From Owenia fusiformis (lineage: Eukaryota > Annelida > Polychaeta > Sabellida > Oweniidae), in the NCBI GenBank assembly GCA_903813345.2, contig CAIIXF020000009.1, forward strand, positions 36,943,759 through 37,007,758: a DNA stretch of 64,000 bases, given 5' to 3'. Both the position numbers and the translations under genes were made by a program. The notes beneath the pieces are model-generated. The model saw nothing but the letters and a program-made list of their open reading frames with translations, was not told the origin of the DNA and searched no databases. Shown in pieces: positions 1 to 64,000 of this stretch (its first letter is position 1; each line of letters opens with the position of its first letter).

Positions 1-1140
1 CCCTTCAATATCACTTAGGTCTGATTAACTAAATTATCAATATATATACTTTTCTTGAAGATAATGAATGGATCTAAAAGATACACCAATGTTCATGATC
101 AGAAAATATTTATAATTCAAGTTAGAATTGTTAGAAATTGTTTGCGATAACCTACATGCTCCTTTACTGATGGAAATAACTACAGGTGTCACACCGCCCC
201 AAAGTCTAACCAAATCTAGGGTTGAAAGGCTTGGGTCGGGTCAGAAACAACTACCTACAATTTCAGTTGTTTCAATTGCTAGAACTATTAAGTCAAATTT
301 ATTTTGTTGTTTTCTTCTGAGCCGAATACATTTTTTCAGGCCTGGCCCTACCCGAAAAATATCTGACTCATCACACCTCTAGAAATTAACAGGCAGTGTA
401 TTATCTCCCATTGGCAAAATCTACGTGGGATGACATGACATGGCATCAATATTAGAAGTTCTTTCTCGAGAAGACGTCCTTTACATATAACATGTGTAGA
501 ATCGGAAAAGATAATCCTACCAAAAATAAATGAATTTGGTATAACAAAATTTGTAAGGTGGTATTTGTATAGAGTAGAATAATATAACTTATATATTTTG
601 AACTACTTGGTTATATCATAATGCTTTTTTCTGTTATACATGTATAGAACTTAACTTATGTTAAAAGTATAGATATCAATTGAAATAAGGTTCTGGGGAT
701 ATAATTTGAAATGTCATCCTGTCGCTTTATAACTAGAAAAATAGACGACGTGTATGTGTACACTGTTGTATTGCAGAGCAAACTAAGCAATACATGCATT
801 TCAACAGGAACAATACAATGGCAAGGACACTACAGCATATATATAATATGGATCCTACGCAATTCTGCAGTTGGAGAAGGTTTCTACGACAGAACCGATC
901 AACATGTGGAAACTCACTATGTTTGCGCTTGGTTAGTATAAATAAACTTTTACAAAATATAATTTGAATTACTAACATACACATTACATTTTATATATAC
1001 AAATATGCCAAGAATTTATTGAATTAAATAATTTCAATGTTTTTAATTCAAGAATTTAAATGTTTTCAATTAAATATTTGAATTCAAGTCTCAAATACTG
1101 AATTATAATAATTATTATAATATCTTATACATAATCTAAC
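1..1140. other. AT-rich sequence, no supported gene
   Basis: I see no exon with convincing splice sites or family similarity here. A 5' exon or promoter of the plus-strand gene that follows could lie in this stretch, but nothing marks it clearly. Short open frames here look random. Confidence 0.4.
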
Positions 1141-3443
1141 ATGAAAAAGTACAAATGTAAAAAAAATGTTTTCTTCAATAATATTCCAGGATTGTTGTGT
1201 GCAGTGGTGCTTCTTTGTCCATGTGAGGCTAAAATTGCAGACACGGGTGAGAAAATGCATAAAGCATTCATAATTAATATTGGGAGGGGTAACAGTATAT
1301 ATCCTTCATTATTATTAATATTGGTAAGGATTGGATCTTGGGGACTTATCTGAAATATAGACTTAATATTTTGGGCTTTGATCGAGCATAAAATTCTGCA
1401 GCAATTAAGGATGGTGTCCATGTGTCAACAGTTTTGAAGGTGTAAAGTTAATTTTGTAAGAAAGAGAATGTTTCTTTTATAAGATAGAAAAAAGTTGATT
1501 TTCAAGTAAAAATCAAATGAACAGCAAAGTAGAAAATACATTTCAAAGTAATATATATGTATATTCTAACTTTAGACATGGAGGAACCAGCCAAAGAGCT
1601 TAGTGTGAGGGGCGACCCCACTCCCATAGCTTTCCCAGGAGTAGATGCCATTATGGACGACCTCAACACATTCACCACAAGCTTCAAAGAGTTCCAAGCT
1701 ATGGTGTTCTCGTCTACAATAGACATAATCATTGATTTTTTGAAAATGTTAATAATTCTACTCGAAGCTCTGAAGGTATTGTTCAACACATTGCTTAAAA
1801 CTATGCATATCATTGACATATTTCATTGATACATTTATACAATATAGCGCATGTTTAACAATATTTCAGTTTTGGAGAGGGATGAGAGAAAAAGGTTTAT
1901 TTTCCAATTTGCCAATATTTGACAAATAATTATTTAATATAATCAAATAAGTAGCTACCAAACTTTCAAGTAATTCATTATTATTATATAGGTACTATTC
2001 ATTTAGCTGGACATGAAACAAACGTTGTACCATAATAATTCAATTTTCCATTATAAAACCATTATAAAAGTATTGTATTTGGAGAATAGCTCAAATGGGT
2101 GTAATTTTTTCAGGAAAAACTTCAGGCGGCCAAACACTTCCTGAATGGTCTGCCATTCACTGGCCCACTTGTTAAAGCCTTGGAGGAGCTTTGTAAATGG
2201 ATAGAAAAACTCTTGAAATTACTCAAATCATTGCTTAAAGCGTTTGAAGCCCTGGAAAGTTTCTTCAACAAACTCAAAGAATTACTAGGAGAAGCAGAAT
2301 CAAGTTCTCAAGCATTAGGTATAGTATTGTAACTAATAAATTAATATAAAAGTTGTTTAACTTACAAATAAATAAAATAAAATTTGAATGATGATTGTTC
2401 CTAGAGAAAAGTTTGGATTAAGCAAGATCATTCTAATATTTGAGAATACTGTACTACATGTATTTTTAAAGCTCTAGATCAGATTTTATAGGACTTATTG
2501 TAATTTTCCTAATTTAGGAGATAGTTCTAGTACACCATCTTTGAGTAAACTCTTCAAAATGCTGAGCCAGGTCTTGAAAGAAATTAGAACTGCAGTATTC
2601 TGTAAATGCCCATGGCCAGAAAAGCTGGCTCATTTCAAAAGACTACTAGAAAGCATTAGGAGACTAATTGTAAGTAATAACAACTCTCACTTGGCGAGCA
2701 TGAGAAACAGGGCCACCATAGATTTAGATACATGATCAATGAGTGGTCTTTTGTTGATATAATAAAATAATTTTGTTGGGATAATAAAATAAGGCTCTTT
2801 CTACATTTTCTTGGCTTTTTTGAGGGATTTGCTCCCAATATGTCTTAAAATATGGATGACAAGAAATGTATGTACTTGTATGTAAGAAATACAGAATGTA
2901 AGAGAGTTTTTTGTAGTACTCTTACATGTATAGTATACTCATAATATTACTTTCAGGCATTGAAAGAGAGCATAATGGCAGGGTTAAAACCTAGCAACAT
3001 CCTTTATCAACTGCTAGTAAAACTGGACGAGTACTTGGACCAGATTCTGAAATATATGCAGAATGCCATTTCACAGGAGAGGAACATCAGGAGATCATAT
3101 AGCCAGGCTTCCAGAGCAGGTAATTCAAAATCTTATCATATTCCATTAACATTTTGACTTTCCCAACTTACTCAAATCTCATTCAAACCTACTTTACCAT
3201 ACTCCCCATACTTAAACCCTTGCCTAGCCCTGTGGTGTGTATTTGACACTGTTACCCCTGCTCTTCAGTCTATAATTCTTAAATAATGTAACAATTTACA
3301 TTTCAGCAAGAATGATACAATGGTGCAAAATCCCTGGGATTATATGCATCTGTGACCATAATGTGAACCCACAAATGTTCTGGTGCCCGATGCCAAGATA
3401 CAAGGGATGTGATTGTAGACCTCCCAACCCTCATTGCATCTAA
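1141..3443 (+). CDS. Unrecognised six-exon gene: putative secreted amphipathic-helical protein with Cys-rich tail
   Basis: Proposed coding exons are 1141-1246, 1576-1775, 2114-2318, 2518-2669, 2957-3119 and 3307-3443 (TAA at 3441-3443). All junctions are GT-AG and the phases agree, giving 320 residues. The N-terminus has a hydrophobic stretch (LLCAVVLLCPCEA) that looks like a signal peptide. The first exon is uncertain: an acceptor at 1189 (ATATTCCAG) suggests the start may instead lie in an unseen upstream exon. Exons 2-5 encode long amphipathic helices rich in Leu, Lys, Phe and Glu (for example KWIEKLLKLLKSLLKAFEAL). The last exon is Cys-rich, with about eight Cys ending in a CDCRPPNPHC-like tail. 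An AATAAA lies at 3525-3530. I do not recognise the family. The helices recall lipid-binding or membrane-active secreted proteins, but that is inference. If PRKDC continues leftward, this gene is nested in one of its introns on the opposite strand. Confidence 0.65.
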
Positions 3444-3524
3444 ACCAGATATATAATGCCGGCTTCTGAATGCCCTGAAATTTCAGTTTCTACGCTGTAT
3501 ATGTACATGTGCAGATGTATATGA

Positions 3525-3530
3525 AATAAA
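3525..3530 (+). terminator. Polyadenylation signal AATAAA
   Basis: Canonical hexamer 82 bases after the TAA of the upstream six-exon gene, in the expected place for its 3' end. Confidence 0.55.
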
Positions 3531-4239
3531 TTCAGAATTAAAAATTAAATATTGTAGAGTTTTTATTGGAGAAAATGAAACTGTAACAGCAAATGACTAT
3601 AATCAACAGATGTACTAGCTTGTTAAAGTTAAAGGTTATTTAATAGAGTGTCAACTTAAAGTTTGACAGTGTATCAAAACTATATAGCAAAAGGTCATTT
3701 AGAAATAGAGAGGTATTCAATGGTTGGCAACATTGTTCTGGGATTAAAATTACTTTTAAAAATTAATAAAAAAAATGATGAATTCTAATGTTAACCCCCA
3801 CCTTTATGAATTAGTTTTTTCAGTATTTTTTTACCATAGTTAAAAAGGTGATTTGATTGATAGGCAAAAGTTTGGAACTGTGAGTAAAACATTTAATAAA
3901 GTCACTAATCAGTCGATATATATAAATAAATCAAATGTGTCATCACAATAGCTAGAACTATTGATTTGCTGGTCTAATGTTTGACCACTAAAGTTCATTA
4001 ATGCAAATAGTTGATTTTCTTGTCTGTTTATCATATTAGAATTGTAACAAAGACCCCAATCTTATAATTTATGACATATATATCAATAATATATTGTGCC
4101 ATAAATCATAATCTTTTTTTGCTTATATAATAAATAAAAAATCAGCCCCTCTTAAAAAAGTTTGAATACTCTTAGAAAAAGAACACTTCATCTTTAGATT
4201 TGTAGACTAATTTAAATTAAAAAAACTGCTTCAGGTCTA
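3531..4239. other. Non-coding AT-rich stretch
   Basis: No exon, repeat array or inverted repeat that I can support between the polyadenylation signal of the left gene and the tRNA. Confidence 0.4.
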
Positions 4240-4310
4240 GCCTCCAATGAGGATTGAACTCATGACCCCTGGTTTACAAGACCAGTGCTCTGCCACTGAG
4301 CTATAGAGGC
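4240..4310 (-). tRNA. tRNA-Thr (anticodon TGT)
   Basis: The minus strand folds into a complete 71-base cloverleaf without an intron. The acceptor stem GCCTCTA pairs with TGGAGGC. The D-arm is GCTC/GAGC, the anticodon arm is CTGGT-CTTGTAA-ACCAG and the T-arm is ATGAG-TTCAATC-CTCAT. The loop CTTGTAA gives anticodon TGT, threonine. A run of seven T about 14 bases downstream (plus 4219-4225) serves as the Pol III terminator. It has the same orientation as PRKDC and lies in the probable intron after its last visible exon. Confidence 0.93.
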
Positions 4311-4583
4311 TTACTGAAATACCAATGAAAAATTAACTTTCACATTTTTAAGCATAAATCTTATGATTAAACACTCAGCTGACTGAGAAAATGCTAACAT
4401 GTGAACTTGAGAAATCAATAATTATTAGTATTAAGCTATCGGGAATCTAGAATTGCAATAGAAAACTTGTAATCCTGCATACCATTATCTCCCATTTTAT
4501 TTCCAACTTTTATTCCCATGCAGATTGAGAATTAATCTTATGTTAAATTGATCATTAAAATATTTTAGAGATCTTTAAAGGGC

Positions 4584-5193
4584 TTAAAGGAATATTCCTT
4601 GCCAAACCATCTCTCTCCTCATATGGTAGCTATAACCATATATATACTTGCCATGTTTAGCAAAACATGCAAAAATGTTTTGATATGGTTAAATTTGATC
4701 ACTTAGAAATGTGATGCTCAATTCCAGTAAGCTGCCATCTTTTAAAATTTCACACAGGAAGTGATGTCATCGACTCTCAACTTTGCATATAGCATTAGGT
4801 GAGGAGCTATTAAGAATTACAAAACCAGCTAAATATTCTTTTGCAACTTTGTATCTTATTTAATCCTTCTGAAAATCTCTTCTTTTATTCTAAGTTGACA
4901 CTCCACGAAAATATTTTTGCACAGAAAGTAATGATCACTTGTCTAGAAGTGATTTTGTGCTACTTTCCTATACTGTTATGAGCAAGGTTATAGAAGTGGA
5001 GAGTTGATGACATCACTTCCTGCAAGAAATCTTAAAAGATGGCAGCTCACTGGAAATAAGCACTAGATTTTTAAATGATCAATATTGACCATATTAAAAT
5101 ATTTTCCCACGTTTTGCTAAATATGGAAACTATATATATGATTATAGCTACCATATCAAGATAGAAAGGGTCTGGCAAGGAATATTCCTTTAA
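4584..5193. mobile_element. TTAA-flanked foldback MITE
   Basis: Long inverted repeats of about 200 bases face each other (arms about 4584-4790 and 5003-5193). The termini read TTAAAGGAATATTCC and GGAATATTCCTTTAA, so the element is bounded by TTAA, the target site of piggyBac- and Kolobok-type transposases. There is no coding capacity, so it is non-autonomous. Confidence 0.75.
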
Positions 5194-6092
5194 AGGTTTT
5201 AGATCTACAGTAGCAAGCATCCTCAACAAAAAATTATCTCAATTCTAAAATACACTTCTTGTCATGTCTACTTTCTAAAAAATCCCATGGTACAAGTACA
5301 TACTTTATTTTAGGAAATCAATTTTTAATGCAGTGTCACCACATTTACTCTTAAGAAAATATATTGTATTTGAGATGGTAAAGAATACTAATAGTAGGTC
5401 ATTGTAGAATTTTATTATCATCATAGCTCTGATTCTGTATCAAACATTGTAAAACAGAACATAAAAATCCTGAGAAATATAATACAAGAAAATAACTGTG
5501 TAAAACAAAATATACTTCTTGTGGTGACATAATAATAGTCGAAAATTGTGCAAAGAATTCAAATATGTCAATGAATAGAAGACATTTATGGATAAATATA
5601 AGTCTCCCAAAATCTTAAATCTAAAAATGTTCAAGACAAGATATCAAAGCTCCAAAGCAAATAGGGTCATTTAGACAATCTCAATGTATTTTAATATGTT
5701 TCAACAGAAGATTAGCACCAACTCACTTGTAACTAGAGACCAATCTTGAATTTCATTAACAGGCAATATGCATATTTTCTCTTCAAGCTTTAATGTGTTA
5801 TGTTTTTGGAAAAACATGGACGATTTTTCATGATTTCAAGTGTTCATATCAGATTTTAAAGACAATGTAGCAAGTTTAAAAACTTTGGCTTAAAAATTGT
5901 ATTCAAACTTTCCATGGGCCTTTAAGTGCTTGGGGTGCAACCTGACAGCTACATACAAATACATATTCAAGAAATAGACTAGAAACAGGTGGGACGGGGT
6001 AACAAAGCTTGCAGCAAGACTTGACAAGGTTTTTTTGTATCATTTCCATATTGCCTGTATTATATATCATTTCACATTTCAATTCTTCATAC
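5194..6092. other. Intronic AT-rich sequence
   Basis: No exon seen. This is probably the start of a long PRKDC intron. The next PRKDC exon expected from the family is not recognisable anywhere between here and position 1. Confidence 0.4.
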
Positions 6093-6208
6093 CTGCTGAT
6101 TATTAGATTTTCTGTTAGCTGTGGTTTGCTTCACTCTAACAGGTATCTTCTTCCTTCCTTTACTTGCTTTGCTAGATGTCAATGCAACAGTAGTCTCTGA
6201 GCTGTCTG
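6093..6208 (-). CDS. PRKDC: PRKDC exon 23 (last visible)
   Basis: The acceptor CCTACAG enters in phase 1 and the donor after CAGCAG is GTATGA. It encodes a Lys/Arg/Ser-rich linker (KGRKKIPVRVKQTT) at the position of the basic, poorly conserved linker in vertebrate DNA-PKcs after the LPCLD block. Confidence 0.72.
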
Positions 6209-9200
6209 CTGTAGGAAACAATAGTGGACAATTAGTTTTATATATATAGTATATATTTATATTTATCCCATACTTGGACGTGTTACAGGTACATAAAGCC
6301 GGTTTGTAAAATCTTATATTTTCATCAGCGGGCAGATATAGCTTTACGTCCCGCTCCAAGCGGGCAGATATAGTATATCTGCCCGCTACGTCATAATCGC
6401 CGCTTGCATATTTGTTCATAATTTGTAACGTTCGCGTAATGACTGTAAACGACAATGGAGAAAACACAGACTATCGGGATCTGTTTGATGGTTTAAAAAA
6501 AGGAAGGAGCATCCACTTAATCAATGAAAAAATTCGAGAAAATAAATGTGGGAATATTTGAGAGAACAGGAAAATCCGCCCACGGCCAAGAAAACAAAAC
6601 TGGACATGAATATTCTAAAATATTTCCACGATTGAACAATGTGAACCAGATGACCAAGATTGGTATGGGATAAACATATTATCCTATAGTCGGTTTAGGA
6701 TATTGGGATTATCCCTTGGCCAATATAATATATTTTCCCTCGGGACCTGCGGCCCTCGGGCAAATATATTATATTTGCCTCGGGATAATCCCAATATCCT
6801 GAACCTCATATAGGATAATCTCTATATATCTTGACCCCTCCTCTTATGTACTTCACTTTCAAAAGTGAGAGGGGGGGGGGTTCAGCAAGATTAATTCATA
6901 ATCAAGTTTTCATTTTATGTTCATATTGTGCAAAGTACAGAGTGTCCATAAAGTCTCTTTATAATTACAATACAGTCTGTGTGTAAAGACAATAATTCAC
7001 TTGTTTTTGAACTAATATAACTTTAAGTGCATTATGTAGAGTAAATAATACCTTAAATATCACCATCAGTATTGATTTATGAACAATTCTGAACAAGTTA
7101 CTAGAATTTATTAAATTGTTAAAATGGCTGCCTTGTAAATTACCCAGCATGCCCTAAATCTTATCAGATCCTGCAGTAGTGTGGTTTTACATACAAGTTA
7201 GTAACAAGGCATTAACATGCAAAATGTCACTACCTACCATTTGTTACAGTCACCGATGGCTGATCACTGACCACTAATTGCCAAACACCAACTGCCAAAC
7301 ACCATCCACAAAACGTTGGACACTTAAGTATAACAATATGTAACCACTCGTGTCGGTGACATGAAACGAGTTTTGATGGACAAGCGAGTAGCCAGGAGGG
7401 TTCAATCTGGCACGGCCAAAAATTCTTTCAAAATCATGCAGTTTTTCACCTTTCTGAGCACTTTTTAAGTGACTTTGGCCATTGTTGGACCAAAATTGTC
7501 ACAAGTGAACCCCCTCTGGAATTTTTCAAAAAGTGAACCCTCCCTTGGCAAATCCTGGCTAAGGGCCTGATGGAGAATGCTTTTGCTGTATTGATGTGTT
7601 TTATTGACTTACCTTCATTCACTTTAGTTTTGAGGTAAGCATCCAGACAAGGCAGAAGCTGTTCATAATGTGGTGTAATAACATGCTTGGGTAGAGTGGA
7701 TGACCAGTGCTCAAGGGCTTTGAGGCCAGCAACAGCCAGGGGCAGATAACTCAACCCTATTTTGAATGCACTCTGGAAATTAAGCATTACAAAGGCCATT
7801 TGGTCTTTCATTACATTAGGTCTCTGGATAGGTATATATAGATATGTGTTTGGTTGAGAATACAAGTGCTGTAAACCCATTCAATGCAAGACTACATTTC
7901 ATTTCACCCTTCTACATTAATGGAAGGTGTTCTGGAGTGTGTATGTGTATAGGGTAACAAGCACATATAATTGGCTGGTGAACACATCTAAAACATAATA
8001 TACCTCCATCTTATTGTGGGAAAATACATGAAATAGAACTGCCTGTATTATATAATTAAACAAGGCATTATCATGAAAAAATGTCACCACCTAGTTGCTA
8101 CCAATATTATGAGTTCAATATTATGTCAGATTTGAACTTCTGAGAACTTGCAGATGATTTTGAAAAAATGGTCAATTTGAGGCAAGTTGAAAAAGACCTT
8201 TTTTAACCTTGTGAACGTCATTGAAGGCCAAGTCTTCAATCTAAAAATCAGATTTCAATTTCAATTTGAAGCAAGTCGAAAAATACCTTTTTGACCTTGA
8301 AAATGTCACTGAAGGTCAAATCTCAGATTTGATCTTCTGAGAACCTGTAAATGATTTTGAAAAAACTTGGTCAATTTGAAGCAAGTTGAAAAAAGACCTT
8401 TTTTTTATCTTTTTTTGATCTTGAGAAGGTCATTGAAGGTCAAACCTGAAATTCAGATTTCAAATTCTGAGAACTTATAGATGATTTTGAAAAAAAGAAT
8501 TGGTCAATTTGAGTTGAAATAATGCCTTTTTTGACCTTGAGAAGGTCGTTGAAGGTCAAATCTCTGACTGCCCACCACCAACCGCTGTCACAAAAAACGG
8601 AAACCATAACAAATGAATATGTCACCACTTTTTGGTGGTGACATAATAGGATATTCCTAAACAGTCAAATAGTCTATGACATGAGCCAACACCAGAGAAA
8701 TGCATCAATGAAGTGATGTTTGGATCAATAACACCTTGTTTTCTTTGGTCTGTGTAATACGAGTAGACTAATATACATGTACTCTCTTAAATTACCTGTA
8801 AGGCTGGTACTATGCTAGTCATGTGAAGCTCCACTATTTCTCTTGGAAGGGCAAGCACTAACATCAAACATGATGCCAGCAAGTCTTCTTTAAATTGCTT
8901 CATCCTACACAAGACCTGGAATCATTAATAAAAAAGTAGTGCATTCAAATTAAGCACAGTACCAAATCATGAAAGATATGATTTCACAAGACACTCTTAT
9001 TTAATTGATAATTCAGAATTCAGTTATATTGGATAGATCCAAGATCTCTTGTCCAAAGCATAATTGTAATACTAAACCCACCTCCTTTGTGAACTTGCTG
9101 AAGAGTAGAAAGGCAGCTTGTCTCTGAGAAATGTTCGATTTGTCATATACATCCACCTCCATGCTGTCATCTTCTCCAACATGCGTCTCACTAGAGTTTA

Positions 9201-12200
9201 CTCCCTGAAAAACAGAAACATTGTATTCATATACATCCACCTCCATGCTGTCATCTTCTCCATGTGTCTCATTAGAGTTCACTCCATGAAAAACAGAAAC
9301 ATTGTGTTCATATACATCCACCTCCATGCTGTCATCTTCTCCAACATGCGTCTCACTTGAGTTCACTCCCTGAAAAACAGTGGCATTGTGTTCATATACA
9401 TCCACCTCCATGCTGTCATCTTCTCCTACATGCGTCTCACTAGAGTTCACTCCCTGAAAAACAGTTGTATTGTGTTCATATACATCCACCTCCATGCTGT
9501 CATCTTCTTCCACATGTGTCTCACAAGAGTTCACTCCCTGAAAAACAGTGGCATTGTGTTCATATACATCCACCTCCATGCTGTCATCTTCTCCCACATG
9601 TGTCTCACTAGAGTTCACTTCCTGAAAAACAGTGGTATTGTGTTCATATACATCCACCTCCATGCTGTCATCTTCTCCCACATGCGTCTCACTAGAGTTC
9701 ACTTCCTGAAAAACAGTGGCATTGTGTTCATATACATCCACCTCCATGCTGTCATCTTCTCCCACATGTGTCTCACTAGAGTTCACTTCCTGAAAAACAG
9801 TGGCATTGTGTTCATATACATCTACCTCCATGCTGTTGTCTTCTCCATGTGTCTCATTAGAGTTCACTTCCTGAAAAACAGAAACATTGTGTTCATATAC
9901 ATCCACCTCCATGCTGTCATCTTCTCCCACATGTGTCTTACTAGAGTTCACTCCCTGAAAAACAGTGGCATTGTGTTCATATACATCCACCTCCATGCTG
10001 TCATCTTCTCCCACATGTGTCTCACAAGAGTTCACTCCCTGAAAAACAGTGGCATTGTGTTCATATACATCCACCTCCATGCTGTCATCTTCTCCCACAT
10101 GTGTCTCACTAGAGTTCACTTCCTGAAAAACAGTGGTATTGTGTTCATATACATCCACCTCCATGCTGTCATCTTCTCCCACATGCGTCTCACTAGAGTT
10201 CACTTCCTGAAAAACAGTGGCATTGTGTTCATATACATCCACCTCCATGCTGTCATCTTCTCCCACATGTGTCTCACTAGAGTTCACTCCCTGAAAAACA
10301 GTGGTATTGTGTTCATATACATCCACCTCCATGCTGTCATCTTCTCCCACATGCGTCTCACTAGAGTTCACTCCCTGAAAAACAGTGGCATTGTGTTCAT
10401 ATACATCCACCTCCATGCTGTCATCTTCTCCCACATGTGTCTCACTAGAGTTCACTCCCTGAAAAACAGTGGCATTATGTTCATATACATCCACCTCAGT
10501 GCTGTCTTCTCCATGTGTCTCACTAGAGTTCACTCCCTGAAAAACAGTGGTATTGTGTTCATATACATCCACCTCCATGCTGTCATCTTCTCCCACATGT
10601 GTCTCACTAGAGTTCAATCCCTGAAAAACAGTAGCATTGTGTTCATATACATCCACCTCCATGCTGTCATCTTCTCCCACATGTGTCTCACTAGAGTTCA
10701 CTCCCTGAAAAACAGTGGCATTGTGTTCATATACATCCACCTCCATGCTGTCATCTTCTCCCACATGTGTCTCACTAGAGTTCACTCCCTGAAAAACAGT
10801 GGCATTGTGTTCATATACATCCACCTCCATGCTGTCATCTTCTCCCACATGCGTCTCAATATAGTTCACTTCCTGAAAAACAGTGGCATTGTGTTCATAT
10901 ACATCCACCTCCATGCTGTCATCTTCTCCCACATGTGTCTCACTAGAGTTCAATCCCTGAAAAACAGTGGCATTGTGTTCATATACATCCACCTCCATGC
11001 TGTCATCTTCTCCCACATGTGTCTCACTAGAGTTCACTCCCTGAAAAACAGTGGCATTGTGTTCATATACATCCACCTCCATGCTGTCATCTTCTCCCAC
11101 ATGCGTCTCAATAGAGTTCACTTCCTGAAAAACAGTGGTATTGTGTTCATATACATCCACCTCCATGCTGTCATCTTCTCCCACATGCGTCTCACTAGAG
11201 TTCACTTCCTGAAAAACAGTGCCATTGTGTTCATATACATCCACCTCCATGCTGTCATCTTCTCCATGTGTCTCATTAGAGTTCACTCCCTGAAAAACAG
11301 TGGCATTGTGTTCATATACATCCACCTACATGATGTCATCTTCTCCCACATGCGTCTCACTAGAGTTCACTCCCTGAAAAACAGAAGCACTCTGTTCATA
11401 TACATCCACCTCCATGCTGTCATCTTCTCCTACATGTGTCTTACTAGAGTTCACTCCCTGAAAAACAGTGGCATTGTGTTCATATACATCCACCTCCATG
11501 CTGTCATCTTCTCCATGTGTCTCACTAGAGTTCACTCCCTGAAAAACAGAAGCACTCTGTTCATATACATCCACTTCCATGCTGTCATCTTCTCCCACAT
11601 GCGTCTCATTAGAGTTCACTCCCTGAAAAACAGAAACACTCTGTTCATATACATCCACCTCCATGCTGTCATCTTCTCCTACATGTGTCTTACTAGAGTT
11701 CACTCCCTGAAAAACAGTGGCATTGTGTTCATATATATCCACCTCCATGCTGTCATCTTCTCCATGTGTCTCACTAGAATTCACTCCCTGAAAAACAGAA
11801 GCACTCTGTTCATATACACCCACCTCCATGCTGTCATCTTCTCCTACATGTATCTCACTAGAGTTCACTCCCTGAAAAACAGTGTCATTGTGTTCATATA
11901 CATCCACCTCCATGCTGTCATCTTCTCCCACATGTGTCTCATTAGAGTTCACTCCCTGAAAAACAAAACATTGTGTTCATATACATCCACCTCCATGCTG
12001 TCTTCTTCTCCCACATACGTCTCATTAGAGTTCACTCCCTGAAAAACAGGAACATTGTGTTATATACATCCACCTCCATGCTGTCATCTTCTCAATGTGC
12101 CTCACTAGAGTTCAATCCCTGAAAAACAGTGGCATTGTGTTCATATACATCCACCTCCATGCTGTCATCTTCTTCATGTGTCTCACTAGAGTTCACTCCC

Positions 12201-15200
12201 TGAAAAACAGTGGCATTGTGTTCATATACATCCACCTCCATGCTGTCATCTTCTCCCACATGTGTCTCACTAGAGTTCACTCCCTGAAAAACAGTGGCAT
12301 TGTGTTCATATACATCCACCTCCATGCTGTCATCTTCTTCATGTGTCTCACTAGAGTTCACTCCCTGAAAAACAGTGGCATTGTGTTCATATACATCCAC
12401 CTCCATGCTGTCATCTTCTCCCACATGTGTCTCATTAGAGTTCACTTCCTGAAAAACAGTGGTATTGTGTTCATATACATCCACCTCCATGCTGTCATCT
12501 TCTCCCACATGTGTCTCACAAGAGTTCACTCCCTGAAAAACAGTGGTATTGTGTTCATATACATCCACCTCCATGCTGTCATCTTCTCCCACATGCGTCT
12601 CACTAGAGTTCACTCCCTGAAAAACAGTGGTATTGTGTTCATATACATCCACCTCCATGCTGTCATCTTCTCCCACATGTGTCTCACTAGAGTTCACTCC
12701 CTGAAAAACAGTGGTATTGTGTTCATATACATCCACCTCCATGCTGTCATCTTCTCCCACATGCGTCTCACTAGAGTTCACTCCCTGAAAAACAGTGGTA
12801 TTGTGTTCATATACATCCACCTCCATGCTGTCATCTTCTCCCACATGTGTCTCACTAGAGTTCACTCCCTGAAAAACAGTGGTATTGTGTTCATATACAT
12901 CCACCTCCATGCTGTCATCTTCTCCCACATGCGTCTCACTAGAGTTCACTCCCTGAAAAACAGTGGCATTGTGTTCATATACATTCACCTCCATGCTGTC
13001 ATCTTCTCCCACATGTGTCTCACTAGAGTTCACTCCCTGAAAAACAGTGGCATTATGTTCATATACATCCACCTCAGTGCTGTCTTCTCCATGTGTCTCA
13101 CTAGAGTTCACTCCCTGAAAAACAGTGGTATTGTGTTCATATACATCCACCTCCATGCTGTCATCTTCTCCCACATGTGTGTCACTAGAGTTCAATCCCT
13201 GAAAAACAGTGGCATTGTGTTCATATACATCCACCTCCATGCTGTCATCTTCTCCCACATGTGTCTCACTAGAGTTCACTCCCTGAAAAACAGTGGCATT
13301 GTGTTCATATACATCCACCTCCATGCTGTCATCTTCTCCCACATGCGTCTCAATAGAGTTCACTTCCTGAAAAACAGTGGCATTGTGTTCATATACATCC
13401 ACCTCCATGCTGTCATCTTCTCCCACATGTGTCTCAATAGAGTTCACTTCCTGAAAAACAGTGGTATTGTGTTGATATACATCCACCTCCATGCTGTCAT
13501 CTTCTCCCACATGCGTCTCACTAGAGTTCACTTCCTGAAAAACAGTGGCATTGTGTTCATATACATCCACCTCCATGCTGTCATCTTCTCCATGTGTCTC
13601 ATTAGAGTTCACTCCCTGAAAAACAGTGGGATTTTGTTCATATACATCCACCTACATGATGTCATCTTCTCCCACATGCGTCTCACTAGAGTTCACTCCC
13701 TGAAAAACAGAAGCACTCTGTTCATATACATCCACCTCCATGCTCTCATCTTCTCCTACATGTGTCTTACTAGAGTTCACTCCCTGAAAAACAGTGCCAT
13801 TGTGTTCATATACATCCACCTCCATGCTGTCATCTTCTCCATGTGTCTCACTAGAGTTCACTCCCTGAAAAACAGAAGCACTCTGTTCATATACATCCAC
13901 TTCCATGCTGTCATCTTCTCCCACATGCGTCTCATTAGAGTTCACTCCCTGAAAAACAGAAACACTCTGTTCATATACATCCACCTCCATGCTGTCATCT
14001 TCTCCTACATGTGTCTTACTAGAGTTCACTCCCTGAAAAACAGTGGCATTGTGTTCATATATCCACCTCCATGCTGTCATCTTCTCCATGTGTCTCACTA
14101 GAATTCACTCCCTGAAAAACAGAAGCACTCTGTTCATATACACCCACTTCCATACTGTCATCTTCTCCCACATGCGTCTCATTAGAGTTCACTCCCTGAA
14201 AAACAGAAACATTGTGTTCATATACATCCACCTCCATGCTGTTATCTTCTTCATGTGTCTCACTAGAGTTCACTCCCTGAAAAACAGTGGCATTTTGTTC
14301 ATATACATCCACTTCCATGCTGTCATCTTCTCCCACATGCGTCTCACTCGAGTTCACTCCCTGAAAAACAGAAACATTGTGTTCATATACATCCACCTCC
14401 ATGCTGTCATCTTCTCCATGTGTCTCACTAGAGTTTAATCCCTGAAAAACAGTGGCATTGTGTTCATATACATCCACCTCCATGCTGTCATCTTCTTCAT
14501 GTGTCTCACTAGAGTTCACTCCCTGAAAAACAGTGGCATTGTGTTCATATACATCCACCTCCATGCTGTCATCTTCTCTTACATGTGTCTCATTAGAGTT
14601 CACTCCCTGAAAAACAGAAACATTGTGTTCATATACATCCACCTCCATGCTGTCTTCTTCTCCCACATGCGTCTCATTAGAGTTCACTCCCTGAAAAACA
14701 GGAACATTGAGTTCATATACATCCACCTCCATGCTGTCATCTTCTTCATGTGTCTCACTAGAGTTCACTCCCTGAAAAACAGTGGCATTGTGTTCATATA
14801 CATCCACTTCCATGCTGTCATCTTCTCCCACATGCGTCTCATTAGAGTTCACTCCCTGAAAAACAGAAACATTGTGTTCATATACATCAACCTCCATGCT
14901 GTCATCTTCTTCATGTGTCTCACTAGAGTTCACTCCTTGAAAAACAGAAACACTCTGTTCATATACATCCACTTCCATGCTGTCATCTTCTCCCACATGC
15001 GTCTCATTAGAGTTCACTCCCTGAAAAACAGAAACACTCTGTTCATATACATCAACCTCCATGCTGTCATCTTCTTCATGTGTCTCACTAGAGTTCACTC
15101 CCTGAAAAACAGTGGCATTGTGTTCATATACATCCACCTCCATGCTGTCATCTTCTCCCACATGCGTCTCACTAGAGTTCACTTCCTGAAAAACAGTGGC

Positions 15201-18200
15201 ATTGTGTTCATATACATCCACCTCCATGCTGTCATCTTCTCCCACATGTGTCTCACTAGAGTTCACTCCCTGAAAAACAGTGGTATTGTGTTCATATACA
15301 TCCACCTCCATGCTGTCATCTTCTCCCACATGCGTCTCACTAGAGTTCACTCCCTGAAAAACAGTGGCATTGTGTTCATATACATCCACCTCCATGCTGT
15401 CATCTTCTCCCACATGTGTCTCACTAGAGTTCACTCCCTGAAAAACAGTGGCATTATGTTCATATACATCCACCTCAGTGCTGTCTTCTCCATGTGTCTC
15501 ACTAGAGTTCACTCCCTGAAAAACAGTGGTATTGTGTTCATATACATCCACCTCCATGCTGTCATCTTCTCCCACATGTGTCTCACTAGAGTTCAATCCC
15601 TGAAAAACAGTGGCATTATGTTCATATACATCCACCTCCATGCTGTCATCTTCTCCCACATGTGTCTCACTAGAGTTCACTCCCTGAAAAACAGTGGCAT
15701 TGTGTTCATATACATCCACCTCCATGCTGTCATCTTCTCCCACATGCGTCTCAATAGAGTTCACTTCCTGAAAAACAGTGGCATTGTGTTCATATACATC
15801 CACCTCCATGCTGTCATCTTCTCCATGTGTCTCACTAGAGTTCACTCCCTGAAAAACAGTGGCATTGTGTTCATATACATCCACCTCCATGCTGTCATCT
15901 TCTCCCACATGCGTCTCAATAGAGTTCACTTCCTGAAAAACAGTGGCATTGTGTTCATATACATCCACCTCCATGCTGTCATCTTCTCCCACATGTGTCT
16001 CACTAGAGTTCAATCCCTGAAAAACAGTGGCATTGTGTTCATATACATCCACCTCCATGCTGTCATCTTCTCCCACATGTGTCTTACTAGAGTTCACTCC
16101 CTGAAAAACAGTGGCATTGTGTTCATATACATCCACCTCCATGCTGTCATCTTCTCCCACATGCGTCTCAATAGAGTTCACTTCCTGAAAAACAGTGGTA
16201 TTGTGTTCATATACATCCACCTCCATGCTGTCATCTTCTCCCACATGCGTCTCACTAGAGTTCACTTCCTGAAAAACAGTGGCATTGTGTTCATATACAT
16301 CCACCTCCATGCTGTCATCTTCTCCATGTGTCTCATTAGAGTTCACTCCCTGAAAAACAGTGGCATTGTGTTCATATACATCCACCTACATGATGTCATC
16401 TTCTCCCACATGCGTCTCACTAGAGTTCACTCCCTGAAAAACAGAAGCACTCTGTTCATATACATCCACCTCCATGCTGTCATCTTCTCCTACATGTGTC
16501 TTACTAGAGTTCACTCCCTGAAAAACAGTGGCATTGTGTTCATATACATCCACCTCCATGCTGTCATCTTCTCCATGTGTCTCACTAGAGTTCACTCCCT
16601 GAAAAACAGAAGCACTCTGTTCATATACATCCACTTCCATGCTGTCATCTTCTCCCACATGCGTCTCATTAGAGTTCACTCCCTGAAAAACAGAAACACT
16701 CTGTTCATATACATCCACCTCCATGCTGTCATCTTCTCCTACATGTGTCTTACTAGAGTTCACTCTCTGAAAAACAGTGGCATTGTGTTCATATATATCC
16801 ACCTCCATGCTGTCATCTTCTCCATGTGTCTCACTAGAATTCACTCCCTGAAAAACAGAAGCACTCTGTTCATATACACCCACCTCCATGCTGTCATCTT
16901 CTCCTACATGTGTCTCACTAGAGTTCACTCCCTGAAAAACAGTGGCATTGTGTTCATATACATCCACCTCCATGCTGTCATCTTCTCCCACATGTGTCTC
17001 ATTAGAGTTCACTCCCTGAAAAACAAAACATTGTGTTCATATACATCCACCTCCATGCTGTCTTCTTCTCCCACATGCGTCTCATTAGAGTTCACTCCCT
17101 GAAAAACAGGAACATTGTGTTCATATACATCCACCTCCATGCTGTCATCTTCTCAATGTGCCTCACTAGAGTTCAATCCCTGAAAAACAGTGGCATTGTG
17201 TTCATATACATCCACCTCCATGCTGTCATCTTCTTCATGTGTCTCACTAGAGTTCACTCCCTGAAAAACAGTGGCATTGTGTTCATATACATCCACCTCC
17301 ATGCTGTCATCTTCTCCCACATGTGTCTCACTAGAGTTCACTCCCTGAAAAACAGTGGCATTGTGTTCATATACATCCACCTCCATGCTGTCATCTTCTT
17401 CATGTGTCTCACTAGAGTTCACTCCCTGAAAAACAGTGGCATTGTGTTCATATACATCCACCTCCATGCTGTCATCTTCTCCCACATGTGTCTCATTAGA
17501 GTTCACTTCCTGAAAAACAGTGGTATTGTGTTCATATACATCCACCTCCATGCTGTCATCTTCTCCCACATGTGTCTCACAAGAGTTCACTCCCTGAAAA
17601 ACAGTGGTATTGTGTTCATATACATCCACCTCCATGCTGTCATCTTCTCCCACATGCGTCTCACTAGAGTTCACTCCCTGAAAAACAGTGGTATTGTGTT
17701 CATATACATCCACCTCCATGCTGTCATCTTCTCCCACATGTGTCTCACTAGAGTTCACTCCCTGAAAAACAGTGGTATTGTGTTCATATACATCCACCTC
17801 CATGCTGTCATCTTCTCCCACATGCGTCTCACTAGAGTTCACTCCCTGAAAAACAGTGGCATTGTGTTCATATACATCCACCTCCATGCTGTCATCTTCT
17901 CCCACATGTGTCTCACTAGAGTTCACTCCCTGAAAAACAGTGGCATTATGTTCATATACATCCACCTCAGTGCTGTCTTCTCCATGTGTCTCACTAGAGT
18001 TCACTCCCTGAAAAACAGTGGTATTGTGTTCATATACATCCACCTCCATGCTGTCATCTTCTCCCACATGTGTCTCACTAGAGTTCAATCCCTGAAAAAC
18101 AGTGGCATTGTGTTCATATACATCCACCTTAATGCTGTCATCTTCTCCCACATGTGTCTCACTAGAGTTCACTCCCTGAAAAACAGTGGCATTGTGTTCA

Positions 18201-21200
18201 TATACATCCACCTCCATGCTGTCATCTTCTCCCACATGCGTCTCAATAGAGTTCACTTCCTGAAAAAGAGTGGCATTGTGTTCATATACATCCACCTCCA
18301 TGCTGTCATCTTCTCCCACATGTGTCTCAATAGAGTTCACTTCCTGAAAAACAGTGGTATTGTGTTCATATACATCCACCTCCATGCTGTCATCTTCTCC
18401 CACATGCGTCTCACTAGAGTTCACTTCCTGAAAAACAGTGGCATTGTGTTCATATACATCCACCTCCATGCTGTCATCTTCTCCATGTGTCTCATTAGAG
18501 TTCACTCCCTGAAAAACAGTGGGATTTTGTTCATATACATCCACCTACATGATGTCATCTTCTCCCACATGCGTCTCACTAGAGTTCACTCCCTGAAAAA
18601 CAGAAGCACTCTGTTCATATACATCCACCTCCATGCTGTCATCTTCTCCTACATGTGTCTTACTAGAGTTCACTCCCTGAAAAACAGTGGCATTGTGTTC
18701 ATATACATCCACCTCCATGCTGTCATCTTCTCCATGTGTCTCACTAGAGTTCACTCCCTGAAAAACAGAAGCACTCTGTTCATATACATCCACTTCCATG
18801 CTGTCATCTTCTCCCACATGCATCTCATTAGAGTTCACTCCCTGAAAAACAGAAACACTCTGTTCATATACATCCACCTCCATGCTGTCATTTTCTCCTA
18901 CATGTGTCTTACTAGAGTTCACTCCCTGAAAAACAGTGGCATTGTGTTCATATATATCCACCTCCATGCTGTCATCTTCTCCATGTGTCTCACTAGAATT
19001 CACTCCCTGAAAAACAGAAGCACTCTGTTCATATACACCCACCTCCATGCTGTCATCTTCTCCTACATGTGTCTCACTAGAGTTCACTCCCTGAAAAACA
19101 GTGGCATTGTGTTCATATACATCCACCTCCATGCTGTCATCTTCTCCCACATGTGTCTCATTAGAGTTCACTCCCTGAAAAACAAAACATTGTGTTCATA
19201 TACATCCACCTCCATGCTGTCTTCTTCTCCCACATGCGTCTCATTAGAGTTCACTCCCTGAAAAACAGGAACATTGTGTTCATATACATCCACCTCCATG
19301 CTGTCATCTTCTCAATGTGCCTCACTAGAGTTCAATCCCTGAAAAACAGTGGTATTGTGTTCATATACATCCACCTCCATGCTGTCATCTTCTCCCACAT
19401 GTGTCTCACTAGAGTTCAATCCCTGAAAAACAGTGGCATTTTGTTCATATACATCCACCTCCATGATGTCATCTTCTCCAACATGCGTCTCACTTGAGTT
19501 CACTCCCTGAAAAACAGAAACATTGTGTTCATATACATCCACCTCGATGCTGTCATCTTCTTCATGTGTCTCACTAGAGTTCACTCCCTGAAAAACAGTG
19601 GCATTGTGTTCATATACATCCACTTCCATACTGTCATCTTCTCCCACATGCGTCTCATTAGAGTTCACTCCCTGAAAAACAGAAACATTGTGTTCATATA
19701 CATCCACTTCCATACTGTCATCTTCTCCCACATGCGTCTCATTAGAGTTCACTCCCTGAAAAACAGAAACATTGTGTTCATATACATCCACCTCCATGCT
19801 GTCATCTTCTTCATGTGTCTCACTAGAGTTCACTCCCTGAAAAACAGTGGCATTTTGTTCATATACATCCACTTCCATGCTGTCATCTTCTCCCACATGC
19901 GTCTCACTCGAGTTCACTCCCTGAAAAACAGAAACATTGTGTTCATATACATCCACCTCCATGCTGTCATCTTCTCCATGTGTCTCACTAGAGTTTAATC
20001 CCTGAAAAACAGTGGCATTGTGTTCATATACATCCACCTCCATGCTGTCATCTTCTTCATGTGTCTCACTAGAGTTCACTCCCTGAAAAACAGTGGCATT
20101 GTGTTCATATACATCCACCTCCATGCTGTCATCTTCTCTTACATGTGTCTCATTAGAGTTCACTCCCTGAAAAACAGAAACATTGTGTTCATATACATCC
20201 ACCTCCATGCTGTCTTCTTCTCCCACATGCGTCTCATTAGAGTTCACTCCCTGAAAAACAGGAACATTGAGTTCATATACATCCACCTCCATGCTGTCAT
20301 CTTCTTCATGTGTCTCACTAGAGTTCACTCCCTGAAAAACAGTGGCATTGTGTTCATATACATCCACTTCCATGCTGTCATCTTCTCCCACATGCGTCTC
20401 ATTAGAGTTCACTCCCTGAAAAACAGAAACATTGTGTTCATATACATCAACCTCCATGCTGTCATCTTCTTCATGTGTCTCACTAGAGTTCACTCCTTGA
20501 AAAACAGAAACACTCTGTTCATATACATCCACTTCCATGCTGTCATCTTCTCCCACATGCGTCTCATTAGAGTTCACTCCCTGAAAAACAGAAACACTCT
20601 GTTCATATACATCAACCTCCATGCTGTCATCTTCTTCATGTGTCTCACTAGAGTTCACTCCCTGAAAAACAGTGGCATTGTGTTCATATACATCCACCTC
20701 CATGCTGTCATCTTCTCCATGTGTCTCATTAAAGTTCAATCCCTGAAAAACAGTGGCATTGTGTTCATATACATCCACCTCCATGTTGTCATCTTCTACA
20801 TGTGTCTCATTAGAGTTCACTCCCTGAAAAACAGTGGCATTGTGTTCATATACATCCACCTCAATGCTTTCATCTTCTCCTACATCTTACTAGAGTTAAA
20901 ATCAAAACTCATGATATTTCTCAAGGGGAACTAGGTGCAGAGGGATTTCCATCACAGCAAAATTGAATGAAATTGGTTATTTTTAAATTTCAACGGGTGC
21001 AGGATCCTTTCGTTTGAATGCATGGAAATGCCAGATGAAAATCTGATAATTGGTTAACATTGAACCATATTTGATCAGCATATATGGGTGCACTTTTTGG
21101 TGGTGACATAAAAATGATATTTTCAACACAGTGGCAATTTCAAGCGGTATTCAAAAGCTGCATTTAATGATTTCGAGACAATTCAACAACAAGGCATTAT

Positions 21201-24200
21201 TAAGATGCTCAATATTACCACCATTTGTTACAGACACCAACCGCCAGTTGCCAACCGCCGTCACTTTTTGGTGGTGACATAAAAATGATATTTTTCCACC
21301 AGTTAGGAAACTGCTGTATTTATTTAGACATCATATCTGTAAATACCATGGTAACTACAGAAAAGAGTAATTATAATGTGTTTACACATGTGTTTGTAAG
21401 TATCACTATAGTTAAAGTCCTTACCTTGAAATAGTGAGTTTTGCTGGCGATTGTCATACATACAGATAACAGCTTGTACAGACCACTCACAAGGGGCTGC
21501 CTGAAGTTAAAAAAAATACAGTATGTCACTTTTAAATTCTTTATAAAAATTGCATCCATGTAACTTGGGCTTCGGTAGTGGAGCAATTAATCTTTTAGTT
21601 GGGGGGTTAGGTCTGTCTTTCTCTGATTTGGAATGGTGAAAAGCTTAATTACACTTAATACTGTGTCTTGTATAAAGATTCAAAGAAGTGATATGTACAT
21701 AGAAAACATTGATATTACATTACAATGAATTCTTGGTGGATTTTTTAAACCCAGTGCAATATATGACAAGCTGACTTGACAGGGTCATGTCCTCGTTATA
21801 GGGGCAGTAATCTAGTATAAATTGAAGTAAACTACAAAATAGCCTAAAACTGAAAACCTTTTTAGCTGTATGATCATAATGTTAAATAATGATTGCAGGC
21901 TCTGTTTATTAAATGGCAAGTATCAAAACTTACTTGGTGGAAAGAATGATGATATCTTGGCCAAATACTAGCACCCAACTTGTGAATAGCTCACACTGCT
22001 TCTCAGGTAGCATATCTCTGCAATATATAATCATTCTCACATGACGCACCAAAATGCCTGACATTTTATCATATGACTTGTGAATAGCTCACACTGCTTC
22101 TCAGGTAGCATATCTCTGCAATATATAATCATTCTCACATGACTCACCAGAATGCCTCACATTTTATCATATGACTTGTGAATAGCTCACACTGCTTCTC
22201 AGGTAGCATATCTCTGCAATATATAATCATTCTCACATGACGCACCAAAATGCCTCACATTTTATCATATGACTTGTGAATAGCTCACACTGCTTCTCAG
22301 GTAGCATATCTCTGCAACATATAATCATTCCCACATGACTCACCAGAATGCGTCACATTTTATCATATGACTTGTGAATAGCTCACACTGCTTCTCAGGT
22401 AGCATATCTCTGCAATATATAATCATTCCCACATGACTCACCAGAATGCGTCACATTTTATCATATGACTTGTGAATAGCTCACACTGCTTCTCAGGTAG
22501 CATATCTCTGCAATATATAATCATTCTCACATGACTCACCAGAATGCCTCACATTTTATCATATGACTTGTGAATAGCTCACACTGCTTCTCAGGTAGCA
22601 TATCTCTGCAATATATAATCATTCTCACATGACACACCAAAATGCCTCACATTTTATCATATGACTTGTGAATAGCTCACAATGCTTCTCAGGTAGCATA
22701 TCTCTGCAATATATAATCATTCCCACATGACTCACCAGAATGCCTCACATTTTATCATATGACTTAAGAATAGCTCACACTGCTTCTCAGGTAGCATATC
22801 TCTGCAACATATAATCATTCCCACATGACTCACCAGAATGCGTCACATTTTATCATATGACTTGTGAATAGCTCACACTGCTTCTCAGGTAGCATATCTC
22901 TGCAATATATAATCATTCTCACATGACTCACCAGAATGCCTCACATTTTATCATATGACTTAAGAATAGCTCACACTGCTTCTCAGGTAGCATATCTCTG
23001 CAATATATAATCATTCTCACATGATTCACCAGAATGCCTCACATTTTATCATATGACTTGTGAATAGCTCACACTGCTTCTCAGGTAGCATATCTCTGTA
23101 ATATATAATCATTCTCACATGACGCACCAAAATGCCTCACATTTTATCATATGACTTGTGAATAGCTCACACTGCTTCTCAGGTAGCATATCTCTGCAAT
23201 ATATAATCATTCCCACATGACTCACCAGAATGCCTCACATTTTATCATATGACTTGTGAATAGCTCACACTGCTTCTCAGGTAGCATATCTCTGCAATAT
23301 ATAATCATTCCCACATGACTCACCAGAATGCGTCACATTTTATCATATGACTTGTGAATAGCTCACACTGCTTCTCAGGTAGCATATCTCTGCAATATAT
23401 AATCATTCTCACATGACTCACCAGAATGCCTCACATTTTATCATATGACTTGTGAATAGCTCACACTGCTTCTCAGGTAGCATATCTCTGCAATATATAA
23501 TCATTCTCACATGACTCACCAGAATGCCTCACATTTTATCATATGACTTGTGAATAGCTCACACTGCTTCTCAGGTAGCATATCTCTGCAATATATAATC
23601 ATTCTCACATGACGCACCAAAATGCCTGACATTTTATCATATGACTTGTGAATAGCTCACACTGCTTCTCAGGTAGCATATCTCTGCAATATATAATCAT
23701 TCCCACATGACTCACCAAAATGCCTCACATTTTATCATATGACTTGTGAATAGCTCACACTGCTTCTCAGGTAACATATCTCTGCAATATATAATCATTC
23801 TCACATGACTCACCAGAATGCCTCACATTTTATCATATGACTTGTGAATAGCTCACACTGCTTCTCAGGTAGCATATCTCTGCAATATATAATCATTCCC
23901 ACATGACTCACCAGAATGCCTCACATTTTATCATATGACTTGTGAATAGCTCACACTGCTTCTCAGGTAGCATATCTCTGCAATATATAATCATTCCCAC
24001 ATGACTCACCAGAATGCCTGACATTTTATCATATGACTTGTGAATAGCTCACACTGCTTCTCAGGTAGCATATCTCTGCAATATATAATCATTCCCACAT
24101 GACTCACCAAAATGCCTCACATTTTATCATATGACTTGTGAATAGCTCACACTGCTTCTCAGGTAGCATATCTCTGCAATATATAATCATTCCCACATGA

Positions 24201-27200
24201 CTCACCAGAATGCCTGACATTTTATCATATGACTTGTGAATAGCTCACACTGCTTCTCAGGTAGCATATCTCTGCAATATATAATCATTCCCACATGACT
24301 CACCAGAATGCCTCACATTTTATCATATGACTTGTGAATAGCTCACACTGCTTCTCAGGTAGCATATCTCTGCAATATATAATCATTCCCACATGACTCA
24401 CCAGAATGCCTGACATTTTATCATATGACTTGTGAATAGCTCACACTGCTTCTCAGGTAGCATATCTCTGCAATATATAATCATTCCCACATGACTCACC
24501 AAAATGCCTCACATTTTATCATATGACTTGTGAATAGCTCACACTGCTTCTCAGGTAACATATCTCTGCAATATATAATCATTCTCACATGACGCACCAA
24601 AATGCCTGACATTTTATCATATGACTTGTGAATAGCTCACACTGCTTCTCAGGTAGCATATCTCTGCAACATATAATCATTCTCACATGATTCACCAGAA
24701 TGCCTCACATTTTATCATATGACTTGTGAATAGCTCACACTGCTTCTCAGGTAGCATATCTCTGCAATATATAATCATTCTCACATGATTCACCAGAATG
24801 CGTCACATTTTATCATATGACTTGTGAATAGCTCACACTGCTTCTCAGGTAGCATATCTCTGCAATATATAATCATTCCCACATGACTCACCAGAATGCG
24901 TCACATTTTATCATATGACTTGTGAATAGCTCACACTGCTTCTCAGGTAGCATATCTCTGCAATATATAATCATTCTCACATGACTCACCAGAATGCCTC
25001 ACATTTTATCATATGACTTAAGAATAGCTCACACTGCTTCTCAGGTAGCATATCTCTGCAATATATAATCATTCCCACATGACTCACCAGAATGCGTCAC
25101 ATTTTATCATATGACTTGTGAATAGCTCACACTGCTTCTCAGGTAGCATATCTCTGCAATATATAATCATTCTCACATGACTCACCAGAATGCCTCACAT
25201 TTTATCATATGACTTGTGAATAGCTAACACTGCTTCTCAGGTAGCATATCTCTGCAATATATAATCATTCCCACATGGCTCACCAGAATGCCTCACATTT
25301 TATCATATGACTTCGACTTGTGAATAGCTCACACTGCTTCTCAGGTAGCATATCTCTGCAATATATAATCATTCTCACATGACGCACCAAAATGCCTCAC
25401 ATTTTATCATATGACTTGTGAATAGCTCACACTGCTTCTCAGGTAGCATATCTCTGCAATATATAATCATTCTCACATGACTCACCAGAATGCCTCACAT
25501 TTTATCATATGACTTGTGAATAGCTCACACTGCTTCTCAGGTAGCATATCTCTGCAATATATAATCATTCTCACATGACTCACCAGAATGCGTCACATTT
25601 TATCATATGACTTGTGAATAGCTCACACTGCTTCTCAGGTAGCATATCTCTGCAATATATAATCATTCTCACATGACTCACCAGAATGCGTCACATTTTA
25701 TCATATGACTTGTGAATAGCTCACACTGCTTCTCAGGTAGCATATCTCTGCAATATATAATCATTCTCACATGACTCACCAGAATGCGTCACATTTTATC
25801 ATATGACTTAAGAATAGCTCACACTGCTTCTCAGGTAGCATATCTCTGCAATATATAATCATTCTCACATGACTCACCAGAATGCGTCACATTTTATCAT
25901 ATGACTTGTGAATAGCTCACACTGCTTCTCAGGTAGCATATCTCTGCAATATATAATCATTCTCACATGACTCACCAGAATGCCTCACATTTTATCATAT
26001 GACTTGTGAATAGCTCACACTGCTTCTCAGGTAGCATATCTCTGCAATATATAATCATTCTCACATGACACACAAAAATGCCTCACATTTTATCATATGA
26101 CTTGTGAATAGCTCACAATGCTTCTCAGGTAGCATATCTCTGCAATATATAATCATTCCCACATGACTCACCAAAATGCCTCACATTTTATCATATGACT
26201 TAAGAATAGCTCACACTGCTTCTCAGGTAGCATATCTCTGCAATATATAATCATTCTCACATGACTCACCAGAATGCCTCACATTTTATCATATGACTTG
26301 TGAATAGCTCACACTGCTTCTCAGGTAGCATATCTCTGCAATATATAATCATTCCCACATGGCTCACCAGAATGCCTCACATTTTATCATATGACTTGTG
26401 AATAGCTCACACTGCTTCTCAGGTAGCATATCTCTGCAATATATAAGCATTCTCACATGACTCACCAGAATGCCTCACATTTTATCATATGACTTGTGAA
26501 TAGCTCACACTGCTTCTCAGGTAGCATATCTCTGCAACATATAATCATTCTCACATGACCCACCAGAATGTGTCACATGACTCATCAGAATGCGTCACAA
26601 TTTATCATATGACTTGAACAGAATCTAAACACATGAATAAAATCAGACAATTTTTTCAAACCTTACATCGGTCTACAATATATGATTTGAATTTGTTCTT
26701 GCCAAGTCAACTATTCCTCACCTGGTAAAGTCCACAAGATTGATGAAGATCTGGAAGTCTTTGGGTTTCCTTGCTTGTAGACCATGTGCAGGGTCAGAGG
26801 ACATTTCTTCTGAGGGTGAAGGTGTAGCAGCTCTATCAGATGGTCCAGCAACTGGCTCCTGAAATTAACAGTTACCTATAGAGGAGTCTCTCCATGATAT
26901 CTTAAATGGTTTGACATTTGAATATACAAGGGAATGTGGAATATCCTTTTTGCAACAATTATGTTGTCAATTCTGACTAAAAAAAGTCTCAGCTGGATAG
27001 AAACATAAACTGTTTAGTAAAGAAAATGTGAAATGCTTAAGAAATGTGTCTCTCATTAATGAAAAGTGCCTCTTTACCTCAAGTGTATTCTGAATTTCAG
27101 TCACTTTATTCGATGACAGGTCTAGTTTGTGGAGCATCCTCAAGATGGCACTGATCAATTCATCATAAATTGCACGTGTCATTGCATCACGTTCACTCAG

Positions 27201-30200
27201 GCTAATTCCAATAGAAGCCAACTCCTATGAGATTGGAAATCAGAGATACATATGTAGACAAAAGCTAGATCAAACTATTGTTTCTAATGTTGAGAGTGTA
27301 GAAATACTTGCAATCTTTACAAATATTTCTTTCCTTATTCAAATTTAGTTTTTTTCCAATGAACAAGATTCGGCAAGAATTGTATTAGTGTAGTGTAATG
27401 AATTAGCCATTATTTGATAACAAAATATTGTGACACTTTAAATATCCAGAAGGATATCCAGCGGATTAGATTTATTTTATTTTGGTGCTTCTATCATAAA
27501 AAGAATTATTGGGAGGGTTTTTCAAGTGATTCAGTCTAACTAATTAAATATATGTAATATTACTGCTGAAAGAGAGAGAAAAAAAAAAAGGTTTACCTTC
27601 AATTTGGCACTCTGAAGGAGAATCCTCCAAAGTTCAATATAATCTTTGTAGGTGACTTTGTGTTGTTCTTCCACACTCTCAGCACCTGTATCTGTCCTCT
27701 CATCTGTCACTATAGCAACTGGATGTGAGCATGTCCTTATAAGGCCTTGATAAACTGAAAGTGAATGTGATCCTTATTTTTAGGAGTTAAATAAATTTTT
27801 TGTTGTGTTCATTTTTTTTTAATCTTCCAGAAAACTGTCTCAGAAGCATAAAATGATACAAATTTATTTGTTGCTCATTTTGTTTAAAAAAACGAAAAAT
27901 ATTTCATACCTATTTGGCTGAGGAACTTTCTCAAAGTTGGTCCTTTTGTGTTTAGGGCAAAAAGGACTTTGAGAATGGCTATAGGACAAATAAACTGTTG
28001 TGCCTTTGAGAAATTGGGGCAGTGTTCAATCAGTACAACTACTAGCTTGACCAGAGACACCAGGAATATATCAGATATCTAAAATGTACATGTAAAACAA
28101 GGAAGTAACACAACAAAATGGCATCACATGGCTGCAATTTTTCAAATCTGAAACAAAAAAAGACTGATTGCCATATTAATATTCTGGGGATTTTTCAATT
28201 TTCTATTTATGAGTCACAATGAGCAAAATCGGTTGAACAACAGTCCACTTCTAAAATTGAGATTAACTCTTGAATTTTATTCAAAAACAATTATTCTACA
28301 ATACATGTATTTCAAAATTCATACTGAACTTAGGAGAATTTATCAAAGCCAATTTTGACGCTTCGTAAAAAAAGGTTTTCTAGAAGACAATAGTTTAAAA
28401 CCTACCTCACTCATCTCATTCACTATGCTGGCCAATGACTCTAGGAAAGTAGGCAAACTCTGAATTTTCTCATCAATTACTTCATTGTTACTGAAAATCA
28501 TAATAATGCAGGTATATATATGAGGTTCAGGATAGTGAGAGGCTAAAATAATGGTGCTTAAATAATACATTAGTGTGAAGACTGGTACATTTACACATGC
28601 AGATTATCGTTGAAGGCATATACATGTATCCTTTTTTTCTTTCAAATCATACATTTTTTAAAGTTTTACGTAATAATCATATTCACCACAGGTAAACCCT
28701 TTACTTGAAGTGTTGTTTTTTATGAAAACAATATTTGCATCTACCCCACAAAATGTTACTACATAGTTGGAATAACGAAAATGTAACAATTTGTTACAAA
28801 TGCTGATGTCAAACACTGATGCCAAATGCGGATAAAAAAGGTATAGCTTTAACAATATATTGTAAGATTTCTTGTTTGTGGCATAAATATTAATCTAAAA
28901 CACAGGAGAATCAAGAAAATGATGTGTTAGTGTTGAGTGTTACAAAAAGTTTAAGGGCTACATGTACAGGTATGTTACCTGAAGTAGATCTGCTCACTTC
29001 TCTGAATCATTTCATTGAACATAAACTTCACATCCTCTTCACTGAGGAAGATCCTACATGGCTGAAAAACAAACCATGCATATAATTCTTTAATACAGTG
29101 AAACATTTGTGTGTCAACACTTTTCCAAACAGTCTGCTTAATGTGTTTTATAACCAGCCCCCCCCCCCTACACAAAACTGATAAATTGATATTTGACCCA
29201 GTTTCTCTAGTGCCAAATGTTGAAATATCATATACTGCAAATAACCATCATTTCAGTATCTCTAAATCATTGCAAGATGCTGCAACTCATTTACATGTCA
29301 TTAAGTCATGAGTCTTAGTAAATAGCATAATTATCTGACTGAGCTACGGAAAATGATGATTTTATTCAAAACATCTTGAGACAGTCTAATTCACTTACTG
29401 CAGCAAAAAAGCCATAACCCCTAGTTGCTATGGAAACCTCTTTTCCGGTTGAATTTGGATTGTCCATCACTTCTCGAAACTTCTGGATGAAAAACTGAAA
29501 TGAATGAAGTTTTTAAGTAATATATAATGATCCTGTCCCTAGCCTCTCTGAGCTTACTCGGATTTAGAATGAAATAACTTTTGATTTTCTTTTAGAAGAT
29601 ACCCTGAAGTGTAGGAATCCATAAGTTATTTTTTCAGGTTTGGGTAAAATCAATTTTTATGGCAGGTTATAGTGGCGCCATCTAGTGATTTTAAAGTTGC
29701 AGGGTGATAATCTTAATTAATTTTTTTTTCAGCCAAACCTAATTTCATATTTATTTTTTTGCTGTTTCCTTAGAGACTACTTCCTAAACTATGCATTTGA
29801 ATTTTTAGGTGATCCTCGAAGGTCATTTGATGGGTCATTTTGCCTCAAATATACAGAAGCGCCACCTATAATCAAGGGTCTACCTTATAAAGTTTATTAT
29901 TCTGAGGCTGTTATGGTAGATAAAATTGTTATTATTGGTGTAATAATTAGAACCATAAAGGGGACATATGATGCAGTATCAAATTAATATATGTGGGACA
30001 TGGGAACTTAGAAAAAATTTTTTTTGTAAAAGTGGAAGAAATTTGACAAAATATCAGTTTTTACATATTACCAAATACATATGCTTTTTTATTTCTAAGG
30101 TAAACCTAACATGATGTAACAAGTAGAAAAATATATATTTAGACAAGTTAAGCTTATGGTTGACAATTACGGTTATTAATGAATACATTATCACAGGCTG

Positions 30201-33200
30201 GTATCGAAATATTTGTCCGCTGTGACGGACCATGCTATTTCTCATAAAAACACTAAGAATTCTTCACGATTTATTTTTTAACTTATATGTTTCATTATAC
30301 CAAAGAAAATTACTTACTCCATGCAATGGATATATCATTTGCTGGTAACTTTCACTTCTTTTTGAAGTCCAATTACGCTGGGATGAAAAGCTATTAAAAA
30401 TGGCGCCGGAGTATCATACTTCAAAATGTACCATTTCTTGTTTAACTTTCTAATAGCACAATATAGTGACAGGATAATATTTACACATGGTTTCAGAATT
30501 ACTATGAATGTATAAATGAGATGTTGATGTATTTGGTCTTTTTAATTCTTTTATAAAAAATAAAGTTTAATTTTTTTGTCCGCTGTGACGGAGCAGTTGC
30601 AAATGTAAACTATGAAAATGCTCCGTCACAGCGGACAAACAATATTCGTATTATTTTTTATAAAAAAATTAAAAAGACGAAATGCACTAATATCTCATTA
30701 ATACATTCAGAGTTATGCTGAAAACATATTTTAATATTATCGTGTCACTATATCATGCCATAAAAAAATGTAAAAAGAAATGGTACATTTTAGAGTTTGA
30801 TACTCCGCCGTTTTCAATAGCTTTTACTCCTAGCGTTATTGGACTTCAAACAGAAGGGAAGGTTACCCACAAATGATATACCCATTGCATGGAGTAAGTA
30901 ATTTTCCTTGATGTAACGAAACATATGAGTTAAAAAATAAAGTGTGAAGCATTCTTAGTGTTTTTATGAAAAATAGCATGCTCCGTCACAGCGGACAAAT
31001 CTTTCGATACCAGCCTGTGATTATAGACAGAATGAAACCATGCATAAAAGGCGCCATCTATAGAAAATATATTTTTCTATAAGTTTCATTTGTTTGTAAA
31101 TCATGTATGATTTTTGAAGGCAAAGTAAGAAACATAGAGAACAATGACAAAATTGAAAGCAAAATGCGCTTTTAGCCTCCCCAAGTCTTCCTGACCATTT
31201 CAAATATTGTACCTCCTAATAGATACATGCTATTTTATGAAATAATATAACCATATTTCAGATTCAAAGTATATATATCCACAGCAAAACACTTGAACGT
31301 ATTAACAGAAATACCTCTATTCTTTAATAAAGAATGCACTGCTTTGAATTTCTAGAAAATAGATGTGATTACGAATATGACATAAATATTTTTGAAAACT
31401 GCTCCCTGATCTGATTCTACCTAAATTCCAATTCATTGTAAAATAAGAGACTAGAAAACAACTGTTACATTCAATTTGTTTTGTGATATTTGATTAAAAC
31501 AGTTCATTTTATCAGCATAAAACATTAATTAAGCATTGCCTCCAAAAGTTCACTCTCTTTTAAAAAGGGATTTTTACATTTATTTGTTTGTAAACTTGTG
31601 CATTTGCAGAATGATATGCAGTGTTGCCCACTCTGTTTGCATCCACATGATGCCTGGCTGCAAGTTTTGCATGTACATTGCTTTATCAAATCTTCAGGCC
31701 AAATCCTTATGTCCTGCTTTGGGATAAGAGAATAATTTGTGGGGTCCTTCATGTAGCCATATTGTAGGGGATCAAGTGTTACAGCTTCTTCATCTAGAAC
31801 ATGCTGGACTTGATATGTGGCTAAGTGAGCTCGTTTTATGTGGTCTGTTAGTAGGTGTGATGTGGGTGGCAATGAGCTTATTTGAGCTGATTTTGAGTGA
31901 TGGTACATCCAGTTCCTAAATTTATTCATGGTCATACATTTTGACCCAGATTTCAAAACTTGTACAAGAAACACTTCAGCTTTACTGCAATTTTCATCAC
32001 TTAGGTTCTCCCCAAAGGTTGCTAAACCTTGAATGTATTCTGGTTTTACTTTCAATGCTGCAGGTTTTGTACCAACTTTACTTGTAACATCTGAACCAGT
32101 AAGGAAGTGAATTGCAGGTAAAGCTTTGCTTATATTCTCATCAACTCTCAGTGCTAATGTATGCATAGGAAGATATCTTGTTGAGTCCCCGATGCCAGCT
32201 CGTATCCATATCTCTGATGCTCCATAGTCCTTTAGTTTTTCTGCATAGTGCAAAACCATGACAAAGACATCAGTGTCATTTGATATGACAGACACTCTAC
32301 ATAAGTTATTCTTTAAGGCATCTACTATATGGGGAAGCATTCTAGTATCTGCTTCTTCTATTGGTTTATTGATACAATAATAATTTTAATTCTTCTATTT
32401 TGTCGAAGATGAGCAATCTTTATATCTTAAATAAACCTTAAGCTTACTTACTTTAATCACATTTTAATAATTTTGTTTCCACCAATTCAATACATGTTCA
32501 TCTGTAGTCTCAAATATATACTAAATACAAAAACAGAGGTTAGTCAATAAGTCAATTATAGAGGATTACTGTTTTAAACAACCTTCATGCTAATAAGATG
32601 TAAATTACCCCAAAATTAGCTGCCATGGCTTTTAACAGGAGTTTCAGTTTTGAGTTTGATATTAACTTATGATGGTATAAATATAATATAAAATTAGATC
32701 TAACTCCATTTGGGTGGGATAGATTGAAGGATCATTTTTTATTTGAAAAGTGTAGATACATCTTTTGAGAAGCTCTAATTTTATACAAAATGTTTCTGGC
32801 AAAAATTACCTGTAAAATAAAATATAATTTATTCTAAAAGTGCACACTTATGGAAATGATATGATTAATACATGTTATACTCTATTAATACAAAGAAACT
32901 CAGGAAAAGCTTTTCATACATTCATTAAGTACCGTGTTGTATTTCCAGAAGTTGAGTCTTTGATATAATAAGGGGTGTATATCAAACACAGAATAATTAA
33001 ATAATAATAATGGGCCAAAACCAAAATTCAGCCCTACAATTACTTCATTCATATTCTCAAAAATCAAAATGTATTTGTTTGTACTTGTTACATCATATAA
33101 GGATTACCTTAGAAATAAAAAAACATATGTATTTGGTAATATGTAAAAACTGATATTTTGTCAAATTTCTTCCACTTTTACAAAAAAAAATTTTTCTAAA

Positions 33201-36200
33201 GTTCCCATGTCCCACATATATTAATTTGATACTGCATCATATGTCCCCTTTATGGTTCTAATTATTACACCAATAATAACAATTTTATCTACCATAACAG
33301 CCTCAGAATAATAAACTTTATAAGGTAGACCCTTGATTATAGGTGGCGCTTCTGTATATTTGAGGCAAAATGACCCATCAAATGACCTTCCAGGATCACC
33401 TAAAAATTCAAATGCATAGTTTAGGAAGTAGTCTCTAAGGAAAAAGCAAAAAAATAAATATGAAATTAGGTTTGGCTGAAAAAAAAATTAATTAAGATTA
33501 TCACCCTGCAACTTTAAAATCACTAGATGGCGCCACTATAACCTGCCATAAAAATTGATTTTACCCAAACCTGAAAAAATAACTTATGGATTCCTACACT
33601 TCAGGGTATCTTCTAAAAGAAAATCAAAAGTTATTTCATTCTAAATCCGAGTAAGCTCAGAGAGGCTAGGGACAGGACTATAACTAATAAAGGAATATTT
33701 CACCAGGAAGAAATACTCCTATCATAATTTTATATACTAATTGTTCAAATAAGTCAACCAAAACATTTTTTCTAATTTAGTTAAAATCAGAGCCAACAAA
33801 CTTCAATTTACCTGAAAAGAAACAATTCAAAATGACAATGATGGAAAAGTAGCAACTCACTTTGAATGTAGCTCCATCCCTTTCTCCATCTGATGCCTTG
33901 GCAACCAGCATATCAGATAACTACAAAAGAAATATATTGTTATGACATTTCACAAAAATAAATAAAATAACAGGGGAAATAAGTAATTGCCTTATAATGA
34001 GAAAAAATTTAGTTTAGATTCAACTAGGCTCGAAAACCTTAAGAACGAATAATATATAACAAATTAGTATCAATGGATTACCAAATGACTATTTAATACT
34101 TTTCACAATTTCAAATAGTATTTCATTTTCATTTCATTTGAGTTACATATCTCAAACAGACACCATAGGGCATATCCGTGTGGTAGGATAATGTAACTTG
34201 ATATTAGGGCTGGCACGGAACGGAACGGAATCGGAACGGAACGGATTTCGGAACTTGGCTTCGGAATTCGGAACTTTCGGAATTTCGGACCTTATTTAAA
34301 ATAGTTCCTACTTCTCCCCTTAAGTTCTCAGTTTTGTCACCATTGGAACAGCAGTATACAACTACATATATATAAGTTGTATCATGTTTATTAAATACAA
34401 ACACTAACACTATCTAACTGCCAGAACAAGTGGCATAAATGTTCAAAACTAATGGCAAAATGTTAATGTCCTTGCCTTCTTGGCACCTTGGCACACAACT
34501 GTTACTGTCTTTCTTTCAATAATAATCTTTTCTTATAGGTGCAGAATATATATAAAACAATCATACTTTATTTATTTCTATCATTTATTACATATAAAAC
34601 AACTTTACCAAGTGAAAATGTTTAATAATTATACATATTTATTGATTTCGTTTCATAATACTAGTTCGCTATAGCGAGTTAGCTTCACAGTATAACGATA
34701 AGGGAATGTTCTTTAAGGAAATAAAAGTTCCGAAATTTATCGGAATATGATAAGGTAGGTCCGAAATTCCGTTTCCGAAGGCAAAATCGGACGGTTCGGA
34801 CAATAATTCCGTTCCGTGCCAGCCCTACTTGATATCCTAAGGTAGATACAGCTCTCCGTATTAATCTGACAAGAATTGGCATCTTTATCCTGGCTAGGAC
34901 CACAGACAGTTCAAGCCAGCACAGGCCATTTATCGAGCTAGTATCACTCTAGTAATCAACTCTCTGGTGTACAAGTCAGCACAAGCTGGCGCCGCAAGCT
35001 GGGATTGAACCCAGGACCATTTATGCATCACTGTTGATGTATTCAATCAAACTAACTATAATTGCAATATATCATTTGAGGTAATATAGGAGATATACAA
35101 TACACCAATATACAAGTGAAGTACCTGTTTGAGAAAGGCTTCGAGTGCACTTATTCCAAGGTAATGGACATCTCTGTTGTGGTGTGCTGACCAGAAAACA
35201 AGGTAGTCATGAATTTGCTGAAATGCAAAGTACAAGTGGTCATGCATTCACTAAAATCAAATTTTGCGAGAACAAATATTGGTTTTCATCCAAATTAAAT
35301 CAAATCTTATCCACATTTAACTTACCAAATGAATTTAAAGTTCTGATCCTGATAAGATTTTGAACAATCTCAAATGTAACCTTCAATGGCAGTTTGATTT
35401 CGAAATAAATGTCTCGCAAGATAAAGAAAGCAAATGTAGTGACATGCTCTTCTGACTACACAACCTGATTGAAAATTTTTCTCTTTAGACAGTACAACAT
35501 TGAGCTCTTTGAAATCTTCCAGTTGGGTTACAGTATACCTTGTGGTCCTCATAGAGGTATTCATTGAACTGGCCAGCATGCTTTGTTATGAGATTCAGAG
35601 CTGCTCTGAGGTGATCGTATTTGGAGTATACATTAGCCTTGTTAAGAATCTGTCTCACCACCTTGTAGATATCATAAGCATGTTTAGACCCTGAAATAGT
35701 TGAACCAGTACATGTAGTACAGGCCCGTAGCCAGGACTTGGAAAATTCCAGGGGGGTTCACATTTGACAATTTTGGTCCAAAAATGGCCAAAATCACTTA
35801 AAAAGTGCTCAGAATGGTGAAAAACTGCATGAATTGAAATGTTGTAGATGATCAGATAAAAACTGTTCTATTGCTCAATTGTGTAATACTAATATACCCA
35901 ATAATAACATACCACAAACCCCCAACCCCCAAGTAGTTTGTCAAACTGTATCAAATAGAAGTTACATTATTCCCTTCTCAATGTTATTCCTTTAATAAAA
36001 CCTGGCTTCTCGCCCTCTCCCTAACATTATAGGATGTATGTTTCAGAAAAATCATACACATACATTCATATTTTGCTGAGCCTCCAATAAAACCAAATAA
36101 ACTTGAAATTGCTTTTCAATAGTAAAGTCCCAGCAAAAGTGTTAATCAATGTTTTAAGGATCATGATATGTGACAATAGTAAAAATCCAATTGTGTATGT

Positions 36201-39200
36201 TATGAGTTATGAGTTTTGCAACATTACCTTCAGAAGCAGATTGTGTAAAGTTGACTAAGTAAGAGACAAGACCCTCCATGCAACCAGCTATCACTCCCCA
36301 CTTCACTGTCTTAGATGTCTTCATCTACAATAACAACATACAATGTAAACATACAATAACAACATAATCAGCTATCACTCCCCACTTCACTGTCTTAGAT
36401 GTCTTCATCTACAATAACAACATACAATGTAAACATACAATAACAACATAATCAGCTATCACTCCCCACTTCACTGTCTTAGATTTCTTCATCTACAATA
36501 ACAACATACAATGTAAACATACAATAACAACATAATCAGCTATCACTCCCCACTTCACTGTCTTAGATGTCTTCATCTACAATAACAACATACAATGTAA
36601 ACATACAATAACAACATAATCAGCTATCACTCCCCACTTCACTGTCTTAGATGTCTTCATCTACAATAACAACATACAATAACAACATAATCAGCTATCA
36701 CTCCCCACTTCACTGTCTTAGATGTCTTCATCTACAATAACAACATACAATGTAAACATACAATAACAACATAATCAGCTATCACTCCCCACTTCACTGT
36801 CTTAGATGTCTTCATCTACAATAACAACATACAATGTAAACATACAATAACAACATAATCAGCTATCACTCCCCACTTCACTGTCTTAGATGTCTTCATC
36901 TACAATAACAACATACAATGTAAACATACAATAACAACATACAATATAAATACAGAATAAGAGGACAACATCAGAATACACCCAAGTATAACTCAGGACT
37001 TAAGGTTTTACTGTACTATCATTTGATTTGTGTTTTTCTCATGATATACACTTTGCACTTTCTCAATTATATGATGATCTAGGATACAACCTAAATTCAG
37101 ACTTCCATAATATGAAGTCTTACTTACTTCTTGGTTAAGTGTCTGTAAGTAAATTCTCAGCAGTTTTTCGTTGTATTTAATCATTTCACTAGGGTAGACC
37201 TCACATATCATCCCCAGAAGCGCATAGATATTTCTTCTAACTAAATCATAGTTAAATCAAATTATTGATTAAATATATAATTATACAAAGGAACATCTAT
37301 ACACATTTCAATCACGAGCCATTTTTTTCTTCAAGATTTGAAAATGTCCTAAAACATTGTTAAGATGCTTAAGTATCTGAACTACTGTACTCCCAGTTAA
37401 TTTTGCGAGTTTTAATTTCGCGAATTTTGAGAAAACATGATTTCACATATTCTAATTTTGCAGATTCCATAATTTAAAACTCAATTTTCTCTGAATCCTC
37501 AAGCTCTGCAAATAAAGTAACCTCAAATACAATTAGTACACCTACCTAATGTCATATTTGGATAAGATTTACAATTACTTCTAGATCTTGGCCAACGGCA
37601 CGCTGCACCTTAACTTCTATAACATTGTCATTTTTGGGTTTATTTGATCTATTTGACAGAAATCATTGCTTTGCATCGCATTTATTGCCCAATTAAACTG
37701 GACAAACGTTTTACAAAACATGAAACATTAGTTTTATTGGGCAATAAATGACTTTTGGACAAATGTTTTCCAAAACATGAAACGCAATGAAGTCCCAGGT
37801 AACAAAACATTTCACAAACCCCAAGGGATTTAATTTACAATTTTGCAAAGATTAATTTTCGCGTTTATACCACAATCGCAAAAAGCTTGAAACTAAATCA
37901 CACACAAAAAATACTGGGAGTACAGTAAATTACTGTTTTATATTTTATCAAGGTATCAGTTACATATCAACATTTTTAGATTTTTTTTAAAATCGATACA
38001 GTATGGTATGCTCACCCATTTGGACCTGTTTGCTCTCTGGTTTAGCCAATTCATTGAAGAACCTTAGTATCAGTTTAGCTACATCTAGCTCAGCCTCCAT
38101 CTTGGTTCCCATGGTAACCTCCATCACCTATGGCAAAACAGGATTCCTCAAATCATATAACATTACACTAAAGGTATTTACTTAATTTTAATGAAAACAA
38201 ACCAGGGGCTATCATTTGTCAACAGAAAATATTTATCATTGCCAATAGAATAACTCATTTTTACTCATTTACATTGCAACTGGTAACTTAGTAACTTTAC
38301 TTAGTAACTGGCATAATCAGTTAATGGAATGTATCATGCAAATTGTCACAAGCTGCCATTCGTTACAGATACCAAATGCCAACCACTAAACACCATTCAC
38401 CAAAAACATTGGAGATTATAACAGTATGTCACCACTTCTGATGATGATATAATATCGAGGCTTACCCTGGTAAGGAGTGGTAAAGAGTCTGCTTTAACCT
38501 TGTTGGACTTATCCCTAGTAAACAGTGAAATACACACATCCTGGAAGTCATATTCATACACATCAACATCAATTGATTTCAGCAACAAATTCAGCAACAA
38601 AGACTAATTTACAAGATAATGACACAAATTGTTGACAAGTACGAGTAATATTTGAGTTATGATAATATAGCACTATATATTTATATAATCTGACAACTCC
38701 TGTTTTTTATCTTATTAAACCATATGAAATTATTTAATATCACATCACATTGCATTATGTAGTATTGATTCCAAAGCTTCCCTCAATCACTCACCTTGAT
38801 ATCCACTGTGTATGGCAATATTTTCTTGCCCACATGCTCAATGAGAACAGAAAGTGTTTCAAGAAGACATTTCTTTGCATTTGCATACTCTACAACCTGA
38901 AATTTAAAAAACATACTTTAAAAACCACAAGATGGTGCAACATGATGGAATGTTGGAAGCAACATTTAAAGTATCAGATCAAATATGCAAGTAATCAAAT
39001 TCTGCAAGCATTGTTTAGAAGTAGTTTAAAAAATGAACTCACTTCAAATTGGATCGCACTTCTCAGAAATGGAATAACACCAGTAGTGGCATCAAATAGC
39101 ACAGATAAGTTGTGATCTGCAAAGAAATAATAGGCCAATTTAGTCACTTTACACATGGTGAAAAGAATATGTGAATTTATGTAAGAAAAAAAAACAATCA

Positions 39201-42200
39201 CTGATGTCAAATGCATGCAAAAGGTATATATTCAATGGAGCATGAACTTCAAAATACCAAGGTCATTCAAGCCTCCCATATGGTGTTGCATATGGATCAA
39301 CTGAACAAAAAACAATAAATTAACAAGGCATTCACATGCCCAAATGTCACCGTCATCATTTGTTACAGTCCACCCGCTATGGCTCAGTGGCAGAGTCAAG
39401 GTTGCCACTATCGCTTGGCCCCGGGTTCGACTCCCGGTTAGACAAGTTTGTTTGTGCGTTATGTAATTCTGGGTGTTTGACTGAGTGGTTCACAACTCGT
39501 ATAAAAGGCTGTGGTGTGTACTTGTATTTCTATGTACCCCTGCACACAAAAGAACACAGGCCTCCTCCAATGAGGGGTTTCTGGCTCTGTCTTCGAGTGT
39601 AAACAACGTAAAATACGGAATATACAAATGAGATATTGCTCGACAAATATGGCAGTCCAAGATACAATACAATACAGAGACCAATCACTGATCGCCAACC
39701 ACCGATCATCAACCACCGTCACAAAAAACAGAGACCATATAACAATATGTCACCACTTTCTTGTGGTGATATAATGACATGCAATCAGTCTACTATTTGG
39801 AATAATGCACATCAGGATACTCTTAGATATTTGCAAATACATCTTTCCAGTTTACAGCCATCAAGCTAAACAAGTCAAAAATCTGGAAATAAAAAAGTAG
39901 ACTGCGTACATCTTCATGTAAACATCAATAATCTGCAAAAGGCTAATATGCCCGTGGATATGCCTGCAGATACGTAACAGTTCGTTGGGAAATAAAAAAG
40001 TTATCAGTTACAGTGCTGATAATAATAAAGGGTGCGTTTTCAAACTAAACAGAGTGCTCCTACCAAAATGAATTTGCCTACATACCCCTGAAACTCTTAT
40101 CTGATGGATAGAATGAACAAATAAAACAAAAGTTTTGCTATTATAGGTAAAAAGTTCTGTTGAAATTTCGAAGTGATTTTACCTATTAATTCTGTTCATG
40201 GTCCGCCATTTTTGCGGAAGTTACACTGAAACGCAAACTCCATGAATCGAAACGAAATCACTAGAAAAAAACATGGCACACTTTGTGCGCATGTGCAGCA
40301 AAGTTTAAACCAATCAGATTATTTGATTATTTTGCGCACATGAATTATTTGCTTCTGAGCACTTACAAGCTTACCACAATAAACAAACCTGGCAGAGACT
40401 ACCCTTAGCCTACCTCATTTTGGCGAAATTTCAGCTCAAACTCGTGACAAATGCATTATGCATACGCTGGTGTGAAGCCTTGGAGACACTCATTTTGGTA
40501 AATATGATTTATGGGGTATACTTTTCTGCAGTTTGTGGGAGTGTTGGACATTAAGGTTCAACTGGAAAGTAACATTTTGATAAAAAATTGCTATAGCTGC
40601 ACATGTTATTTTCTGGTACAAAATTAAGTATGAAGGCATATGTGTATTTCCTTGCTTTTTTCAGGAAAGTATCATTACACTATCTTCTTTTAGAATATCT
40701 GGAAACAGGTCAATGGTAGCTCCTGTGTTGTCTGAACTTTGAAAGAAAATTTGGAAAAATAGAAAGTGTGAAATATCAGAATTTCCTGGAGTTCCCATTG
40801 AACGCCTACCAGATATTTTAAAAGAAGACAATGCAATGATACTTTCCTGAAAAAAGCAAGGAAATTGACACATGCCTTCATACTTTATTTTGTACCAGAA
40901 AATAACATGTGCAGGTATAGCAATTTTTTACCAAAATTTTACTTTCCAGCTGTACCTTAAAGTCCCCGTCTAAAGTTTGAAAATATTTTTTTATCATTCA
41001 TTTACTATTTGGCAGGACTTAAAAAGTGATTTAAGAGATTTTTGAACAAAAAAAAAATTTGGAAAAAAAAGTTGTGAGCATTTCATTTCTCAAATATTCA
41101 AATTTCCCGCCAATTTTCAAAAAAAGTTGAAATTTCTTAATCATCAAATATTTCTTAATGCATTTCAAAAAAGATTTTCTTTTTAACACCAATGCAAAGG
41201 TTGAACAAAGGACACACTATTTCAATAATAAAATGCCATATTTAATGGGCTACTTCAATGTTTTAACATATCAAAAATATTTTGAAACATTAGTGATGTC
41301 ACTAAGGTACCAAAAACTTTTTGAAAAAAATTGAAATTTTTTTTCGATGTCAATCTTTTCTAAATATGTTAGACTTTCATAAAAACCAATGTTGATTGTC
41401 TTACCAGGTTAAAAGGAAAAATAAATTATGTTTTAGATATCATTGTACCATTGGTTTCTATGAGAACTAAAATTTTGAAATGCATTTTTCTCAGAACCAT
41501 TTTCATGCACTGATAAGTTCATTTCTCGCTTATTTATGAACCGATTTTCTTAATTTTTTCGGCAAAAAACATGGGAGGATGAATGCTATGCATTGGTATG
41601 AATTGTGGCTAATTAGAAGATATGAGTGACCTCTAAAAGTGGGTTTTAAATAAATTCACAAATTTTGGAACAAAAAGTCTATCAAAAAACACTTTTTGAA
41701 ATTTAAAAAAAAAGTTTCACATATCACACTTTGATAACATTGGGTAAGACTACAATATAAGCCAAAGTGGTTTAAACTTTAGATGGGGCCTTTAAATGTT
41801 AAAAATCAATGAAATATTCCAATTAAACGACTAATCAATTAATATATACAGTGGGGATCATAAAGAATTGCAAAAACTATGAAAATTACATGCTGTCGCA
41901 CATGTAATAAATTCTTACCTCAGTGTATTCAGTGCTCTATTTTCTCCGTCTTAGTAAGTCCAAATATAGTGGAATTTGTGTCCCTAATGACAAATAAGAA
42001 CTTCAAAAGTTGAATTGGATATTCACATGTTATGCCGACTCTTCAAATGTTGAGGTGATTTTGTCGCCCGATTGCGCCGGAACGGAGGATTGGCTCCCAG
42101 AATGCAACATGACACGTGCCAGCTTTCAAAATGCTGTTCCACCATTTTGAAACCTGTCATGAGTAAATACGGTTAACTGATGTTGCATTCTGGTAGTCAA

Positions 42201-43979
42201 CCGTCCTTGGATAACAAACATGGCGATCCATGAAAACATTCATTCGATTTGGTAGGGATTTATCCATTATTTGCAGGTAAGAAGCTTTGGATTCATTTAT
42301 TGTGCTACTTTAGTGAACGGGAATTATTTTTCTATTTTTCTACCGCTTGGGAGAGTTTGAGACACGAAACTTGGAAATAAGCTCATTGTGACAACTTGTG
42401 AACGTTGAGTTTTATTTTTGTCCCCCACTGTACCAGCACTAGTGTTGTCGCGATGTGCCATAATCGTACATCGATGCATCGGCAATTTTCAGTAGTAAAC
42501 ATCGATGCACATCGCGATGTACATCGAGAAAAAGTTTGAGAAAAGTGCACTGAAATACCGAACGCTAATGCACTAAAATACCGAACAGGACAAATTAATA
42601 AGAGCAGGCTGGTACATCCGGGAACTTCTAGTAACGGTGAAATGAAAGTAAAGTAAATTATTTTAGATTAATGGTTCATTTCGACTAGCTAAAACAGTTT
42701 TAAAGCGAAAGAATATCAGAAAACATTGGGAAATGAAATAAGACATGAAAAAAGGTAAGCAATTTGCGTCAAAATAAGATAAGAAAGGGCGATTTTTAGC
42801 AAATTAATTTTTTTTAAAAACATCGATGTTTTGTTTCAGACATCGATGCATCGCCAAAACCAGCTTTGGCGATGAATATCGCGATGTATCGATTAATCGC
42901 GACAACACTAACCAGCACTGTTATTTTCTTAAAATAAAACGACCGATTATCTTTCGAAGAAATTCTGACTGGTGTCCACCTTCTTTTTCCTTCTAGACCA
43001 ATTCCTGTGCTGGCGTCTTTGATGGTAGCGAACAAAATTGAGAATGAGATAACGACAGTGCATGGGCTTTCAGCTAGAAGGGTATGCAATTCTATGTAAT
43101 AACATGAGACCTTCAAAATGAGCAATGACATGCTTCCCTTTTATGGCAATATTTCAAAAAGTATTAGATAAATGTATATGTTTTAGTATTATTTTGAATA
43201 AAAATCAATTTCTAATATGATTTAAGCATAAAATGTAAAATATATTCAATATCATATAAAAGTAAACAAAAGAGACCAATAAGAATAAGAGTTATCAAGA
43301 TGTTCTCTTTGAGTATTGCATTGTGGGTAATTATTCAAGAACACATTCCAATAAAAACATAATTTGTGGGAGAATGTTCACTTTCTGTATTGTCATAATT
43401 ATGATGAATTCCAATTTTTATTAAATTATCAAGATGTATTTAGAAGATCATGTTTTTATTTTTGAGTTATTTCTTTTAATCATCAATAAAAAGTACAAAA
43501 TAAGATTTTCTTGGAATGTGTACATTCTCCAATTTTGAAAACCCAAGGCAATGTTTATGTATGAAATATGGGAAGTTGCCTACCCTTCTAGTTGAAAGCC
43601 CATGGACAGTGTAAAGACAGATTTTCCAAAAAATTTCCAGATTCTATGATGCATTACAACAATATTTCAGATGAACAGTATAGTGAACATAAACTGATTC
43701 TATGACCCAAAAATAAAGATTGGAAACCATACAGTTCATAATTAAGATCTACTTTTAAGTTTCATGAAAATTTCCGGGCGGGAATTTTAAAGACGAAATT
43801 TTTCTTCAATAAAACTTAATTTTCAGTGATTTACCAGTTTCTTTTGCATTCGAGTCAACTGTCAAAATAGTCCTTATATCATCTGCCGCTAGTTGCACCC
43901 TTTCGTTGTCTGAAGGATTGTTTCCTTCTTCCAAACAACTGTGTAAAGTGGCCAGGAGGCTCCGAAGATCTCCACTCAT
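6093..43979 (-). CDS. PRKDC: DNA-dependent protein kinase catalytic subunit (DNA-PKcs), N-terminal part, 23 coding exons
   Basis: Exons in transcript order: 43979-43835, 39116-39043, 38896-38795, 38540-38466, 38127-38016, 37240-37128, 36324-36228, 35690-35539, 35217-35125, 33920-33861, 29494-29399, 29061-28979, 28490-28406, 28078-27910, 27754-27597, 27224-27078, 26858-26722, 22017-21934, 21500-21425, 9204-9082 (minimal form), 8915-8796, 7772-7613 and 6208-6093. Lengths sum to 2577 bases, exactly 859 codons, and all phases agree. The translation follows vertebrate DNA-PKcs collinearly, with blocks such as SALEAFLKQ, IATRGYGFFA, YQGLIRTC, FINLVDFTR, LPEKQCELF, SGLYKLLS, FKEDLLASCL and LPCLDAYLKT. 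This is the N-terminal HEAT-repeat arm, which binds DNA ends with Ku in non-homologous end joining. The FAT and PI3K-like kinase domains are outside the window. Three introns or exon starts carry tandem arrays straddling the acceptor. In-frame stops in those arrays mean they cannot all be translated. Confidence 0.93.
7203..7361. mobile_element. Dispersed MITE, 'GTCACCACTTTTTGGTGGTGAC' family copy
   Basis: Begins AACAAGGCATTAACATGC, has ATTTGTTACAG inside and ends near GTCGGTGACAT. The same order of motifs recurs at 8062-8648, 21191-21287, 38313-38452 and 39323-39775. All copies lie in PRKDC introns. Boundaries are approximate. Confidence 0.55.
7388..7560 (-). repeat. Dispersed repeat copy, inverted relative to 35725-35835
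   Basis: The stretch containing TGAGCACTTTTTAAGTGA and GGACCAAAATTGTCA is the reverse complement of the stretch near 35725-35835 (CCCGTAGCCAGGACTTGG... side). It lies in the intron just downstream of the exon at 7613-7772. The two copies are diverged. Confidence 0.6.
7613..7772 (-). CDS. PRKDC: PRKDC exon 22
   Basis: The acceptor TTAATTTCCAG and donor GAAG|GTAAGT frame a 160-base exon. Residues GLSYLPLAVAGLKALEHW and LPCLDAYLKT closely match the same segment of vertebrate DNA-PKcs. It is one of the most diagnostic exons for the gene. Confidence 0.95.
8062..8648. mobile_element. Long member of the GGTGGTGACAT MITE family with internal tandem repeats
   Basis: Opens with ACAAGGCATTATCATG and closes with the hairpin ATGTCACCACTTTTTGGTGG then TGACAT. 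Between these, about 8150-8560, four diverged units of roughly 100 bases repeat motifs such as GGTCAATTTGA, AAGACCTTTTTT and GTCATTGAAGG. No coding capacity. Confidence 0.65.
8796..8915 (-). CDS. PRKDC: PRKDC exon 21
   Basis: The 120-base exon is in phase 0 at both ends. The acceptor is GATTCCAG and the donor is CAG|GTAATT. It encodes RMKQFKEDLLASCL and ends VPALQ, collinear with the vertebrate protein. Confidence 0.95.
9082..9204 (-). CDS. PRKDC: PRKDC exon 20 (minimal form; may extend upstream in 28-residue steps)
   Basis: By homology the exon starts at the acceptor CTGTTTTTCAG|GGAGT and ends GAG|GTGGGT. That gives 41 codons from GVNSSETH to LLFSKFTKE, where vertebrates have a GVS...FALFVKFGKE segment. 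It is in phase 0 at both ends. This exon's first 62 bases plus the last 22 intron bases are the unit of the 11.8-kb array. The reading frame stays open upstream through about 26 more units to position 11325. The real transcript could therefore start this exon at any of many equivalent acceptors, and which ones are used cannot be told from sequence. Confidence 0.8.
9143..20899 (-). repeat. PRKDC: Coding-type minisatellite, about 140 units of mostly 84 bp, straddling the PRKDC exon 20 acceptor
   Basis: The unit (minus strand) reads MEVDVYEHNATVFQ, then GVNSSETHVGEDDS, 28 residues or 84 bases. Many units lack one, two or a few codons (GEDDS, EEDDS, GEDSTEV variants) and so stay in frame. Each unit holds a polypyrimidine-AG acceptor (CACTGTTTTTCAG) followed by the start of exon 20. 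The terminal copy at low coordinates continues into the real exon. A higher-order structure is present: blocks of 2.2-2.7 kb recur, each marked by the same TAG (11326-11328, 13652-13654, 16386-16388, 18545-18547). A shared one-base frameshift (near 11968, 17030, 19190) and a TGA (near 12090, 17151, 19310) also recur. These stops prevent translation through the whole array. The plus strand is also open for up to 884 codons, a by-product of the repeat. Confidence 0.95.
20900..21424. other. PRKDC intron with MITE fragments
   Basis: Contains two partial copies of the GGTGGTGACAT family (about 21085-21113 and 21191-21287, the second with ATTTGTTACAG). No exon seen. Confidence 0.5.
21425..21500 (-). 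CDS. PRKDC: PRKDC exon 19
   Basis: 76 bases with acceptor TTAACTTCAG and donor AAG|GTAAGG. It encodes PLVSGLYKLLSVCM and ends THYFK, matching the LISGFYKLLS segment of vertebrate DNA-PKcs. It ends in phase 0, so it can splice in frame to any acceptor of the 84-bp array. Confidence 0.93.
21934..22017 (-). CDS. PRKDC: PRKDC exon 18
   Basis: 84 bases with acceptor ATATATTGCAG and donor CCACCAA|GTAAGT. It encodes DMLPEKQCELFTSWVLVFG and IIILST, matching the REILPEKQAEFF block of the family. Its first 40 bases are repeated in each unit of the adjoining 98-bp array, and this is the only copy that continues into the rest of the exon. Confidence 0.93.
21978..26590 (-). repeat. 98-bp minisatellite, 47 units, each repeating the exon 18 acceptor and first 40 exon bases
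   Basis: The start TGAATAGCTC recurs from 21983 to 26497 at exactly 98 bases, apart from one 104-base unit near 25310 with a 6-base insertion. That gives 47 copies. On the minus strand each unit holds the end of the intron (ATATATTGCAG), 40 bases of exon 18 (AGATATGCTACCTGAG...), and a donor-like CATTCTG|GTGAGT 66 bases after the acceptor. Sporadic variants (CACCAAAATG, GACTTAAGAA, GCGTCAC) are shuffled among units, as expected from repeated unequal exchange. The last units at 26540-26620 are degenerate. Confidence 0.96.
26722..26858 (-). CDS. PRKDC: PRKDC exon 17
   Basis: 137 bases with acceptor TTAATTTCAG and donor ACCAG|GTGAGG. A Ser/Pro-rich acidic linker (ATPSPSEEMSSDP) is followed by KPKDFQIFINLVDFT, matching the KPKDF..FINLVEF block of the family. 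Confidence 0.93.
27078..27224 (-). CDS. PRKDC: PRKDC exon 16
   Basis: 147 bases in phase 0 at both ends, with acceptor TCTCATAG and donor GAG|GTAAAG. It encodes IYDELISAILRMLHKLDLS, matching LLYDEFVKSVLKIVEKLDL in vertebrates. Confidence 0.92.
27597..27754 (-). CDS. PRKDC: PRKDC exon 15
   Basis: 158 bases with acceptor CACTTTCAG and donor AAG|GTAAAC. It encodes YQGLIRTCSHPV, an acidic linker, and VTYKDYIELWRILL, matching HQGLIRICSKPV and PTYKDYVDLFRHLL of vertebrates. Confidence 0.95.
27910..28078 (-). CDS. PRKDC: PRKDC exon 14
   Basis: 169 bases with acceptor ACATTTTAG and donor ATAG|GTATGA. It encodes CPIAILKVLFALNTKGPTLR, matching RAIVKVFLALAAKGPVLR in vertebrates. Confidence 0.93.
28406..28490 (-). 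CDS. PRKDC: PRKDC exon 13
   Basis: 85 bases with acceptor ATTTTCAG and donor GAG|GTAGGT. It encodes IQSLPTFLESLASIV, matching YQMPSFLQSVASVL. Confidence 0.9.
28979..29061 (-). CDS. PRKDC: PRKDC exon 12
   Basis: 83 bases with acceptor GTTTTTCAG and donor TTCAG|GTAACA. It encodes PCRIFLSEEDVKFMFNEMIQ, matching PCKVINAKDVDFMYVELIQ. Confidence 0.94.
29399..29494 (-). CDS. PRKDC: PRKDC exon 11
   Basis: 96 bases with acceptor TTCATTTCAG and donor GCTGCA|GTAAGT. It encodes FFIQKFREVMDN and VSIATRGYGFFAA, matching LSIAIRGYGLFAG. The intron upstream of it was later expanded by the 4.1-kb element at 29531-33677. Confidence 0.95.
30191..31020. mobile_element. Nested palindromic (foldback) element
   Basis: Two arms of about 400 bases are inverted around 30608. 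The outer ends are TCACAGGCTGGTATCGA and its complement TCGATACCAGCCTGTGA. The motif GTCCGCTGTGACGGA occurs four times: near both ends and twice flanking the centre, so each arm is itself bounded by the motif. No coding capacity. Confidence 0.8.
31525..32340 (-). CDS. Transposon-borne ORF: PIN/nuclease-like domain plus Cys-rich CXC-type tail (partial)
   Basis: A 271-codon frame. The N-terminal half has VSVISNDTDVFVMVLHY and, about 70 residues on, AIHFLTGSDVTSKVGTK. This spacing of acidic motifs (DTD..., GSD) resembles PIN/FEN-like nuclease folds. The C-terminal part (about residues 220-255) is CTCKTCSQASCGCKQSGQHC then FCKC, a Cys array like the tesmin/TSO1 CXC domain. Proteins with this pairing are, as I recall, multi-copy and uncharacterised in invertebrate genomes. 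It lies wholly inside the long-inverted-repeat element. The N-terminus may be missing: the frame opens with LPHIVDAL but an upstream exon is possible. Function unknown; the nuclease role is inference from motifs. Confidence 0.6.
   Translation of the reverse strand: MLPHIVDALKNNLCRVSVISNDTDVFVMVLHYAEKLKDYGASEIWIRAGIGDSTRYLPMHTLALRVDENISKALPAIHFLTGSDVTSKVGTKPAALKVKPEYIQGLATFGENLSDENCSKAEVFLVQVLKSGSKCMTMNKFRNWMYHHSKSAQISSLPPTSHLLTDHIKRAHLATYQVQHVLDEEAVTLDPLQYGYMKDPTNYSLIPKQDIRIWPEDLIKQCTCKTCSQASCGCKQSGQHCISFCKCTSLQTNKCKNPFLKESELLEAMLN
33861..33920 (-). CDS. PRKDC: PRKDC exon 10
   Basis: 60 bases in phase 0 at both ends, with acceptor CTTTTGTAG and donor AAA|GTGAGT. It encodes LSDMLVAKASDGERDG, aligned with VSNMVAKNAEMHKNK in the vertebrate protein. 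Confidence 0.85.
34205..34827. mobile_element. hAT-type MITE with 8-bp target duplication
   Basis: Terminal inverted repeats TAGGGCTGGCACGGAAC and GTTCCGTGCCAGCCCTA are flanked by an exact 8-bp duplication CTTGATAT (34197-34204 and 34828-34835). The left end carries iterated CGGAA motifs. No transposase frame, so it is non-autonomous. It lies in the PRKDC intron between exons 9 and 10. Confidence 0.93.
35125..35217 (-). CDS. PRKDC: PRKDC exon 9
   Basis: 93 bases with acceptor GCATTTCAG and donor CAG|GTACTT. It encodes LVFWSAHHNRDVHYLGISAL then EAFLKQ, matching [20 protein letters not shown] then ESFLKQ. Confidence 0.95.
35539..35690 (-). CDS. PRKDC: PRKDC exon 8
   Basis: 152 bases with acceptor ACTATTTCAG and donor AAG|GTATAC. 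It encodes AYDIYKVVRQILNKANVYSK and AALNLITKHAGQFNEYLYED, aligned with the FNFVLKAIRPQ...LRLFALHASQF segment of the family. Confidence 0.9.
35725..35835 (+). repeat. Dispersed repeat copy, inverted relative to 7388-7560
   Basis: Begins CCCGTAGCCAGG and contains TTGGTCCAAAAATGGCC and TCACTTAAAAAGTGCTCA, the complement of the copy near 7388-7560. It lies in the PRKDC intron between exons 7 and 8. Confidence 0.6.
36228..36324 (-). CDS. PRKDC: PRKDC exon 7
   Basis: 97 bases with acceptor GTTATTGTAG and donor GAAG|GTAATG. It encodes VKWGVIAGCMEGLVSYLVNF, matching KLPVLAGCLKGLSSLLCNF. Its first 40 bases and the preceding 44 intron bases form the unit of the adjoining tandem array. Confidence 0.94.
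36285..36930 (-). repeat. 84-bp tandem array, 8 units, each repeating the exon 7 acceptor and first 40 exon bases
   Basis: CTATCACTCC starts at 36288, 36372, 36456, 36540, 36624, 36695, 36779 and 36863. Spacing is 84 apart from one 71-base unit that lacks 13 bases of the intron part. On the minus strand each unit has TTGTTATTGTAG followed by ATGAAGACATCTAAGACAGT and on to GTGATAGCTG. Only the lowest-coordinate copy continues into the rest of exon 7. Units are nearly identical, so the array is young or homogenised. Confidence 0.96.
37128..37240 (-). CDS. PRKDC: PRKDC exon 6
   Basis: 113 bases with acceptor TATGATTTAG and donor CAAGAA|GTAAGT. It encodes IYALLGMICEVYPSEMI, matching VYELLGLLGEVHPSEMI. 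Confidence 0.95.
37385..37925. mobile_element. TA-flanked mariner-type MITE
   Basis: Ends CTGTACTCCCAGT and ACTGGGAGTACAG are inverted and flanked by TA on both sides (37383-37384 and 37926-37927). No coding capacity. It lies in the PRKDC intron between exons 5 and 6. Confidence 0.75.
38016..38127 (-). CDS. PRKDC: PRKDC exon 5
   Basis: 112 bases with acceptor TTGCCATAG and donor AATGG|GTGAGC. It encodes ELDVAKLILRFFNELAKPES, aligned with the [20 protein letters not shown] segment. Confidence 0.88.
38313..38452. mobile_element. GGTGGTGACAT-family MITE copy (diverged)
   Basis: Carries the ordered motifs ATTCGTTACAG, CCAAATGCCAACCAC and ATGTCACCACTTCTGATGAT seen in the other copies. The terminal hairpin is degraded. 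Confidence 0.5.
38466..38540 (-). CDS. PRKDC: PRKDC exon 4
   Basis: 75 bases in phase 0 at both ends, with acceptor TGACTTCCAG and donor AGG|GTAAGC. It encodes DVCISLFTRDKSNKVKADSL, matching [20 protein letters not shown]. Confidence 0.92.
38795..38896 (-). CDS. PRKDC: PRKDC exon 3
   Basis: 102 bases with acceptor AAATTTCAG and donor AAG|GTGAGT. It encodes CLLETLSVLIEHVGKKILPY, then TVDIK, matching ILKFLCIFLEKMGQKIAPY then SVEIK. Confidence 0.94.
39043..39116 (-). CDS. PRKDC: PRKDC exon 2
   Basis: 74 bases with acceptor TTCTTTGCAG and donor TTTGAA|GTGAGT. It encodes LSVLFDATTGVIPFLRSAIQ, aligned with the LVFSRDFGLLVFVRKSL segment. Confidence 0.88.
39323..39775. mobile_element. GGTGGTGACAT-family MITE interrupted by a SINE
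   Basis: The left part (ACAAGGCATTCACATGC ... ATTTGTTACAG) ends near 39370. The right part (CCAATCACTGATCGCC ... ATGTCACCACTTTCTTG) resumes near 39680. The gap is filled by a tRNA-derived SINE. Confidence 0.65.
39371..39675 (+). mobile_element. tRNA-derived SINE
   Basis: The head carries a Pol III A box (TGGCTCAGTGG, 39380-39390) and B box (GGTTCGACTCC, 39424-39434) in tRNA spacing, but no good cloverleaf. A tRNA-unrelated body of about 230 bases follows, with a tail of ATACA repeats. It sits inside an older MITE, which dates the SINE as younger. Boundaries are approximate. Confidence 0.7.
40551..40960. mobile_element. TTAA-flanked foldback MITE
   Basis: Arms of about 150 bases (40551-40700 and 40810-40960) are inverted. 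Termini are TTAAGGTTCAACTGGAAAGT and ACTTTCCAGCTGTACCTTAA. The right TTAA is shared with the next element. Confidence 0.8.
40957..41795. mobile_element. TTAA-flanked MITE, copy 1 of a two-copy family
   Basis: Inverted termini TTAAAGTCCCCGTCTAAAGT and ACTTTAGATGGGGCCTTTAA. The body is closely repeated at 61643-62895 in the same orientation. No coding capacity. TTAA ends suggest a piggyBac- or Kolobok-type origin. Confidence 0.85.
42440..42910. mobile_element. hAT-type MITE with 8-bp target duplication
   Basis: Inverted ends TAGTGTTGTCGCGAT and ATCGCGACAACACTA are flanked by an exact ACCAGCAC on both sides (42432-42439 and 42911-42918). It is rich in CATCGATG motifs inside. Non-autonomous. Confidence 0.94.
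43061..43604. mobile_element. MITE with 7-bp target duplication
   Basis: Inverted ends CATGGGCTTTCAGCTAGAAG and CTTCTAGTTGAAAGCCCATG are flanked by exact GACAGTG (43054-43060 and 43605-43611). Superfamily not assigned. It lies in PRKDC intron 1. Confidence 0.85.
43835..43979 (-). CDS. PRKDC: PRKDC exon 1 (start codon)
   Basis: ATG at 43979-43977 begins MSGDLRSLLATLHSCLEEG, at the place of the vertebrate start. 145 coding bases end ACTG|GTAAAT in phase 1, agreeing with exon 2. Intron 1 (4.7 kb) holds most of the TTAA, hAT and other MITEs. Confidence 0.85.
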
Positions 43980-44771
43980 CTCTATTATCGCCCACCAGTT
44001 TCCCCAACCTGGTTATTATGAAACGAATATACATTTCATTCTTACATTTGAAAGCGCACCTTCTGGAATTATCCAGTTATCATTTAAAAGTGATCTAAAA
44101 AGAGAATAGATATTGTTATATCCTATATCAATCAAACGAAAAACAGTTTGTTTGACAGTGCTATTTTTCACCACTCTAAATTTGATCGGTCCCTAAATTA
44201 TGATCACGTGACGGCACAACAATATTGACCTACATTTGAAAGGGAAAAGTTCAACCCACCTTTCGAAATTGACCGTGAGAAAATTCCATTTACCGAACAA
44301 AAACAGGATAAATCAATATAAGATTTTGATTATTAGCAGTTAGGTATGTATGGATTATTTATACGTAAAATTTGATGTAATCTGGAATGATATATATTGA
44401 TAATTTTGACCATTTTCTGAGAATCAAACCGTCTTATTTTAATTTTAGCAACTCAAAGCCATTCAAATCAAAACATTGATAGATATAGGTCAGTGGTTTC
44501 ATTCATATGGACTCATGTATTCATATTCTATTTTAGGATCCAGTGATCACAATGAGTCCACAACCAGGCTACAGCCAAGGCAAAATACAACAAATGGGTG
44601 TAACACTATGATTAACTTTTCAACGTTTCATCCATCGCAAAGTTTTGGAGACTGGATTACGAGCCTAGTGATCAACAGTCAACTCATTAGATGAATAATA
44701 TAGAACTTTAGGGACTTTGTATGATTTAAGGATTAGCTGTACACCTGAAATGCAAGTCCCGACATGAAGGG
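43980..44771. promoter_or_regulatory. Shared head-to-head promoter region of PRKDC and ARL4
   Basis: About 790 bases separate the PRKDC start codon (minus) from the ARL4 start codon (plus), so both promoters must lie here unless distant 5' exons exist. I see no clear TATA box or CpG island. An upstream ATG at 44764 lies out of frame just before the ARL4 start. Confidence 0.5.
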
Positions 44772-45341
44772 ATGGGAGGGAATCTATCGAAGATTGGAGC
44801 ATTGCACGTAGTTATGCTGGGACTAGATTCGGCTGGAAAAACCACTGTCTTGTATCGTTTAAAATTTGACCAGTATGTCAATACTGTGCCAACAATTGGA
44901 TTTAATTGCGAGAAAGTGAAAGGCCAACTTGGAAAAGCTAAAGGCGTTTCTTTCATGATTTGGGACGTCGGTGGACAAGATAAGCTTCGACCATTATGGA
45001 GGTCATATACGCGTGCAACAGATGGTATAGTGTTTGTTATTGACTCAGTAGATCATGATCGCATGGAGGAGGCAAGGATTGAACTTCTTAAAGCTGCACG
45101 GTGTCATGAAAATTTAGGTGTACCCATTTTAGTCATAGCTAACAAACAGGATCTACCTGGTGCAAAAACACCTGAAGAAATTGAGCAAGTTATGGGTCTC
45201 AAGGAACTAACGGGACGTTTAACCCACGTTCATCCGGCCTGTGCCATAACTGGGGATGGCCTTGATGAAGGGCTAGAACAGTTGCATGACATGGTAATAA
45301 AAAGGCGGAAGCTAATAAAACTAAGTAAGAAGAAACGGTGA
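44772..45341 (+). CDS. ARL4: ARL4-type ADP-ribosylation-factor-like small GTPase
   Basis: A single-exon gene of 189 residues, with a length and lack of introns typical of ARL4. It has G2 for N-myristoylation, P-loop GLDSAGKT (17-24), switch I VPTIGFN (39-45), WDVGGQ (64-69), NKQD (124-127) and CAITGDG (157-163). The C-terminal basic tail KRRKLIKLSKKKR is the ARL4 hallmark, acting as membrane and nuclear targeting signal. ARL4 proteins recruit cytohesin ARF-GEFs to the plasma membrane and act in actin remodelling; this is family knowledge. Residue 20 is Ser where vertebrate ARL4 has Cys. An AATAAA at 46057-46062 would give a 0.7-kb 3' UTR. I cannot tell which vertebrate paralogue (A, C or D) it corresponds to; a single ancestral ARL4 is likely. 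Confidence 0.96.
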   Translation: MGGNLSKIGALHVVMLGLDSAGKTTVLYRLKFDQYVNTVPTIGFNCEKVKGQLGKAKGVSFMIWDVGGQDKLRPLWRSYTRATDGIVFVIDSVDHDRMEEARIELLKAARCHENLGVPILVIANKQDLPGAKTPEEIEQVMGLKELTGRLTHVHPACAITGDGLDEGLEQLHDMVIKRRKLIKLSKKKR

Positions 45342-46056
45342 TAATAAGCCTAACCATTTATTTAGTGGCTCAATTTGTATATTAGTGAACATTAGCGTGT
45401 AAATACTCATTACAAAGAAAATGCTGAGCATTTTGGTCACAATTTTGTATTACATTGAACTAATACGCCTTAATGGTGTTCTTTCATGTATGTATTCATA
45501 ATCGTTCAAGATGGGTGGTTTTGACATTTTGGAAATAAGATCTAGATCTCAAGCAAAGTACTTATCTGGTCATGTAATCTGTTCAATGTACAAGTACATA
45601 TTCCATGTAAGGAACATTCCATTAATGGAAAACATAGCATGTTTAATACAGACAGGCGATGCCGATACTTACAAAAATACACTTAACAGACTGCCTGAGC
45701 TTGTGAAAAAAGTAGTACAGTGTACTTCTTTACATCAGCTTAACATTCAAAGTATGTTTGATAAGATATCAAATCAACATAAGTAAGAATATATGTAATT
45801 TTCCTGCTGAATATCAAGTCTCGCCAAGAAGTAATATTGAAAGCCATGAAATGGTAGGCCTAGCTAGAATTGAATCACCGGAAAGGAATGATGTAACTTA
45901 CTTTACAGTTTAAGTCAAAACACATCACATCATTGTTTTCATACGTTATAACAGTTTTTTGTGATAGACATTGAACACCCTGAAGAGCGAAGGGTTATCA
46001 TTGCTTAAAACTGTATATTATTGTTAATGTGTTGAAATATCAGCTAAATTGTTTTT

Positions 46057-46062
46057 AATAAA
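46057..46062 (+). terminator. Polyadenylation signal AATAAA, probably for ARL4
   Basis: First canonical hexamer in a suitable context downstream of ARL4, preceded by a T-rich stretch. Confidence 0.4.
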
Positions 46063-46780
46063 ACAACAGCTGTTATAAGGAAGAAATCAAGATCTGACAT
46101 TTGAATTAAAAGTGAATGGAAAAATCAATGAAATTATGTAGATTGCGCTTTTGATAATGTAAATGTTACATATTGAAATCCAAATATGAATCTATAGGTT
46201 ATATGATCCATCGTACAAGAATTCCCTTTTTAAAGAAAGTCATCATTTATTCTGTACAAACACATGCTTTTTTAGAGTGTTCCCTTTCCAAATATCAAAG
46301 ACAAAGTGGTAGAATAATTTGGCCTGTGATTGTGAAAGTGAACAGTTTAAAAAGAATCAGAACTGACCTTTCCGTTAGTATGTTATGAATTTCAGTATTG
46401 TAGCGTCCTTGAATCTCAACACATAAAGATTGTGGTATTGGGATTATGTGTATTCATATAAATAAGGAATCCAGCCTTGAGCAATTGGTGGAAATAGGGT
46501 TTTGTTTTGAAATGAGTTTGATATAACTTTACAAGTACATTCAACTTGTAACCTGTTTGAACAAGGAATGGTACAATACTTGGGAGCTTATACTGTACAA
46601 TTGTTTGAATGTAGTTAAAATTGGCATATCTAAAAATCATGCATTTTATTTTCATTTCTTGTTTTTTTGGAGTATTCGGAGGCCTAACGTGGATTAGCTC
46701 GCCAAAAATTCATTCTGAGAATTAACTTTTCTTTTTAGCCTTAGATTGAACATGAATTTGATATTATTTTTTGGGACATA

Positions 46781-46966
46781 CAGGGTCTCCATAAAAGTAA
46801 GATTATGCATAAACATGACTAACTAATGTTATACATTTCAACCTTATTATTGATTAATGACCAATGACTAGAAACAGAACTCTTTTTAGATATTAAAGAG
46901 TGAACTGTGGTTGCTGGAGTAGCACAATGATAACAGGACAAGTAATCTCACTTATGGGATACCCTG
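46781..46966. mobile_element. Short TA-flanked mariner-type MITE
   Basis: Ends CAGGGTCTCCATAA and TTATGGGATACCCTG are imperfectly inverted and flanked by TA on both sides. 186 bases, no coding capacity. Confidence 0.6.
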
Positions 46967-49656
46967 TATGAACATTGGTTATAAAAGATGTTTTAAATCT
47001 TGCCATGTAGGGTGCCATGATTGTTGAAAGAAAATAAACAAAACATTAGAATATGTCAAAGACCACACATGCTCTGAAAATAAACTGGATATATACATGG
47101 GACTGTAGCTTAGAAAGAAATACAGGTCATTGGGTATGTAAATATTCAAGGCTTCATATATATGTAATTTAAGTAACTTGTTTAACATAAACAATGGAAA
47201 TATCACAAAATACAAGTACAGTACTTAAAACATTAAACATCTGGTTTTTGTAACAGGTCCCTTTGTTGCCCCCTCCCCCATTCTCTTTCATATTTAACCA
47301 TGTGGAAAAGTAAATGGGGGGGGGGGTCAGCCAATACAAGACAAGTGACATCAAGCATTAGCAAATATTAGCTATTTATGATAGTATTGTACATTTATTT
47401 CTTAGAAGCTGACAAATGTACTTGTTGTTTTGTAAACAATATCTAAATGTGTACGTGAACCAGCTGCTGGGACTTCATATGTCATATGAAATAATTAATT
47501 TGATTACAATACAAGATTTGTATTCTACACATTGATTGGAGTAATTTGCATTTTTTAAAATTGAATTTATTTACTTACCACATTTTGTTGTACATGCATT
47601 TTAAATAGTTATGAAAAATGAAATATATCATCGAAATGATTCAATTATATAACTACCAAAATTTCTTGTGAAAATTATTTGGCAGACTGTCTAAAGCATA
47701 ACCCCATGGAAAACATGGAAAATGGCTCATTAGGAAGTTATAAATGGATATATTGTCTCAATTTGAAGTTTTAAGGTAGCTCAGTGTTGAAAAAGAAATT
47801 TGGGGGGGGGGTGTTGTTTAACAAAAAAAATTGAATTGAACTATTATTCTGCCATCCACATAATTCCAATTTCATAAATTATGGGAGTGTTCACTAAGAA
47901 AATTGACATTGGTGCATTAACTTTAACATTTTGAATCTCAGAATATAAGAAACGGTTAAACCATAAATGATGCTAAACATAGCAACACAGCATCACTTCT
48001 AACTTTGAAAAATGAATCACTTGCTAAATTTTGTAGTCTGGATTATCACAAAGTCATGAAATGGATATATGTATGTGATACTATAAGGCTAGCACAAGTT
48101 GTTTATTTGTTTATTTCAAGATGATACAGATCAGATGAATGCCTCCTTGTAACTATGATAGTAATTTACCCGGCTTAATCATTTAATCATTCATTGTATT
48201 AGTCTCCAAGAAAAACTTTATCCAGTGAGAGTTACAAGATATCAGAAATTTGACTAATCATTTTAGTATCTGTCTGAACCGAATCCCAAATGATTATTCT
48301 TATTTTACTTGGACGGAATTGTGAACGTGAACCAAATATGCAGTAAAGGCGAGAAAACTTTATGAAAATGCACCTTTTGCAGATTACAGACATGTTCAAA
48401 TCTTATTCTACTGGAATCCTTATTCCACTGGAATATAATTTCAGGCTGTAAGTTAGTAGACATAGTTCTAAGTATTGGTTCATCAATCAATTTTTATTAA
48501 ACCCAAGTGTAGATACTGGACATTGATAGACTTCCACAGATCAATAATGGATCAATTTTGCACCAAAGCTAATCAAAACACTCTCTGATCACTCTTATTT
48601 CATCCTTATTTCACCTCATTTCTCTTAAATTTGAATGGACTGCTTCATTTTCTTGCATTTTTTTATACAATTAAGGGTCATGGCTGATTCACTGTTGCTA
48701 AGGTTTTCAGTTTCATCCATGGCTTTGGTTTATATGTAGATTACCATGTCTTGGCCTAGCAGACTCATGGTGCCATATCTTTAAAGTGTTACCCTGCGGG
48801 AACTAAGTCAGTGTTATGGTCAATCAACCTGATAACCAGATACCCATAGAAAAAACTCATGGTAGTCATCATTGTAAACATGAAATAACCCAATAAAAAA
48901 TAAGATTAAATAAGGAAAACTGCACATAATTATAAAGTAAATTGGCACCTTAATGTAATAAAAATGCAGTAATATCAAACATATCATGCTCCAAGAGAGA
49001 AATAGTGTTAAATAGGCATAACCAGGTCATTCTTTTCAAGATGAAAGCAAGCATCATGGTTGTGTGATTAATGACTGCATGTTAATCTAGAATGTGGAAT
49101 GGTGTCTCAGCTGTGCTTTCATGTTACACTTCTTCTACCAGGATTGTTGTTTGGACACTTTCATTTCATCATCTTGTTTTAAATGACATGAATCAACTGT
49201 TTGTATTGGTTTATTGTTGCAATCTAAGACTCAATTTAGAAATGTAGTACAACTGTACAAGGCAAGGTTAAATAAGTTATTTGATTCTGATCTCTGCCCA
49301 CTCATTTTCTTAAAAGACCCTTTCATGTATGTTCTTTTTCATCAGCTTCCAAAACAACACTGTATATCTACATGCATCGATCATCAATAAGAATCCTTTA
49401 CATGTTTATGCTTATATTGATCTCAAAAGACACTTTTGAAAATCTCTGGAGCTTTAACATCATTGGTTTCTGAAATAAATGTAAAAAAAAGTGCATTAAT
49501 TTGTAAATAAGGCCTAAGGGAGTACTGTTTTTTCTCAAATATGGATTTTTTGTCTCTTAATATAATTGCTTCAATGTGAAATTGGTGTCCTGGATTACTA
49601 ACATTTATTTGGCTTTTCTTGAGTTCCGTCTGGTGCATGAACTCAAAAATATTGCC
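46967..49656. other. Intergenic AT-rich sequence
   Basis: No exon or array supported. It holds G-rich homopolymer runs near 47320 and 47805. Confidence 0.4.
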
Positions 49657-50038
49657 AATTAGAGTCCATGCAGTAAAAGCTAAAAAATAAGAAATCAAAA
49701 TACCATTTTGCAATAATATATGGAAAAATATATTCCTATTGTATGAATGACATTTGTATATCTTGGATTGCTTCAAGTTTGGCTTATAAAGTGTGTGGCC
49801 TCTTATATTTGGATGCTTCTCTGCCATGTTATTTTCAATAAGATTAACATGGCTGAAATTCTTCAAATTACAAGACGGCACAAGCTTATTGCACAAAAAA
49901 CTAAAAAATCTGAAATATACAAATGTCATTCATGTACATTATGAATATACTTTTCCATATATTATTGCACAATGGTCTCCCAATTTCTTATTTTTGCCGT
50001 TCTACTGACGCAATGAAGCAGTGAAATGGACTCTAATT
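49657..50038. mobile_element. Foldback MITE
   Basis: Nearly the whole 382 bases fold on itself around 49840. Termini are AATTAGAGTCCAT and ATGGACTCTAATT. Open frames across it on both strands are by-products of the palindrome. Confidence 0.75.
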
Positions 50039-53000
50039 AATATACTTAATAAACTTATGTAAAGGAATGGTGATGTACATACTCAGAAACTATAGTCTTG
50101 AATATTTTTTTTAGCAATGCTTCAAACTGAGTCACGGAAGTCAATAACTTCAAAACCACAATTTTATTATTTTTAGATGCATACAAGATGGCTAATGAGA
50201 CCATAGCAATCTCTTTAACCTTATATCCAAGGCTTCTGAATCTGTTTTTTTTGTTATGTATATCCCCAAATCAGTAGCCAAACACATTAACTTGCATTAT
50301 CTAAACATAAATGTAAAACAACAACACATCATGTAGTATTAACTATCCTAAGTACCTTCTTGTGGTAAGTATGTTACAAGAAGTATGTTTGCCATCTGGG
50401 ATCCCTGGAAAATTCTCTCAAAATTATTATGTTTTCTGATTGTTGTTATTAGATTGTATCCATTGCATGTCCAAATTATTGTATGCATTACAATGTCATG
50501 TCCAGTTTGTATGCATTACAATTATACCTTGTTCAACATATAAATTGCATGTTTCCATTTACTGGCACTTACTCACCCAATCTGAAACTTTGTAATTAGC
50601 GAGAAACTGGACATGATGAAGTACTTATGGTGTGGTCCTTATTTGCCATCAAAACTGCAATTAAGTAAATTATTCTCTTATTTTTTAATCATATTTTTAT
50701 ACTACCCTATTATATTACTGATTTGGGGATATAATCAACTAAGCATATTTTGTGTTTTGGGATTTTAAAAATAACCAGCAATGTGGCATGTATTTCTAAG
50801 AGATAGGATGTCACCTTGGGACATGGTGTCAGATAGAATATATTGAACTAATTGGTTAGTCCAGCTGTACATCTGATAACACCATCCATTTGGGTTAAGA
50901 TGCAAAAGGGGAGACTGCTAGAGGCTGTCTCCTTGGGGAGATAACGAGAGATAGTTTGATGTAACTTGCCACCAGCAGTTTTCAAACTGGATAAACCACG
51001 TCTAGATTAGTCATCTACTTTCTCTGAGTTTTCATATTGCAAGTTGCAACTCAGAAAAAATGAGCGGAGGATATACTCGTATCATAATGATTTTAAAAGT
51101 TTTTTAGGTTGCAGTTCATCTAATATATTAGTCTATAAAGAAATCATTATCACCGTGCGTTTTGAGAACAGCTTAGAAAAACAGGGCTAATATCTGAATC
51201 AAAATACAGTCAATCCTGCTTGTCAATATGGAAAATATAACAATCAAAAATTACCATAATGTGGTTTTTCACACCATGTTAGCATCTAAGAAAACCCCCC
51301 TGTTGTTGTGAAGATGAGCTGTATAGTGTTTTGGCTGGTCATGCTACACGATTAAAGCAATTACTGTGCTCATGTGGTTAAATTTATGGTACTTTCCAGG
51401 GGACCCTATACATACATGTATAGGATAGCATGTTTGCACGTTGCATATATTTTGTCTAGTGCATGATTGCCCTATGTGCAATGCGTTATCCTGTCTGTTG
51501 AACATCAACCAAGAAACTGATTTTCAAATATATGTAGCATGGATCAAGCAGTTTTTATATGCAGTTAGCCTTGCCCAAGTCGGTCTCTTTTACTTATCTT
51601 GATAGCCACGTGTTTATGTTGTAAATGTACGTGGAAACATCAAGAAACAAATGTTTTTAAATGTTTTAACCCAATACCCGTTTGTATGATTAATTGCAAT
51701 TATGAAACTGATTGCCTGAGGGGGATGGTGAGGTCCAAAAATGAACAACTGACAACATAGCGGGAATATGCAAGTGGCAGCAGTTGGCCGAACAATTATG
51801 CGAATATTGTATTTTCAATTAATTTCTGAAAGATCAAGATATTATTGTCAGGTGTGTCAAAATTGCCCCCCCCCCCCACTATCCCCATTATTTATTTGGG
51901 TTTGAGAGAATTAAGGCAAAATAAAGCCTCGATGCATTCTGATACCCATAGCATCTTTCTGTTTCATCTCAGGGCTGAGAAGAAATGAGATGTCATGGTT
52001 TATCATGATGGGCTCGATGTATAACTACTAAACATCTTAGTCGACCGAGACTTGATGCAAAACCATCTTTAAGGATGGGGAGCACCATGTTGGCAGATGA
52101 AGCATCCCTTATCGTATTGATTAAATGTAACAGAATTAAGCTACAAGATGTTGTATTAAATAAGGTGCATGTTAAAGTGCCCTTATTACTTTCTGGTGCA
52201 TTTGGATAACATATTGCGTCAACATGGCTTTATTTAGTTTTTATCTGTTTGCTACTAAATATACTCTCTAATTCAAGACTATCTGGCCTCACCTCAGTTG
52301 TCGCCATACATCGAGACCCTGAACCCCCTGTCTGCCCATAGAAAACACGGGTTTGATTCTAGACTCATAGGCATTGCCAAGGGGAGGGGTGCGATGGGTG
52401 CGATCGCATAACACCCATAACCACTAAAATACAACCAGTAGATAGGGGAAGAGAAGAGCTTTAAAATGCTTTTTATTTGAAGCTTCTAGCTCAATTTTGA
52501 AGGAAGTCGCATCAATTTTTGTAAAATTCAAAACAAATCTTAAAATTTGGGGTTGCTTATGCCACGATCGCAAGCCCCCGGACTGAAAACCGATTTTTTT
52601 TTGGCGATCGCTCCCCCTCTGGACTGAAAGCATTTTGTACTATATGTATACTCCAAACCAAACAAAATTGTTTCAGAAAACATTGAAACACACGAAAGCA
52701 ATTATTGTCAACAATAAATAATTCATATTTTCTGATTCAAGGTTGGGATATTTCCTATATCAACCCCAGTCTACCACATATATAATTAATTATATCCGTT
52801 GTATATAGTCTTTAATCTTCATACTTGTTGACGGTAAAACCTGAAGCCACTTGGATATTTTGTTTGTGTTTTGTCTGTATGAGTACCTACATGCGGTGCG
52901 ACTGAGCCAAGTACAATATGCAGATAAATCTCTCTTTTAAACAACCAAAATCAAACTATTGGAAAAAGTATCTTCATGCCCGCGACCATTATTAGTTTAG

Positions 53001-53428
53001 CACCTTTTCAAAGAGTATACTCTTGCATCAACTCTCTGTGATCTGATGACTTGATGCAAGACTTTCCAAAGTTTTTCAGGAACATTCCACTATCACATTG
53101 AAAGTCGAAAATTAAGAAGTTTTCTCCACTTTACGAAAGGTTCTGGTATTAACCAAAAGATAAAAAAAGTCTGCCTAACTTAACGTAACGATATTCACTG
53201 TAGTGTGGTGTGATGTGGTGAAGTGTAGTGTAATGCAGTGTACTGTACCTTGTACCATATTGTATTCAATTGTCTTGCAACTTTTTGGGGTGTCACTCAT
53301 CGCCCATGGTAGTTTGGACGTTAATGTCAAATAAAATGTGCTCTGAGGTGCAGAGGGTTTTCTTGTGAACTTGGATTTTGGCGTCATATTATAACCGCAA
53401 TAAAAGTATATTGTACATATGCATAATA
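50039..53428. other. Intergenic sequence, no supported gene
   Basis: Contains a poly-C run near 51867 and short repeat fragments (a GAGAAGAAATGAGATGTC block near 51977 recurs near 60368). No exon pair with splice sites and family similarity. Confidence 0.4.
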
Positions 53429-54420
53429 CAGGGTGTCCAAAAAAAACAGGACCGTAAGAAAGTTGAATAACTCGGTCAATTTTGCATATTTTGCCTTGAA
53501 ATTTCAGAATTATTTAGTTCATTTAATGTGAATTTTGTTGTGACAGTTTGATAATAATCTACCAATTGAGTCGAAAACTACAGCTCCTTACAAAACATGC
53601 CCCAAATGTGCAAATCTCATCGTTATGCACAATTCAATCCGGCGAACAAAGCTGTTGATGATGCTGATCCTCCTACACACATTTCTTTCTGAATGGACAA
53701 GTTTGTTCCAAGAACAATTACTCCTGATGAAGTGTTACAGCATCCATTGCATTCTGAACAATGCACTCCCTGGGTGGCAATGAGGAAACATGGAATCATT
53801 AGTCCCTTTTGGTTCGAAGGTGACTGGGGACTTGCTACCACCATGAACAAGGACCAGTAAGTTCTCACCAAGTTTTGGAGGTCACTAAGCACCAGAAAGG
53901 ACATCTAAGGAGATAATTAAGCAGTGGTTTCAACAAGCCAATACCACTCCAACACTGCAAATGATATGCTAAAATGGTTTAGGCAATGCTTTGGTGGTCA
54001 GCTCATCAGTTGCAGAACGCAAACCATATTGGCAGCTCATTCGCCTGATCTAATTCCCCCAAATTTTTATCTTTGAGGATTTCTCAAAGCCAATGTGTAT
54101 ACTGACAGGCCCCTAACAATCTTAAGAGGGCAATAACTACTAGTACCCCAATATTCACCATCCACATTAATGTGTATAGGTAAGGGTCATTAACAACTTT
54201 GTTCGCAGGGTTCGTTTGTGCATAGAGAGGAGAAGTGCCCACTTTGAGCATGTTTTGTAAAGGACTGTAGTTTTTGACACAATGAACAGATTATCATCAA
54301 ACTTTCAGAACAAAATTCACATTGAATGAACTAAATAATTCTCAAATTTCAAGGCAAAATATGCAAAATTGACCGAGTTATTCAACTTTCTTACGGTCCT
54401 GTTTTTTTTTGGACACCCTG
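53429..54420 (+). mobile_element. Decayed mariner transposon with long inverted ends
   Basis: Ends CAGGGTGTCC and GGACACCCTG are flanked by TA, and the inverted arms run about 180 bases. Inside, broken plus-strand frames resemble mariner transposase: WVAMRKHGIISPFWFEGDWG, then HTANDMLKWFRQCFGGQLIS and FYLWGFLKANVY-like residues, in the order of the DDE catalytic domain. Stops and frameshifts interrupt it and the N-terminal half is absent, so it is dead. Confidence 0.82.
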
Positions 54421-57400
54421 TACATTGCTTTTCAGAGACACAGGATATTAAACTTTTATTAAATCAAATTCACATAAAAATGCAGTCAATACTATAAAAT
54501 ATTTAAATTCAGATATTATCTTGGAAGGATAAAAGCTTTTCTTTATCCTGGGTTATTATTAAGTTCAGTAGATTAAGCTTCTTGAATTTTGAAATAAAAA
54601 TATTTATCTTGTAGTTTACAAAATGCCAATAATTTTCGATTTCTATCTGAATTAAACAAATCCCTTCTTAGAGTTTTATTCTCCCATCACAAGCAACGTC
54701 ACGATTGATCCGTACTTGTGATCATGTGGAATGCTAAAAATAAATCAATTTCGATTTGGAAATGAAATAAACCAACAAAAGCAACTTGTTCATATATTGC
54801 AACAGTCAACATGTTCTTCGCTTTGAATTATTTTCTGATATTAAAAAAATTAAAATCAATATAACATATTTACAGGTTGTAGTGGCTATGGCCCCCAAGA
54901 GGGGTATTGACGAGAACGAGGAAGGTGCCCGGGTTAAGGTGGTCCCAAGATGAACAAATTTGGACATTCGATCTGGAATTCGATTTGTGGAATCATGCGC
55001 GAAGTCTGCTGACGAAAGTTCTGTGCAATTTCAATCGAACACGTACAAATCAGTAATTTCAGAAATGGTTTCAGATTCCCATTCCATGTGTGAACTGGAA
55101 TACTGGACAGGACGATGGAGAAATAATGACGAAGTAATTCGTGTTACTTGTAAGAAGCCTCACTTGTATCAACAAACAGAAGTGTTCCGTGACATTCACC
55201 TGTGGAGATTGTGTATTTTAAAGTATCCATCTGTTTCCAAAATGTATACTTTGTTTTCCTGTCAATTTCCTTGTATACAAATAATACCGAAGAAGGGACT
55301 TCAAATTTGTCTTGCGTTGAATGTTTGATTTGATTTTGGGGACTGCAATATTAAGTTTTGAAAAATATCTGAAAATAAAATTATGCGGGTAATTATTTGG
55401 ATCGTCTTATATTGGGACTGTTTGCATTGGCTATATTCTACCTTGTAGCATGGGGTGTAAGAAACCGAACCCACTACTTTAAAAGTAAGTTTTACCTTTA
55501 ACTTCGTAACTGAGTGTTATAGTATTCAGGTGGGGGGGGGGTCAGTGACTTACTCCTCGTGACGTGGAGTTATCAACAACACAGGAACATCTCATGATTC
55601 ACCTAAAATTTGAATCATAGTCTTTGAAATTCCGACAAGTGGGAAGCAACACCATCTTACTGTAACTGATACCGCGTACATGTTGTTGTTGTTGACGTTG
55701 GAGAAATCAAAGTAATTACTGATGACGGTAATGCTGTTCCCCAAGGCGTGGCTACTGTGATTTATGCTGAGGTTCATGCCGGGGATAATCCTTTGATCTT
55801 CCATGTATTAAACATAGAAAACGATCTCTGTGAACATAAAACGCAGATTGGCCTTCAGTGATTTTCTACCCTAAGCAAAAGCCAGTAGTGTGGCTAGATA
55901 TATAGTTAACCGATGGGTAATATCCCTCGGGGGATGGGGAAGGGTAAGATCCCTCGGGGGATTGGGAATATGGTTGGCTACTTATCGGAACATTGTATTG
56001 AACAACAATGAAGTAACTTTTAATTCGTTCGATTCAAAATATGAAAAAATGGGAGAAAAGAAACGATACTTTGATTTCCAAAATTTCTTGAGGAATCGTA
56101 ATGAATGTAAAACGACCGACACATTATACACAAAGTAAACCTATAAGTTTAATTGCGCTGGACATTTTGAAATAAGATCGCTTGCAAATCAAGATTGTGT
56201 GTAAAATAAGTTCAAGAAATCTATGCCCATTAAGATAAGTAAGAGGCGATTACAAAGACAGCTAGCCATAATTAGGATGAATCATATGTCGTTTTTGATT
56301 ATTTTTTACTGATCCTATCCAATACATAGTGTATTTTGGCGTTGATGATCGATCAATGTCTTAAATCATCCATTCCTCTTGGGACTTACAATACTTAATG
56401 AAGGCTAAGACAAGAAGAGCAATCACTCTTTATACAGGAATTCTGTCGTAGATTCGGATTATTTTCCCGGGTTATTTTCTTACCAAGTTCATGCTCGTTT
56501 TTTTTACATCAGTTGTTATTTGGACACTATACGTAATTAGGCGTCCACCATCATCGTCGCGCTACACCGCTGTACATACTTACAATCTACCCTGCGCGCA
56601 GAGTCTAGTTATAAACTACAGAGATTTATTGTAAAATGAAAGAGTGAAGACGAAGCTCTCTTTTAAGAAGTGAAGTCGAACGAATGCAAAGGGTACCTAC
56701 AATCCTGCAAACAGTCTTCGGAACTTGAAAACCCGGTTTTGGTTTCTCTGTTGGCATGGTTTAAATGAAGTTTTAAATATTTTAAATAGCGTTTTACTTG
56801 TTTTGCCAACTATACTCACGTAAACTAAAGTAATTTACTTAAATTCATATATAGAAAGGGGCTTGTGTATTATTCGTTTTTGAATTATTCATGGTCTCTA
56901 ACAACCATGGATTGTGGTTGAAATAAGTGATACATGTAGAGGGGTCCTTGGCAAAACCTCAGTTTGCATGATATCGTCGCACAGTTTCAAACTGTAGATA
57001 GTTGATGATAATGAAGATGATTTGTGAGCGATATATTGTGTTATTGCGACCGGAAAACTTCATTGACATTATGACCCTATCACCTTACAAACGCCAGCTT
57101 GTTGGATTGGTAAATTATTTATAACAATTTCAAATTTTTAAATCACACAATGATTCTTTCTTCATTTACTGCAAAAACAAACACCCAATACCTTCATCAA
57201 CAGAATTTTGATTTCGACACCACAAGACTGGATCGTCTTGGATTACCAAGGTATATGGAGTTATCCTTGAAAATCTGGTAGCAGACTGGATAGATAGGCA
57301 GAGGTCAATTTGCGTGTGTACAAGAGCTTTCGGGCGGGTGGTTGACATGTGTTTTATGTCAGGCGCACATATCCAACACCGACTCATATTAAGTGTTTAC

Positions 57401-58047
57401 ACTATAAAACGATAAATGGAACCAAACCCAGGTTTTCCGTACTACTGATGAGTAAATAGACTAGTCTTGTTTCCGGCTCTTGTCTCCCCATTCTATACAA
57501 CTGTAACTGCCAAGTAGATAGTGGGAACTATTCAGGGACTTGATGCACCTATGAACCCAGTGAGCCTATGAGCCATTATACCCCTGGCATTCTCTTTTTG
57601 GGAGACATTAGGATTAGTTAATTCTCCTTTAAAAGACATGATGTCACCATCTATTGGTGTTTTTTGGGGGGTTTCAAGTCGTCATTACACATTGTCTCAC
57701 CAGGTAACAAATCAATATTTTACTTCTTTATATGGTTTGTGCAGGCTGATTCTGTTTTTTCTGTTTGCGTTATTCTGTCACGCTCGGTAACGTCATTATA
57801 GCCATTGGGGACTGATCATTCTGCAAAATTAGACAGTACATGTAGGCTATCTGTTAGATGCTGCCATCTATAAAGCACATCAAAAATAATTTTCAAATCC
57901 AGAAAAAGCCTCCAATTTTTTGTATGTATCAATTTTATCTTATTTTAAAGATGTCACGGTGTTGATATGATATCTGCAAGGGCAGATGAAAAATCTCAAA
58001 TCCTCTAACATCGGCTCTATAATTGGATAAAGAAGAATCACCAAATT
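54421..58047. other. Intergenic sequence, no supported gene
   Basis: A few frames with better codon texture exist (54960-55328 plus; 55661-55804 minus ending at a GTAAGA donor) but no partner exons or known family support them. Confidence 0.35.
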
Positions 58048-60340
58048 CAGTGGCGTAGCGTCGTTTACGCAAAGTACGCAAATGCGTCCACTGGAACAAT
58101 CCAATGTTTATCTGATTATTTGGAAATTCTAAATTTCTCAAGTTTTAATAAGCAAAGCCATTGTTCAACCTTATCATTTCGTATGACTATCTTTGAACAG
58201 GGTTCAACCATAGAAATTAGGTGTTTATTTTAGTCCCGACATGTCATTAATGATTCTTTCAAATTATACTCTCATAATTTCGTGAATACTCTTATATAAT
58301 CCATATGACCTCCCCGTATTAAGTACACAATGGCTGCTCATGTGCCGAATCCAGCTCCAGTTTTGGCGTAAGTATCTTTTGAATTTAATGATTAGGGATA
58401 GTTAATCAATTACCAGTGGCGTAGCCAGGATTTGGTGACCGGGGGTTCTATTTTTATGTTATTCACAAATCCCCTTCATTAGGGTTCCTCAAATAATGCA
58501 ATTTGTACAATTACACCTCCTCCAAACGTTAAGCAATCCTAACTAACCCATTGGATTATGTATTAAAAGCATCTTTAAGTTTGAATTCTTATTTGTAAAA
58601 AAAAAATATTTTGGGAGGGGGAACATAATTAATTTTAATACCTTCATTAAGTTAAGTAGACAATTGAATTCGAATTTTATTTAACAAAAACGATGTCTTT
58701 ATTTGTGTTAAGCAAAGTCTGAAAGTAATAGGCTTTATCAAGAAACCTCTTCCATTGAAATAACACAGGACGTATACTCCGAAAGATCGTTCTTCTACGA
58801 TAACTTTTCACAACGTTTAAACGGCTTTTTAAACTATCCGGGATAGTCATATTACTGATGAAAATATCTATTATTCAAATAAGTGGGTCTCGGTATATGC
58901 TTTGTTTTAAAAAGTTAAAAATATTTCTTTGGACGTCCCCGGAGCTCAGTGGTAAGACCCCCGGAGAAGATCAACTGCAATTGATAATAAAAACGTTTTG
59001 GTGGATATAAATCACATATAAATACAAGCGACTGTTCGAATATAAAACGTATTTTGTTAAGTTCAGACGGCTTGATAACAAATTAGGCCTTCATTATTTG
59101 AAGATTAATACCATATGATTTTTGAATGTTTCTTTATTGTGTAATTTATTCGCTAAACATATCATGACATTAACATGAAAATGGAGTGCAGTTAAACTGG
59201 AACGATAACAATTTGAATTCTACACCATCTCTTAGATGAGTGGAGTGTATCTGAAAAAAAAAATCATTTTTGCAATGATTGATTTTTCTTTGGAAAAGTG
59301 GTTGGTAAATAAATACTGAACAAATGAAAGAATGAATAAATTGAACAAATGCCTGTGTTTATAAATGATATATGCTTTTAAATAATTCATTTCACAACGT
59401 TTTTAATTATTTAACGCAATTGGTTTCGGGGACTTGCCAGCCTAAGGGACGTCCAAAGAAATATTTTAAATTTTAATTGAAATAAAACAAAACAGAGTTG
59501 TACACATTTGAAAGAACATGACTGTGTTTCATCAATATTACGACTATTCCAGATATGTATTCGTCAATGTTGTAAGGAATCATTCGGAGTATGGGACGTC
59601 TTAGCATTGTTTTCAATAACTTTCAATAACTTTGTATTGGACCAGAACTGGCTTTAAACAAAATTCCTACAAAGGACTGATTTACATATATGTAGCCATT
59701 GCCCAAAATGGGTTATTTTGTCCGAGAAGAAGCAGCTTTTAAGTTAATTGTGCGAAATTATTGTTATTTCTAAATGTAAAATCTCATGCTCTGGGGACTT
59801 CCCAAAATCTCATCCCATGCCTAAGGTTGCCAACCGTTTTGAGGGAAGTGTAAGTGTTTTTAACAAAATAAGGGTTTCGTGTTCACCAAAACAAACATCA
59901 ATTCATTTACTGCTCATATATGTACTTTTCAAATAGCACAGTGATTTAATGTTTCTGGTTATATGCATTTTCCGCAAAATGATATTTTGGGAAATCCTGA
60001 CCGGGGGTTCGTTCGAACCCACCGAACCCCCGCTGCCTACGGCTATGATTACGCTAATATCTTTATACTATAATAATATTCAAGCAAGATTTGGCTGTAC
60101 CTTTCATCCATAAATCTTATCGGAAGACATTGAATAAGAGTAATCAACAGTGCTGTCTGCTGCAGACATCTTTTTGTTCAGTGTAAATTATTCAGGTAAG
60201 ATTTTTACAACGATAATAGATTTTTTAAGTACTTATGAGTAAATTTCAAGTGGAAATGAATGCGTATCGGGTAAACCCCCCCCCCCATCCCAATTTTGGA
60301 ATTTTGCGTCCCCTAGTAAAATTGCCACGCTACGCCACTG
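58048..60340. mobile_element. Composite element with CAGTGGCGTAGCG ends
   Basis: Inverted ends CAGTGGCGTAGCG and CGCTACGCCACTG are flanked by AAATT on both sides (58043-58047 and 60341-60345). Inside lie a second CAGTGGCGTAGCCAGG-type end near 58415 with a partner near 60030, and a further inverted pair at 58917-59467, so several insertions are nested. Confidence 0.65.
58917..59467. mobile_element. Nested MITE
   Basis: Ends AAAATATTTCTTTGGACGTC and GACGTCCAAAGAAATATTTT are perfect inverted repeats 550 bases apart. It lies inside the composite element at 58048-60340. A tRNA-like GGAGCTCAGTGGTAAGA follows the left end. Confidence 0.75.
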
Positions 60341-60345
60341 AAATT

Positions 60346-61642
60346 CAACCTATAATATCAAGACCGAGAAGAAATGAGATGTCCTGGATTATGATGATGT
60401 CTAAAATCACCATTTTACAGCAGTATTATTAGTATCCATCAAATATATAAGCACAAGTACCCGAGATAGGGAAAGAATCAAAACGTAATATGTAACCCAA
60501 GAAAAAGCAAACTCTAACTGTATGGCAGTCATAAGAAAAACAAACCCCATATATCCCATAACATGATCTATCTAGGCAACTTCTCATCTTATTCAATCAT
60601 CTTACTGTACAATACAGCATACGTCCAGAGGCAGGACCCGGCTGCAGGAATGAAATGTAATGAGAATTAGAGCGACCTTCTCTCAAGTCCACAACCCAAA
60701 AGTTAGACGCCACAAGATGTGCGTGAAATCGTGTATAAAAATGATATAGGAGCGAGACGCATGTGGCGTGGTTCGGAACGGGAAGGAGAGTAATGTTAAC
60801 ATTGTAACATGGATCTACCCCTGCATTGTGTTAATGATATTAATAAAAATCCAGAGACAATCCTTGGAACTAGGTAATCATTTAAGAAATCTCCTACAAT
60901 TTATTAATACAAAAAAGTACAGACATTTTGACGTAATTGCAAATCTCATCCATAATACTTGAAAGATGTTGTGACATCTACATCACATAACTCAACCATC
61001 AAGTCAGTTTACATACTTATACATTTTGTATTAGTGCTAATTAGAAACAATTCGATCAACAATCAACAAGTTGTTTGTGTAATTATATATTGCGCTAATA
61101 TCGTTAATTTAACGGACGTTTATGGAGGCCACATTTGGCGTTGCTGTATTGTTTTTTTTTCAATTATGTATATAATATTGTAATATTAAATAATGTTCTC
61201 ACGCGGTGATATTTTTGAAATATTTCAGTGGGCGGAATATCCGTTTGGACCTCCACTGCATGAAATATGTATATATTAATTTTGTTGTATTTCATAATAG
61301 GATCCCATCTATGGTAAAACCATTGCATTGGTTCTGTGAAACGCATTTTCTCCTTTTGAAATTTTTTGTACATCGTGTTTTTCAGAAGGAAAATGTGTTT
61401 TTACTTCAAGGCTTCCCGAAATCTTTGAGTCTGTTTGCAATACTAGAAAAGAACTGGGCGAGATTTGCCCATGATTTTAAAACAGTTTATAATTTTTGTC
61501 GCGGGGAAGTGGGCATAATTCATTTTTATGACGTCATTCGCAGAAATCTGCACTATAGACCCATCGATACCTTAAAATCGCCCTAGAGAGTATAAACATT
61601 CACTAAATTAACCAAGAATTTTAATTATGTCGATATTTTTGG
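60346..61642. other. Intergenic sequence, no supported gene
   Basis: AT-rich. The frames at 60768-60962 and 61206-61586 show no family resemblance or coding texture. Confidence 0.35.
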
Positions 61643-62895
61643 TTAAAGTCCCCGTCTAAAGTTTGAAAATGTTTTTTTATCATTCATTTACTATTTGTCA
61701 GGACTTAAAAAGTGATTTTAAAGATTTTTGAACAAAAATAAATTTTGAAAAAAAGTTGTGAGCATTTCATTTCTCAAATATTCAAATTTCCCGCCATTTT
61801 TCAAAAAAAGTTGAAATTTCTTAATCATCAAATATTTCTTAATGCATTTCAAGAAAGATAATCTTTTTAACACCAATGCAAAGATTGAACAAAGGACACA
61901 CTATTTCAATAATAAAATGCCATATTTAATGGGCCACTTCAATGTTTTAGCATATCAAAAATATTTTAAAACATTAGTGATGTCACTAAGGGGAGGCATC
62001 AAAAGATCAATGTCTGATAGAAAACTAAATAAATCTAGTTTGGGGGGGAGGGGGTCAAAGCTATTTCAGTTTGCTATCCGACAAATTTCAACATTTAAAT
62101 TTTTCGCAATTTCGACTCGAAATGCCTTGGAATGGTTTAAAAATAAAGACTTTATCAGATGCCTTCTTCACCAAGATGCATACAACATGGAATATTATGC
62201 CTATTGTTGTTGGCACATGTTTTAAGAATCATGAATAAGTTATAGTACTGGCCCCATGAAAGTCCAAATTGAGTCGCTAAAACATGTGAAAAGTATGCGA
62301 TCAACTTTCATTGTATTTAGTTTTGAGGGGGAGGGGGGGGGGTCCAACTCAAAACTAGATTTATTTAGTTTCCTATCAGACATTGAACTTTTGATGCCTC
62401 CCCTAAGGTAGCAAAAACTTTTTGAAAAAAATTGAATTTTTTTTTCGATGTCAATCTTTTCTATATATGCTAGACTTTCATAAAAACCAATGTTGATTGT
62501 CTAACCAAGTTAAAAGGAAGAATAAATTATGTTTTAGATATCATTGTTCCATTGGTTTCTATGAGAACTAAAATTTTGAAATGCATTTTTCTCAGAACCA
62601 TTTTCATGCACTGATAACTTCATTTCTCGCATATTTATGAACCGATTTTCTTAATTTTTTCGGCAAAAACATGGGAGGATGAATGCTATGCATTGGTATG
62701 AATTGTGGCTAATTAGAAGATATGAGTGACCTTTAAAAGTTGGTTTTAAATAAATTCACAAATTTTGGAACAAAAAGTCTATCAAAAACCACTTTTTGAA
62801 ATTTAAAAAAAAAGTTTCACATATCACACTTTGATAACATTGGGTAAGACTACAATATAAGCCAAAGTGGTTTAAACTTTATATGGGGCCTTTAA
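61643..62895. mobile_element. TTAA-flanked MITE, copy 2, carrying a nested insertion
   Basis: Same termini and body as 40957-41795. It is interrupted after GATGTCACTAAGG by about 410 extra bases at 61997-62407, after which the shared sequence resumes (AGGTAGCAAAAACTTTTTG). Confidence 0.88.
61997..62407. mobile_element. MITE nested in copy 2 of the TTAA element
   Basis: Inverted ends GGAGGCATCAAAAG and CTTTTGATGCCTCC extend into longer arms of about 60 bases (CTGATAGAAAACTAAATAAA side). CTAAGG abuts both sides, a probable 6-base target duplication. Copy 1 lacks it, which proves an insertion. G-rich runs lie inside. Confidence 0.82.
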
Positions 62896-64000
62896 GGTGG
62901 CTTAGATCTCAAAGTTGAGGATATTCCCGTCTTCTCGATGCCCCATACTCACCCCCTGTGGTAGAGTTTTAACTAACATCCTATATTTCACTCATACGTG
63001 CAGATGGGATATCGAATCGCTCATAGATTTCAAGATATCCTACTTCTCACTCAAAATAAGCAATTGGGTAACTCCTCTTTCATGTATTGCCGGCACTTAA
63101 ACCAATAAACCATTGCAATAACCAAATTAATGCATGTGACTACATATCTCTTTTTATATTTCATGGCCAAGTATTCTCAATTCCACTAAGTATGAGATCA
63201 TGTTGTTAGTGGCGAAACATGTGATGAGTATCAGAATAATATTCTGATGGGCTGATTGATCATGGTCATTCAATATTAATGGGTGAATGGGTTGATATAA
63301 CATTGCAGATTATATATAGGATTCCACTTGAGTGACTCTTGTTTTTCCGAGGCATAAATTTATTTTTCATGAAACTAAAATAACACTGGAAAGCGGAGTG
63401 TGTCGGTCAGGTATACTGGACACTCTTTTACTTTTGTAGCAGTCCGATTAAAAAAATTGGCCCCTTAAAACCCAAAAAGTGGGCCCAAATTTTGAAATTT
63501 TGAGGTCCATTTTTCTCTAAATTTGGTGGCCTAAAATTAAAAATAAGGCCTTATAAGGCCCAGTAATGTCTAAAAAGGCCCACTTTTTGGGGCCTTTAGG
63601 CTTTTATGGCCCACCCAAGGGGAGGGGCTGCCCCTCAGATCCCACAGTGCCTATGTTCAAAGTTTGGTAAGGTTTGGCATGCATTTAAATTCACAAACAA
63701 GTCAAACCGTCAAGCCTCCCCCCATTAAGAATTCATTTCCATACTCTGCAGATTATATCGTAAGAGTACAGTCAGTAACTATGCGATTCAAAACAATGCC
63801 ATTAGAAAAGTATTTGTACTTTCTAAGAGGCTCTTATAGTTTTGCATGGGTGTCAGCTTTATCAAAAACATTTATTGCACACACAAGGAATGAAAACACA
63901 AGGATACTACGATAATGTAAGATTAAAAAAACATTGACGCGACTATACTCACAATGGGGCAATACTCTTTTTGAATTGGCCCTCTCCTGCAACGTTAATT
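62896..64000. other. Intergenic sequence, no supported gene
   Basis: Contains a GGCCC-rich imperfect inverted repeat near 63460-63620. No exon supported. Confidence 0.35.

Follow-up and report, generated by a model that had tools for sequence, protein, structure and literature searches.

Minisatellites built from splice acceptors in the PRKDC gene of the annelid Owenia fusiformis resemble the mirages of amphioxus

The DNA-repair gene PRKDC (DNA-PKcs) of Owenia fusiformis harbours three tandem arrays, each of which repeats the boundary of the exon that it abuts: every unit consists of an intron tail, an AG and the start of that exon. The arrays are very probably 'mirages', minisatellites that come from tandem duplications across an exon boundary and whose extra copies are tolerated through splicing choice. 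Their copies are homogenised, and like structures recur in other genes, at acceptors as well as at donors.

Results

Three acceptor-straddling arrays in one gene

All three arrays lie in a single minus-strand gene within the window, the whole 64,000-nucleotide stretch analysed (contig CAIIXF020000009.1, positions 36,943,759 to 37,007,758). At E <= 0.001 its joined exon translations matched six distinct PDB sequences, every one a DNA-PKcs (best E 3e-87). Human DNA-PKcs residues 76-2429 are spanned by 38 minus-strand matches in a colinear chain, which was selected for colinearity and includes some individually weak links (E up to 12). Sixteen of these exon matches fall inside the window, where they mark the 5' part of PRKDC (7449..38893); matches to the gene extend 78 kb past the window's left end, and its PF08163 exons lie at C9:36872949-36883963.

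Tandem Repeats Finder places array 1 at 9143..20885 (84 bp x 141.5, 91% matches), array 2 at 21978..26578 (98 bp x 46.9, 96% matches) and array 3 at 36285..36941 (84 bp x 8.0, 90% matches), all on the minus strand. This confirms the three acceptor-straddling arrays described in an earlier note on this DNA, whose coordinates were off by at most 14 bp, and the note's division of the units into exon and intron-tail bases (62+22, 40+58 and 40+44 for arrays 1 to 3) is exact. Read on the minus strand, the final transcript copy of each array continues into a real exon: 9082..9204 for array 1 (GVNSSETHVGEDDSMEVDVYDKSNISQRQAAFLLFSKFTKE), 21934..22017 for array 2 (DMLPEKQCELFTSWVLVFGQDIIILSTK) and 36228..36324 for array 3 (MKTSKTVKWGVIAGCMEGLVSYLVNFTQSASE). 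These functional exons all lie on the minus strand and their ends were placed by eye; the latter two are supported by PDB matches and by the chain, while the first begins with an alignment to human GVSPKSLKHSPED and ends in a stretch which resembles, by eye, human CFALFVKFGKE. The true exon is thus the transcript-distal copy in all three cases, as the note had it, but the shared polarity that it offered as evidence is uninformative, because the last copy of any acceptor-straddling unit necessarily runs on into the remainder of the exon.

Array 1 contains 141 acceptor sites, with the AG intact at 138, and its units measure 84 (96 units), 81 (35), 78 (4), 83 (3), 79 (1) or 80 bp (1). The unit listing shows nested higher-order repeats and variants common to several units, the pattern of concerted evolution known from mirages. 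The 47 acceptor copies of array 2 all retain their AG and are spaced by 98 bp in 45 of 46 intervals and by 104 bp in the other; the 8 copies of array 3 are likewise intact (8/8), with a single spacing of 71 bp. No similarity was found between the three units, array 3 being represented by its 71-bp copy (shared words of 9, 8 and 7 bases at best, all with E >= 0.34), in agreement with the note's view that the arrays are mutually unrelated. The units derive from the boundary of their own exon. Dispersed mobile DNA is unsupported as a source of the array 2 unit: a genome search returned matches only at its own locus (22/22, a lower bound). Array 2 shows a CAAG microhomology at its upstream edge, an observation from this one array.

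Reading through the decoys

Every decoy of arrays 2 and 3, when read through, meets a stop within 81 bases (53/53), after 25-76 bases in array 2 (46 decoys) and after 72-81 bases in array 3 (7 decoys). If the conserved protein is to remain intact, the last copy must therefore be used, or else a used decoy must itself be spliced away. Array 2 offers such a route on paper, as a donor-like site of GTG type stands at +66 in 40 of its 46 decoys and the stretch is stop-free in frame in 39 of these 40, so decoy use there need not break the protein. The units of array 2 are accordingly rejected as poison exons with in-frame stops, the stops arising only on read-through.

The decoys might then be used, array 1 serving as an in-frame acceptor ladder that lengthens DNA-PKcs by as many as 25 repeats, array 2 providing optional 66-base cassettes, and arrays 2 and 3 yielding read-through nonsense isoforms that tune expression. 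The nearly complete set of intact acceptors, the stop-free cassettes of array 2 with the donor-like motif CTGGTGAGT at 29 of 48 sites, and the 25 of 140 array 1 decoys that stay open through to the exon end (the 25 units nearest the exon) would all fit such use. Intact AGs are nevertheless expected from homogenisation alone, and constraint on the sequence of array 1 is not detectable. In array 2 only 32 bases separate the donor-like site from the next acceptor, too short for an ordinary intron, so a cassette must skip to a later acceptor. We consider use of the decoys quite unlikely.

Array 1 could also be a giant coding exon or coding VNTR, in which splicing to an upstream acceptor would place many 28-residue repeats, one per 28-codon unit, in a loop of DNA-PKcs. 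The frame is striking: among the 140 units, 135 have lengths that are multiples of 3 and 132 are free of in-frame stops, the minus strand holds open frames of up to 776 codons, and the 25 exon-nearest units are the open ones just mentioned. The plus strand is just as open, however (up to 893 codons), which points to a stop-free consensus as the source of the long frames. The minus-strand frame is cut in several places by frameshifts and stops, so that splicing to the first acceptor would yield a truncated protein, and an AG acceptor stands at 138 of the 141 sites. By inspection, about three independent indel classes break the frame and about two keep it; a small number of independent indel events is the sole account we can offer for the 135 in-frame units. 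Purifying selection on the frame was sought among 64 distinct variants and not detected: 46 are nonsynonymous, 16 synonymous and 2 stops, against 47.2, 15.0 and 1.8 expected. Array 1 evolves as though neutral, without detectable coding constraint, and the variant test leads us to reject a coding array, which we regard as quite improbable. An assembly artefact is more doubtful still: exact copy numbers of such highly identical arrays do rest on the assembly, but the copies diverge (by about 9% in array 1 according to Tandem Repeats Finder, with nested higher-order repeats) and unrelated loci show similar structures.

For the mirage interpretation, the conserved frame and the stops that follow the decoys favour splicing of PRKDC that would proceed undisturbed. 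The decoy arrays appear to be tolerated, one of the alternatives that the note had raised.

Arrays at splice boundaries of other genes

Across the 144 kb read for PRKDC, three of six arrays (period >= 20 bp, at least 5 copies) straddle a boundary, where 0.23-0.33 would be expected (P 0.001-0.003, computed with 39 exons, the chain having 38 matches, over a span of 117 kb); this enrichment is post hoc, these arrays being the reason for choosing the window. The three others (27 bp x 30.5, 71 bp x 5.0 and 79 bp x 5.3) straddle no boundary and all come from the 80 kb beyond the window; two were read and the 27-bp array was placed by the exon map alone.

An unselected sample covers 174.4 kb surrounding exons of myosin and kinesin genes, taken blind to repeats from the best 30 of 92 and the best 30 of 144 loci listed; long conserved exons are over-represented in it because the loci are the best-scoring family matches. 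Among its 24 arrays (repeats with fewer than 2.8 copies or a period below 25 bp excluded), ten straddle a boundary, six at acceptors and four at donors, against a chance expectation of about 2-4 (P from about 3e-6 to 3e-3, depending on exon count). The strength of the enrichment varies because the expectation depends on the number of exons: 2.06 straddlers for the 137 mapped exons, 3.1-3.7 for 205-247 exons, and 6.19, with P 0.05, for three times the mapped number; ab initio estimates ran from 168 to 247 over six thresholds. At mapped boundaries alone, the count is 3 of the 24 arrays, not significantly above the 2.06 expected; the other seven straddling arrays sit at exons that the mapping missed.

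Eight of the ten straddled exons have support, and counting just those eight gives P 0.0005-0.03. Those at L024, L063 and the first array of L043 exceed Pfam's cut-off; those at L031, L055 and the second array of L043 are found only below it; L064 is supported by PDB sequences and L027 by a myosin frame that continues into the next exon. The donor cases are L031, L038, L047 and L064, with exon homology weak for the first, found for the last and not found for the other two. Scoring as non-straddling was applied to a donor array whose unit has only 4 exon bases (L018), to one whose unit begins at the donor GT (L068, 2074-2243), to the arrays of L054, L067, L023 and L035, and, by default, to arrays that ran off a locus end or were not followed at base level (L014, L016, two of the three in L022, most of L037 and most of the first array of L015). 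A further acceptor case, outside the sample count, occurs in a kinesin gene on C2, where 18 copies spaced by 158-159 bp end in one that runs into the exon.

These counts suggest that splice-boundary arrays are common in the Owenia fusiformis genome, at both exon ends, and that boundary regions beyond PRKDC probably bear local tandem duplications more often than random placement predicts. The note's proposal of duplication-prone acceptor regions probably stands for boundaries in general, whereas its acceptor specificity does not: donors are hit in 4 of the 10 straddling arrays (6 versus 4, binomial P 0.75), which rules against an acceptor-only class.

Discussion

We infer turnover of the copies and tolerance through exon definition. 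A tandem duplication would happen to span an exon boundary, and copy number would grow through slippage and unequal exchange, as is ordinary in minisatellite turnover. Under exon definition, each donor would be matched to the closest acceptor upstream of it, and each acceptor to the closest donor downstream. The authentic copy, being innermost, would then be the one used, and the extra copies, which geometry always places outside the exon, would leave with the intron.

The name 'mirages' was reportedly given in amphioxus some 20 years ago, the original Adh paper being, it is said, Canestro 2002. The earlier note knew of no described class of this kind, but amphioxus mirages are such structures: tandem repeats across intron-exon boundaries, at either end of the exon, in Adh3, the globins BflGb6 and BflGb9, TnC and PGBD5 (PMC3087553, PMC3902484). 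BflGb6 has a minisatellite-like tandem duplication of the 3' end of an intron and the 5' part of the exon, in 6 and 3 units, while in BflGb9 the 3' boundary of an exon is duplicated; many units carry AG or GT signals, the units evolve in concert, and normal splicing is reported intact (PMC3087553, PMC3902484). The PRKDC arrays share the boundary-spanning units with splice signals and the concerted evolution; AG signals lie within the units of all three, and the use of both 3' and 5' boundaries is seen genome-wide, through donors in other genes, rather than within PRKDC. Length instability or somatic polymorphism is a further trait of mirages. The arrays differ in scale, since copies are few in one amphioxus case, BflGb6, and reach 141 (11.7 kb) in PRKDC, and in lineage: cephalochordates there, here an annelid with 10 of 24 sampled gene arrays affected. 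The genome has matches to erythrocruorin linkers of annelid type; a search for mitochondrial COX1 gave no match.

Intron gain through tandem genomic duplication of proto-splice sites is said to have been the subject of earlier studies. The likeness lies in a tandem duplication that includes splice signals; the PRKDC arrays, in contrast, multiply an existing boundary, and we claim no new intron. Mirages themselves have been discussed as possibly a general cephalochordate feature and proposed as a route to new introns (PMC3087553). Among annelids, an earthworm metallothionein gene also has intronic minisatellites, together with duplications of its fourth exon whose copies are absent from the transcript; in the portion of that account available, its units are not described as spanning a splice boundary (PMC12783039).

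We are evenly divided on a broader proposal: that about 4-5% of sampled exons (10 arrays over an estimated 205-247 or so exons) carry an array that repeats their own acceptor or donor, a share several-fold above what random duplication would give. Such arrays would be a pervasive feature promoted by some property of splice boundaries (transcription-linked breakage, perhaps, or a rescuing and homogenising effect of the constrained exon copy), and across the genome they would provide splice sites that compete as well as material from which new exons and introns could arise.

The PRKDC arrays very probably belong to the described class of mirages and bring to it a new phylum, in which such arrays are apparently pervasive; their abundance in an annelid would be a second, apparently independent case besides the cephalochordates. 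Gene predictors may misplace exon borders in genomes so rich in mirages. Up to 141 near-identical acceptors before one exon offer a natural experiment, on a large scale, in the spliceosome's choice among equal acceptors, whether it takes the one nearest the branch point or the one nearest the downstream donor, and the proposal that duplications seed introns becomes directly testable through comparison of related worms.

Results

The three arrays of the window lie in the minus-strand PRKDC (DNA-PKcs) gene. Joined translations of the window's exons match six distinct PDB sequences at E <= 0.001, all of them DNA-PKcs (best E 3e-87), and with human DNA-PKcs as query, 38 minus-strand matches line up colinearly over residues 76-2429. 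Of these matches, the window contains 16 and the adjoining 80 kb the other 22; colinearity was the criterion by which they were chosen, and the weakest of them, taken alone, has an E of 12. Pfam DNAPKcs_CC3 exons give six matches at C9:36872949-36883963 (C9 being a contig of the same genome), all on the same strand. The array-bearing exons themselves align with human DNA-PKcs; for array 1, the exon start aligns with GVSPKSLKHSPED.

Tandem Repeats Finder places the arrays at 9143-20885 (array 1, 84-bp units), 21978-26578 (array 2, 98-bp units) and 36285-36941 (array 3, 84-bp units), nearly where the earlier note had put them, and the unit composition proposed there is borne out: 62, 40 and 40 exon bases preceded by intron tails of 22, 58 and 44 bases, respectively. 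Read along the minus strand, each array's final copy leads uninterrupted into a longer open exon with a GT donor at its end, and the acceptor AG is intact at 138/141, 47/47 and 8/8 sites (arrays 1, 2 and 3). In the 80 kb of PRKDC outside the window, none of the three arrays of at least five copies lies at a boundary.

Could the decoys, the extra acceptor copies upstream of the real exon, be coding? In array 1, unit length is divisible by three in 135 of 140 units, 132/140 lack an in-frame stop and 25/140 decoys remain open until the real exon ends. Nevertheless, we conclude that this array evolves without detectable coding constraint, because its 64 distinct variants (46 nonsynonymous, 16 synonymous, 2 stops) match the expected 47.2, 15.0 and 1.8. 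Within the last 25 copies, the 84-bp units offer few distinct variants: 11 are nonsynonymous, 6 synonymous and none a stop. Variation affects 3.0% of cells in the exon part versus 6.5% in the tail, a gap that comes mostly from a few tail columns. Read-through starting at a decoy reaches a stop 25-76 bases later in array 2 (46/46) and 72-81 bases later in array 3 (7/7). Array 2 units also hold a donor-like site (CTGGTGAGT in 29/48): a GTG-type site lies 66 bases past the acceptor in 40/46 decoys and in 39 of these 40 the intervening sequence has no stop in the gene's frame, so that the unit could in principle act as a candidate cassette exon of 22 codons.

The window holds other features. Near-identical 88-codon open frames at 29721-29984 (+) and 33224-33487 (-), inverted and about 3.2 kb apart, enclose an 858-bp minus-strand frame (31528-32385); the whole looks like a mobile element within a PRKDC intron. 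The segment at 8000-9200, directly downstream of the array 1 exon, gives at least 108 genomic matches at 67-95% identity, often lying as adjoining pieces, and is, judged by these matches, a dispersed repeat. On the strand opposite to PRKDC, a 203-codon open frame (44730-45338, +) resembles a small ARF/ARL-family GTPase.

Boundary arrays recur in other genes. We sampled loci around the best 30 of 92 listed Myosin_head and the best 30 of 144 listed Kinesin matches, ignoring repeats in the choice; merging overlaps left 50 regions (174.4 kb), in which homology mapping placed 137 exons. Requiring a period of 25 bp or more and a minimum of 2.8 copies gives 24 arrays, some read only in part. Of these, 10 straddle a boundary, taken to mean that the unit includes 8 or more exon bases: six acceptors (sampled regions L024, L027, L043 twice, L055 and L063) and four donors (L031, L038, L047 and L064). 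Exon identity was checked for all ten. Pfam matches exceed the curated cut-off at L024, L063 and the first L043 array and fall below it at L031 (E 0.0018), L055 (0.0019) and the second L043 array (8e-4); L064 matches a PDB sequence (E 8e-17). At L027 the exon by itself matches no Pfam family, but the last copy of the array carries on the myosin frame, the next exon reading VGKSKLFLRYW. No homology was found for the L038 and L047 exons.

Outside this count, a kinesin gene (G000:C2:23266359-23269174) provides a further acceptor case: 18 tandem copies at 158-159 bp spacing, read at both ends (L069, L070), whose unit contains most of one exon and is the longest among the boundary arrays seen, and whose last copy runs on into the real exon. 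Other repeats were seen in myosin genes. Unrelated intronic minisatellites (L015, 1-1422 and 1749-2147) lie close on either side of one myosin exon, neither entering it, and a muscle-type myosin gene (G000:C9:37986009-37994334) bears about a dozen diverged, irregularly spaced copies of the exon that encodes head positions ~18-84, probably mutually exclusive exons rather than a minisatellite.

Are boundaries preferred? With tandem duplications of the observed periods scattered randomly, 2.06 straddling arrays are expected from the 137 mapped exons, and ten or more occur with P ~2.5e-6 (1 of 400,000 draws). The result depends on exon number, estimated ab initio at 168-247 over six thresholds (at least 204 at five of them): P rises to 2.6e-4 at 1.5 times the mapped number (x1.5; 3.1 expected), 1.1e-3 at x1.8 (3.7 expected), 2.8e-3 at x2 and 0.05 at x3. 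Keeping only the eight supported cases gives 4.5e-4, 6e-3, 0.019 and 0.034 at x1, x1.5, x1.8 and x2. Against enrichment, only 3/24 arrays (L024, L063 and the first of L043) straddle automatically mapped exons, versus 2.06 expected. Straddling is seen in 7/11 arrays with at least 94% matches versus 3/13 of the remainder; young arrays are therefore mostly boundary-straddling.

Discussion

The earlier note proposed that acceptor regions of this gene or genome are prone to local duplication, or that arrays of competing acceptors are tolerated or used, and called for comparison with 5' splice sites and random positions. Recurrence in unrelated genes stands, but donors are affected too (4 of 10), and enrichment over random placement is likely, not settled. 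The same polarity of the three arrays, which it had stressed, carries no information: a unit that combines an acceptor with a shortened exon start has room to repeat only outside the exon, so the exon-joined copy is always last in the transcript, and the four donor arrays show the mirror order.

The note knew of no such class, but one is described. In amphioxus, tandem duplications spanning boundaries at both exon ends are named mirages (PMC3087553, PMC3902484); according to both papers they apparently leave normal splicing unaffected, and the first also describes their concerted evolution and suggests that introns may be gained from them (PMC3087553). The arrays described here share every defining mirage feature that could be tested.

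Units are built from the abutting boundary, copies are homogenised and the arrays recur at unrelated genes. Birth may have been by tandem duplication across the boundary (a short word, CAAG, is shared at the upstream edge of one array, array 2), and growth would proceed through minisatellite turnover. Extra copies may be tolerated through exon definition, a mechanism that sets up a conflict: the first copy would lie closest to the original branch point, provided that this is located before the short tail, and the last copy lies closest to the downstream donor.

None of the open-licence papers examined reports such arrays in animals other than cephalochordates, which does not prove their absence elsewhere. 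The erythrocruorin linker family PF16915, not known outside annelids, is found above cut-off at three places in the genome (E 5e-7 to 5e-4). Beyond the amphioxus mirages, the O. fusiformis arrays would add a phylum, and they add their copy numbers and apparent abundance.
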